NCBI GenBank assembly: GCA_964036195.1
Contig: OZ038451.1
Coordinates: 7,692,529 to 7,756,528 of the forward strand
DNA: 64,000 nt
Source of the DNA: Sphaerolaimus hirsutus
Lineage: Eukaryota; Nematoda; Chromadorea; Monhysterida; Sphaerolaimidae
Direction of reading: 5' to 3'
The notes under the pieces are model-generated. The model was not told the origin of the DNA. It ran no database searches and saw only the letters and a program-made list of their open reading frames with translations. The position numbers and the translations under genes were made by a program. The number at the start of each line of letters is the position of its first letter. The first letter of the stretch is position 1. Positions 1 through 64,000 of this stretch are shown one piece after another.

Positions 1-567
1 GTACTGATGTACAAATGGTGCTCTAGCTCAATGCTGATTTAAGTTGTGATCATGAAACTTTAGCTAGTGTAAGCCAGTGTGTTGGCAATGTGCTGATAGT
101 ATTCCACACTTTCATCAACATCATTGCTATTAAGGTAAAATTAATATGCAGATCAGGGTGATGTGCAAGAAACGTGGGAACTGTGATGGATGTTTTTGGT
201 GATCATCTGAAATCGTGTATAGCAGTGATTTTAATGTTGTTTTGAAATGTGCAGTAAATTATTATGTCAATTAAATTTCATTTGCGTTTCATTACTAATC
301 TGTAGTGGACACATTACCTGTGTTCAACAGCAGTGTGCATGAAAAACGCCTCCTGTATTAACCTGTATTGACCAACTGTAGAGGCAGAATGATGAATTTG
401 GTAGTGAGAGTAGTGACAGTAATGACAATATGGACTAGGCTTATGATATCATAGCTAATGTTGGTTAGTGCTGGCACATTGCCAACACTGGTGGCTTACA
501 CTAGCCAAAGTTTCATGATCACAACTTAAAGCAGCGTTGATCTAGAGCACCATTTGTACATCAGTAC
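1..567. mobile_element. Inverted-repeat element with about 100-bp arms
   Basis: GTACTGATGTACAAATGGTG at position 1 returns inverted at 567; the arms (about 1-100 and 467-567) match closely. The interior has no ORF. The left boundary may extend outside the window. Confidence 0.7.
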
Positions 568-1736
568 AAAATGACCGAAATTGTAACCCCCACAGTTCCG
601 CAGTGGGTGGAGCTAGAGGGGCAAAATTTTGGGTGAAAACTCAAAACACCTGATATATTAACGTGTTAAAATTTTATAACCGTAGCTTACCCCTAGCGTG
701 AATGGCGAGCACTGCCCGGGGACTTTTCAGCCCGACCATGTATATTGCAGGTGATTGGATTTTGATTAAATAAGTGCCAGATGAAATTTACATATCCGTG
801 CACTTTTTAATACCGTATTACCTCGAATTATTCCCCCCTTGGATTAACCCCCCCCCCCCTCGAATTAACCCACGCTCAAAATGGGCTGGGGAAATAATAA
901 ACCCCCCCCCCCCTCGAAATACCCCCCCCTTCGGAATGATGTACGTCATGTACATAATAAATACGTCATGTACGCAATGTACATGATGTATATTACTGTT
1001 AATTTGCATTGCAGCTACACATAGACTAGTTTGTGTAGCTATCTACGTTTTTATGTCCAAATATATCCTGTTTGGACACATTTATTACCTATTCTGGGTA
1101 CACAAATGCCTACTATTTACTACAATCCTTACAAAAATTTCTGACGAAATAAAAAAAAAAACCCTCGAATAAACCCCCCCCTCGAATTAACCCCCCCTCA
1201 AATTTTGCTGGCGAAATAATAAACCCCCATGGGGGTATTTCGAGGTAATACGGTACATACTTTGCATGTTGATTTACAGGTGACTTTTACGGGACAATAA
1301 AAGTTGACAAAGATCTTGTAAAGGATTTTGCCCAAAAACGCACCACTGATGACCCTCAATGGCGGTCGATGCAATGACATCATTGCAGGAACAAAATTAG
1401 GCTGCTGAGCAACTTTTGCATTGACCCCAATGAAAGTCCAAACGGGTGTATTTTACAGGCAAAGTTCTTCGTGGGAATTTCATAATCTCCAAAAACTCAC
1501 CATATATAAACTTGTCAACAGTGTTAAAAAGCAGCCAGATATCAAAATTACAGCCATTGTTTGCCGTCTGGTGCCGAACCTGGCTTGGACAGCGAAATTT
1601 CCAACAAAAATATGAGTTTAATGAAAGGAACTCTGATTGAGGCAATTGCTACCAGACAAGCAATATTTCCTTGAAAAACCTCCATTTTGAATTTAGGCAA
1701 AATATTTTTTTGTGCGATCGCGGACTCGTGGCGCAC
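568..1736. mobile_element. Intergenic or intronic stretch with TA-flanked CCGTAT element (813-1,253)
   Basis: The element 813-1,253 has inverted ends CCGTATTACCTCGAA, poly-C tracts inside, and TA on both flanks. The remainder, to the exon ending at 1,737, shows no recognised feature. Confidence 0.65.
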
Positions 1737-4452
1737 CTTGAAGTGCTCGTTGGAGTAGGCGGCGTGCCGCATGCCGCACAGGAAGCAGTGGTCGGCCAGC
1801 TTGTGCGGGTCCTCCAGCATGTTCTCGTCGCCCTCCACGATCCCGCCCAGGAACTCCTGCAAGGTTTCTTATATTTGAAGCATCTAACTCTAAAAGTCCA
1901 CAAAATGCGATTTTGAGTAAATCCCATTTTAAGTTTAATGTCCAAAACATCAACGACGCAGAGACACCGTTAATTGGCGCCGTAAATTACTCAAATGGTG
2001 TCAATGAAAACATATCAGAAAAATGGTGCCACTCGCCAAGTATGACGGGCGCCTTCAGTCGCCATTCCATCACTACTGACCACTTTTGTCTAGAAATTGT
2101 TTTTCACACAAAGTGCTGAACCTGAAAAAATAGAAGAAAAACGACATAAACTAAAAAAGCCATCACACCAACCAAAATATTCTCAGCTAGTTGACTCATG
2201 ACGAACTTTTTCTCCTCGTCGCTGTTGCAGCGGTCGGACGGCAGGAACACCTTGGCCATGTTTGAGTCCTTCCCCACCATCATTTCGTACACGTGCTCGA
2301 AGAACAGGTTGTTTTGTTTCATGCGCTGCGATGCGATAATCGAACGATTACCGTATTTTTTCTAAATTACCCCCAGGTAACGATGGCAAACCCTCCAAAA
2401 AAAAGTATTTAAATTTTTAAGTGTTTTTTATAAAATGAATTTTCGAATTTTCGAATTTTTCCTGGAATTAATTTTCGAATTTCAAATTTAATTTTCGAAT
2501 TTTTGAATTTTCGAATCTTTTTTGGCAATTTTTGAATTTTTTTGGCCATTTTTCGAATTTTTTCAAATAATTTTTGAATTTTTTTTGGAAAAATATTGAA
2601 TCTGAAGCTTTAAACACAGAATTTGGACTGTTTTGGTAGTGGCTATACTCGGCAGACATGCTAATCTACAAATAGATATGATTTATATCTTTGGCTGGCA
2701 GACATCCAACTGAAAACTTGTGAACTGATTCACCACTGCACTCCATTTCATCCTGACTCCGAACCAGTTCAGTCAGCCGTAAGTTCAGTGCGGACTGCGG
2801 TTATGACGTCATGATGGAGTGTTACCACCAGAAAAATGTAGGGTGTAATTTCGCCTGAGTATAGCACACTGAGCGTACTCAGTGCATACAGTGCTAACTG
2901 CACAAAATATGGGTACTTCTCAAACCAATACTCAAAACCACTCTTATACTCCAGCGACATTACGCCTAAATACAATGAAATCTACCATGAATAAAAGAAC
3001 AAACAAAAAAAATTTCATCATATTTATCAAAGCAATTTGATTAATATGATGAAATTTTTTTATGTTTGTTCTTTTATTCAGATGGGATATGGTAGGTTTC
3101 ATTATAAAGTGTAATGTCACTGGAGTATATCTTTGATCACATCTCTTTTACTTATAAATATGTGCAGTTCCTATGTGCAGTCCCAGACACCTGTAAAATG
3201 CTCTGTGAAATGTCAAGTGTTATGCAAAGTGTCTAAAGTCATGGAAATGCTGTGGAAAATGGCAAATATGTTTGCCATTTTTCCAGGGCATTTTCATAAC
3301 TTTTGACACTTTGCATGACAGTTCACATTTTACAGGGCAGTTTACACTTCAACGTTTTTGGACCTTTTTTCTGTTTTGTTTCGCTTTTTCATAAGCACCG
3401 CGTATCAATTTTCGTTGTATTTAGTACGTTGAACTTAAGAGTGCCTTGAATTGCCTGAAAAATTCGAAAAGTATTTTCGAATTTTCGAATTTTTTGAAAA
3501 ATAAATCGATTTTTAAGTGTTTTTTCTAGGGGTGAATTAAAAATTCGAAAATTCCGGAAAAATTCGAAAATTCGAAAATGTTTTCGAATTTTCGAATCTT
3601 TTTTTGCCATCGTTACCCCCAGGGTATCATTTTTCAGAGTGTAAATTTTGAAGGGGGACGGGTATTTCGAAGTAGGGGGGATGAATAGGGGTGGGCGGTT
3701 ATTCTTCCGTCAGAAATTGTCGTAAACTTCATAGTAAAGGATACGCTCTATACATCTACGTAAATGTCTGACTTTTCTACGTCTGAGTATGTGGAATTTC
3801 ACCCCTCTCGAATTACCCCCTGAAAATTTGCTGGCGAAATAATAAACCCCCTTGGGGTATTTTGAGGTAATACGGTATTTACAAACGTAAATCGCTACAC
3901 ATACACTTATATATGGGTTGCTGCGATGCAAACTGGCAGCAATAAATACATCATCTCAATACATTTCATACATTATTAACATCACTCCAGACGGGGGTAT
4001 TTCGAGGGGGGGTATTGTTGCCTCAGCTTGTTCAGAGTTCAGACCTTGGCTTTTTCGTGGGGGTTAATTCAAGTGGGGGGGGTATTGCGTGGAAATACGG
4101 TAAATACGGTTAACCAGACCAATCCAACCTCTCTCCAAACGCGCTTTATTCTAGGCACGTCCAAATCGCAATCGTGCGCGCCGGACGCCCTGCTCTGCCA
4201 GATTCGAGTCAGGTAGCTGCCAACTGAGCCCATCTCGAAACCTGGGGCCGGTCCCAGACCCTGTAAAGTGTGAAGTGTCAAATGTCATGTAAAATGTCAA
4301 TCAAAACAAAAAAGACGATTTTATAAGTGAACCTTGCATGACAATTGACACTTTACTTTACATTTGGCATGAACATTGACATTTGACACTTTACTTTACA
4401 CTTTACAGGGTCTGGGATTGGCACCATATGCGCCTAGGACGAATGGGGTGCA
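1737..4452 (-). CDS. Unrecognised multi-exon gene, partial (four internal exons)
   Basis: Four exons on the minus strand form one open frame: 4,452-4,425 (28 nt), 4,241-4,129, 2,325-2,173 and 1,856-1,737, each with AG acceptor and GT donor and matching phases. They encode about 138 residues that are charged and not membrane-like. Visible landmarks are GSVGSYLTRIWQ, IKRVWRERMKQNN, FFEHVYEMM and, in the last exon, a possible zinc site DHCFLCGM...NEHFK (CxxC followed by His). I do not recognise the family; the CFxCG string recalls the C-terminal zinc site of IP3 and ryanodine receptors, but the surroundings do not fit. The gene continues left of the window, and its first exon was not found between 4,453 and 6,122. 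The donor chosen at 2,173 (TTG|GTTGGT) is the least certain junction. The first intron is an introner-like element; the second holds nested transposons. Confidence 0.5.
2351..3875. mobile_element. TA-flanked CCGTAT element interrupted by another transposon
   Basis: Ends CCGTATTTTTTCTAAATTAC and the inverse of CCGTATTACCTCAAAATA, in an intron of the unrecognised gene. A second element (2,378-3,615) splits it; rejoining the outer parts restores the usual TACCCCCAGGG..TTTTTCAGAGTG order of this family. A further right-end fragment with a second CCGTATTTCC end lies at 3,997-4,110. Confidence 0.65.
2378..3615. mobile_element. hAT-like element with gaatttttcg arms, nested
   Basis: Inverted ends TAACGATGGCAAA; 8-bp duplication CCCCCAGG on both sides (2,370-2,377 and 3,616-3,623). 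The arms are runs of GAATTTTTCGAATTTT-type repeats (2,440-2,670 and 3,470-3,600). The middle holds a stem-loop at about 3,008-3,063 and an introner-family fragment at 3,176-3,345. A related element lies at 20,852-21,445. Confidence 0.65.
4242..4424. mobile_element. Introner-like TIR element forming an intron (copy 1)
   Basis: A 183-bp inverted-repeat element lies between the 28-nt exon and the next exon of the unrecognised gene at 1.7-4.5 kb. The minus strand starts GTGCCAATCCCAGACCCTG and ends CAGGGTCTGGGACCGGCCCCAG, giving GT..AG. The interior iterates TGTAAA/TGTCA motifs. The flanks ACCTGG and ACCATA are a poor duplication, so this may be an old copy. Confidence 0.75.
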
Positions 4453-6122
4453 CTGCGAATTTCGGTCGCACTTTACACTGTGTTCGCAGGTTTACATCTG
4501 GCTGGGTGGTGATGTGAAAGTGAGGCGACGGACGAAAAAGTAACCCCCCTTGAATAGTCCCCCCCTCCCATTGATATTGCACGTCTTAAACAAACAGTTG
4601 AAGGCAGGCTAGACTGAGCGAATGAGCGTGTTAAAATTACTGGAAATTTTTCAATATGTAAATGTAATTTTTTTGTTATTTATACTCAAGTACACGTGAG
4701 TAAAACTTTTTTTCCTGGAAAATGTAAAAGCGAGTACTTTTTGTTTAAGAATGTGTAAAAACGAATACTTTTCCGGATCCCTTGGAATGTTCCCCTCAAA
4801 AAAACAATGAAGAATAATTTTCAAGGGGATAATTAAGCAATTACGAATGGAGCTAGTGAAGATATAATCGAGCAAATACAGTAAGCTAATATCGGATCAT
4901 AAGTAATTCACACCGCTACACTTGAGATTAGAAGGTAAGTGTAGTGAAACCACAATCATAGAGGAATGAGCAGAAAATCATGATTTCTACAGTCGATGTT
5001 AAATCGCAATAGCTTTTAGTGACCGGAAAATTCTAGACGCGAACCACAGTAAACTGGTGTGCATTGGCGACGAGCACTCGGTGCTAATTCAATAAAGGAC
5101 TAATTTGTGCACTTTCAACGACAATTCTGGCACATCAGCATGCATCTATACTTTCCATGTAAAGATACACAATCTCGCAAGTAATCATCACGTATATTGG
5201 CAACATTTTGTATTTTAAAAATTGTATCTCGCTGACCGCATGTTCTACATTCTTCAGAACACCATGATCATGACGTCATTTTCTATTGAAAGGTCATAAC
5301 TCCAAAATGAAAAATAACATTTCAAAATTTTATTTACTGCAGAAATGCATATTAGCATGTGCTTATTTTTTGATGTACATAAATAGGTATACATAGGTTT
5401 TTTTATGTACCTATTTGTCACCGCACTGACATAAGTATTTATTTTTCTTAAAAACGACCGTGTTAAGTATTAGGTCCGTGGAGTTATACATTTACCGTAT
5501 TTCCTCGAATTACCCCCGGGGGTTTTGTTTTTTCCGAGTGAAACTTTTTAGAGAAAAACGTAAAAAATGCAACAATAACCACCATTTATAAGTTTTTACA
5601 GCCTTATATAAGGATGTAGATTGTATAAACGATGTTCTAACGTAACAAAGCAAGTGTTTTGAACGTCTGTTATGCATTTCCCGGACCACAAGTTCATAGT
5701 GCCCATTTTGAGGGGGGTATTTCGAGGAAATACGGTAAATACTTGTGCATAATAGTAGTCATTTAAATACGTGTACATAAATGTAATTATACTTTGATTG
5801 TACATCTTGTCGGGTCATCTACATCAGTCACATGAAATATATCCACAATCGATACAAGGCACAAAGCACCATCCAATCCAAGTAAATATGTATACTCGAC
5901 GGACCGCTGCTATGTTTTTTTTTCCTAAGAAAAAAACATCTCAGAAAACATTCGTCGCTTGCACGGGACTCCGCCTTTTTCTTTCAAGAATATCTTTCTT
6001 TTTTTGTGAAAGTGAATACATAAGTATCCTGATCGCGCATTATCGACCTAGACATAATTAATTTTGGGTGCATACTTTGCGGTCTGCCGAGTATACCACC
6101 GTCAACCACAATCAAAACTCCA
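4453..6122. other. Intergenic stretch, mostly repeats
   Basis: Holds a GTAAA/ACTTTTAC-rich repeat (4,620-4,880) and a TA-flanked CCGTATTTCC element (5,495-5,735). The UNC93-like gene ends at 6,123. I saw no further exon. Confidence 0.5.
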
Positions 6123-9100
6123 TCACTCCCCCCTATCATTCACACAATCACCCTGTGTCTGCATCTGCGCGGTTGAGTAATCGACCGTAGTCTCCATCGG
6201 ACTGCGTCCCGCCGCACCCCTTTGATAAATCCTCGAGAATTGTTCGAATTTGTACTCGAAGAAGGCGTAGGCGAGCATGGAGGTGGCCAAAACTCCGCCC
6301 ATCGTGTACAGCAGAGGTAAGCCGCCCAGGAAGGTTATTAGGATGTACTGTGAGCGCGTTATTTATAGTGATGATCAGTGGGTGGATAACTGGGCATCGG
6401 GTATCTCTGGACATCTGGTCTGCACTCAGTGGACATTTCCATGCATGCAGTGGACGGACATATTTACAACACTAATGGACATTCAGGGCACATAAACATG
6501 CATGAAGACTTTTCATGACGCTTCACCTAGCATCCATTCCATACACCATTCTTGATGTGATATGAAAATTGACATTTTTATTTTTGGAATACATTTTACT
6601 TCCGCTAATCAAAATTTGGTTTGTGGAAAATATCCAAGTTCGCATGTGATTTATGTCCACTGCATTCATAAAAATGTCTACTTAGCACAAATGTCATGTG
6701 TGGTGATGGAAAAAACGCCAGGACTTTGGCGCCTAGCGTCAAAAGCGTCATGGCGCTTTTCCGAACCCCAGAGCCAGGCGCCAATGGCGCCAGGACAAAA
6801 TGGCGCCAAGCGCCTGAAGCGCCATGGCGCTTTTTGCTTTGGCGCTAGCGCCAAGCGCAAGCGCCAGATATTTTGTTCCTGTCGCCAGGCAAAAATAGCG
6901 CCGAGCGCCAAAAATGCCATGGCGCTTTTCCGAACCACCGCCAAGCGCCATTGGCGCCATAGCAAAATAGCGCCAAGCGCCATGGCGTTTTTTTCTTTTG
7001 GCGCTAGCGCCAGGCGCCAGCGCCATGGCGCTTTTCCATCACTAGTCCTGTGGTGTTATATAGCCATAACTGCAGTTTCAGTTCATTGGGATTTTTCACT
7101 TGTACACACCTGTATAGCAAAGCCAAGCCACTGCCAAAAGCAGAACACTGTGAACGCTTCCCTATATTGATACCGACTGCAAACGACCCAGAAATCTGAA
7201 AACAGAATCAATAACGCAATGCAGTCATTAACACACAAAAACACAGAGAAAAAACACAGAAAAATCACCCAAAAAACAAACCGGCAATTTGAGTGCTCCA
7301 TGCAGCGTCAGCCATGCCCCAACTGATGGCAACAGCGTACAAAATGGCCGCATCCTGGCCTACGGGCGGCCAGCACATGAGCGTGACCACCATGAGCATG
7401 TTCACAACCAGGGGCACTCACAGAGCCTGTAAAATGTCATGTAAAATGTCATGTAAAATGCCCTGTAAAATGCCCTGTAAAGTGTCATTGGTCATGTAAA
7501 CTATAGTGTAAAACGGTAAAAGAAGGTTTGCCATTTTCCAGGGCATTTTAAATAACTTTTGACACATTTCATGGGATTTGAAATTTACAGGGAAAGTTGC
7601 ATTTTATTAGAAATTTACAATGCACTTTACAAGACTTTTCACAATTTACATGACATTTTACATTTGACAGGACATTTTACAGGCTCTGGGAGCGGCACCA
7701 GGCCGAAAGTGAACAGGGGCATCCGGCCGAACATCTTTATGATGGGACCAAAGAATAGAGAGCACACAGAGTCGGCGAGCGCGAACGCGCACACTACGAT
7801 GCCGATTTGCTTTATGCCAAGACAACAGCCGACGAACGCCTGGGCGGATTGTCAAAAAATTGTATTTTTTGCAAATGGAAACACAACGTATTGAAAAATT
7901 AGACAGAATTTTATGAAAAACAGCGTCATTTTATAGGGACTATGATTGCCGTATTTCCTCGAAATAGCCCAATTTCGCCAGCAAATTTGAGGGGGGTTTA
8001 TTCGAGGGGGTTTATTCGAAGGGGTTCAATATTTTGCCAGAAATTAGTCGTTCACACCTGGGGTATTATCAGGAGGGGGGCGTGAAATCGTGTGGCGGCG
8101 TGAGTATTTCGGGGGTATTTCGCAGAGTTGCGAAAGTGTATTTACACTTACCCGAAATACCCGGGTAAATGGGTATTTATATTTACACTTACACTTACAC
8201 TTTCATAAAATACCCATACACTTTTTTACACTTTCCTGGGCAAAATACCCGGGTACAGAAAGTGTATTTTTTTCTTTCAGATGGCCCAGTTTTATGGATT
8301 TGAGAAAGTATAAAATAGGGTCATGTACAAAAAATGCATTGAATGTAGAAAATATGGAAAATGTACCAACTAGCCTTTGATCTACAACCTTTGATCAGTA
8401 CTCATGGTATTCTACAGTTTCATCATACTTTTGTAAAAAGGACAAGATCAACGGAAATTCACCAGCTGGACACAAAGTCAACTTTTGCATTGACATTTGC
8501 TGCATGTCCGTTCTTGCATTCACAGCAAAAAATGGGCTCGTAAAGCATGGAAGCGGCGCGCATCCACACGCTTCAGCACGCTTCCACCAACACCACGAGA
8601 TTTTGGTCGAAGTGTCTTCCACAGGCTTCACCTAGCTTCACCATGCGCTGCATGCGCATCCAAGCATGTGGAAAACACTTCACAATGCTGACGCTTCCAC
8701 ACGCTTCACCAGCATATTAGTTTGCGTGCCAGCGCGTTTCTAGAAAGTGTGAAGTGTCTTCACGCAGATTTTCGTGATGTGCGTGGAAGCGTTGGCGTGC
8801 TTGGTGAAGCGTCGGGAAGTGTTGGTGTGAAGACACTTCACGACGCTTCACCGCGCATCCACACTCCCATTTTTCGCTGTGATTTAAACAGTGTGTATCG
8901 CATTGCTTAATCAGTAAAATATCAACACTGAAAAAGTGTCATTATTAGGGAACTTATACCACTACAGTATTTGTTGCAGTCTGAAATGTGTCATAAAAGA
9001 CCGTAAAATGTGAAATAATGCATGAAAATGACAAATAAAGTGATCCAAAGGTGAGAACAGCGGTGTTTTCTAATGCTCAACAGTGAGAGCTCTTTCTAAA

Positions 9101-12100
9101 AAAAATTTTTACACTTACACTTTTTTTACACTTTCCTAGGTATTTTGAAAATACCTTACACTTTTAGTATCCATACTCTAAATTTGGAAAGTGTATTTAC
9201 ACTTACACTTACACTTTCCAAAAATACCGGTATTTTAACAACTCTGGTATTTCGACGAAATACGGTATTTGAAACCCACACACCTTATCGAAAAATCCAA
9301 ACAAGAACGCTTGCTGCATGCCGTGGTACAACGTGAGCGGCACCAGGAGCGAGCACCATTTCACGAAATCGCCCTTCGCGCCGGTCATTTTTACCACCGC
9401 CCAAACGTCATATTGAGCTGGCGGTCGTCGTCGGAAGCTGCAGTAGCTAGATAAATCGATAAGATTTCATGAAAGTATTTCTTCCAACACCCCCCCCCCC
9501 TTGAATTGCCCCTTGATCCTAGAAATACCCACAGGTTTGAGTGTACTCGCGATCAGGAAACGCACCCCTCTAAAGTCTAAACCCTTCCGTTGATATTGTA
9601 CTGAGCACTTGAAAGATGTGTACCTAATGTAGAATAAATACGTATGTATAGCCCGTGGACCGCCATACTAACCCTCTTCAAAATTTGCACGATGAGAAAA
9701 TAAACCCCCCGGGGGCTATTTCGAGGAAATACGGTATTTTTTTGTGCGAAAGCCTGCATAAGTATCCCACTTGCGCGTTATCGACTAAGACATATTTAAG
9801 TTATTTTGATAGAATATACTTTGCGGTCCGTCGAGTATAATAAATGCAACAAGCTGACCATAGGCTCTCATGAAAATCCGAGTAGAATAATAAATCCCCT
9901 GAGGGTATTTCGAGAAAATACGGTACGCAAATGTTTTACGCTAACGAAAACAATAAAATGAGACAAACTGGGCCGCCATGGAATCGTGTTTCTTCGAGTA
10001 GCCGAGGCAAATTATTAGCGCTGAAAATAAGCAGCAGATGAAAAAAATGCCGCACATCCATGTCCATTCGCTTGCGCTGGACGACTGAACAAACAATTAT
10101 TTATTTGTTAGGCGTCATTAAAAATAAATTTATCTTATGAACCCACTATTTAGTTTATGACCAAAATTTCAGAAACTGATAAACCATAGCTTCTAGCACA
10201 TTTGAGTTTACAGAAATGACGAGTCCGTCATCAAAAATGGTTCATTCCGGTAAACTCAACTGTGTTTCAAACAAATTCACCAGTTTCACAATTTTCAGCC
10301 AAAAACAAGTGTGTAGAGCCACAAATAAGTAAAAAACACCTGCAAATTGGCCGCTTCTGCACCCTGCAACGTAGCCATGGGATGGAAATATTTGCCACAG
10401 CCTTGGTACACTTTATCCAAAATATCAGCATCCTGTTTTTATATTTATAAATTAATGTTGATTCGTTTAAAAAAATTAAATTTAAGAAAACATCATTTTC
10501 TGTAAATTCTGACACACCTCGTTTTTTTCTCCCTTCGATAGATCCGGCTGATGAAAAATGAGCGATGGAACGACGTTACCAATCACCTGAAATCACAACT
10601 ACCGTAATCCCCCATAAAAACCATCGAATATAAACCCACAAGTTCACCAATGTTCACACCTGGCTAATATGAATGCACGTGAAAAACAGTCCAAAGAGCC
10701 GCACAATCACAATCCTAGAGCTTTCTGTATTGAGCAGCGCGAAGTGCCTGCCGTGGGCGACGATTATGTCGCACAGGGTGGTCCAGGCGATGCACTGGGC
10801 CACGCCTTGATTGATAATTGATTCATTGATCTGTTTTTATGTTGAGGTGAGATGATGGTGTGAGACTTTGATCGACTAGCGGGATTTATACAACCTTCGG
10901 TCTTTCTTTTAGAGGTATTCTACACTTAGTTTTGTAAAAAGTACAAAATAGATTGAAATCCACCGGCTGGATGCAAAGACTTGGTTTGACGTTTCCTATT
11001 TACACCAGCAAAACAACAACGGTGAAACAGCGTCATTATCGGGCGACCTCGTATCAGCAATTTTTTACATTCTGAAACGTTTTCAAAATCGTTTTAGGTC
11101 AAGGAAATACACAAATCGTTGCCACCGCACATCGAACTGTATCCAATTCATGTCTCACGCATAATATCCAATCCCAACAGTATAACCTACTATCACATTC
11201 AAGCTTAAAACAAACCGAATAGTGCGGCGGCTGGCAGCAGGGAGTAGGGCTGCCGCAGCACGTTGCAAGTCATGTAGGCCGCGTAGCCCACCAGGGCGAA
11301 TAGTAACTGCGAAATGTGTTGGTAGGGTAGACGTTGAAGTTTATGTAAATACTACTGTATTTCTTCTTTTATTTAGAGGAGGGCCATTCTATTATTTTCC
11401 TTCAACTACTTTACATGGCGTTCTGTTGGAGGTGTCGTTCTAATTTGAGGCTTTGGGGTGGAGGGGGGTATTACAGTGAAATACTGTAGTCAGCGTGCAA
11501 AGCGCAATCCAAACCGCCCACCAACCTGCTGCGGCCAGGTCAACCTCGCCTGGACATACTGGGGCAGGAAGCACAGGGCGGCGGCGGCGCTCAAGTGCAG
11601 CAGGGCGAGCGCGGCCAAGCCCAGCGGTCCGTTGACGGCGCTGTGCAGGCTCTGCGTCGCGTAGAACCCAGAGCTCATGAGCACCCACGCTGCTAGGAGG
11701 AGGCACAGACGTGTGCACAGGGACTTCTTGGCTAGCCAGATCTGTGGGGGGGGGGGGGGTTGGGTTCATAAATATTTGGCAGCGCGTAGTTCGATCTCTA
11801 GCGAAATAAAAATATAAATGTAGGTAAATAAAAGCGATCATTTAGCGCCTTTCGTCGCCTAGCGGTTGACAAAATGTGAATACTTTCAAACCCTTATTAT
11901 TGCAATTATTCTCCATGCAAACGAACTTCCTCGCGACCAGCGTTGTGCATGATTCTACGCCTGTGCCGTTTGCGAGCCTCCTTTGCGGCGTAGCTTTGCT
12001 CTGAGAATAATTAATAACATAAATAAGCAACTTCCACCACGGTGGCTGATTTTAATGTTGACAGAAATCAGTAATTATTCAATGCGGTGAACTCAAATGT

Positions 12101-13170
12101 GTTCAAAACAGATTTTTCAGTTTTGAAAGTTTACCAGTCTACTGTAGTGTGTATAGACACAATAGAAGCTTCAAAAATGGTTTAAAAACCTCCACGAACC
12201 CTGTAAAAAGTCCACTTGTTCCACAGCGGAGGCTATTTTTCGCGAGGGCGCGTCGGCAGCGAGCAAACCGTGAAGGGGGCAGTCGGCGTTCACTTCCAAT
12301 ATATAAAATCGCTGGCGCCTTTTTCTTTGCCGACAGCTAGACGGCTGGGTATTTTTTATGGGGTGAAGAGTGAGCATTTCGTTGTTAATATTTTGTACTA
12401 AGGTAGCGATGTAAAAGAGCCAAGAAAAGCGCCATGGCGAAAAGCGCTTTTGGCGCCTGGCGCAGTTGTGGGTGGCGCCAGAAACAAAAGCGCCTGGCGC
12501 TGGCGCCTTGCGCCAGGCGTCATTGGCGCTTGGCGCTAAGGGTTACAAAAAGGGTTTTGTAGCGCTTGGCGCCAAGTGCTGTCGCTTTCTACATCACTAT
12601 GCTGGGGTGACTAATGACTACCGTTCGCGCACGGTTCCTCTTTTACTGTGCTAACTGCGAGATAAATATACTTGGCACGTTGCCAGCGGAGCCTGTATAC
12701 CCGGCCGGGTATCCAAAGTTACAAACGCACCTGGTTTGGCTGATCCAGCGACGACTGTTGTTCGTGATCTAGGTCGTACAGGGCGGCGGTCGACTGCTGC
12801 GGCATGCCGAGCATGTGCGCGTCGGAATGCGGCACTGTGCGCTCACCCGGCGGCACCACTTCGGTTCGTTCATCATCCTGTGTTTGCCCAGATACCGTAT
12901 TTCCTCGAAATACCCCCAGGGGGTTTATTTTTTCAGAGTGGAAATTTTGAGGGGGGTATTTCGAGGGGGGCTTATTCGAGGGGGGTATTATTTCGTCAGA
13001 AATTTTAACGAAATTCATAGTAAAGAGTACTGTTACATGTACATGTTACTGTACAGTACTGTATATGTACCCAAAACTGGTAATAAACGTGTCCAAGTAG
13101 GGTATATTTGGACATATCAGCGTGCATCGCTGCACAAACTAGTTTATCTGTAGCTGCGATGCAAACTGGA

Positions 13171-13240
<70 letters not shown>

Positions 13241-16200
13241 GTACATTGCATACATGATGTACATCATTTCAGACGGGGGTATTTCGAGGTGGTGGGTTAT
13301 TTTTCCCAGCTCAAAAACACCTTGTGGTATTTCGAGGGGGGGGCGGGGTAATTCAGGGGGGGGGGTATTTCGAGGAAATACGGTAATACTTGTTTTCGAC
13401 TGGGTTTGTCATCCTTATGTGTCAGGCTTAACAATGGATTTAAACTATTCAGACTTTGGAAATACTTTTGGATACACCAGCTTTAAATAGATATCGCAGC
13501 TGAAGATTATTCGTCGGGTGTGTGTAAAAAGGAGGTAATTCCCCATTTGAGTGAGATTTCACTTCAGATGACATGAAGCGCAAATTTTGTGAACAACTAC
13601 CGTATTTCCTCGAAATACCCCCCCTCGAAATACCCCCCCCCCCTCGTTTGACCCCCCCCCCTCTCGAGACCACTATGAAACAATCACCCCCCCTCGAAAT
13701 ACCCTCCCCCCAGATTGAGTGTAAAGAGAACGTACATGACAAATACTGCAGTTTGTGTTCTGCGGAGTGCAGAACACACGTGAAAACAATGTCGTAATCA
13801 CGTTAGAACAGTGTTTATACCATCTACGTACTTCTATTAGTGTACAGGAGTCTATACATGTCAGTTATTGATGCATTTTTCTACCCCAGTGTACATCACA
13901 AACAACGATTTTGTACTAGGATTTTAAAAAATTTCCTGTGAAATATTAACCCCCGCCTCGAAATACCCCCCTCGTTTAACCCCCCCCCTCTCGGGCAGGC
14001 TGACCGTGAAATTATAACACGTGGTATAATAGCGTGTTATAAGAGGCGCGTACAGATTTTTGCCTAACGCGCACTAGTATTTGGATGCGGGTATCGTTTA
14101 CCTTAATTTACACAAATCCGACTCGTTGCGCGTAAGCGGGCACACGGAAAACAGAGGTCAATCCATTTACCGTGTCAGCTGTTTTCACTAACACGCATCG
14201 TTGGTAAGAAATCGTGTTAGTAAAATGTGGCATACCCGAATGACAATAGTTTTTCGGGTTAAGCGTGTTATAACTTGACAAACACAGAGTGAAACCTTGG
14301 GTCTGGGCGGCATAGTTGTTAAAACGTATTTACTTTTACTCGATGAATACGTATACTCGAATACAGAGTAAATACATTTACGTTTCCTCCGAAAAAAGTT
14401 CTGGTACTCGCTTTTATGTATACTTTTTGAAAGTAATCGAGTACAGAAAACGTATTTTAGATAGCCTTTTATATAGGTTTTTAAAGGCATAGAAGGGAAA
14501 AAACGGAGAAAATTAGCTAAGAATACATAATGGGTATCGAACCAAAAATATAGTCAAAAATCGCGTAAAATAGGCAAAAAGTTATGAAAATAGCTAATTT
14601 TGAGTGACATTTCTCGAAAATTTTGGCGACATTTCTCAAAAGTACTTACGTTTACATTTTCTGCAGGGAAAAGTATGTTTACTCACGTTTATTCATGAGT
14701 AAAAGTAAAACAAATTTACTTTATGTTTTCTGTACACTAGGGGTGAGTAAAAAATAAATACTTTACGTTTACGTATACTTTTAAAAAAGTTTGGTACTTT
14801 TAACAACTCTGCTGGGTGGTGTAAGCAAAGTGGGACAAATATAACAAATATACTCTGTGGACATCACACTTAGTATGGAAACCTACCATAACCCATCTGA
14901 ATAATGAATCAAAAATTACACAGTTTTTTCATCACAATATTTTGTTTACTACTTTACTTTTTAAACTTTTTACTTTTATTCATGAGTAAATGTGAGTAAA
15001 ATACTTTCTCCCCAGAAAATGTAAAAGTGCATATTTTTAGGAATGTTGCCCCAATTTTCACAAAGAATCATCATTATTCATACCTTTTTGACCATTTTAA
15101 CCTTAAAATTCACTAGTTGATGCTAATGATGGCAAACCCACTTGAAAAAAGTATTTTAATTTTTAAGTGTTTGTTTCTAGAATGACTTGTTGAATTTTAC
15201 TGAAAACAGTTTGTACTAATGGCCCTGTGCACACTAGTTTTCACATGAAATTTAGAAAATTTCATTGAAAAAACTTTGAATGTGATTGAGTTTTCCACAA
15301 TTGATCATTTCTAGTCGCCATCAACTGTAGTTGATGGCCAACTCATTGTAGAAAACTCAAATGCATTCTAAACTGATTTGTGAGTTTTCAAAATTTTGTG
15401 TGAAAACTAGTGTGTGCAGGCACAATAGATTTTTAAGTGTTTTCCAGTAAAATAAATACAGTATTCTACGCAAGGGCAGGGTTGGCAAAATGTCAGAAAA
15501 AAATAAAATGGAAAATTTAAGAATATCATAAAATAATATGGATTCCGATTTTTTCTTTAAAAAATGTAAAATGGTTTTATTTATATTATTACTGACATTT
15601 CAGAATAAAATAAAATAAAACCTGAAAAAAATAAAAATAAAATACAATTTTAATAAAAATAAAATACAATTTTAGTCAAAATAATTTTACTCAAACAAAC
15701 CCTGCTTGAGGGCGAGTAAAAGTAAATAAATTTTACTTATACATATACTTTGAAAAACGCCCAGTAATTTTAACAACTCTGATAGTTTGTAGAAGAAACA
15801 TAACTTGTTATAAACAGGGTTATAACCCGCTATCCGGTGCGCGTATATTTTTTGGTTTGACCCGCATCAATTATACGGCCCACACCTAATGACACGCAAT
15901 CCTACTATAACACGGCCTGTTGCGGGTTATTGAATAATAGCGTTTTTTCGTGTGCGCTCATTTGCGCGTCAGACCGTCAGACGGGTCATTTACTTATTCC
16001 AGGTGACCATTTTCAACGTAAACAAACAACAGACGTGCTATGAGCGGGTTACAACCGGAATTTTTAGCGTGTTACGCGTTACAATGAAATAGTGTGTATC
16101 TCGCGGCCAGCCTGCTCTCGGGACCACTATGAAACAATCACCCCCCGGGGGGTATTTCGAGGAAATACGGTATAATCAATCGATTTTTTGAATGGTCCAA

Positions 16201-19200
16201 CCAATCATTATGGCTTAGCAGATGAAGGGATATTGAATTTACATTAATTCCACATTTTGTTTATTTTAATGGTTGTATTTTCTGATTTATGATTGAGTAT
16301 TATTCAAAATCTTATCTAAAGGGTCGTTTACACGGTTTCGTGTGCCGACAAAAAAGTTAAGCGAGAAAGTTCCATAATTCCGGAATAAAGTTCCGTATTT
16401 GCGGGAAAAGCCAGTGAAGTATGCTCACTAGTTAAGTTTACACACATGCCAATTTGCATATAATTTGAGCCTGTCGTTCAGGACTTATTTGCATTTGAAG
16501 ATGAATTTCAGTTGTCGGTTCGGTTTCAAAACGAAAACCGAACCGACAACTAAAATTAATTTTCAAATGCCTATAACTCTTGAACGACAAGCTCAAATTA
16601 TCTGCAAATTGGCATGTGTGTACACATAACCAGTGAGCACAATTCACCGTTTTTTCTTGCATATATGAAACTTAATTCCAGAATTATAGAACTTTTCCAC
16701 CAAACTTTTTTGTCGGCACACGAAAGCGTGTAAACGCTGCTTAAGGCATTTATCAATGTGTTCAATTAATCAATCAATTATCAAGGTTCCAACTCAACAG
16801 TAGCAGACAAGTAAATGCTACCATGGCTATTTCTTTCGAAAAATAGCAGAGATCAGTCCGGCAAAAAATTAACAACCATCATCTGTTTTATAATTTGCAT
16901 AACAGATGGTTGTAGTTGTAGTACATCAAAAAGTATAAAAGTAACACGGAACTAGATCATAGGACAGTACAATCTATTTTTGAACACCAAAACGAACACA
17001 CAAAATTACGTCTGAAATTGACTCCACTGAAGGTGGAGCTGTTCCATTATTTTTGTGTACCCCATTTCCCATAACTCAGAATTTCTCAAGTTACGGTTTC
17101 GGTTAGACGGTTACGGTGTGGTTCTTTTTGTCCCAAAAAGCACCCTTTAAATGGTATTAGTGCAATGCCAATGATAATGGCATTCCATCAGTATACACAC
17201 ACACACACACACCAATTTTTGTCGTAACATTAAATCTGGTGAATGTATTAAAATAATCTCCAGGTTATTATAAAAAGCCACTTGTAAAGCGCACTGGGTC
17301 TACTGATCAAGTGAACAAATTACCTATGGTCCATCTCCAGCCCTTACATCAATGAAACTGGATACCATATTGGAAACCGCAACTGAAGGCTGGGAGGTTT
17401 GCAAAATAGATTGAATCTGTGATTCCATTTTGAAATGTATTCATGGATTGAGAAATATCTCGGGGAAATAGTTTTTGAGATTTCTTTGGATGGAACATTT
17501 GATACTTGTGAGAGAAAAAATAACATAGATGTAGGAAAAAAACAATTAAAAAAGTTTGTGTACTTAAGCCCAGTTGTGACATCATTTTAAATGCATGCTG
17601 TATCCAAAAAGTGTTATTGGGGCATGTGTTCCAATATCTACATTTTCTCTACTATTTCCCTAAAAATATGAAAATCAACATTTTCTGAGAGTTTTTTTAT
17701 TATAAATCATAGAAGTGTTGTTACATTGCAACTAGCGTTCCAAAAAATACGCGATTTTCTGAAAATATAATTAAATATAATCTCAGAAAATCTCTCTAAA
17801 AATAAAATAAAATAAAATCTCTCATGTCATTTGGAAAATATAATAAAATCTCTGAGAACATCTCCCATGCTTTAGAAAATTTCAAAAAATCTCCCAGCTG
17901 GAATGTTTTTCTATTTGATATTTCAGGGTCAACACAGAGTAAATATGTATTCAATAAACTCTTATGTGTTGCTTCAACACTTTCATTTGAAATGTCAAAC
18001 AACGCAAACAACAATATAATTTTTGAAAAGAGTCACGTGAAACTATCAAATGTCACAAATGTTACTTCATTCAACACTGTCTTCAAAACATATCATGCCA
18101 CAAAGTCTTCTCACTCAAATTCAAACACCTATTTGTCACAACTGAAGTCCGACTGAAAAGTTGCTCAGCACTAGCAGCACTTCAAGGTATACAGAGTATA
18201 CCTATACAGTGCAAAATGTCAAGCATTCATTTCAGCCAACTTTTGTAAAAAAATCATTAACTGCTGATTGTAAAGGATGCTTTTTCAAGATATAAAAACT
18301 TAAAATAGCCAAAAAATGTTATGTAAATAAGCACATGTATCACCAAACATAAGGGGACAAATTGATTGTAGATTTGAAGGAGAAAATGGGCAAAAGTATG
18401 AAAATAGGGGCAAAATTCCTTAAAAAGGTGACTTCAGGGAGAATTTTTTTCATTTTCTCCCACAGAAATAAAAAATATAATTAAATCTCTCTGAAAAATC
18501 TTGGAAAAAATATAAAATATAATTAAATGCGCTATTTACTAATATTTTCTGAGATTTTTTAATATAAATCTCCCAGAGATTTTTAGAACGCTAATTGCAA
18601 CATCACTTCATGTTGTCATTGATACTTATTTATGTGTGTGAGAATAAATGCTATAAACAAACTGTATGTGATTAAAACTTGCACATGACCTAAAACATAA
18701 AAAAGATGGGGGATGGGCAGTTAAGCATTTTGGAGTGCCTTCATGCTTGTTGTAGAAATTACCTGAAGCATGTTTTGTTTAATTTCTAGAAAAAATTTTC
18801 ATATTCATCAAAATATCTTCCGGTTTCGCCAGCAGTACACTGAATATAGGTAGCTACATTTTTAAATAAATTTGAATGAAAAACATTTCATGGAAAACGG
18901 GTCTACTCAAATCAATCTTACATTGACACATTTCCCATGGGTCATTGCATGCAATAATGCCGCTGCACAACTAGTTTACTAACGGAAAACTAAGAATTTG
19001 GTAAACTCATTTTTGAGTTTCCTAGCGCATCTGAGTTTACCGGAATGTGTTATTTTCAATCCCCGTCAACTGTAGTTGACGAACAGCTCATTTCGGTAAA
19101 CTCAGATGCGCTCAGAAGCCGAGAAATGAGTTTACCAAATTCTTAGTTTACCGTTAGTAAACTAGCGTGTGCAGCGCCAATATACATTACCGCCATTACA

Positions 19201-19380
19201 TCAGTTACACTGGCCCAACACCAAAACAGCGTGTATCAAATGTCTTACCTCAGATTCAGACGGCGGGTCCAGCGGCTGCCAGTCTTCCAGCTGCATCAAG
19301 CGAGTTCTCATATCGGAACCGGTAGATTTCCCGCCGCGGCCACGTAACATCCCTGTTCGTGTGGGCGACGTTGTTAACAT
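6123..19380 (-). CDS. UNC93-like: UNC93-like major facilitator protein, complete 13-exon model (580 aa)
   Basis: Exons, 5' to 3': 19,380-19,249; 12,877-12,731; 11,741-11,526; 11,306-11,216; 10,805-10,660; 10,586-10,518; 10,432-10,340; 10,084-9,969; 9,437-9,284; 7,839-7,699; 7,408-7,282; 7,195-7,110; 6,347-6,123 (TGA). All phases agree and total 580 codons. The N-terminus is a soluble acidic tail (residues 1-95). UNC93 family hallmarks are the TQSLHSAVNGPLGLAAL segment (about 122-138), GCGKYFHPMATL (278-289), PLTLYHGMQQAFLFG (about 370-384), FALADSVCSLFFG (in 389-435) and WGMADAAWSTQI (end of exon 11). Hydrophobic stretches fit a 10-12 helix MFS fold. UNC93 proteins act as trafficking or channel-regulating membrane proteins. 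The start is the first ATG after an in-frame TGA; ATG at 19,350 is an alternative. Ten introns have clear GT..AG ends and one uses the phase-fitting donor CCA|GTTTGT at 9,968; the exon 10/11 intron is an inserted element without a usable AG. Confidence 0.85.
6701..7044. mobile_element. hAT-like element built of gcgcc repeats
   Basis: Ends TGGTGATGGAAAA and TTTTCCATCACTA; flanks GTCATGTG and GTCCTGTG (7 of 8 match). The interior is almost all GCGCCAAGCGCC-type repeats of both polarities. Lies in the last intron of the UNC93-like gene. Long ORFs here are artefacts of repeats lacking stop codons. Confidence 0.7.
7409..7698. mobile_element. Introner-like TIR element forming an intron (copy 2, non-canonical ends)
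   Basis: A 290-bp element separates exons 10 and 11 of the UNC93-like gene. Inverted ends are GGCACTCACAGAGCCTGTAA and GCCGCTCCCAGAGCCTGTAA, followed by iterated TGTAAAATG units. The flanking duplication is ACCAGG (plus strand). The length is not a multiple of three, so it must be removed to keep frame. In the sense direction the junctions read CCTG|GTGCC and CCCCTG|GTT, with no AG in a usable phase. Confidence 0.75.
7949..9265. mobile_element. TA-type CCGTATTTCC element, interrupted
   Basis: Ends CCGTATTTCCTCGAAATA and its inverse, in the exon 9/10 intron of the UNC93-like gene. It is split by the hAT-like element 8,123-9,246, which duplicated GTATTTCG from it. Confidence 0.65.
8123..9246. 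mobile_element. hAT-like element with cacttacactt arms, nested
   Basis: Ends CAGAGTTGCGAAAGTG and its counterpart AACAACTCTG; perfect 8-bp duplication GTATTTCG at 8,115-8,122 and 9,247-9,254. Arms iterate TTTACACTTACACTT (8,135-8,280 and 9,105-9,230). Inside, 8,550-8,890 is a second array of GCTTCACCACGCTTCC-like units in both orientations. Confidence 0.75.
12404..12599. mobile_element. Short gcgcc-repeat hAT-like element
   Basis: TAGCGATGTAAAAG to the inverse of TAGTGATGTAGAAAG, filled with GCGCCTGGCGC units. No convincing target duplication; likely old. In an intron of the UNC93-like gene. Confidence 0.6.
12895..13383. mobile_element. TA-flanked CCGTATTTCC element carrying a dinucleotide repeat
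   Basis: Inverted ends CCGTATTTCCTCGAAATA with iterated GGGGTATTTCGAGG motifs and TA flanks. Contains the AT microsatellite at 13,173-13,238. It begins 17 bp upstream of the exon at 12,877, so it abuts the splice acceptor region. Confidence 0.7.
13173..13238. repeat. AT dinucleotide microsatellite
   Basis: An uninterrupted run of 33 AT units. Confidence 0.95.
13600..16170. mobile_element. TA-type CCGTATTTCC element expanded by nested insertions
   Basis: Outer ends CCGTATTTCCTCGAAATA (13,600) and inverse (16,170). Inside are GTAAATACG-rich arrays (14,310-14,820; 14,930-15,030), a CACACTAGTTTTC inverted element (15,222-15,426) and a CAGGGTTGGC element (15,476-15,710). Confidence 0.6.
16321..16741. 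mobile_element. Inverted-repeat element, arms about 100 bp
   Basis: GGTCGTTTACACGGTTTCGT near 16,321 returns inverted at 16,741. A second inner inverted pair flanks AACCGAACCGACAAC at 16,500-16,560, giving a long hairpin. Confidence 0.7.
16742..18960. other. AT-rich intronic stretch, no gene seen
   Basis: Within the 6.4-kb first CDS intron of the UNC93-like gene. ATAAAATCTCTGAGAGATTTT-like inverted arrays occupy about 17,690-18,590. No exon was recognised. Confidence 0.5.
18964..19180. mobile_element. CTAGTTTACTAA inverted-repeat element
   Basis: Starts GCTGCACAACTAGTTTACTA and ends with its inverse, TAGTAAACTAGCGTGTGCAG. Close relatives occur at 61,905-62,120, 61,535-61,722, 41,222-41,438 and 31,718-31,905. 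It ends 69 bp from the UN93-like exon at 19,249. Confidence 0.7.
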
Positions 19381-19613
19381 TCTTCACTATAGACACTAGG
19401 TTAGGTACCTAGGTTTTTACCAAAATTTTAAAAACAGATATGTAAGTCGGCTTTGAAGGCATTTGAGTTGACGGGAATGGGGCGACTGTCAACTACTGTC
19501 GACTGGGATTTAAAGTGACTCATTCCGGTGAACTCAAATGCATTCAAAGCTGATTTATGAGTTTTCGAAGTTTCGGTTGAAAACTAGTGTTTGTCGACAT
19601 AACGCTGCATGCC

Positions 19614-20204
19614 TAGGGTGTCAAAAAAATTTTTACGGAAAACGGAAACGGAAAAAATTTGGCACTTGCCAGAAAACGGAAAAAAATTTGCACTTGGTGC
19701 AAAATGGTAACGGAAACGAAAAAAAATTCAGCGGCCGCCGGAAACCGGAAAACAAGGCTGGAAAACTGTAAACGGAAAAATGAAATTTGCACGGAAACAG
19801 AAAAAATTGCTGAAATTTTGCCGTAAAATGGAAAAAAAATTTGTTGAAATTTGCTTGAAATGCCAAAAATTGCTGAAATTTTGATGCAAATGGAAAAAAA
19901 CCCTCACATAATTGAAAACCTGCATGCATTTACCAGTTTGGCTGAAACAGAAAACAGACAATTGAGCTGGTAAAAGGGAATATGAGGCGGAATAACAGAA
20001 AATTGAGCTGGACAATGGAAAAAAGGCAGAAAATCTGAAAATTTAGTCTGAAAACGGAAAGTGAGCCGGAAGAACGAAAACATAAAATTTAGTGGCCTGA
20101 AAACGGAAAAAATATTCAGTGGCCGGAAAACAGAATGCAAAATGGAAAAAATTTGCCTGTGGAAAACGGAAACGGAAAACGGAAAACGGAAATTTGACAC
20201 CCTA
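19614..20204. mobile_element. hAT-like element built of aaaacgg repeats
   Basis: Ends TAGGGTGTCAAAAAAAT and ATTTGACACCCTA; perfect 8-bp duplication TGCATGCC at both sides. Arms iterate GGAAAACGGAAAC. A partial sister copy is at 28,228-28,390. Confidence 0.8.
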
Positions 20205-20567
20205 TGCATGCCGTAATCGTTCTAATGGAAGAGTATCCTTCTATTCTTTCGTCAACTTTTTTTACCTGCCGTTCTGGAGGTGACATTCTATTGGAGGAAT
20301 GCCGTTCTATTAGAAGAAATAGGGTAATGAATCACAAAAAAACGCACTAGCTGCATTGGGATCGGTTACAGCAGTGACAAAATCGCCATCAATAGAAGGT
20401 TCCATAGTTTTGGCGTCGTAGTAAACGTCAGAATTGTGACAAACTGTCGAAATCGTCGGTTTGCATTGGTCCAGCGCAGTTTCAGTGGACGATTTGCTCC
20501 AACTGAATTTCAGGGTTCAGGTTTTATGTGTTGAAATTAGCAGAAATAAAACCAAAAGTTCAGTCAC

Positions 20568-22508
20568 CGATCGGCGATGGGCGTGTCCCTATTGGGTGTC
20601 CAGCGCAAGTTCGGCCCCTCGCAGCCCTCCGATCCTGAGTGTGAGCAACTATATTTAACGGACGAATAAATATGCATCCGCACTTATGTCTTCGCGCCAA
20701 CGCATCAACGCCATACTTATGCATGCCTTCCACAAATATGTATTAAAAATAATAATAAGGCGGAGTCAAGAGCAACCAACATATAATACAAACTATGTTT
20801 GCTGCCTGAAATCATTTTTGGAACTCGTTTTTTTATGATGACGTTATGATTAACGATGGCAAAAAAAGATCCTGAAAATTTGAAAACGTTTTCAAATTTT
20901 CTATTTTTTTTGGGACTTTTCGAATTTTTGAGCACGCGGTGAAAAAATACATAAAAGTAGATTTTTTTCAAAAGATTGGAAAAGAGTTTTCGAATTTTTT
21001 AGGTAATTCGAGGCATTGATATGTATTCTTAAGTTCAACGTTCTAAATCAATTGACAATTGACTTGTGGTGTGTCTGAGCTGTAATAAAGACGTAAAACG
21101 TTGAGTTCCGAGTTCGATTGAGTTTTTCATAAAAAATTTTTCAAAACCTCAAAATGGGCACTATGAATTTGTGGTCCGGAAATGTATAACAGACGTTCAA
21201 AACACTTACTGTGTTACGTTAGAACATCGTTTATACCATCTATAATTCGAGAGGGTTATTCGAGGAAATACGGTATTGAAAAACATTCAAAAACTACCTA
21301 AAAAAATTCGAAAACTACCAAAAAATTCGAAAACGACCCAAAAAATTCAAAAATTCGCAAACTAAATTCGAAAATTCGAAAACTGTTTTGGGGAAAAGTT
21401 TGAAAAGTCATTTCAGAAAAAATACTTAAAAATTTAAATACTTTTTTTCTGGAGGGATTGTTAGTTATGATGGAGTATTTCTTTCAGAAAAATGCATAGA
21501 ATGCGGTCAGGGAAGTATAGGCAACAATGGAAAAAACACAGAAATTGAACACAGAAACTCATTGAGTTTCTGTGTTTTTGTTTTACACAGAAACACGGAA
21601 ACTCACAAATTTAGAAAAACTCAAAACTCAAATGAGTTTTTTTTGAAGAACACAGAAACACGGAAACACAGAAAAGTTTTTTGAGTTTTTGAGTTTTTTT
21701 CAGAGAAGTGGTTGAACACATTTTCAGAATGCACATGAATTCAGTTAAACTCAACAAGATAAGATATGCATGTAAAGCATGTAAATATGTACATAATGTA
21801 TTCATATTTTATGATGGAACAAAAAATAAATTAAAGATGGCACGCACATCTCCTGGTGGACATGTTAAAATATAGTTGTAGTTCAAATCAATTCTGTAGT
21901 CTTCCATACAGTGCACATCCATTGAACAATTTTGGAGTACTGCGTAAATTGTCGTTTGTGAGCATTTTGTTGATGCTGGTGTTGTGATGTGGGTGGATGT
22001 CCACATTGAGAATATTTTTATGGAGTTTTTCGACACTTGAATGTATACACATATGTTATGTGGGGTTAAAACATGTGCAAAACCAATATTTTATAAGAAA
22101 ACCGCTGTTTCCACATAAAAATGCTGTAAATCAGAATTTTTTGGGGGAAAACTTGAGTTTTTTGGACAAAAACTCGAGTTTTTTTAGAAAAAAACTCAAA
22201 AAAACTCCGAGTTTTAACAAAAAACACAGAAATAAAAACAGAGTTACTCAAGTTTTTTTGTTAAAAAAAACTCAAAACACAGGTATTCATTTTTGAAAAA
22301 CTCAAAACACAGAAACTGTTGTTTTTTTGGAGAACTTACCCATCGTTGAGTATAGGTACCTATTCTACTTGAAAACTACCACAGCATCAAGTCCTTCAAG
22401 TGAAAACGCACTCAAAAAAGGGACAAACTTACTTTCTCCGGCCAACCACAATGCATCCAACAGCTTCAGTTCCACATCTCGACTAGAATTTCTCTCTTTC
22501 GAATCCAT
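20568..22508 (-). CDS. Possible extra 5' coding exons of the UNC93-like gene
   Basis: Exon 22,508-22,433 begins with ATG preceded by an in-frame TGA, reads MDSKERNSSRDVELKLLDAL and onward, and ends at a strong donor A|GTAAGT. Exon 20,634-20,568 has acceptor CTCAG and donor CG|GTGACT. Their phases chain with an acceptor GTGAAG|A just before the ATG at 19,380, which would lengthen the UNC93-like protein by 49 residues to about 629. This rests only on phase agreement and splice-site quality; the stretch could instead be a separate short gene or 5' UTR. Confidence 0.35.
20852..21445. mobile_element. Element with gaattttcg arms
   Basis: AACGATGGCAAAAAAAG at the left and AAATTCGAAAA arrays on both sides. 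A fragment of a TA-type element ending GAGGAAATACGGTA lies inside at about 21,130-21,275. Confidence 0.55.
21480..22330. repeat. Array of AAACTCGAGTTTT / ACACAGAAA units
   Basis: Iterated ACACAGAAACTC and inverted GAGTTTTTGTG units in two blocks (21,530-21,720; 22,130-22,320). The same motif set recurs at 36,770-36,950 and 39,240-39,470, in both places inside the 36.3-39.9 kb element. Confidence 0.6.
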
Positions 22509-22816
22509 CAGTAGCGCTCATTCGAATAAGGACATAAAAATTGATGCTGTGCGAGCGAGCCTTTAAATGAGGTTTTTATCTGTCCATCTTTTGAAAAGGT
22601 AAATCATAAATAGGTAGGTAGTGTAGTACTCTGCTTCTTAAGTTTCAGGGATGCGCGTAGCGACAAAATGGCGCCATGGCGCTGGCGCCATTAAATGACG
22701 CCAAAATAGTGCCGCAGCCATGGAACCGTTGGTGCATGTTGACCTTTTTCTGAGGCGCCCGCCCCGCGTGACGCGTTTCATCCTGACGCGGCGTGCTTTC
22801 AAAATGGCGTCAGAAT

Positions 22817-24015
22817 TAGTGATGGAAAAGCGCCATGGCGCTGGCGCTTGGCGCTAGCGCCAAAGCAAAAAGCGCCATGGCGCTTTTGGCGCTTGGCGCC
22901 TTTTTGCTGTGGCGCCATTGGCGCTTGGCGCCGGGGTTTGGAAAAGCGCCATGGCGCTTTTGGCGATTGGCGCTATGACGCCGTGGCGCTATTGGCGCTT
23001 GGCGCTAGTGTTTTCAAAAGCGCCAAAAAAGCGCCAAGAAATTTACTCAAAATTCATCAATATTTTATGCAGAAAGACCTGTTAAGTATAATTTACAATA
23101 GTTTATGTGCTACTGTCAGTGTATTCTCGGATCAATATACATCATTCTATTCATCGGACTTGTAACACTCTTCACATAGGTTTTAGCTCGATCGCTATAC
23201 TGACTGAGCTCGTTCCTTGCAGTTTTGTTTGAGCAGGGTCAAAGGACCCTGAAAAGTGTGAAGTTGAGTAATTAACATCATCCAATATTTCATAAATACA
23301 ACTTTGTTAAGTGTCATGTGAAATGTCAAAAGTTCAATCAAAATTTTTTATTTTTTATTTTGATTGACTTTGAATTTTGATTTTACATCACATTCACTTC
23401 TTGACATTTGACACTTGATTTTACAGGGTGTGGAATCACTTTCTGAAGCCATTCAAACACTGGCAATCCAAAATTTGAAACCTCAAAATCCTATGTTCAA
23501 AAGTGACTAGCAAAACTCGAAACTGCAATATTCTTGTAGACAAATTGTAAGTATTCCCCAAAAAAAGTGAAAACTTCATTTGAAAATTATTTTTTGGGAA
23601 AACAACTAAATTCCAAAAGTTATTAAAAACACCTAAAAAATCTTAGCACTTTTTACAGATGGTGTGCTATACTTAAGCCCAAACACCCAGCTGCAAAATA
23701 TCAAGACAAAAAGAACAAAAAAAGTGACTGCAGTTTACTTGTATCTTGCGCCAAAAACAAATTAATAGCAGTGCATCAGCATGGCTGCATATATGAGAAG
23801 CAAAAATTTTTTGGCGCTGGCGCTATTGGCGCTTGGCGCCAATGTCCTCTGGCGCCATTGGCGCTTGGCGCCGTGGTCCAGAAAAGCGCCATGGCGCTTT
23901 TGGCGCTTGGCGCCATTTTGCTCTGGCGCCATTGGCGCTTGGCGCTGGGGTTCCGAAAAGCGCCATGGCGCTTTTGGCGCTTGGCGCCAAAGTCCTGGCG
24001 CTTTTTCCATCACTA
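22817..24015. mobile_element. hAT-like gcgcc element, 1.2 kb, perfect 8-bp duplication
   Basis: Ends TAGTGATGGAAAAGCGCC and the inverse; duplication GTCAGAAT at 22,809-22,816 and 24,016-24,023. Both arms (22,817-23,041 and 23,805-24,015) are gcgcc arrays. The core is AT-rich and contains an introner-family relic at 23,237-23,440. The right part and core match 32,379-33,034 in inverse orientation. Confidence 0.8.
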
Positions 24016-24023
24016 GTCAGAAT

Positions 24024-25563
24024 GGTTGGCGCCATTGTCAATTTTGCAGTACACTTACACCCTTACTTGTGTCTGGCGCATTTTTGGCGGTTGCGCCATG
24101 GCGCCATTATTGGCGATATCGCCCATTTCTGTGGCGTTAGGCGCCATGTCTTGATGGCGCCATCGCGGCCTTGGCGCTTGACAAAATTTTACAGGTACAT
24201 TTTCATTACTTTACTACACACCCGTCGACAAATGGGTATTTTAAATATTTAATCATGTTCTCTCATATTTACGGGGTAATTTTGATTAAAATAGTTTATT
24301 AACACTTCACTTGCGATGGGCGGAGTCTTATTCTTATGGGATGCTCATTGCTTTTGCAGGAACATATTATAGATACCTAATTTTTTAGAACAATATTTTT
24401 AATTATAAGTTATAATTAAGACTTAGAAAAAAATGGTAAAGGTGGTATTTAAGAAAATTGCATGCGTGCGCATTTGTTTTAAAATAGTGGCGCGAGAAGA
24501 GAACGGAGGTGAGCTTAACTTAAATCAAGTAAAGCTAAATATTGAGACTGTGAATTTGACCTCCACGATCATAAATAAATACGAAGGCTTTATGCACCTG
24601 TTAGGTAATTAAAAAGCACACATAAAATAAGTTAGGTTGTTAGGTAATTTAAAAGCACACAAACAGACAGCTGACAAACCAATTACGCATAAAGTTGACT
24701 GGCCATTTTGGCTCTGTGCAGTTTTTCTGCTGTAGGTATTTATGACAAAGTTTGCAGAAAACCACAAAAGTATTGACATTTCGTAAAGAGAACGCATAAA
24801 CTGAAGCATTAACCACAGAATTTGAAATCTTTCGTGAACTAAAACTATACCATTAACTGTAAGTGAAAGCAGCTGTCTAGTGCAGTCGCGTCGCCGTGAA
24901 ATTATGGATTTTATTGAACATTTTGAGGCATAAAATATGCAACGATATTCTGAAAATATGCAACGATATTCTGAAACAGACACATGGATAATTCTCTACT
25001 CCTATCGCCGATGAAAAACACATGGATTTGCATTTACAAGGTAATAACGTTCGAAATAACCCAAATAACTTGACAAAATACCACCAAAATACCACACACA
25101 TTCATCTATGCATAGCAATCAATAGCGACAAGAGCACTGGGGTGAACGCCATGTTCACTTTATGTCTGGTTGTAGAGTTGCAGATGTCCTGGTGCCAATT
25201 CCACAAGTGCAACAGTGAAGATACAAGTGGTAAGTGGTGATAAATAAAATTAATATTTTTTTATTTTTTATTTATTTAACACAATTCACAAGTCAAATAA
25301 AGGCAACAATTGAATAAAAAAAGAAATATCGGGAAACGCTTCATCGTTATGAATTTCATCTGAAACACTTGGAACGGTGCCAAATTATTTGCAAACGCCG
25401 CCTTTTACATCCCATACACTCATCTTTTCTGAAGAAAACACTCCCAGTCCTCATAAAATGACTCAAAACTTATTACTTGTGACTTGACTTAAACTTTCAA
25501 ACTTATAAACCCAGCTACCATTTCCAACTCGCACTGTCACCGGTGCACTAGGGGCACTGGCAC
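24024..25563. other. Stretch without recognised gene
   Basis: Begins with scattered gcgcc units (24,024-24,180), then AT-rich DNA. An ORF on the minus strand at 24,609-24,983 has no family resemblance and irregular composition. The intron next to the exon at 25,564 starts GTGCCAGTGCC, like a decayed introner end. Confidence 0.4.
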
Positions 25564-28500
25564 CTGGTCGCAGTAGCACAGACGCGTGTAGCCCAGCAGC
25601 GGGAACAGCACCTGGGGGCAGTCCCAAGCCCTGTGAAGTGTAAAGTAAAGTGTCAAATGTAAAGTCAAATGCAAAGTAAAGTGGCAATCAAAACAAAAGA
25701 GAAAAGATTTTATTACTGAACTTTGCATGACAATTGACACTTTACTTTGCATTTGACTTTACATTTGACACTTTACTTTACACTTTACAGGGCTTGGGAT
25801 TGCCACCTGGCTGATCAGGGGCGTCTCGTCGCAGCTGAGTAAAGGGGAACTGTGGGTGTGCTTGCTTGATGTACCTGTATAGTATTTCCTCGAATAACAC
25901 CCCCTAAATCAGAGTCCCTTGAATTAACCCCCCTCAAAATTTGCTGACAAAATAAGCCCCCTGGGGCCAGATTTAAAACTCCCTACAGATTTGTAGGGTA
26001 GGGCGTATGCCCGACAGATTTTTTAAAGTGTAGCCGCATCGACGCTAGTGATGTTAAAGGCACCGGGAAAAATGGCACCGCACCGCACCGGCACCTTTGC
26101 CAACGCATGTAAAGGGCACCTGGCACCCTGGGGCACCGGCCAGAAAATGGCACCGCACCGCACCGGCACCGGTGCCTTTTGGAAAAAATGGCACCGGCAC
26201 CGAAGGGCACCGGCGGGTTGCCGGTGCTAGCACCGAAAGGCACCGCACCGGGCTGGAATTTCTGAAGTAAATATCGGGCAGTTTCTCAGTGGTCTCACCT
26301 TTGGAAGTGCATATTTCCACGAATTTTCAACCGATTTTGATGGTTGAGCACTTAAAATGATCAGAATGATGTGGCAATCACTTTTATGAAGCAATTACAA
26401 TGATTACAAATGAAAGATAAAATATTTAATTCACTACAATGTCCGTAGCCACTATTGTCTACTGATCGGAGTCGTTGCTGTACAGAGAATGGAACTATCT
26501 CTGTCATAAACTGACAACAAATTTTGACCAAACAAGTAAGATAAATATAAAATATAAAAATGATTTGAAATTCAATAAAATTTTAGATTCGCTCATCAGA
26601 TCACATATTGGGTATAATGGATTTCACAGTAGGTATATTTATTTGATGGGAGGTTTACAAAATAGGCAAAAACGGTTGGGTAAATATATCGCTGTTTTTT
26701 GAAATATGAATAGGCACATACTATGGACAAAATTGCACAACACATGAAGCCTTGGCCGGTGCCTTTCCCGGTGCCTTTTAGTTTGGCCCTGGTGCTAGCA
26801 CCTTTGGCACCGGCAAAAAAATGGCACCGCACCGCACCGGCACCGGTGCTATTCTGAAAAAAATGGCACCGGCACCGGCATGGCACCCCTGAAGATTGCA
26901 ATGGCACCGCACCAGCACCGGTGCTGGTGCCCTTCGGTGCCCAGCACCGGGGCACCGGTGCCCCGGTGCCTTTACATCACTAATCGACGCACATGCACCG
27001 AGAGCAAGGCGGTTCGTAAAATATACGAAACCATCCCTTAAGGTTGCCGATATTGCAATATTACGTATATCACTTCGATTTTGGCCCGGAAATCACGATT
27101 TCGTCATTTCTTGGCCGTCTGCCAATTCGTTTTTTTTTTATTTTGTCGGGCGGGTTACTCGCATAAGTCGCGCTTTTGTACGCTCGTGCACGCATTTCTT
27201 TCTTGTCGCTGCCCTCATGGTTTCGGTTGCAGACAGTGAACACTAAAAAAGTGACCACCTGACTATACAAAAGCGCGACTTATGCGAGTAACCCGCCCGA
27301 CAAAATAAAATAAAAAACGAATTGGCAGACGGCCAAGAAATGACGAAATCGTGGTTTCCGGGCGAAAATCGAAGCGATATACGTCATATTGCAATATCGG
27401 CGACCTTAAGAGATGGTTTCGTATATTTTACGAACCGCCTTGCTCTCGGTGCATGTGTGTCGATGCGGCTGAACTTTAAAAAATCTATCGGGCGTACGCC
27501 CTACCCTACAAATCTGTAGGGAGTATTAAATCTGGCCCCTGGGCCTGGGGGCATATCAAGCAATTACGGTAGGTACCAAATATTGGTGCACCTGTTTTGC
27601 ATATTCGGCTCGAATTCGATAACATCCAGTTGGGCGCCACTGGCAACCCTTCGTCCGGCAGGCACGCGCAGTCGCGACAGGCAGTCACGCACAATCATAG
27701 GATATCCTGGTACCGTATTTCTTCTAATAGAAGAGCGCCGTTCTATTTTTTCATCAACTTTTTTACCTGCCGTTCTATTAGGTGTCGTTCTATTGGAGGC
27801 TGCCGTTCTATTTTTTCACCAGTATTTTTTGACATTTTTCATTTGAAAATAGTGTTTTTTAATGAAAAATGAACAACATATTACTAATAGAGCATCAATT
27901 CAAACAAAACCAAATATGAAAATTACCCTAAATCATAGTTCTGAACACCTTTGATGTTCTCACCACCCATTTTTCTATTATTTGTGTGTTCTGGCACTCT
28001 TCCAATGTAGTTTCTACCTGCCGTTCTATTGGAGGTGCTGTTCTATTGGAGGTTGCCGTTCTATTAATTTCGTGAGTGCAAAAAAGTGCCAAAACCTGCC
28101 GTTCTATTGGAGGTGCCGTTCTATTGGAGGTATGCCGTTCTATTAGAAGAAATACGGTAATTGCAAATTGGGAATTGATAGTGGAATGGAAGGGGTGGAT
28201 GGTATGGTATGGTATCAAGATTCTGTTTTCAATTTTTTCCGTTTCCACTTTCTGAAAGCAAAGTTTTTCCGTTTCTGTTTACGTTTTCCGGAAAGTGCAA
28301 TAATTTTTCCAATACCGTTTCCATTCTCCGACAAGTGCAAATTTGTTTCTGTTTCCATTTTCGATAAAAAAAATTTTTTTGACACCTACTAGTGGGTCGG
28401 TTTTGAGTAGGGAGTTGGGTCCAAATCCGAACGGGACCACGGTCCCGCTACATGGTTCGGCAAAATTCCGTAAATCCCGGTTCCGGTCCCGGTGCCCCGG

Positions 28501-31398
28501 TCCCGGCCCCGGTCCAATAAAAACTGGTCCCGTTTAAACCCTTATAGTGATGACAAAATCCCGAAATTTCCCGGATTCGGAATCTGGATCATGCAATTGA
28601 CTAACCCTGAAAGTATGTGAGCAACTTGACGCAGGCGTTCTCCGAATTCGGCCCATAGTCACAATTAGCATTTGAAAAAATCACCGATTTTTTGGAAAAT
28701 ATATATAAATATATCACTCCAATATTGGAAAAAATATAAATATATATAAATCACTCTAGGTCTCCAGAAAATATAATTAAATTACTGAAAAAATAACTCT
28801 AAGCTCAAAAAAAATCTCAAAAAATCACTTGAGCTTTATTTCAATTTCAAGCAATATTCTGGGCTTTATTTACCATTTGCAAGCTCAAAAACTGTACTCA
28901 TAGGTACCACAGTACATTTATTATCATTCCACAAGCAGTATTTATTTATACAGTATTTTACAAGTGAAAACATCAAGCAAATATCACTGCAAATATTTAG
29001 CTGTCAACCTATAGCACCTGGTTGTGGCAATGGACGTTTTACTAAATAGGTGCTCATGCTCAGCACTTTTTCATTGGTGATGTGCTGTGAAAACTCATTT
29101 TTGGGCACATGGCTATGTTTTTGGCAACAGTGTAATGACACTAGTGGCTCTGGTGACACCATGGTGACAGTTTTCCACAGTTGTTCCCAATACTTGACAA
29201 CAGCCAACATTGTTGCATGTCACCAAGCATCGTCAGTTTTCAAAAATGGTAAACTGAGCTTGCAATCACTGTAGAAAAATTTTGATCACATCAAATTGGT
29301 ATTTTTTGATTTAAAGTCATATTTTATTTAGAAAAGTATGTTAAAAGATAGAGAGATGCTTTATACCTAAAACATAACCATAGAATTCATAGCAGGATGA
29401 CATAAACAAAAAGTTACTAAAACAGTTTACATTTTTGTCACATAAAAAATGAAAACTAATTGATAGTGATGTCACCATTTGCCATCATTTGAGTTTGAGT
29501 TGTGACCAAACTAGTGATTTGCCAACACCACCCACCAAAATTCATGCCATTTGTGAAAACTGAACATACTGTATTTCCTCGAATTACAACCTAGGGGGTT
29601 TATTTTTTCAGAGTGGAAATTTTGAGGGGGGTCAAACGAGGGGGGTTATCATTTTGCCAGAAATTTTTCAAATCCCATTACTAAATTGTTGTTTGAACTG
29701 TACACAAACGTCAAAAAATGCAACAAAAACTGCAATTTATAACACTCTATGAACTTATATATGTATGTAGACAGTATATAACCGGGGTATTTCGAGGGGG
29801 GGGGGGACTATAAGTTCATAGTGCCCATTTTGAGGGGGTATTTTGCGACAGGGGGGGGGGTTAATAAGTTCATAGTACCCATTTTGAGGGGGGTATTTCT
29901 CAACAGGGGGTATTTCGAGGGGGGGGGGCATTTCAAGGAAATTTGGTATATAGCATTCAGTAGTGGAAAACTTGATGGAAACATGTCACCATTTTTGGCC
30001 ATTTCAGTTTTCAAAAAAGTCAGGGTGAAAACTAGTGTGTGTAGGCTAACAATATTTACCTGCTTCAAATACAATTTTAACCCAATAATGCTCTACATGA
30101 GCAGAGAGATTTTCTGGCAAAAATCCCTGCAAATTTCTCTTGCACAGATTGCATGTTTTAGTCATAAAGTGCAATCATTGCACCACAATGTATCAAGTAT
30201 GAGTGATTTTCTCAGTGATTTTTTTCAGATTTAAAAAATATATAAAAATATATCACTCAGAATTTGGAAAAAATATAAATATATATAAATCACGGGTTAT
30301 TTATATTTATTGTGATTTTCGAAAATATAAATCACGGGTTATTTTTCGAATGCTAGTCACAATGCAGCAGCGTGGCTGGCAAAAACATGGGCGACTCGCT
30401 GCGGCGAATACACAAAAATATATAACGCCATATCTTATCGAATTGTGTGCTGCGCAAAAAAATAATTTGAAAGCTCACGTGTTGAGAGTGTCCTTGCACT
30501 GTTCCAAGAGCGGCCCGTTCACCTGGATCCCGCTGGCGCGCATTAAAATCTATGGAGGGTGGATGAACAGAACAACTGGAATTTAAAAAATCTTTGGGAG
30601 ATTTATACTTTAAAAATACCTCAAAAATATGAATGAATGTAAAAATGTCTGTATTTATGTTTATCTGATTCACTACTTTCCAGAGATTCATTACCGTATT
30701 TCTCCGTTTATAGCACCCCCCGTGCATAACACCTGGGGTGTTACACAGTTTTATAGCACCCCTGGGGTGCTATACAAGGTTTCAAAAAACATACGCTTGA
30801 ATTGTATGAATTTAAATATTGTGCGTGGCGCCACTCATTGTAATTCCAGGGCACGCACATTTTCCCTTTGAATTAGGTGCGCGCTGGGGAGCATAAAAAA
30901 TGCAGGGGCGTCAGTAGAAAATGAAATCACGTGAGACACTTTACACACGATATTTTGCTTTTTTGGATGGTTAAATTTTGATTGCAAGATGGGTCCATGT
31001 ATAACACCCCTTGACCTAACACCCGGGTGTTATACAAGTTTTAAAAAAAATTGCTGAAAATTGCTCCGATTTTGTATAACACCCGGGTGTTATAAACGGA
31101 GAAATACGGTAATGCTTTATTTTGAGAGATTTTCTGAGATTGTTAAAAATATCGGAAAATATAAAAAATCGCATTTCTAATTATTTACAGAGACATTTTA
31201 TAAAATTATCTTTTTGAGAGATTTCCTCTAAATCCCCACCCTCTAACCACAACACATGTAACATCCACAAAGCACCCAAAACCGAACCCACAATGAACTG
31301 GGTCACATTGACCTGTATGTACCAGGGGGGCAGGCTGACGCACGCGAGGCAGTACAGCCGCCGCTTGTAGTACGAGTGCGACGACAGCATGCCCGTTT
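25564..31398 (-). CDS. Unassigned multi-exon membrane-protein gene, partial
   Basis: Exons in compatible phase: 31,398-31,256; 30,549-30,479; 25,834-25,807 (28 nt); 25,611-25,564 (48 nt). The first encodes SHSYYKRRLYCL, then SLPPWYIQVNVTQFIVGS and a hydrophobic helix. The spacing of SYY to YI..QF weakly recalls fatty-acid elongases (ELOVL), whose consensus there is SYY followed by about 15 residues and then YIT..Q..QF, but no HxxHH exon was found upstream. The last two exons give CDETPLISQ and VLFPLLGYTRLCYCDQ and are separated exactly by an introner-like element. The donor at 31,256 (CAT|GTGTTG) was chosen for phase and is not secure. The 4.6-kb intron between 30,479 and 25,834 is full of transposons. 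Both gene ends are missing. Grouping the first two and last two exons into one gene is inference from phase. Confidence 0.4.
25612..25806. mobile_element. Introner-like TIR element forming an intron (copy 3, canonical)
   Basis: A 195-bp element with the clearest ends: sense strand CCAG|GTGGCAATCCCAAGCC at the donor and GGCTTGGGACTGCCCCCAG|GTG at the acceptor. The flanking duplication is ACCTGG (CCAGGT in sense), so each copy of the target carries AG next to GT. It lies between a 28-nt and a 48-nt exon. Confidence 0.8.
25966..27536. mobile_element. Foldback element with roughly 280-330-bp arms
   Basis: CTCCCTACAGATTTGTAGGG (from about 25,979) returns inverted near 27,520. After removing the nested element 26,046-26,982, the left arm (to about 27,180) pairs with the right arm (from about 27,262) over its whole length, leaving a loop of about 80 nt. 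No ORF spans it. Confidence 0.75.
26046..26982. mobile_element. hAT-like element built of caccgg repeats, nested
   Basis: Ends TAGTGATGTTAAAGGCACCG and the inverse; perfect 8-bp duplication ATCGACGC (26,038-26,045 and 26,983-26,990). The arms (26,046-26,255; 26,750-26,982) are GGCACCGGCACC arrays. The terminal TAGTGATG is shared with the gcgcc family. Confidence 0.8.
27713..28157. mobile_element. CCGTATTTCTTCTAATAGAA element
   Basis: TA-flanked inverted ends CCGTATTTCTTCTAATAGAA; repeated internal GCCGTTCTATTGGAGGTG units. A diverged fragment is at 20,240-20,325. Confidence 0.7.
28158..30478. other. Repeat-rich stretch without recognised gene
   Basis: Contains a partial aaaacgg element (28,228-28,390), a GGTCCCGGTCCCGG block (28,395-28,620), ATATAAATATA-rich DNA, a TGCTCA-type inverted pair near 29,040-29,540 and a TA-type CCGTATTTCC relative (29,568-29,946). 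Confidence 0.5.
30694..31109. mobile_element. CCGTATTTCTCCGTTTATAG element
   Basis: TA-flanked, inverted ends CCGTATTTCTCCGTTTATA; internal TATAACACCCGGGTGTTATA units. Lies in the intron between 31,256 and 30,549. Confidence 0.7.
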
Positions 31399-31451
31399 CT
31401 GTGGCGCAGGGCAGGCAGATAATTGGATCACACTAGTTTACCACACATGAG

Positions 31452-31699
31452 TAGTGATGTGAAAAGCGCCAGAGCTCTGGCGCCAGGCGCCATAAGCGCC
31501 GTGGCGCTTTTCCGAACTCCAGCGCCAGGCGCCAATGGCGTCAGGGGAACATGGCGTCAAGCGCCAGCAGCGCCATAGCGCTTTTTGCTCTGGCGCTAGC
31601 GCCAAGCGCCAGGGATTTTGTTCCTGGCGCTGGTCAAAAATAGCGTCAAGCGCCAAAAAGCGCTATGGCACTTTTTGCTTTGGCGCTTTTACATCACTA
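31452..31699. mobile_element. gcgcc-repeat hAT-like element
   Basis: TAGTGATGTGAAAAGCGCC to its inverse; flanks CACATGAG and TACATGAG (7 of 8). Confidence 0.7.
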
Positions 31700-32378
31700 T
31701 ACATGAGTGTCAACTACCTAGTGTGTTTCAACTCAGATTTCGGCTTTAGGTACGTGTCGCACAGCGATCTCCGAATGCACTTGCTGTAATATTTATCCTA
31801 CAACATTGCCGCATGTGCATTTGGAGATCGCTCAGAGATACGTGAAGCCGAAATCTGAGTTGACACTGACCAGTTAACACACGTGTGTCAACTAGCTGGG
31901 CCACCAATGATTCGATCACACAAAGAAAGTCAATGAATCCCAGCACAACAAACTTCTCTTGGCGTTGGCTAATGCCGTTTTTCCATGCGCCACTTCCAAG
32001 TGGCAACATATTAAGGCCATTAGGATGCTGATATCTTTCAAAACGCCATATATGTCCATCTTTTATATTTACCTACATACGTATTCCAAATTCTCTAAGT
32101 GAGACAGAGCTCAATGTACACACTACACAGAGTGATATAAAATGCATGAACTTTACCATCGCACTATACCTACTACAGAAAAGCCTGAAAAGCTGCATCT
32201 TTGACACGTGGTCTTTTCAAAATCCTTTTACAGACAACTCAAATGTGAAAACTGAATCTTTTTATACCAGCTTGACATCAAAACAATAGACAGCAGAAGA
32301 AGCTCGAAACTCGAAATATTTAGCAAATGTACAAATCACATGTGGATGCGCATCTATCATCAATGAATGTCCCACCAA

Positions 32379-33034
32379 TAGTGATGGAAAAAGCGCCAGG
32401 ACTTTGGCGCCAAGCGCCAAAAGCGCCATGGCGCTTTTCCGAACCCCAGCGCCCAGCGCCAATGGCGCCAGACCAAAATGGCGCCATGCGCCAAAAGCGC
32501 CATGGCGCTTTTCTAGACCAAGGCGCCAAGCGCCAATGGCGCCAGAGGATATTGGCGCCAAGCGCCAATAGCGCCAGCGCCAAAAAAATTTTTGCTTCTC
32601 ATATGCAGCCATGCTGATGCACTGCTATTAACTTTGTTTTGGCGCAAGATACAAGTCAACTGCAGTCACTTTCGTTCTTTTTGTCTTTGCGGTGTTTTAA
32701 AAAATTACTTTTGGAATTTAGTTGTTATTCCCCAAAAATAATTTTCAAATGAAGTTTTCAATTTTTTTGGAATACATTCGATTTTTCTACTAGAATATTG
32801 CAGTTTCGAGTTTTGCTAGTCACTTTTGAACATAGGATTTTAGGAGCAGAGGAACATAGGAACGCCACGGCGTCATAGCGCCAAGCGCCAAAAGCGCCAT
32901 GGCGCTTTTCCAAACCCCAGCGCCAAGCGCCAATGGCGCCACAGCAAAAAGGCGCCAAGCGCCAATAGCGCCATGGCGCTTTTTGCTTTGGCGCTAGCGC
33001 CAGGCGCCAGCGCCATGGCGCTTTTCCATCACTA
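32379..33034. mobile_element. gcgcc-repeat hAT-like element, perfect 8-bp duplication
   Basis: TAGTGATGGAAAAAGCGCC to its inverse; duplication CCCACCAA at 32,371-32,378 and 33,035-33,042. Two gcgcc arms flank an AT-rich core that matches the core of 22,817-24,015 in reverse. This is the more intact copy of that family. Confidence 0.85.
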
Positions 33035-33042
33035 CCCACCAA

Positions 33043-33515
33043 TACCACGCACGCACGTAGTCATACACATACGCACGCATGTAAACGCACCCACGGTCGA
33101 TGATAAACCCCTCGATTTGACCCTCCCTGATATATTGCAGGCAAAAAAAATAAAATAAAAATTTATCTGTTGGTGGGATCTTTGTTTATATGATATAGTT
33201 TGCATTATATTTACCTATATACTGGATCATTGATGTAGGTATTTGATGTTTGAAATATCATTTGTGGATCTTTGTGCATTTTCTGTTACAGTACATAACT
33301 TTTTTTCTTGTATGGATTTTGTGTCTGTTTTACAATTTCCCCTCACCGAGCGGATCGTATTTACTTTTTACTGTTACAAATACAAATACATGCAGTTTTA
33401 AAAAGTCTCATGCATATTATTTCATAATGAATTTGTACATTTAAAAAACTCTAATATACACAATTGTCACTTATGGAAAGTGACTGATCACTGATCATGC
33501 TCAATCCAAATCATG
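33043..33515. other. AT-rich stretch downstream of the MS4A-like gene
   Basis: Follows the stop codon of the MS4A-like gene on the minus strand, so should hold its 3' UTR; I saw no clear polyadenylation signal and no other feature. Confidence 0.4.
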
Positions 33516-36241
33516 TTATTGTTGCTTGCTTGAATCTGCAATAACATGCCAAAATTGACCACCACCTGGAACAGTCTGGAGCATATATTTCTCAGTTTGT
33601 TCAGCATTACTACCATTGAATTTCATATCCAATTGGCTCTGTACTTCTGTCCTTGTACTTGGAGGAGTATCCTAAAATTGTTTTGATGTATCCCATTCTA
33701 GACAAAATCAAATGTTTATCAATCAGGAAAAACCCACTGGTGACTGCAGCTCCACTCTTCCTACAAGTGGGCACTTGTCTACATCTTGACTTTGTACATT
33801 AAGTGCCAATGCTGCAAATGGACTTCTCCACATTCCACTGGCAAACTGTTTTCTGAGGGATCTGAGATTGATAAAAATATCAAATTGCTTTATTTTGAGG
33901 GTTTTCCCTTTTTCACTGTATACCTGAACTGGTGCTTTTGAATACTGACAGTTTGGAAATCACTAACAGTGGCAGTTTACATTCTATTATTCTCAAAATC
34001 ATATTTTCAGATTTTATTCTTGTACGTTTCAACTCCATTAATTCAGTTTTGGAAAATATTTAAAGAACAAGGAATTATGAAATTAATCCTATTTTTGAAT
34101 CATACAAAAAAACCCACCTGGCAGCGACAATCAATGACAACAAACACAGAACAATCTCAACCAAAGCTACAGACATGAGCACAGAATGGGCTGCAGCCCT
34201 GCCACTGCCACACATGTGCAGCATTGTGGGCCAGGGGGCACTCCCAGACCCTGTAAAATGGCCTGTAAAATGTAAAGTGTCATGCAAGGTTTCAAAAAAC
34301 ATGTAAAATGCCCTGGAAAATGTCAAACGTTCATTTACCATTTCACAGTGTGTTTTACATCACACTTGATATTTCACAGTTTATTTTGCATGACTTTAGA
34401 CACTTTTTACATGACACCTGACATTTTACATGGCATTTTACAGGCTCTAGGAGTGGCACCAGCTGGACTGGTGGTCGGCTGCTGGGGCAGCTGGTACCTG
34501 CTGTTCTCGTGATGGCAAGGGGTGGTGATTCATTGTGGTCGTAGCTGCAGAGAGGGGGGGGGTTCAGTTACTATTCAAACAATGTTCTGTTATTGGGGGA
34601 GGGGGTGCCCTCCACCAACACCGGCACCCCGGTGTGTTTACCAAACAATGTATTAATTGTGAAGGATGTGTAAGTGTCATGTAAGTCATGAAGTGAATTT
34701 GTAAGCGTCAAGTTAGGTGAAGCGCAGACAATTCACGTCACCATAGTGTTTGTGATCTCTTCTCTGGTTAATTGAATCTACCGTATTTCCTCGAAATACC
34801 CCCCGGGGGGTGATTGTTTCATAGTGGTCCCGAGAGGGGGGGGGGGGTTAAACGAGGGGGGGGTATTTCGAGGGGGGGGGTTATTATTTCACAAGACAAT
34901 TTTTGAAAACCAAGTACGAAATTGTCGTCTGAAACGTACGCAGACGTCGAAAAATGCAACAAAAACCGCCATTTATAAGGTTCTGTAGACTAATATTAGT
35001 ATGTAGGTGGTATGTACACTGTTCTAACGTGACACCGACATTGTTTTAACGTGTGTTCTGCAGTACACAGAACACAAACTACAGTTATTGTCATGTACGT
35101 TCCCTTTACACTCAATTTGGGGGGGGGTATTTCGAGGGGGGGGGGGTGATTGTTTCATAGTGGTCTCGAAAGGGGGGGGGTCAAACGAGGGGGGGGGGGT
35201 ATTTCGAGGGGGGGTATTTCGAGGAAATACGGTAGGTGGCCAGTCCGCAGCATTTTGCACACTTTTTCCCCACAATTCCCTCAACCAAACCCATTCCATT
35301 GCCACCCCCCCCCCCCTCACCAGCACCCGAAATCCATCTCTCACACACCCTGCTCGCCTCGCCCGCGCTCTCCACGAAGAGCACCGCGGACAACAGAAGG
35401 CCGACCGCGCTGAACACGCACAGGAGCGACAGGGTCGGCCTGTCGGTGGCGGTGCGCGTGTACTGCAACTGCAGCTGGTATTGGTGCTGTCTGGGGGCGG
35501 TTCCGGAAGCTGTGAAGAGCCCTGTAAATTGTTGAATATCACGCAAAGTGTCAAAAGTCATGTAAAATGCCCTGCAAAATGGCAAACGAGTTGTCATTTT
35601 GCAGGGCATTTTACATGACTTTTGACACTTTGCGTGACATTTCACATTTTACAAGGCATTTTACAGGGTCTGGAATTGACACCTGGACGCTATTAGAGCG
35701 AGGGCGCCACAGACTAGGTAGCACAGGCCTGGGTTTTTGGTGTGGGTTTGGATTGAAGTTAAGTTGTGGCTGTGGCGAGAAAAGCGCGTTGTCAATCATG
35801 TTTACTGGACTGAATATCATTTTTTCTGCAGCGCTTTTTAAACACACTTGCTCCAGTTACAAATTCAGCTGCACAATGTGTTAGGTAAAACTTTATCCAG
35901 AGTAGAAGCCAAGTCCGCAAAAAAGAAGTGAAGGGTGAACTGGTAAGGGGTGAAGCGGTCACATCACTTTTCAATTCACTTCTCACTTCTCATTTCACTT
36001 CACTTCACCAAAGTCAATATTCACCTGCAGCAATAGCAAAGGCGGTCTCAGACGCGGAATTTGTAGCCACATCATACAACACCAAAAGTCCCCCAGCAAG
36101 CACATGCGCCCAGCCCAGCAATGTGGCACAAGGTCTGCATGACCAATTGGCACCTGACACAGGGCCACTGTGACCAACTGAGTTGGATCCCAATTGAGAA
36201 CATCCAGTTTCTTGAATCGCACCACTGCTGCTTGACTGCGA
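33516..36241 (-). CDS. MS4A-like four-helix membrane protein, lacking first exon
   Basis: Seven exons with fully consistent phases: 36,241-36,025; 35,728-35,683; 35,490-35,321; 34,544-34,460; 34,240-34,118; 33,852-33,738; 33,671-33,516 (TAA); 303 residues. Order: Ser/Gly-rich N-tail; helix 1 (ATLLGWAHVLAGGLLVLYD, about residues 39-57); helix 2 (AFAIAAGLCYLVCGALALIA); a polar loop; helix 3 (TLSLLCVFSAVGLLLSAVLF); a long loop rich in Pro, Gln and Ser; helix 4 (AHSVLMSVALVEIVLCLLSL); then a 90-residue Gln/Ser-rich cytoplasmic tail. The layout, with a short loop between helices 1 and 2, is that of MS4A/CD20-like and FAM189-like tetraspan proteins; the exact family is not settled. The initiating exon was not found; it would lie above 36,241, where a 3.6-kb hAT-like element begins at 36,294. 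Introns 2 and 4 are introner-like elements. Confidence 0.65.
34232..34459. mobile_element. Introner-like TIR element forming an intron (copy 4)
   Basis: Element between exons 4 and 5 of the MS4A-like gene, with ends GTGCCACTCCTAGAGCC and GGGTCTGGGAGTGCCCCCTG on the sense strand. As in copy 2 the sense target reads CTGG. An AG inside the repeat (GGGAG|TGCC, intron 34,241-34,459) keeps frame and adds three codons (Cys-Ala-Pro), so a canonical GT..AG splice is possible here. Confidence 0.75.
34781..35232. mobile_element. TA-flanked CCGTATTTCC element in an MS4A-like gene intron
   Basis: Inverted ends CCGTATTTCCTCGAAATA, runs of GGGGTATTTCGAGG. Ends 89 bp from the donor of the helix-3 exon. Long ORFs on both strands at 35,024-35,618 come from its repeats. 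Confidence 0.7.
35491..35682. mobile_element. Introner-like TIR element forming an intron (copy 5, canonical)
   Basis: A 192-bp element between exons 2 and 3 of the MS4A-like gene. The sense strand reads TCCAG|GTGTCAATTCCAGACC at the donor and CGGTTCC (inverted) with CCCCCAG|ACAG at the acceptor. A near-perfect central hairpin around 35,563-35,640 repeats TGTAAAATGCCCTG and its complement. Confidence 0.75.
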
Positions 36242-36974
36242 CTGAATGGGGGTGGTGTTGAGATGGGTTGTGAACTTGTGAGTGTGTCAAATGTAGTGAT
36301 GGAAAAGCGCCATGGCGCTGGCGCTTGGCGCTAGCGCCAAAGCAAAAAGCGCCATGGCGCTTTTGGCGCTTGGCGCTAAAACGCTCTGGCGCCATTGGCG
36401 CTAGGCGCTGCAATCCTATAAAGCGCCATGGCGCTTTTGGCGCTTGGCGCTATAATGGACTGGCGCCATTGGCGCTTGGCGCTAGCATTTTAAAAAGCGC
36501 CAAAAAAGCGCCACACCATTTGCGTATTTTTCAGGGGATTTACCAAATATGCCACCAAAAATAAGAGATAACTATTGTTCAGTGATTTGTCCAAATGTTG
36601 TTCGTGTCCACATGCCTGTACACACAGTAAATATTTTTATCAATGATTGCATATTTTCACCCGTTTTTTAAACAGTCAGCTGCTGTATAGCTTTTTGTCC
36701 AATAAAATGAAAATATGTAACATGTCACGCTTTACAAGGAATCTTGCATACCATTCACACTCAACGATGGCAAAAACACACATATTAAATACGGAAACTC
36801 AATGAGTTTCCGTGTTTTTGTTTAACACGGAAACACGGAAACTCAGAAATTTAGAAAAACATGGAAACTCAAATGAGTTTTTTTTCAGAGAACACAGAAA
36901 CACGGAAACACAGAAAATACGGAAATGTTTTTTGAGTTTTTTTCAGGCACATGATTTGAACTGAACAATGTGAG

Positions 36975-38005
36975 CAGGGTTGGTTTTATAAAAATCATTT
37001 GTATACAAATTGTATAAAAATTGTATAAAAATGTATTTTATTTTTATTTTATTCTTGTTTCATTTTATTTTATTTTATTTTATTCCAAAATAATAATAAA
37101 ATAATAAAATGGACCATTTTACAAAAATTTTACAAAAATTTTACAGAAATTTTACAAAAAATCAGAATCTTGCATGCAAGGTCAGAAAAATTTGATAATT
37201 AGACCTAAACATGAAAAACGTGTGACAAATTTTTCCATTACTTTGCAAAAGTTGCATGCAGTATGTATTGTTAGCTAGTTGCAAGTGTTAAGTTACAATT
37301 ATCGATAAGAATGGTTTGCATTTTCAGTAGAAGGATTACTGGAGTGTGCTGGGCGCATTTGTAAAACATTGTGCAAAGTGTCAATTGTCATGACAAATGT
37401 AGTAAAGAGTCAATTGGCATCTCAAATGTCAAGCAAAGTATAATTGTCATGACAAATGTCATGCAGAGTGTAAATTGTGTATCTGAATCTTATGTTTTGG
37501 TATCCAAACCTTATATTTTGGTATCCAAATCTTATGTTTTTGTTTCCAAATGTTCTCACATAAGATTTGCTTACAAAAACAACAAGATTTGGATACAAAA
37601 GATAAGATTTGGATACAATTTGCTTTACAGTTTCCACTTTAATTTATGTTTGTCATGACAATTGACACTTTACTTAACATTTTCATGAAAATTGACACGT
37701 TCCATTCCATTTCATATGACATTTTGACACTTTACATGGCTTGGGACTGCCCCAGCTCCGCGAATCAACAGGTTGAACTATAAACAACAGAAATTTTTTT
37801 TACAAAAAATATGAATTTTTATACAAATTTTACAAAAATATGAATTTGTATACAATTTTACAAAAAATTTACAAAAATTCAAATTTTTATACAATTTTTA
37901 TTTTTATTTTAAAATTATCCATTTTATTTTATTTTATTTTATTCTTCAATTTTCCATTTTATTTTTATTTTATTTTTATTCTTTTCTGAGATTTTGCCAA
38001 CCCTG
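36975..38005. mobile_element. CAGGGTTGG hAT-like element, perfect duplication
   Basis: Ends CAGGGTTGGTTTTAT and GCCAACCCTG; 8-bp duplication AATGTGAG (36,967-36,974 and 38,006-38,013). Arms iterate TTTACAAAAATTT and TTTTATTTTATT. Its sister is 56,601-57,605. Confidence 0.85.
37345..37752. mobile_element. Introner-family segment inside a hAT-like element
   Basis: Iterated TGTCAATTGTCATGACAAATG units, ending GGCTTGGGACTGCCCCAG like the introner copies; the left end is degenerate. It lies at the same internal place as 56,955-57,372 in the sister element, so it is part of that family or was captured before it spread. Confidence 0.5.
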
Positions 38006-38051
38006 AATGTGAGTATGAACATACATAATGTATGTGTGTATAGTATTTTTA

Positions 38052-38600
38052 CCGTATATCCTTGAATAAGACCCCCCCCCCTCGAATAATACCCCCCTTG
38101 AATAACACCCCCCTGTTGGCCATGTGAGGAAAAAATAACGCCCCCCCCCCTTGAATAAGTCCCCCCTCTGGGTAAAACGATCGATGAGCAACACACGAAA
38201 ATGAAACCGAGACAAACAGAAAAATAAAGCTATGTCTGGGCTGATTCATCGAATGCAAATGGGGTCTGGTGTGTGAAACGAAAAATACAAAAGAATGTTA
38301 GCCGACGGCCAGGACGGCACAGCAGATACATTTTGTGTACGCAGCGTATGCATACCTACACGCCGATGAACACGAATTTTAGGATGGATACGTTGTTTTT
38401 GTTCTTGTTGAACTGGTCATTTTCTGCATTAGATGTGTTGACGGAATGCATACAAACAATGAATAATGTGAAAGTTTTCCTGGAAGTTCTGAGGAAAAAA
38501 TAACTCCCCCCTTGAATAGTACCCCCCCTTGAATAACTCCCCCCTCCAAAACCTCTGACGAAATAATAACGCCCCTGGGGTCTTATTCAAGGATATACGG
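38052..38600. mobile_element. CCGTATATCCTTGAATAA element
   Basis: Inverted ends CCGTATATCCTTGAATAAGA with TA flanks, poly-C blocks between. A sequence variant of the CCGTATTTCC family. Confidence 0.7.
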
Positions 38601-40107
38601 TATATGTATTTACATGAGTCAGTTAATCAGGCTCTCAATAAACATGTTTCTGATGAGCTGAAATGGTTTTTGCAAAAGAATGTGATGATTTGATGAAGAA
38701 AAAAGATTTTGCTGCTGTCAAGTTTTGGTGTGGTTTTGGAGACAAGGCGGTGTACTTAGCATGCCAGTGTCCACTGACAGCGTGGAGGGTTCCTTAAGCC
38801 AGTGCCCAGGATATTGGGCGCTAGGCATCTCCATATGAACCCATTTTCTCTTGAACGTGATTTTTTGTTGAAATTTAATATGAGGTGTTTTGGGATGGGT
38901 GAGTAGTTCAGATACATTGAAGGCTTCAACGGATGTGCATGTTCAAGTATAGTTGCAGTTTAATCACACAGTACAACATACAGTGCACATCCATTGAAGT
39001 ATTTTATTGTACAGTGTGAATTGTTGTTTTTTGACATTTTGTTGATGCTTATCCTGTGGAGTGGACATGCTTATTTTTTTGATTTTGTGGACTGTAGTGG
39101 ACATTTTTGTGGACTTTTTGACACATGAACAAATATGCAGATCCTCAATATGTGGAACATCTATATCAGCAAAACCTATAGCAAAACCTATATATGATAA
39201 AACCCCTGTTTTCACATCAAAATGCTGTAAAATGCTACTTTTTGAGCTTTTACCAAAAAACTTGAGTTTTTACAGGAAAACTTGAGTTTTTTCCAAAAAA
39301 ACTTGAGTTTTTACAGGAAAACTTGAGTTTTTACAGGAAAACTTGAGTTTTTTCAAAAAACACTGAAATAAAACACGGAAACTCAAGTTTTTTTCATGAA
39401 AAGAACTCAAAACACAGGTTTTCATTTTTGAAAAACTCAAAACACAGAAAGTGTTTTTTATTTGAGAACTTACCCATTGTTGTTCACACTACACCAAATG
39501 TCAACTGGTCTGAACCAATGTAAATTAAGCTTGAGGAGGAGTTGACAAATGATGTTCAAATGCAACAGTATTGAATCACCTTTAGCATTCCAGATATGAA
39601 AAATCTCTTATTTAATTATATAAGACGTTGTAAAGACATAAAAGTGTAATACATAATACAGGTACCTATTTATATACATACATGGCTAGTTAGGTAGTAA
39701 TATGTTCAAAAAATGTTGGCGCTGGCGCTATTGGCGCTTGGCGCCATTGCCTTCTGGCGCCATTGGCGCTTGGCGCTATGGTCTGAAATAGCGCCATGGC
39801 GCTTTTGGCGCTTGGCGCTAAAATCGTCTGGCGCCATTGGCGCTTGGCGCTGGACGCTGAAAAGCGCCATGGCGCTTTTGGCGCTTGGCGCCGAAACTGT
39901 GGCGCTTTTTCCATCACTAGTCAAATGTTCCACTTGAACTTGAAGATGCCACTTTAGAAGGGCTTTACAACAAGGTTTTTACTTGGTGTTTTAAAAAGTT
40001 TGAGTAACTCCGGTTTTTGACCAATGAAAGTGTGCTAATTTGTGTGCTTAATTTAAAAGGAACATATTTTTCGATTAGGCAAACTGCACAAAATATTTAT
40101 GTAATTA

Positions 40108-40514
40108 CCGTATACCTCTAATATAAGGTATACCTTATATTGTTTTCGTCAGATTTTTAGAGCTAAAAGTTATACCTTGTATTAGAGGGCACCTTCAATT
40201 TTTTGCCAGATTTTCGTCTGGTCAACAATACAAAGTTTCTCTTCGAGTGAATAGTGCCGCCGTAAACTGACACATTTTTCAGCGGCGGAAGTCGACGAAG
40301 AGTCATCGCAGTCCCCTACAGCACCATTTTCATCATTTTCTGCTATGTCTAGCAACCATTTTTATTATTTTGCATGTTTTGGCACGCAGCCAGCTGTGCC
40401 TTATTAGAGGTATGCCTTATATTAGAGGGTACCTTATATTTATTTCGTCGCGTTCAAAATAGCCAAAAGTTATACCTTATATTAGAGGGATGCCTTATAT
40501 TGGAGGTAATACGG
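40108..40514. mobile_element. CCGTATACCTCTAATATAAG element
   Basis: TA-flanked, starts CCGTATACCTCTAATATAAG and ends TATTGGAGGTAATACGG; internal TATACCTTATATT units. Confidence 0.7.
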
Positions 40515-40965
40515 TAATACTGGATGGAAGTTCACGATTTATTTCCCAAAATACATAGTGAATCAACTTAAATTTCAGTCATATTTTCGGTACTCTAGTA
40601 TGCTTCCCATCAGGAAAAAGTAAATATTTACGCTTTTTCAACCGTGTCACATTTAGCTGTCAAACGTGGTGACAACCCTTGGACGACCATTTTTATTTTT
40701 AGAATAGGTATTTGACGGCAGGTTTTTAGTATGCGTTCTGACAGTATGTTGTTTCATAAAAAAGTATGAATTACATGAATTAAATGCAAAATATTAGCTG
40801 CTTTCGATTAGTTTTCATGTAAAAATAATGTTTGAGTAGAATACATACTTTGCAAGCACTGGTAATTAAAAATGTACTGAAATTTGGACCAGTCATTCTT
40901 AAAAACAAAATAAATTGAAAAAAGTTCCCGCCAAACTTTTCATTGAAGGCAGAATCAAAATCTAC

Positions 40966-41079
40966 CTGTCCATCCAATGTTGAATTTGGATCGCCCAACA
41001 ACAGCTCAACTTCTTGTGGTTTTAAATTAACATTGTGAGTTTTAGCCTCCCTTCGCATTTCGCGTCGCATCGCCGAACT
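40966..41079 (-). CDS. Orphan exon, possible degenerate EF-hand
   Basis: A 38-codon open segment lies between acceptor TTTTTCAG and donor CAG|GTAGAT and reads SSAMRREMRREAKTHNVNLK then PQEVELLLGDPNSTLDGQ. A basic helix followed by DPNSTLDGQVDFDSAF (the last part would be read only if the donor is not used) resembles an EF-hand helix and loop with a two-residue insertion. No neighbouring exon was identified. Codon use is more AT-rich than in the other genes here. Confidence 0.3.
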
Positions 41080-42320
41080 CTGAAAAAATACAAAAATGCC
41101 ACTATTTGATTCATATTCACACGATGAATGGTGTGCTAAATCATTGAAAAATTTAAACACTGTATTTTGATCAGTGACAAAAATACGTGTTTCATATGTG
41201 ATACGGTACATTCCACGACCACACACTAGTTGACACACGTGTGTCAACTGGTCTGTGTCAACTCAGATTTCAGCTTCACGCGTCGCTGAACGAACTTTCA
41301 ATGCACTTGCCATAATATTTAGGTATCTTTGCACTGCCGCATGTGCGTTTGGAGATCGCTCTGCGACACGTGAAGCCGAAATCTAGAGTTGGCACAGACC
41401 AGTTGACAAATAAGTGTCAACTAGTGTGTGGGCCGCTAATGTGTGCAAAGTGCAACATGTAGGTAGATATAATATAAACATGATGCACATGAGAAGTGGC
41501 ATTGGGCTCATTTGATATGCAACGGGCAAGTGCTTTGCGTAAGCAAAAACATGATACCCTACCGTATACTAGCCCAGAATAACTTAATCGACAACTTCCC
41601 GGTGAATGAAGTTGTCTAAACAAATGAATTTTTCTGGGGAAAATAAATGATTAAGGTTTAAAAAATAATAAAAATTTGCTCCAGTCTTTGAATGCCAACT
41701 TTAACATAAATACCATAGCATCTAAATTGCTCAAATAGTTCTAAAATGCTCAAATAGCATCTAAAATTCTCAACACAATTGATAACGACACGAAAGTATT
41801 GTGATAATAGATGTTCTCACAGTCTAGACGACACTTTATATCATAATATTCATATCAAGGCTTATATGAGTGCCTGGGGCTATTGGGGAAACAGACATCT
41901 AAAATAGCTTTGCAAGTACACAATCCCTGAACATTACATTTTTTTACATGGGAAATGTCTCCTCCATCTGCATAAAATATGAAAGTGGGATAGTTCATAG
42001 TTCAGTTTTTAACATGCATAAAAAACTTTGAACATTGTGAGATATACCTACCTTGGAATGACATGAAGTCATGAACCAATTAACCCAAAAGTACACTCGG
42101 CGGACCGCAAAGTATGTGCAGTATCCTACCGTAATTTCATGAATAAAATCTTCCGATCATATTCGAAATTAATCATCCCATACTAAAGACGAAATATTGT
42201 GATGCAAAAATTTCATAATTTTTGGTTCATTATTCAGATGGATTATGGTAGGTTTCCGTACTAGGTGTAATGTCCGCCGAGTATAACATATTTACACACA
42301 CACATGCCTAAAGAGTCCTG
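41080..42320. other. Stretch without recognised gene
   Basis: Contains a CTAGTTGACACACGTG inverted element (41,222-41,438) and AT-rich DNA; a fragment near 42,085-42,290 repeats the motifs seen at 2,770-3,120. Confidence 0.45.
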
Positions 42321-42502
42321 GTGCCAGTGCCAGGCCCTTTAATGTGTCATACAAATGGCATGCAAATTTTTTTCATAGGTATGTTATTTAAGGTGTCGAA
42401 ATATCAGTAATAAAATCTTCTAGTTTTGTTTGGATTGACATTTGTCATAACATTTAACATTTGACTACACTGTCTTCACACTTTACAGGGCTTGGGACTG
42501 CC
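42321..42502. mobile_element. Solo introner-like element, splice-compatible on the minus strand
   Basis: Ends GCCAGTGCCAGGCCCTTTAA and GGCAGTCCCAAGCCCTGTAA (inverted), flanks TCCTGG and ACCTGG. On the minus strand it would read ACCAG|GTGGCAG...GCACCAG|GAC, a valid intron. No adjacent exon was recognised. Confidence 0.6.
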
Positions 42503-43125
42503 ACCTGGTTTCAATTCTACAAGTTGACAAGTGACAAAAATGTGATGAGTAAATCCAGTATTAAGTATCTTCAGTTCCAAATTTTCTTATCAATCAGCTT
42601 TTTATTGTCAATTGCCACAGCACATAGAGAAAAAGTTGTCACTAAATACCAATAATTGGAACCAGATCCATACTCCACACGTGAAAATAAAATGAAAGCA
42701 TTTGAAATTGTCTCCAGCTATTTATAATGCAATGTAATGTAAGCCAAATGGAAAAAAGCCTACGGGACCGAGCTTTATGCTTGAATGAGAACTTGTAGAA
42801 TGTCTTGTCTCTTGTGCAATATAAGTGGGCTCATTTTTCTCCCCCGAGCAATTTATATCGGCTCAAAATTGGATAGCGGCCCATTTTTGCCACCATTCAC
42901 TTGAATTGCAGGCTTTTGCGAGCTTTTGGGATTGATTGATAAGGCGGCTTTTTTACTTATTTGATGAAACTGAATGGAGGCATTTTCCAGCGTGATGTTT
43001 GAGTGCGAGCGCATGATTTTATCTGGGGATGTAATTTGAATTCGTTTGCAGTCTGGTTAGCATTGAAAAATATTTTCAAAGATTTGTTCTTAAAATAACA
43101 GAAAATGTAAGATTTTCCAGTTTTT

Positions 43126-43395
43126 TAGTGATGAAAAAGCGCCAGGACTTTGACGCCAAGCGCCAATGGCGCAGAAGCAGAATAGCACCTAGCGCCAAAG
43201 CGTCATGGCGCTTTCTGTATTGGCGTTAGCGCAAAGCGCCAGCGCCTGGCGTTATATGTTCCCGGCGCCACAACAAAATAGCGCCAAGCGCAAAAACCGT
43301 CATGGCGCTTTTCATGGGTGTGGCGCCACAGTAAAATAGCGTTAAACGCCAAAAGCGCACTGGCGCTTTTTCTTTGGTGCTGACGCCAGGCGTTT
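43126..43395. mobile_element. Degenerate gcgcc-repeat element
   Basis: TAGTGATGAAAAAGCGCC at the left, decayed gcgcc units; right end not preserved. Confidence 0.55.
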
Positions 43396-44812
43396 TAATG
43401 CATTTTAATGCAAACAACCTAATGTACACAACCTAAGTACATTGGCTGGGTAGGTATATTAAATTTAATACTTCAAATTAATCAATCAAATTTTAACCAA
43501 AGTATATTTAAAATTAGCGCCATATTGAGACCAGATGAGGCGAACGATAAATGCAATTTAATAAATGAGAAAATATGTCACATTAAATAAAACAGGTGCA
43601 ATTTATTAAATAAAACATTAAATAAAACAAAATAAATTACTAATAAAACTTTCGCGCCTGATTAAAAGCAATATTAATAATTGAATGGAAGAAATATCGT
43701 GCTGAAAATGTGGCATGTACAATAACACATAGTACAGCTATGTAAAACTTCAGCTGTCTAATTTTACACAGACACACACACTCAAAATTCACCTATTATT
43801 TGCAGCCAAGTGTCGGTGTACATCAACTGCAAGACAAAAAAACGATGTCAGCAAAGTATTGTAAATAAATATTAGTTCGTTGAAAATTGCTAGGCACACA
43901 TCTCATCTCAGCTTAGCGGGGACAGACACACTAAACCATACATAAATACATACTTATACAAATGCGAGTGTACAAAAGTACATAAAATGCATGGCCGGCT
44001 TATGTGGCTTTAGCCACATTCATGCAAATTGCAAACCTCGTTTTTATTTGTTCATTGGTTCATTTGTCCATGGATTGGGGACAACTTTTATGATGTTTTC
44101 CGCTCGGAAGTTTCTGTGTTTTTTTCCTGGATTGACGGATGTGTGGAAGTTTTTTGAATGATGAATACCATATTTGCTTGAATAGTTACCCCGTAGATTT
44201 TTTTCGCTCTAAATTTTTCGAGGGAGAACTACCGAGGGGGGGGGGAATTATTCAAGAGGGAACTCTTATAACGCCAAATTTTTTAAGCACACTTCTATAA
44301 ATTACTTCTAAATACGAAATGAACACATGAACATAAAATGTGCCGTTGCCATTGGTAGGGAACACTCCGATTTTATTGTTACACCCTGGATGCACGGCTG
44401 CATTATTAGCATTCGATAATTCGGGCCTGACGAAGCTTTTTTTGTTTGATCTGGTTTCACCGACTGGGTATTTTATAAAGATGGGAAGCGTTCATTCATT
44501 GCCCAGTGGGACTATTCAAGTGGGGGGGGGGGTATTTTTCCTCACCAGCTTAACAGGGGGATTATTTAAAGGGGAATCACGCCAATACGCGGTATATGGA
44601 AATGTATAAAATATAAATGAGTAATAATTAGCAGTAAATCCATTCTTATGGTTTGGGGATTTCAACAGGAACATGCGCACAATTTTCAACAGGAGAAGTT
44701 ATTCAAACGAGCGATATATCAGTCTGTAAGGCCCCCCTCCCCTGAACAAATCCGCCATTTCAATGTATGAAAATGGGATTGTGCTATGCAAAATTGAACT
44801 CGAAAGAGCATA
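43396..44812. other. Stretch without recognised gene
   Basis: AT-rich. A poly-G-bearing relative of the CCGTAT family with degenerate ends (CCATATTTGCTTGAATAG near 44,170 to about 44,595) is the only feature. Confidence 0.45.
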
Positions 44813-45632
44813 CCGTATTTCTTCGAAATACCCCCCCCCCTCGAAATACCCCCCTCTCGAAATACCCCCCCCCCCTCAAAATGGGCACTATGAATTTATA
44901 AACCCCCCCTCGAAGTACCCCCCCAAATTGAGTGTATGAGGAACGTAAACGACAAAAGCTGATTTTTGTCATCCGGGCAATGCAGAATACACGTGAAAAC
45001 AATAACTGTATTACCGTAAATCCTCGAATAAGTCCCCAGGGGAGTTATTTTTTCGTCAGAATATTTTGAGGGGGGAGTTAATCGAGGGGGGGAGTTATTC
45101 GAGGGGGGGAGTTGTTTTTTCCTCAGAATATTCAGTACATAAGTACGTACATCGCCGCTCTAAATAAAACATTCTTTTGTGTTTACGTTGCATACGCAGC
45201 ACTGCCTTTGCATTTGATGAATCAGACCATTGCTTTTTTGGTCTGTCTGGCTTCATCGAAATGTTTTTATGTGACACGACTTAGTTGCATCGAACATAGG
45301 GGGGAGTTATTCGAGGGGAGGAGTTATTTTTTCCTCAAGCTCGCAACTGGGGGGAGTTAATCGAGGGGGGGAGTTATTCGAGGGGGAGGACTTATTCGAG
45401 GATTTACGGTATGTTAGAACAGTGTATATATACGGTGTACACAGTTAAACAAGTCTATAGAGTCTTATACATGGCGGTTTTGTTGCATTTTTCGACGTTT
45501 GCGTACGTTTCAATCGACAATTTAGTACTGGGATTTCTAAAAATTGCTGGCGAAATAATAAACTCGAAATACCCCCTCAAAATTTTCACTCTGAAAAAAT
45601 AAACCCCCCGGGGGGAATTCGAGGAAATACGG
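44813..45632. mobile_element. TA-type CCGTATTTC element with a nested variant
   Basis: Outer ends CCGTATTTCTTCGAAATA and inverse. Nested at 45,014-45,409 is a variant with ends CCGTAAATCCTCGAATAAG and TA flanks, so one member of the group jumped into another. Confidence 0.7.
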
Positions 45633-46005
45633 TAGATAGACGCATGGTTTTAAAAACGTTCAACACTGCTAAATGGAGAAAAGAGTGAAGCTTCCTTCAC
45701 ACATAAATATTGTCATTGACACATTTTGAGCAATTTTTTATAGTCATAAATTTTTATTTATCTGTTCAAAGTTGCTCACTCATTCTCTGTACAAAGCGGA
45801 GCTTTGTACATATTTTGGTGTTTCCTTCTGAGGTAATTTTCCAACATCAAAATTGTTTGGGGGAACCTCACCGGGAGTTATTCAAGTATTGATAAACGGT
45901 AAATATTTTTTCAAAATAGCGCGGTGATACTATGCGACAATCTTCAGCATTGTTACGCTAGATTTCGGTTATATTTACTTTTTGTTGTATTTACTTTTTA
46001 ACCTA

Positions 46006-46443
46006 CCGTATTACCTCGAAATACCCCCATGGGGGTTTATTATTTCGCCAGCAAAATTTGAGGGGGGGTTAATTCGAGGGGGGGGTTTATTCGAGGGGGG
46101 GTTTTATTATTTCATCAGAAATTTTCGTAAGGATCGTAGTAAATAGTTGGCATTTGCGTACCCAAAATAGGTAATAAATGTGTCCAAACAGGATATATTT
46201 GGACATAAAAACGTAGATAGCTACACAAACTAGTCTATGTGTAGCTGCAATGCAAATTAACAGTAATATACATCATGTACATTGCGTACATGACGTATTT
46301 ATTATGTGCATGACGTACATCATTCCGAAGGGGGGGGGGTATTTCGAGGGGGGGGGGTTATTATTTCCCCAGCCTATTTTGAGGGGGGGTTAATTCGAGG
46401 GGGGGGTTAATTCAAGGGGGGGGGATAATTCGAGGTAATACGG
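46006..46443. mobile_element. TA-flanked CCGTATTACC element
   Basis: Inverted ends CCGTATTACCTCGAAATA; nearly the same interior as 813-1,253 in reverse (shared GTGTCCAAACAGGATATATT). Confidence 0.7.
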
Positions 46444-46879
46444 TAAATAAAAAAACAAAATCTGTCAAAATTACCTATAGTATTATTGAGAGAATTGAGA
46501 TCGGTAAAAAATAAACCCTTTGGGAAATCAATGAAGCAAATAGCAAACTTCACTTCAGCAATACAAAATAACATTGTGGTGAAATGCGAAACCAGTAAAA
46601 AGTAATAGGTAAGCATTATGTTACAAGTGACTTTTTCAGTTTAAGTACCGGAATATAAAGTAGAAAATTGTCTGCCCACAAAATACAAAGGAAAATAGAA
46701 GTTAATTACTCCTTGTCTTCCAAACTACTAATCTTAGGGACCTGTGTATTATGCAAAATATTATTTTCCTCAGTGACTTTGTGTATTTAATTAGGTATTT
46801 CATTGGGCATTTAAAAAGAAAGCACTTGTTTTAGAAAGTGTGCTAAAAATAATAAAAAAATAATGGACTTACTGCAAGC

Positions 46880-47344
46880 TCATTCCAAGTTATGACTGGC
46901 ACCAAAATGGACCTTTTTTGCTTTTTGACCACTTTTCCCATTGTGAAAAGGTGCATTGACAGTTAGAAAATTGAAAAACTCATCAATTTTTTGCCTCATA
47001 AGATGATTGAATATGTGACAAAATATGCACTTTTCAGCAATTTCTCTGCCTGTCCAAAAATTAGCACAATATGAAGCCAAGTGAAAATAGTTCAGATGGG
47101 CAGAATGTGCTAGATTTATGACATTTAAATACTCATTTTGATGTTGGCCCACATGTGGTATGTGAAGCAAATGTTCTGTCAATTTATTATCCTTCACACC
47201 TATTTCTGCACAGATGTTGTGGCAAAACAAAATAATTTCTTTGTGAGACCCGCTTTTTTCCGGGTGACAGATGAAAAGGTAATTAATTTGAGTTCTCCAA
47301 GTTGTGGTACCTAAATTTCTAAGTTTCTCACAGATTTTAGACAT
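46880..47344 (-). CDS. Orphan 154-aa ORF, function unknown
   Basis: A single uninterrupted ORF sits in one of the few stretches free of obvious inverted repeats. Composition is balanced and rich in His, Asn and Cys, with FICHPEKSGSHKE, FCHNICAEIGVK and EKCIFCHIFNHLMRQK. I recognise no domain. It could be a single-exon gene, one exon of a longer gene, or a relic of an autonomous transposon. AT-rich third positions set it apart from the GC-rich exons of the recognised genes. Confidence 0.3.
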   Translation of the reverse strand: MSKICEKLRNLGTTTWRTQINYLFICHPEKSGSHKEIILFCHNICAEIGVKDNKLTEHLLHIPHVGQHQNEYLNVINLAHSAHLNYFHLASYCANFWTGREIAEKCIFCHIFNHLMRQKIDEFFNFLTVNAPFHNGKSGQKAKKVHFGASHNLE

Positions 47345-48387
47345 AACATTTCATTCAAAAAATCATATAGATTCAAGCAGTTAATGTTTATTGCTAAGAT
47401 CAGTTTTGATGAAAAATTGTTTGTGATACTTTGTGGCTAAAATAGCCCAAACATGACTGAAAACTTTTTTTTACCTTTTAGAATTCCTTGAAATGAATAT
47501 AATACTGTTTTATATGGAAATACTGATTTTGTGAACCGCATTAATTGTAGACGTTTTTGAGTGATGAACAGGCATATAATTATGGTATAATATACCAAGA
47601 AATATTATTTCTGTAGACTGAAAGTTCAAAACCTATTAGGTATATTTATCTTTACCTGGATTCGTGGCTCCTATTTCAATTGAAGCAGTTAAACATTTGT
47701 CGCGTAAAACACAGTTTCTCGTATTTTATTTTAACTGATTATTGGAAACATGCCAAAACCCATGATTCAATAGATTTGGATACATGTTGTATAAAAAATT
47801 CCTGAATTAGTGGTTCATTTCACACCTTCAAACGTTTATTCCGTACTGCGATGTTTTAATTTGTAATAAAAATACGCCCACATGTGGTCCTTTCATTGAT
47901 TCACCGTTCTTATGTCCACATAATTAATTAAAACAACGATTTTGTTTTGGAGGGTACTTATGAGTGTATCCAGAATTTTCGAGGCAATTAAATATATTGA
48001 CAGTCTCGGAGATGATGGGTTTTGTTTTCCTTCGGGAATGTAATTTTGGACGAATGTTTGGAAGGTGATTGAAAAAATGGATTTCTATTTGCTTTTGCAG
48101 TGGTTTATATTCAAAATTTTTGCTTAAAATTGAACGTGGATCGGAATTTATATTTTTAAGACAACTCAACAATTGAAAAAGGTCAACTTAAGAATTTGCA
48201 AACCTATTTTTTATGAACAAGCAGCGACCACCGAATTGAATCATTTGAAATCCCGAGTCCCAATTTGTCGCAGTCGCAATTTCTTTTCCCATTCCCTCAA
48301 ACAAAACTTCCAATCCCAATCCCAAAAACACTCAACCTCCCCAAAAACACTCAACCTCCCAGAACCTCCCAACCAGAAACCCTCAAA
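47345..48387. other. Upstream region of the Hv1-like gene
   Basis: AT-rich with few repeats. An 82-codon minus-strand ORF at 47,924-48,172 has no recognised family. The 100 bp before the ATG at 48,388 is pyrimidine/A-rich and could be 5' UTR; no TATA box was identified. Confidence 0.35.
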
Positions 48388-51300
48388 ATGACCGCCGGCC
48401 GGTGCGGTTGGCGCATTTCCAAGTGCTCTAAATCCGGGGCTGCCGTGGGTTCTAGCAGCGGGGGGCCGGCTGCGGGAACGCAGAGACATCACAATCACCA
48501 TGGCGCCGCGGGCAATTTGCAGCCGCCGGGATATGCATTTGTGGCGCCTAAGGCGGTAGGTTGAGGGAGGGTTTGAGGTTTTTTTTAGGGTAGGTGGTTT
48601 GCAGGAATTTTGGTCCTTGTTTGATTGTATTCAGAGGCCACTCCCTGTTAAGTGTCAGATGTCATGTGAAATGCCCTGGACATTGTCAACAAGCATGTAA
48701 AATATCCTGTAAAATGTAGAATTTTATTTTTGTCACTTCACAGATCATTTTGCATGAATTTTGACACTTTGCATGGCATTTGTCATTTTACACGCCTTTT
48801 ACATGCCTCTTTACATGACATTTCACATCTCATCCAGCTACACATCAATCCAAACTCCGCAACCCCCCCCCCACCCATAACACTAACCCCCAACCCCCCC
48901 AACCCCCAGTGCGACCAGTTCATAATGCACACGAGCATCGGCGCCGGCGGCAATACAACAGACTGCAGCAGCAGCTCATTGGCCAGCAGTGGGGAATCGA
49001 ATTGTAGCAAAACTCCGCCCCCGAGGGTGCTCAGCGCCGCCAGGCATTATAGGCAGTGCGTGCAGGCGTTTCTGAGTGGGGTTAAGTGCCAGGTTTGTTT
49101 GGGGGGCTGGGTGTTTTTGAAGGGGGGGGCAGGGGTCTCCAGGATTTTGCCCCTCGCGGGGGCTGGATAGATAGCAAATCGCTCCTCCGGAGGGATAGAT
49201 AGCTGGAAAAAATTTCTGGGGGGGGGGCTGGGGGGGCTTGGGGGGGGGGCTGGCGGGGGCACAATATATAGGCTTTTTCAAGTTTAAGAAGGCAGAAAGG
49301 GGGAAAAATCGCTAATAATCGGTTAAAATTAGCCAAAAGTAGGTATAAAATGGCTAAAAATAGGTATATAACCATGTATATAGCCGGAAAGCACAATTTT
49401 GAAGGTGAAAAACTATAAAAAGGTGCGAAAATTGGTGATTTTGTGCGAAAATTAGGGCAAAATTTCTCAAAAAGCACTCCAGATAGATAGATAGCTGAGC
49501 GATTTGGGGGGGGGTCTTTGGGGGTAGTAGCCAAAAATTTTGCCTCGGGATAGATAGATAGCTGAGCGGCCTCCGGGATAGATAGATAGCTGGCTGATTT
49601 GGGGGGGGGGCAGCCCCCCCCCCCAGCCCCCCCCCCAGGAGACCCCTGGGGGGGGGGGTAGGCATTGGATGTCGAAATCGAGGGAAATTGAAATAGTTTG
49701 ATAGATTCGTTCAGCGTATATCGACTGGTCTGCTTCGTGAGGTGAAATATGGATTTTATGGTTTTTGGAACAATATATCGTACAGCATATGATGATTTTT
49801 ATATCGAGTATCGCCAGCGGTACTAAATATCAACAAAACTTTATACCACGCGGGGTAACACTAAATATCTATGTATAGGTATTTAAACTGCCTCCCAATT
49901 TTTCTGCCAATTTCTGCCAATTTTTCACATCTAAAAATTGCGAGCATTTCCTTTCAGATCCTAATCCTGTGCGTGGTGGCCGTGAACACGTCCGTGGTCA
50001 TCATGGGGCTGCTGCACAAGTTGGACATTTTCCACGTGCCCGGTCAGTGTGTGGTCGATTTGTGTAGATTTCCGGGTGCGAATGGCACTTCTATGTGTAA
50101 ATAAATTGCAAAATCTTCTTCACATTTTCATTAGTGATGGCCAGCGTTTCCTTGTCTTTAAAAAAAGCATCGAGACCGTTTTTAAAAAAGACGTCATTTC
50201 AAAAAAATGGTTTTTCGATCCTTAGTTTTCATAATGATCGTGACATTTTCCATTGACAACATCCACTAACCCCCCCCCCCCGTCCAACCCTATAGCGAAC
50301 ACATCCACATCGGTGTCCAATCTGTTCTACTTCCTTCACCTGGGCCTGCTCTCCGTGCAGCTGTGCGAGCTGTCAGCCAAATTGGTAGCCTACCGCGCGA
50401 AAATACTGTCGCTGCGCGGCGATTTGGTCGATTTTTGCCTCGTTTTGCTGTGTTTTGGATTGGCTTTAGCGCTGGGACACGTGCGCAGAGAAGTGGACGC
50501 TTTTGGGTTGATTGTTGTACTCAGGGTTTGGAGGATTGCCAATATTTGGAATGGTTTGTTGGGGGTGGGTTCGTCCGTTGTGTGGGGAGACTAGGGCTTG
50601 GGCGATATTTATCACTTATCGATATCAATTTTCTAAAAATGGCTTGGTTTTCCAAACGATATCGGATATTTATTTGATATAAGAAGATGGTAGTTATTCG
50701 TTACATAAATATTTCATCTCAACACGTGGGCCTGTGGAGGGTTCTTGACTTTTCATCCCCGGGGGTTGGGTAGATAACATATTTTTATGGGGGGGCATTC
50801 GCGAGGTATAAATATATAACCCTTGCCCCCATCCCCCATTCGCGACCCCTGCCTCTCTGTACTGCGCGCGGGAACTTTTTTGAACCTTGAACCCTATTCC
50901 ATCACCTGGCAATTTTTGAACCCTATTCCCCATCACCAAAACCCTCGCCCCCCAAATTCACTCATAACCAAAAATGACCCCCCATGTGCAGGCATGCTCG
51001 CATCGATTCGCTCCGAGGCGGAACGATACAAGGCGAAAGAACGCCGGGCCAGACGCGCCATGCAGCGGGAAGTGGCCAAACTGAGGGAATACTGCCTGCA
51101 GCAGGAGTGCGAACTGCAGATGTACAGGTGGGCGGGGCTTGAAAGGGGTTGGGGTTTAAAGTGTTTCGTGATCGGGATTGATTTTTTTGAGATTATCGGG
51201 ATCGGAACTGCAAAATCCCGCAATTTTTCGGGAATCGGGATCCCGTCTGAGCCCAAAACGTAAGTACGTTTTATCAACTATATTATATAGTTGATAAAAC

Positions 51301-54178
51301 GTATATCAATCGTATATTCGGGATTGATGTGTCGTTATTCGGAATCTGGGCTGCTTGTGGAATCAATATTTGTTCCGACTAGTGTCGGCATACAGGATCA
51401 GGCAACCATATTTAGAATATCGCTTGCCATTTTACCGGGAGTTTTACATGACTTCTGGCACTTCGCATGTCATTTCACATTTAACAGTATCCCAGGGGTA
51501 TTCTAGATTGGATAGATAGCAAATCGCTCTAAATTTTGGAAGTGAAATTCTATAAAATAGCGTGAAAAAGCGATTTTGTGGTGCATAGTAAAATGGTGGT
51601 AGTTTCTCAAAAATCGCTCCATATAGATAGATAGCTGCGCGGTTGGGGGGGGGGGGGGTGGTATCTAGGTTTCAAACAGGATCCCGATCCCTGATCCCGT
51701 GAAATTCCGGGATTTAGAAGTCCCGATCCCGATCCCGAAACTTTTCAAATCCCGATCCCGAGAAACTCCAAAGTCCGGGATCCCGATCCCGGAAAAATGA
51801 GTGGAAATTATCAAAAGTGAAAAAACGATGTTTTTGCATGCAAAAATGTGAACGCAAACCCCCAGCGTTCATTTTATGCCACGTTTCTGGCATCCAGCAG
51901 TGTTTTTAGACCTTTATGAACAACTGTGCATGCCAAAACATTGGCCAAAATCTCTATCCCAAGACCCCAATCCCGATCCCGAAAAAATGCCGATCCCGAT
52001 CCCGTGACCCCAATCCCGGCCAATCCCGATCCCGATCCTGATCCCAAAATCTCAAAAAACCAATCCCGATCCTGAAAGGTCAATCCCGTTTGAACCCTAG
52101 TTCAAACGGGATCCCGATCCCGGATAGGGTTGGAAAAAAAACGTTTTTTTAACTCGATGTTTTTTTTAATAAAAAAACGTTTTTTTATTATAAAAAAACG
52201 TTTTTTTTTAAAAGCTCCCAGATATGACCTAGTGTCAACATATTTAGGTATATCAGACACTGGCAATACTCTGTGATGTTAAATATGACCATATAATGGC
52301 TGTGGAGCCATGGGATAGCATTATAAGTGGTGATTTGTGTCAAAAATATCCATTTTTCGTCGACATATCATTCGTATATCGCCTTATAGTCAAATGTTCG
52401 TGACTTCAGGTAAAGTTTGGCACGGAATGGTGATCAAACAAGGTTATAAAAGGAGGTTGTTACTTTGGGAGTGAAGTTACACACTGTGGAGGTACATGGA
52501 AGCACATTACCTCAATATTATATATTACAGCAACATATGTCGGCTTATTCACCCATGGTAGCACATAGAAATGGATGTTTTGATACTAAAAATGCAACAA
52601 AACCAATGAAAACAACCACCAATGTCAATTTGTGTGTGAAATTGCGCGCTTGCGCGCAAAAATTTTGCAAAATACCTAGTGCTTAGTACTAAAAATTTTG
52701 GCCGATGTTTTTTAAAAAAAAAACATTTCGGACGTCATGTTTTTTTTAAAAAAAAACAACGTTTTTTTATATAAAAAAAACGTTTAAAAAAAAACATCAG
52801 CCAACCCTAATCCCGGATCCCGTGAAATTCCAGGATTTAGCAGTCCCGATCCCGAAACCCCAATCCCGATCCCAAAATCCAAAAATACCAATCCCGATCC
52901 CGAGAACTCTCAAATCCCGATCCCGAGAATCTCCCAAGTCCGGGATCCCGATCCCGGAAAAAATAGTGAAAATTATAAAAAAGTGAAAAAATGACATTTT
53001 TGCGTGCAAAAATGTGAACGCAAACCCCCAGCGTCCATTTTATGTCACTTTTCTGGCATCCAACAGTGTTTTGAGACCTTTATGAACAACTGTGAATGCC
53101 AGAACAGTGACGAAAATCTCTATCCCTAGACCCCAATCCCGATCCCGAAAAAATGCCCGATCCTGATCCCGTGACCCCAATACCGGCCAATCCCGATCCC
53201 GATCCCGAAACCCCAATCCCGATCCCGATCCCGAAATCTCAAAAAGTGAATCCCGATCCCGAAAAGTCAATCCCGTTTGAACCCTAGGGGTAACCCCCCT
53301 TTCCTACCCCTGCAGTATCCAGGACTACCCCAGTCCCTTACCTCACACTCAACCCAACCCCTCAAAATCTTACCCCAATCACCCCTATCCATCCGCAGAC
53401 TGATGCTGCACTCGCACCAGGCGAACGGCGGTGCAGTGGGCCAATCCCAGGCCGTGCCCCCGATACAAGACACTTCTAGAACTTTGAGCGTTATTGCGGA
53501 AGTGAATAATGAGGTGGGTAAATTTGTAGTATAGTTGATTTGGGGGGGTGCTTTTGAGTGTGCAAAATTGAGTTGTAATGTGTAAACGTAGCCAGGTGTA
53601 AACGTGCTGGGGAAATTATTGTTCAAGTGAAAAAATCGACCTAGAATAGGCAGGGATTTTCGATCGTGGGGGTTGTATTTATACGGGACCCGGCGAACTT
53701 TCCCCTGTTAGAAAAGATAACGCGTGGCGCCGGCGCCATACCTAAGTTCAGCTAGAAATAGAAAAGGCGTTTTCTTAAAGTGCGTTTTTGCTTTTTCATA
53801 AAAATTTTCGCCAAATTTACCCACTGCCCCCTAAATCCACGAAAACCAAAAAACGACCAAAAACAAACCCCCCAGGTGGACACATCAGACGAATCAGATC
53901 CCGGTGCCCCACCAGATTACTCAGTCGCCGTAGCAACAGCCTCAAAAACACCCGCACAACACTCCCCACAACAACCAGCCATAAACGCTCTGAGCGCCAC
54001 CAGCGCGCAAATGACCATTGGTCACCCGCTGATGCAAGCCCCGCCCCCTTTGGTGACTGATTTGCACGTGCGCGTGTCCAATGGGGAAAGTGGTTCCCGC
54101 GCGTCGAGCGAGGGCGGAGTTTCGCGTAAAGTTTCACCTAATGGGGGCGAGGGGGGTTTCACGACGAATGAAGTTTGA
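48388..54178 (+). CDS. HVCN1-like: Hv1/HVCN1-like voltage-sensor protein, complete (415 aa)
   Basis: Exons: 48,388-48,555; 48,910-49,092; 49,958-50,042; 50,296-50,553; 50,992-51,127; 53,399-53,513; 53,876-54,178 (TGA). All junctions are GT..AG and phases give 415 residues. Order: Gly/His/Ser-rich N-tail (1-100); S1 (118-141, ILILCVVAVNTSVVIMGLL); S2 (156-178, with E170 and K174); S3 (187-206, with D188 and D191); S4 (215-232, VVLRVWRIANIWNG); coiled coil (about 233-275, IRSEAERYKAKERRARRAM); then a Ser/Pro-rich tail. This is the Hv1 proton-channel plan: a voltage-sensor domain without a pore, plus a dimerising coiled coil. Against human Hv1 as I remember it, the S1 selectivity aspartate (D112) is N127, the third S4 arginine (R211) is N228 and the S3 D185 is Ala. 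It may be a non-conducting relative, like TMEM266. Introns carry CCCGAT-repeat elements. Confidence 0.85.
48630..48840. repeat. Introner-family relic inside intron 1 of the Hv1-like gene
   Basis: GCCACTCCCTGTTAAGTGTC at the left, TGTAAAATG-type units within and inverted TTTACATGAC units at the right. Unlike the five exact copies it lies within a longer intron (48,556-48,909). Similar fragments occur at 3,176-3,345, 23,237-23,440 and 51,420-51,495. Confidence 0.45.
49180..49665. repeat. GGGATAGATAGATAGCT repeat block in an intron
   Basis: Repeated GATAGATAGCTGAGCG units and poly-G/poly-C runs in intron 2 of the Hv1-like gene; a smaller copy is at 51,500-51,650. Confidence 0.6.
51663..53285. 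mobile_element. CCCGAT-repeat elements, two copies, one interrupted
   Basis: Two blocks of GATCCCGATCCCG units (51,663-52,099 and 52,100-53,285), bounded by TAGG(G/T)TTCAAAC(G/A)GGAT and GTTTGAACCCTA. The second is split by 52,125-52,809. Both lie in intron 5 of the Hv1-like gene; a third copy (54,219-54,640) follows the gene and a partial one is at 51,170-51,260. Confidence 0.65.
52125..52809. mobile_element. TAGGGTTGGAAAAA element, nested, perfect duplication
   Basis: Ends TAGGGTTGGAAAAA and CAGCCAACCCTA; 8-bp duplication ATCCCGGA (52,117-52,124 and 52,810-52,817). Arms are AAAAAACGTTTTTTT runs; the unrelated core spans about 52,215-52,690. Confidence 0.8.
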
Positions 54179-54898
54179 CAGATGCGTTTGTTGTTTTTGG
54201 TTGAAAAAATTGAAAAGGTCTAGGGTTCAAACGGAGTCGACTTTAAGTGATCGGGATTGTTTTTTTATTTGCGGGATCGGGTCGGGGTTACGGCATCGGG
54301 ATTTTGGACAGAGCTCTATTTTTAAATGTTTTTGTCATATACTTTACAAAAAACGTTTCAAACACAGCTCGATTCCGTTGAAGTGGCATAAAATGCACAC
54401 TGGAGGTTTCCATTCACATTTATCAGTGCAAAAAAGTCATTTGTCAAATTTGTCAAAAAAATTTCCGGGATCGGGATTAGGGAAATTTTATCGGGATCAT
54501 GGTTGGTTTATTTGAAAATTTTCGTAATCGGGATCGGCTATTGAAATTCTCGTGATCGGGATTGGGCTTCGGTATCGGGTCTGCAAAATCTTTAACATTA
54601 TTGGGATTCATAAATGGGATCCCGTTTGAACCCGACCATCGCGAAGTTTTTGCGTGGGCACTTTGTTCTATTCATTGTGTCCTATTTTTCTGTGTGTAAG
54701 CATTTTCTTTTACGGCTGATGCGCTTTCACGTGTTCAACGTTTTTCATTCTGTTAGGCCATAGTTTCTTGGTTCACTCCTCTGCTCAGTTGTGTTCGCGG
54801 AACGTAAATACATGTACGTTTGTGTGTGTTGACTGTGGATACAAATTGTGCTGTGGTACCTTGTAATTGGAAACGAATCCACTGTATTTATGTATAAC
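54179..54898. repeat. Downstream of the Hv1-like gene: CGGGAT-repeat element
   Basis: 54,219-54,640 is a plus-oriented TAGGGTTCAAACGG...CCCGTTTGAACCC element. The rest is featureless. Confidence 0.55.
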
Positions 54899-54899
54899 G

Positions 54900-55517
54900 T
54901 ATTTCCTCGAAATTACCGCGGAGGTTTATTAGTTCGTTTATTAGTTTATTAGTATAACGTATTTTAAAAATATCAGAAAGTCCCTCAAATACTGATATTT
55001 ATATTTATTTATATTTTTTCCAGTTTTTTTGAGAGAGATTCAATTAGTGATGGAAAAGCGCCATAAAAAAAAGCGCCATGGCGACATTCGGAAAGTGGGC
55101 GCCAAGCGCCAAGGGCGCCACAGAAAAAGGGCGCCAAGGGCGCCATGGCGCCATTTGGAAAATAGGGCGCCAGGATAAATAAGTGCTTACAACACCCTGC
55201 GTGTGCTGTTTATGTTTATACAGCACCGTAATCCACGCATTCACTTCTTAATTCACCAAGCGCCAAGGGCGCCATGGCGCCTTTCAGAATGTGGCGCTAA
55301 GCGCACAGAAAAATGGCGCTAAGCGCCAATGGCGCCATGGCGCCATTCCATCACTAGACTTAATTATATTTTTATCTTGAGAGGTTTTCTGATATTATTT
55401 ATATTTAATTATATTTTTCGAAAATCGACGATTTTTTGTATGCTAATGATGCAGGGAAGGGTATATGGAGGGGGAACTTAGCGCGCTCACACCTGGGGAT
55501 ATTTCGAGGAAATACGG
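54900..55517. mobile_element. TA-type CCGTATTTCC element with nested gcgcc element
   Basis: CGTATTTCCTCGAAAT at the left and GAGGAAATACGGTA at the right. The gcgcc element 55,045-55,355 (TAGTGATGGAAAAGCG ends, flanks GATTCAAT and GACTTAAT) is inserted within. Confidence 0.6.
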
Positions 55518-56600
55518 TATTTTGGTTCATTTCGTTAGCATATTGAAGTGCGATGCTCGGCGGGGTCTGGAATGCATGCGCTTTACGCAGAATGTTCATT
55601 ATTTACATGGCGAATGGTGATTTTCACGCAAAGTCTGCCGTCAGTAGACAAGGTAAATATGTGAAAACAAGCATTTTATTTTCGATCAATGGCTGTTTAT
55701 GCAAATTTGTGAACTACATAAATTCATTTTTATATGGATACAGTGTGGAAAACGGTTCAATCTGAAATTCCATTTGTGAAACTGTTTACGTTTGAATATT
55801 GCAATTTATCACTCACATGAACTTTAAAAAAAGCGAGAATGTATTTTCATGGTTATTTTTAAATTGATTTTCACATTGATCTGTGCTACTGTGCTTAAAA
55901 GTTGTATTTAAGCTTATTAAGTAGATTTTGTCCAGTGTTGTTGTGATCTCTACTATTTCCAGCTTAAAATGTATGATTATACCAAGGAAAAAAGTTCATC
56001 ATTTAATTAAGATATTTTTTGCATAAAACACCTTTAATATCGCTCAAGGATTGAACCCATAATTTGATTTCGCGCTTTACAAGTTTGTTTAATTTTATTA
56101 TGACACATTCAATTGAAAAATGTTTCCTTGTCGTGTTTATTGTAAGTTATCCGCGCTTTTTGGTTGTTGTTTTCCTTCAAGTTTTGTCTTTTTATCGGCC
56201 ACGCGATTTTTGTGTACGTTAAAATGTTCATATGAAATGAATCACCGAGTTAATAAACGGCAAAGTGTTTGTAATATCATTCATCTTGGAAACGCATCTG
56301 GAGAATATCACCAGCAAAGAAGCAACTTGGCATAATAGGACACTTTGTGATACTGCTTAAGTGGTGAAAAGTGACAACAAAAGTGATAAGTAAATAAGTG
56401 GTTCGTAGGGTGGCAGAATTTACCGTACCGTTTTTGGAAAATTTACCGTACCGTACCGTTTACCGAACTTTTAGAAATCCACCCTGTTGGTCAAGCAGCA
56501 AGTAACTTAAGCAACGTGTATTTTAGTTTAGAAGTTCATTTAGAACTGCCGCACAATTTGCTTAATTCAACCTGAATGCACGACGATACTGTATTTTGAT
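55518..56600. other. Stretch without recognised gene
   Basis: AT-rich. Short plus-strand ORFs at 55,553 and 56,120 have donor-like GTAAAT and GTAAGT sites after their first codons but no family resemblance. Confidence 0.3.
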
Positions 56601-57605
56601 CAGGGTTGGTTTTATAAAAATTCATTTTAGTAAAATTGTATAAAAATTTTATTTTATTTTTATTTTATTCTTGTTTCATTTTATTTTATTTTATTCCCAA
56701 AAGTCATTAATAAAATAAAATGACTCATTTTACAAAAATTTTACAAAAATTGTACAAAAATTTTACAAAAAATCAGAAACATGCATGCAAGGCCAGAAAA
56801 ATGTTATAATTAGACCTTACATGAAAAACCTGTGACAAATTTTTCCTTACTTTTCAAAAGTTGCATGCAGTATGTATTGTTAGCTAGCTGCAAGTGTAAA
56901 GTTACAATTATTGATAAGAATGGTTTGCATTTTCAGTAGAAGCACTACTGGAGTGTGCTGGGCACATTTGTAAAATGTCATGCAAAGTGTCAATTGTCAT
57001 GACAAATGTAAAGTAAAGTATCAATTGTTGTGCAAAATGTCAAGTGTCATGTAAAATTTCAAACAAAGTGGCAATTGTCATGACAAATGTCATGCAAAGT
57101 GTAAATTGTGTATCCAAATCTTGTGTTTTTGTATCCATAGTATGTTTTATATCCAAATCTTATGTTTTTGTGTCCAAATGTTCACATAATATTTTGGAGT
57201 CAACAACAACAAAATTTGGATACAAAACAAAAGATTTCGAAAAAAAACATGAGATTTGAACACAATTTGCTTGACAATTGATACTTTACATTTTACATGT
57301 CATAACAATTGACACTTTGCATGACATTTGACATGACATTTGACACTTTACAACGCTTGGGACTGCCCCCAGATCCATGAATAAACAGGTAGAGACTTGA
57401 GCAATGTGACAATATTTTACAAAAAATATGAATTTTTATACAATTTTACAAAAATATGAATTTTTATACAATTTAACAAAAATTTGAATTTTTATACAAT
57501 TTTTATTTTTATTCTTAAATTTTCCATTTTATTTTATTTTATTCTTCAATATTCCATTTTATTTTTATTTTATTTTTATTTTTTTCTGAGATTTTGCCAA
57601 CCCTG
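56601..57605. mobile_element. CAGGGTTGG hAT-like element, perfect duplication
   Basis: Same family as 36,975-38,005; 8-bp duplication ATTTTGAT (56,593-56,600 and 57,606-57,613). Confidence 0.85.
56955..57372. mobile_element. Introner-family segment inside a hAT-like element (second copy)
   Basis: Same arrangement as 37,345-37,752, ending GCTTGGGACTGCCCCCAG, embedded in the CAGGGTTGG element 56,601-57,605. Confidence 0.5.
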
Positions 57606-57844
57606 ATTTTGATGAATAGATTCAGGTGGAAGATTATTACTTCACTCGTCACTCACGTTTTCACTACGGTGAACACAATGTAATGTGAGGGGTAAAATAA
57701 TAAGATTTTTTTAATTCAGATTTTATTCAGTTACTTGACAACCGAAATTTGAACATGCTGGTCACTTTCCTGATTAGCAACTTTACCACAAATTTGTCAC
57801 TTAACACAACACTTACCAACCTACAAATCCAACCCCCATCAACC

Positions 57845-60118
57845 CTATACCCCCTCATTCTCAGACCCCTTCCCACTACCCCCTCCCACCCCAACCTTAT
57901 CCCCCCTCCTACTGATCACATGCATCACAACAACGAGCGAGAAGGTGCACATTTGCACTGCGGCGGCGACGAGCAGGTACATGCCGGGCATGAAGTGCAG
58001 CGTGGACATGTACAGCGGCTGCATGACCAGCCCGTGGAGCATTTGGGACACTAGGTTGCCTATGATTAAACCTGCGGGTTGGGGGCACGGGATTTTGGGG
58101 TTAGCATTTTAGGGGGGGGGTCCTCCCCTGAGCACGTGCTTATATTTCGGGAACCGCTCGACGAAAAGTGTTGATATTTGAATATAATATGGTTTCAGGT
58201 CGGGGCTCTCTCAGATTTCGACGAAACTTTTCTATGAGCCCCCAGACCGGAAATTTGGGGGGTCTATAAAAAGGTGGTCATTTGCGAAAATTTCGGCTGT
58301 CGCTCAGAACATGCAAACTTGGCACATCAATAACTCGGTTATTTCTGGGCCGATTTGAATCGTTTAACACTTAAAATGATCGGGACGACATGCAGATTTC
58401 ATATTTATAGTTTTTATAGTGATGTCCAAATCCCGTATGCTGATTTGACCCGGTTTTTCAACACGAACAATAAATTTTTCCGAACATACTATCATATACT
58501 TTAGACAACGAGAATTCATAAAACAAAAATGTGTTCAATATCTCTTTCCAATCAAAAGTTATAGCGCTTCAAAGTTTTTCCTCCCATCTGCATAAATAAC
58601 CACATGATGAACAATGCATGCAAGTACAAAAATTAGTAGTGCAATGGCAGCACGGCGCCGACTCCCGTCCGCTCACCTGCAGTCAGAAATCTGCCCATCT
58701 GCAATATTAATTAAACTGTTAGTTTTGCTAATGCACAGTGGCCGAACAACCAGGTGCCAGTTGTGCAACAGAGTTGTTAAAAGTACCGAACTTTTTCAAA
58801 GTAAACGTAAACGTACAGTATTTAGATTTTACTCACCCCCTGAGTACAGGAAACGTAAAATAATTTTATTTTACTTTTACTCATGAGTAAAATACTTTTC
58901 TAGAAAATGTAAAAGTGAGTATTTTTTGGAATTTTGCCCCAATTTTCAATGAAAATCACTAATTTTCGCACCTTTTTGACAATTTTTACCTTCAAATTCA
59001 CCAGCTCGTCTGTTTTGTGCCTTTCAGCAATTTTTGCCCCTATTTTTTGCGTTTTTCTCCCTATTTCCCCATTTAGGTATGCCTTGAAAAAGCCAATAAA
59101 AGCCTATCTGAAATACATTTCCTGTACTCGAGTACTTTTAAAAAGTATATGTAAAAGCGAGTACAGGTACTTTTTCCAAAGTGTTTATACGTAAACGCAT
59201 TTACTCAGTACTCAAGTATACGTACTTGTTGAGTAAACGTAAATACGTATAAAAAAACAACTATATTCCGCAAATTGAGAAGTGGGAAGTGAAGTGGCAA
59301 ATGCAGAGTGAATTGGGAAGAACTTTGGCAAAAGTGAAGTAAAAAATAAAAAGTGATTTCCCTTCTCTTTTGCCAATTTCCTTCTCAATTCACATCTCAC
59401 TCCTCATTTCACTTCGCATTTGCCATTTCACTTCTCAATTTGCGGAACTGGCCCCAGTTCGTAAAACATATTTAGGTACTTTAAAAAATACCTAAAACTA
59501 GGTAGAACGTAGAAATAGTGAGTGAATTTGTTTTATCCCCGTTCAAAAAAGTACTCGTACTCAGTTTGAACTGTACTTTTCCAAAGTACCAGGCTACAAA
59601 AACGTATTTTTACACTGATTCATATAACGATGGTATTTACAAACTACGCAGGATACTAAATACGCAGGGGGGGCACCAAATAGTCACGTATATAGCGGAC
59701 GCTGGCGCCAGCGCCAACGCCTATATACTGCCATGTCGCTGGTGTCAACAAATGGCGCCAGCGCCATGCCTCCACTCTGTTATGACAGGTCGAAATTTTA
59801 GCTATGTATATGTACAATCCTTCCTCGCTCAGAAATCCTGCGTACGTCCCTTAATGGTACTTTTGTAACCCATCTGCTAGCGCCACCCTACCTCTTGCGG
59901 GCCGAGTAAATTGTTGCCAAATGACAACATCGTACTCAATGTGATCCCATCAAATGTTCCCAGTATGGAACCTAGATACATCTGCCAATCTGATTTTGCA
60001 AATGCGATCGAAACCAGGTGCATAAACGTGGACGCTGTGCCCAGCATCATCATGTATGTGTCCGGCCATTTCAACCATCTTTTCATTATGTAAATGCCGG
60101 ACACTGTGCCCAAAGCGT
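57845..60118 (-). CDS. SLC46-like: SLC46-like MFS transporter, 3' three exons
   Basis: Exons 60,118-59,892, 58,698-58,677 (22 nt) and 58,071-57,845 (TAG) join in frame. They encode roughly the last third of an MFS transporter: GTVSGIYIMKRWLKWPDTYM, then MMMLGTASTFMHLVSIAFA, a helix around YLGSILGTFDGITLSTMLSF, the loop LLGPQE|MGRFLTA|G, and the final helices with QPLYMSTLHFMPGMYLLVAA. The GPQE/MGR loop and the PLY..TL..MPG segment are typical of SLC46 carriers (proton-coupled folate transporter relatives), which import folates or muropeptides across plasma or endosomal membranes. The substrate cannot be told from this part. The C-tail is short and Gly-rich. The 5' exons lie beyond the right edge or were not recognisable between 60,119 and 64,000. 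Confidence 0.75.
59265..59447. mobile_element. Palindromic AAGTGAAGTG element
   Basis: TTCCGCAAATTGAGAAGTG returns inverted at 59,447; arms iterate AGTGAAGTGGCAAAT. In the 1.2-kb intron of the SLC46-like gene. A related array is at 35,930-36,005. Confidence 0.7.
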
Positions 60119-63100
60119 CTGCGTGTCAATAGTATTTTCAGTAGTTTTGTAGGAATTCTATTCAATTTTTCAATTATTTAATGTTGCTGGCAAAATTGAT
60201 GCTGGAAAAACTCCCCCCTCTCGAAATTCCCCCATGTATGAGCGAGCTTATGAAAAATACCCCCTCCAAATACCCACACCCGGAATGAGTGTAACGGGAA
60301 TGTAATTGCCAACAACTGCTACTGTGGACAACTTGGGCAACTGTGGATGTGGACTGTATATTTTCTCATTCAAATAGCCCCAAAAGAAGGAGTCCACTGT
60401 GCTTCACATTCTGACACAGAATCTTGCGATATCTAACCCAGGCTGTCCGCGCCGGAAACGCGTAGTGTTTCCAGCGCGTTTATTCTTAAAGCGGTTGCCA
60501 CATGGAGTCGCGTTAAGCGAATGCCACTAAAGTGTTTGCGGGGGGGAACCGCTTTAAGGCGCGTGGTTCCCGCCGCTGCAGTCGCGTGGCGCATGTGCCA
60601 CTGCGCGCTTGCCGGGGGGAGACGCTTTAGGCGCACGCGTTTATGTGTTTGGGAACCCCTTTGGTGAAAAATCAGTTCGTGTTTGCCACTGGGAAACGCG
60701 TTAAGAAATAAGTAATTAGTATGTAATGACTGTATTTTGTGGTGGGTGCCCTGCTTATCTGGGAATTAGCAATTAGCAAATAGAAATAAATAATTAGCCT
60801 CAACTCACAAACACACATGCCACAATATTTATTTTTCTACATGTGGCATATGCATTTCGAGATCATTTTGCGACACATCAATTAAAACTGGAATTGACCC
60901 GTGGTCTTTACCTTCACTCGTCATAAAGCCAGTCATATTTATGATTACTCATGAATCAGCTTTGAATTTGAGCTAAATTTCCAGTTGACTGATATTAAGA
61001 CATTAACTCAAAATCAAACTCAAATACCGGTACGTTCAAAGCTGATTTGTGAGTACTCAGCTGAGTTTTCTCCTATTAGAAAACTAGTCTGTGCGGCGCC
61101 AACACTGTGTAGTATTCTGCATTTGCGCCCGCTTTTATCAACAAATACCAAGTAAATTACTATACATTTTTTACCAAAAAGTCCATAAATATTTTAGTCC
61201 TAGCTCAGTCCTAGCCTGTAGTCCAATTGAATGTGATTTGCCCACCCTCTACTTTGGTACTTCCGCTTTGATGCGCCGCACCTGTATTGTGCTGGCCGCA
61301 TCTTTTGCACTGAATGTTTTCAATGCTAAAAATATTTATGCAATCATATTTATTTATATGCAAATCAAAAATGAATCATGATTTAGAGATTTCGATTTGC
61401 TAAAATGTATTTATTTAAGTGTGCAAATTGAAATTTAGATTTAGATCAAAATATTTATTTACCTGTGCAAATCGAAATTAAGATTTGAATAACGTAAGTT
61501 TTCCACATGTGTAAATGAGCGTGCACACACTAGTTGACTGCTATATATTGTTAAACTCATAAATCGGCTTTGAACGCATTTGAGTTTACAGAAATTAGTT
61601 ATTCATAATCCCAATCGACTGCAGTTGACAGACATCTCATTCTGGTAAACTCAAATGCGTTCAAAGTTGATTTATGAGTTTACCACAAATCTGGCGGTAT
61701 ACTAGTGTGCGCAGCGCCAATAGGAACATAAAAATATTTATCGACATGTGCAAATAAACGTTTAGATTTGCAAAAAAGTTAGCAAATCAAAATTTAGATA
61801 GATTTGCAAAAGATGTTAGTGAACGAAAAAGTAACCAAAAGTAATCAAAATTTGCAAATCATTTTTTATTTTCGAAATGCATTGATATATACGTAAAGCC
61901 GCTGCACACACTAGTTTACTAATGGAAAATTAAGAATTTGGTTAACTCATTTATTAGTTCCCTACCACATCTGAGTTTACCAGAATGTGCTATTTTCAAT
62001 CTCCTCCAACTGTAGTTGACGAACAGCTCATTTCGGTAAACTCAGGTGCGCTCAGAAGCCGACAAATGAGTTTACCAAATTCTTAGTTTACCGTTAGTCA
62101 ACTAGTGTGTGCAGCGCCAATAGTATAATATTGAAAACATTCAGTGCAAAAGACGCCTCCAACACAATACAGGTGCGGCACATCAAAGCATGCATTGCAG
62201 TAGGCTTTCACTCTTGTAAATAATCTGTTGTACCCTGTAAAATTTCTATCATTGGTGGGAAATTTGGTATTATGTGTGAGAAGATTTTTCTATAAGCCCT
62301 TACCAATTATTAGATTGACCCATGCATTCCCATTTGAGTTTACATTATCAAATTTTTTCAAGAAAATGGAAGGCAATTTTCATACATTCACATAAATGCG
62401 TATATTTATCTACACATTTTCAACGAAAATTTTTCCCCGCCACTGCTAGGAAATAGCTGGTATAATATGTGAACTGATATTTATTCAGTGTTGGATTATC
62501 TGACCATTGAGTGAACTAAATAGTGGGCATACAGGGTGTCTCAAAGAACAAATATATTTCAGAAAATTTCGCTTTATACTGTACTTTCAAAAAAAAAACA
62601 TTACATGAACTATTTAAAACCTACATTGCAAAACATTATACATTAGTCATGCTTTGCACAGATATTATGATGAATAAACCCCACCCTGTTTGATAAAGAG
62701 CTGAACTATTCACTTAATTGCATAGCTTTTTAAAACTGTTTGATGGCATTATACAGATGAAAATTTAGAGGATGAATTTTTTGAATTTTCCCAGAAATCA
62801 AATAATTGTTGGAAATCTTTTTTATTAAATCAGGAAAAAGCATCAAAATGTTCAAGATGTTTTTCAAAATGCACAATTGAACCACCCTGTATGCATTGTT
62901 TTAGCCTACTGACATGTGTGTAGATAGTGTGAGGCATTGCCAAAACCGCAATTTTTCCAGTGTGGCCCAGCAACATAGTGTTAAAAAATCACCTGAGATT
63001 TATATTTTTTTAATAAGAGAAAAACTAAAAAGCATATGTTTCTCCAGGTTTTTCCAGAGAGATTTTAAAATATGTTTTATGAGATGAAAATAAAAAAAGT

Positions 63101-64000
63101 TACCACATTTATGATTGAAACTGCATTTTGGGCCACCCTGCACAAAAGGGGCATCAATGTTATTGATTGGGGGATTGGGGTGGCACAACGTTTGCAACTC
63201 ATGAAAAACACTGTTTAAGTTAAATGCGGGCTGGATCGATTCTGAAAATGAGCGATTTTGGGTGAAATGTTTACTCATGAGAAAAAAATTGAGAAAATTA
63301 ACTTCACGTTTTATGTACTCAGGGAGTGAGTTAAAATAAATACTTCATGTTTAGGTATACTTTGAAAAAGGTTCCGTACTTTTGACAACTCTGGTCTGCA
63401 GATGAATGTCAAACATTGGAAGCATGGCATTGATAATTAAAAGCAGGAATTTTTTGATAAAATATGAACTCACATACAGCACATACAGGTGAATTAGACA
63501 GTGGGTGTAATCAACTGGCGCCTGCATGCGTGGTTCACGTTGGAAGCGTGCCAATGACATTTAATGCATGCGATTTTCAAAAAAGATGAGAAATTCATCG
63601 CTGTTAAAACGTTCTACATTATGTTAAAGTATTCACAAAAATGTATTTTTCACATTTTCAAAAAGACCGCATGCTTTAATCATCGTTGGCACGCTTCCAA
63701 CGCAAGACAAATCAGTGCGCGTGCGGAGTGTCATGTGACCGAAGTACACCCTCATTTACATCGACAACACTCAGAAGAGACATGATGAATAACAGACTTG
63801 CACAATTAAGCCGGAATTCCCTCTTCATTTAATGTGCAGCAGCCATTTCTGTTAACCTACCACGAAAATACCCCCCGTCATGCCTTTACATTTTATGCAA
63901 CCACGCTTTTTTGGTGCATTTGATTATTTGTGACATGATTAGTGATGTGAAAAGCGCCAAGGCTTTTTGTTCCTGGCGCCAGGCGAAATTAGCGCCAAGC
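60119..64000. other. Repeat-rich right end, no exon recognised
   Basis: Holds a GC-rich array of GTTTCC/GCGCGTTTA units (60,430-60,715), an inverted pair 61,265-61,332 and 62,133-62,195 around two CTAGT elements (61,535-61,722; 61,905-62,120), AT-rich DNA, an inverted pair near 63,510-63,700, and the start of a gcgcc element at 63,940 (TAGTGATGTGAAAAGCGCC) cut by the window edge. The 5' exons of the SLC46-like gene were not found. Confidence 0.5.

Follow-up and report, generated by a model that had tools for sequence, protein, structure and literature searches.

Where an intron consists of nothing but a repetitive element, the question arises whether the element came to fill the intron or made it. 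The 64,000-nt stretch of DNA analysed here (the window) contains inverted-repeat elements 1-5, which are copies of one related family; the introns they would form run on the minus strand and begin with the GT end of the element. Element 1 (4245-4424, or 4242..4424 with its CAG) has the ends GTGCCAATCCC and GGCCCC, and it is taken as a putative coding intron only, because its flanking 3-mers are ATG and CAG and the open stretch upstream is short (22 aa). Element 2 (7412-7698; 7409..7698 with CTG) is a predicted intron of a probable MFS gene, and element 3 (25615-25806; 25612..25806 with CAG), a young copy, forms a predicted GT..CAG intron. Element 4 (34235-34459; 34232..34459 with CTG), with a tail that reads TCTGGGAG, TGCCCC, CTG, and element 5 (35494-35682; 35491..35682 with CAG), which also has the GT..CAG form, probably belong to the same gene. 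An earlier note had described five introns in four genes, each filled by this family. All five elements are indeed present and related; since no coding evidence backs element 1 as an intron, four introns are supported by open frames, and elements 4 and 5 are probably to be counted under one gene. The introns placed at 4242-4424, 7409-7698, 25612-25806 and 35491-35682 each correspond to an element plus one 3-mer, while that placed at 34241-34459 ends at an AG inside the element, 9 nt short of precise excision (34232-34459).

The family extends beyond these five copies. A related copy at 42321..42504, with no strand assigned, has GT at both ends and CTG flanks; coding flanks were looked for around it and not found, and a hairpin-based scan also missed it. 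The terminal repeat recurs on the minus strand in a more diverged copy at 37732..37751 (2 mismatches to the terminal 20-mer) and in another at 57348..57367 (3 mismatches), and none of these three sets of ends could be assigned to introns. With up to 3 mismatches allowed, the 20-mer matches the window 7 times, against 0 expected. A stricter two-end model recovered elements 1-4 and the copy at 42321-42504, and gave 0 matches in five block-shuffled windows; a looser model that requires a hairpin recovered elements 1-5. Searches of the whole genome with the terminal repeat found 8,357 ends of the AAGCCC subfamily (4162 + 4195, at most 2 mismatches), a count of ends to which one copy may contribute two, and 4,397 ends of a second subfamily (GGTCTGGGAGTGCCCC followed by CWG; 2217 + 2180, at most 1 mismatch). 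Reversed-pattern controls gave 0 for both counts. Among 100 listed matches to GGTCTGGGAGTGCCCC plus CWG, counted by hand, 55 carried CAG and 45 CTG. The RNA of element 3 folds into a hairpin of -116.6 kcal/mol (z -19.2), and no Rfam match was obtained for the window and 19 loci. Identity to the consensus is at least 94% in 31 of 46 aligned copies, reaching 98.4% in element 3 and 88% in element 1. Copies within conserved genes show 61-66% (66% for those in ARP3 and HSP60), partly because the consensus represents another subfamily. The window also contains an inverted repeat at 16316-16745, with 211-nt arms that are 83% complementary.

Ends and flanks were compared in a sample drawn from the window and the fetched loci, which comprises 60 paired copies (in two of the pairs, one end also belongs to another pair) and is biased to the young subfamily because many loci were chosen for an exact GGCAATCCCAAGCCCTGTAA. 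In this biased sample the ends are unequal in 48 of 60 copies, one being GT and the other, read inward, GG; most copies have GTGGCA at one end and GGGGCA at the other. Flanking 3-mers are identical in 31 of the 54 copies that could be oriented, against a mean of 15.9 and a maximum of 24 in 1000 shuffles, and differ in the remaining 23. CAG/CAG and CTG/CTG flanks each account for 15 of the 54, mixed CWG flanks for 4, and exact duplications of 4 or more bases for 0. When joined flanks were compared with fetched sequence, related empty sites with a single CWG were found for 7 of the 60 copies; three of the seven match one common stretch of the window, a single empty repeat. Both marks of insertion looked for in introner copies, a target duplication and empty sites, are thus present. 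Other dispersed repeats of the window, at 12890-12960, 21820-21890 and 49450-49620 (TACGGTATTTCCTCGAAATACCCCC; CTATCTATC..), serve as empty sites for copies elsewhere.

These features resemble those of a known transposon group. In the available text of PMC4482050, the NuwaI group of the PHIS (PIF/Harbinger-ISL2EU-Spy) superfamily is described as found mainly in animals, with a 5'-CWG-3' target duplication and terminal repeats that usually begin with GGG. Autonomous members are expected to encode a DDE transposase and a Myb/SANT protein. The CWG duplication is shared by the present family. Of its two termini, in most copies one reads GGGGCA and the other GTGGCA, whose GT is the putative splice site. 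Target and repeat start resemble NuwaI, which we take as the candidate group. CACTA/EnSpm repeats start with CACTA or CACTG; the ends here, GTGG and GGGG, do not place the family in that group.

Insertions in conserved genes allow the boundaries to be judged against homologues. Two family searches supplied the loci, which comprise most of the actin-family (L039-L049) and chaperonin (L059-L073) clusters. The stricter model identified one full-length element each in L041, L043, L047 and L062 and three in L049; the looser scan also flagged L044 4565-4693 and L059 2331-2535, which were judged too weak and are uncounted. Five of the seven full-length copies are exactly bounded introns, distributed across three genes: an intron of ARP3 (L047) and one of mitochondrial HSP60 (L062), each made up of the element and one 3-mer with no leftover intron sequence, and three introns of an actin-like gene (L049; sites a, b and c), each likewise the element and one 3-mer. 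Once element and 3-mer are removed, the joined product aligns without a gap over the junction to 1k8k_A for ARP3 (7.1e-47), to 7l7s_H for HSP60 (1.8e-27) and to 4efh_A for site c (6.1e-13); sites a and b fit precise removal less cleanly than site c. The GT end lies upstream at 5 of 5 of these sites, where the strand of the gene is known independently (p 0.06, weak when taken alone). A GT-first count of 10 of 10 includes window copies whose strand was read from frames, and so is not independent. Of the 162 frames scanned in each sense across the sampled copies, 22 are open with GT first and 16 in the opposite sense, a difference too small to be decisive. Eight intron-sized gaps in myosin genes, inspected by eye, contain no introner copy.

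For each case, 1,525 combinations of shifted donor and acceptor were scored against reference proteins. Precise excision was the best canonical GT-AG pair for ARP3 (397), HSP60 (270) and site b (141), with the reservations that an equal shift of both ends scored 399 in ARP3 and that a non-canonical pair scored 156 at site b. The precise boundary is a CG end at sites a and c. It scored 70 at site a, where the best canonical choice was an inner AG at -9 (57), and 139 at site c, where a GC-AG pair was the best canonical choice (133), followed by the inner AG and an AG at +9 with equal scores (both 126).

In the window, reading frames are open on both sides after element removal at 7.4k, 25.6k, 35.5k and 34.2k, the last with either boundary. 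The junction of element 2 reads continuously (..MPLFTFGL^VVNMLMV..), and precise removal there gives an intron that ends in TG. The joined exons match Pfam MFS_1 over the junction (E 4e-4, under the cut-off) and are weakly UNC93B1-like, again over the junction, in PDB 7c76 (E 0.053), which makes the host probably an MFS gene; a stitched 402-aa model of the gene found no match in Pfam or in a homologue search. This weak homology, confined among the window elements to element 2, is accompanied by open junctions at element 3 (..DETPLISQ^VLFPLLGY..; no Pfam match to the joined frame), element 4 (..ADHQSS^WPTMLHM..) and element 5 (..LVCGALALIAS^RQHQYQLQ..), for which homologues were not found. The intron of element 4 could end at TG (34232) or at the inner AG (34241); the earlier claim that the exon phases demand removal of the entire element fails here, at 34.2k, where a 9-nt-longer in-frame product fits equally well. 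The minus-strand gene that contains elements 4 and 5 (34075-36300) resembles a four-helix membrane protein, with nothing above Pfam cut-offs.

Several other features of the window and of the fetched loci were noted. Exons of a plus-strand gene at 48400-54180 resemble, by eye, those of a coiled-coil voltage-sensor protein (Hv1/TMEM266-like; Pfam Ion_trans at E 0.53 only) and are surrounded at 51180-54560 by long ATCCCGATCCCG arrays. Tracts of GGCGCCATGGCGCTTTT-type repeats, at 6720-7050, 12170-12540, 22740-23170, 23630-24020, 32260-33060, 36300-36500 and 39690-39980, produce long spurious open frames. Outside the window, a young CAG copy (L078 1018-1209) has joined flanks similar, by eye, to an ionotropic glutamate receptor at its last membrane helix, with no match in Pfam.

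How copies at non-CAG sites would be spliced is a matter of inference. Among ten candidate exonic copies, element 1 included, AG stands at the precise 3' boundary in six and TG or CG in four, where the 3-mer is CTG, CCG or TCG. An inner AG, 5-6 nt before the element end, occurs in all four copies that lack a boundary AG and in one of the six that have it (Fisher two-sided 0.048, in a small sample confounded with subfamily). Use of this AG would preserve the frame at element 4 and at sites a and c, where 9 nt would remain; in element 2, which has no boundary AG, it would leave 8 nt, a frameshift that departs from the 9-nt rule. To be accounted for, element 2 requires a TG acceptor, the loss of a C or an error of assembly, unless it is a broken allele. 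Splicing at the inner CCCT/GTAAAG..CTTTACAG/GG of the repeats, followed by hand, breaks the frame or meets a stop in elements 2, 3 and 4. Homology favours a non-AG end at sites a and c, since the inner AG falls 13 points short of the precise boundary there; the difference is about the cost of three extra residues.

The host spliceosome might accept TG and CG 3' ends and excise such copies precisely, as under relaxed splicing, which we consider unlikely. Besides the 13 points at sites a and c, a TG acceptor is the sole way in which element 2 keeps its frame, and precedents exist: in the available text of PMC2374985, human TG acceptors occur close to an AG and depend on it, and that of PMC13326754 describes a tunicate lineage, Fritillaria, with many non-AG ends, a possible model for those seen here. 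Against this, the inner AG is present in 4 of 4 such copies, and two of them are no longer TG but CCG and TCG, which is unexpected if the acceptor were needed. Ordinary actin introns of this host, in contrast to the Fritillaria introns so described, are GT-AG where resolved, at 23 of 28 junctions with ties settled toward GT-AG; we read the other five as a product of imprecise exon chaining. Several of these introns have a C-rich tract before CAG, like the CCCCCAG end of the element. Compared with human beta-actin, for which an approximate sequence was used, the actin exons that matched show 75-100% identity, the lowest value spanning a mis-chained exon, and in our judgement they are metazoan-like. 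Actin exons on contigs C34 (L079, G000:C34) and C48 apparently duplicate C1:4.60 Mb and C13:3.74 Mb; these contigs are possibly alternative haplotypes, usable for a presence/absence comparison. Because the human acceptors of this kind need an AG close by, mixed use of TG and the inner AG at CTG sites is possible.

Alternatively, the exonic copies may not be spliced at all, being insertions that sit in pseudogenes or in a single haplotype. The product of the element-2 gene, which would be frameshifted with a canonical acceptor, is what such an insertion might leave, yet ARP3 and HSP60 are intact and conserved on both sides of the element, and their copies are diverged (66% identity to a consensus that mostly reflects another subfamily) and therefore probably not recent. 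We judge this explanation very improbable.

No more credence is given to the proposal that ordinary MITEs entered existing introns and came to fill them, with no intron created. Two of the seven full-length copies in conserved genes do sit within larger introns (L041 3575-3712 and L043 3117-3324), and by eye sites a and c lie three and two residues, respectively, from introns of actin paralogues. However, the other five are the element plus 3 bp exactly, with no residual intron sequence, the coding flank retains one copy of the target, and no site coincides exactly with any resolved paralogue intron. Spread through RNA by reverse splicing, a mechanism put forward for introner-like elements of fungi, would also yield copies that are introns end to end, but it is almost certainly excluded by the 3-bp duplication, the terminal inverted repeats and the insertions into dispersed repeats, all marks of DNA transposition.

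The introner reading of the earlier note is upheld by the thousands of ends, by the 3-bp duplication and the related empty sites, and by conserved genes in which copies form introns with exact boundaries. Given a family with unequal ends, this duplication, the empty sites and gapless junctions in conserved genes, we consider it highly probable, on sequence evidence, that these elements are DNA-transposon introners in which GT comes from the element and AG from the duplicated CAG. A small hairpin-shaped DNA transposon, presumably moved by a NuwaI or PIF/Harbinger-type transposase, would land in a coding exon at CAG with its GT end upstream, so that the inserted copy reads CAG/GT..element..CCCCCAG/. 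The element would provide the 5' splice site and the duplicated CAG the 3' splice site; because its own end and the three duplicated bases look like splice signals, it is apparently cut out like an intron, and such splicing in vivo would restore the mRNA exactly. At non-CAG sites, the AG 5-6 nt inside the element may act as acceptor, as a rule leaving 6 nt of repeat and 3 nt of target, 9 nt in all or three in-frame codons. Two frame-safe routes, exact erasure at CAG and addition of three codons at CTG with the AGTGCCCC AG, free of stops in any frame, are put forward tentatively, as a reading we hold to be somewhat doubtful; it is weighted a little lower because, at sites a and c, homology ranked the inner AG below the precise boundary. 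An ordinary MITE could have become an intron maker through one G-to-T change in a NuwaI-type repeat, at one of its two ends.

Comparable systems have been described. The available text of Gozashti et al. 2022 (PMC9860276) describes introners as multicopy whole-intron elements, some with terminal repeats and target duplications, of which some carry the 5' site and co-opt the 3' site from the duplication while others carry both sites and add extra nucleotides (12 nt in one Aureococcus family). The present family is likewise made of multicopy whole introns with one splice site from a duplication, and differs from the introners so described in drawing its 3' site from a CWG duplication of 3 bp and in having a second subfamily that apparently brings an AG of its own, with 9 nt left behind. 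Elements that Huff and colleagues reportedly described in 2016 from Micromonas and Aureococcus are said to be MITE-like, with a target duplication shared with the splice site; their duplications are reportedly longer and their sequence unrelated to that of the present family. The words Harbinger, PIF and superfamil are absent from the main text of PMC9860276. In the literature covered, 'introner' is paired with 'Harbinger' for fungi only, and no NuwaI or Harbinger introner appears in titles and abstract beginnings of introner literature since 2022, an incomplete coverage that does not make the family undescribed.

Intron-making transposons are known from few animals, two groups in the available text of PMC9860276. 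For the old question of where introns come from, this family displays the steps in sequence: a target CAG and the first bases of the element, GT, make up an exon-intron junction, and a single genome contains empty sites, young copies (element 3, 98.4%) and, within conserved genes, copies that have diverged. With a candidate transposon group named, the change from GG to GT and the fate of CTG insertions become directly testable.
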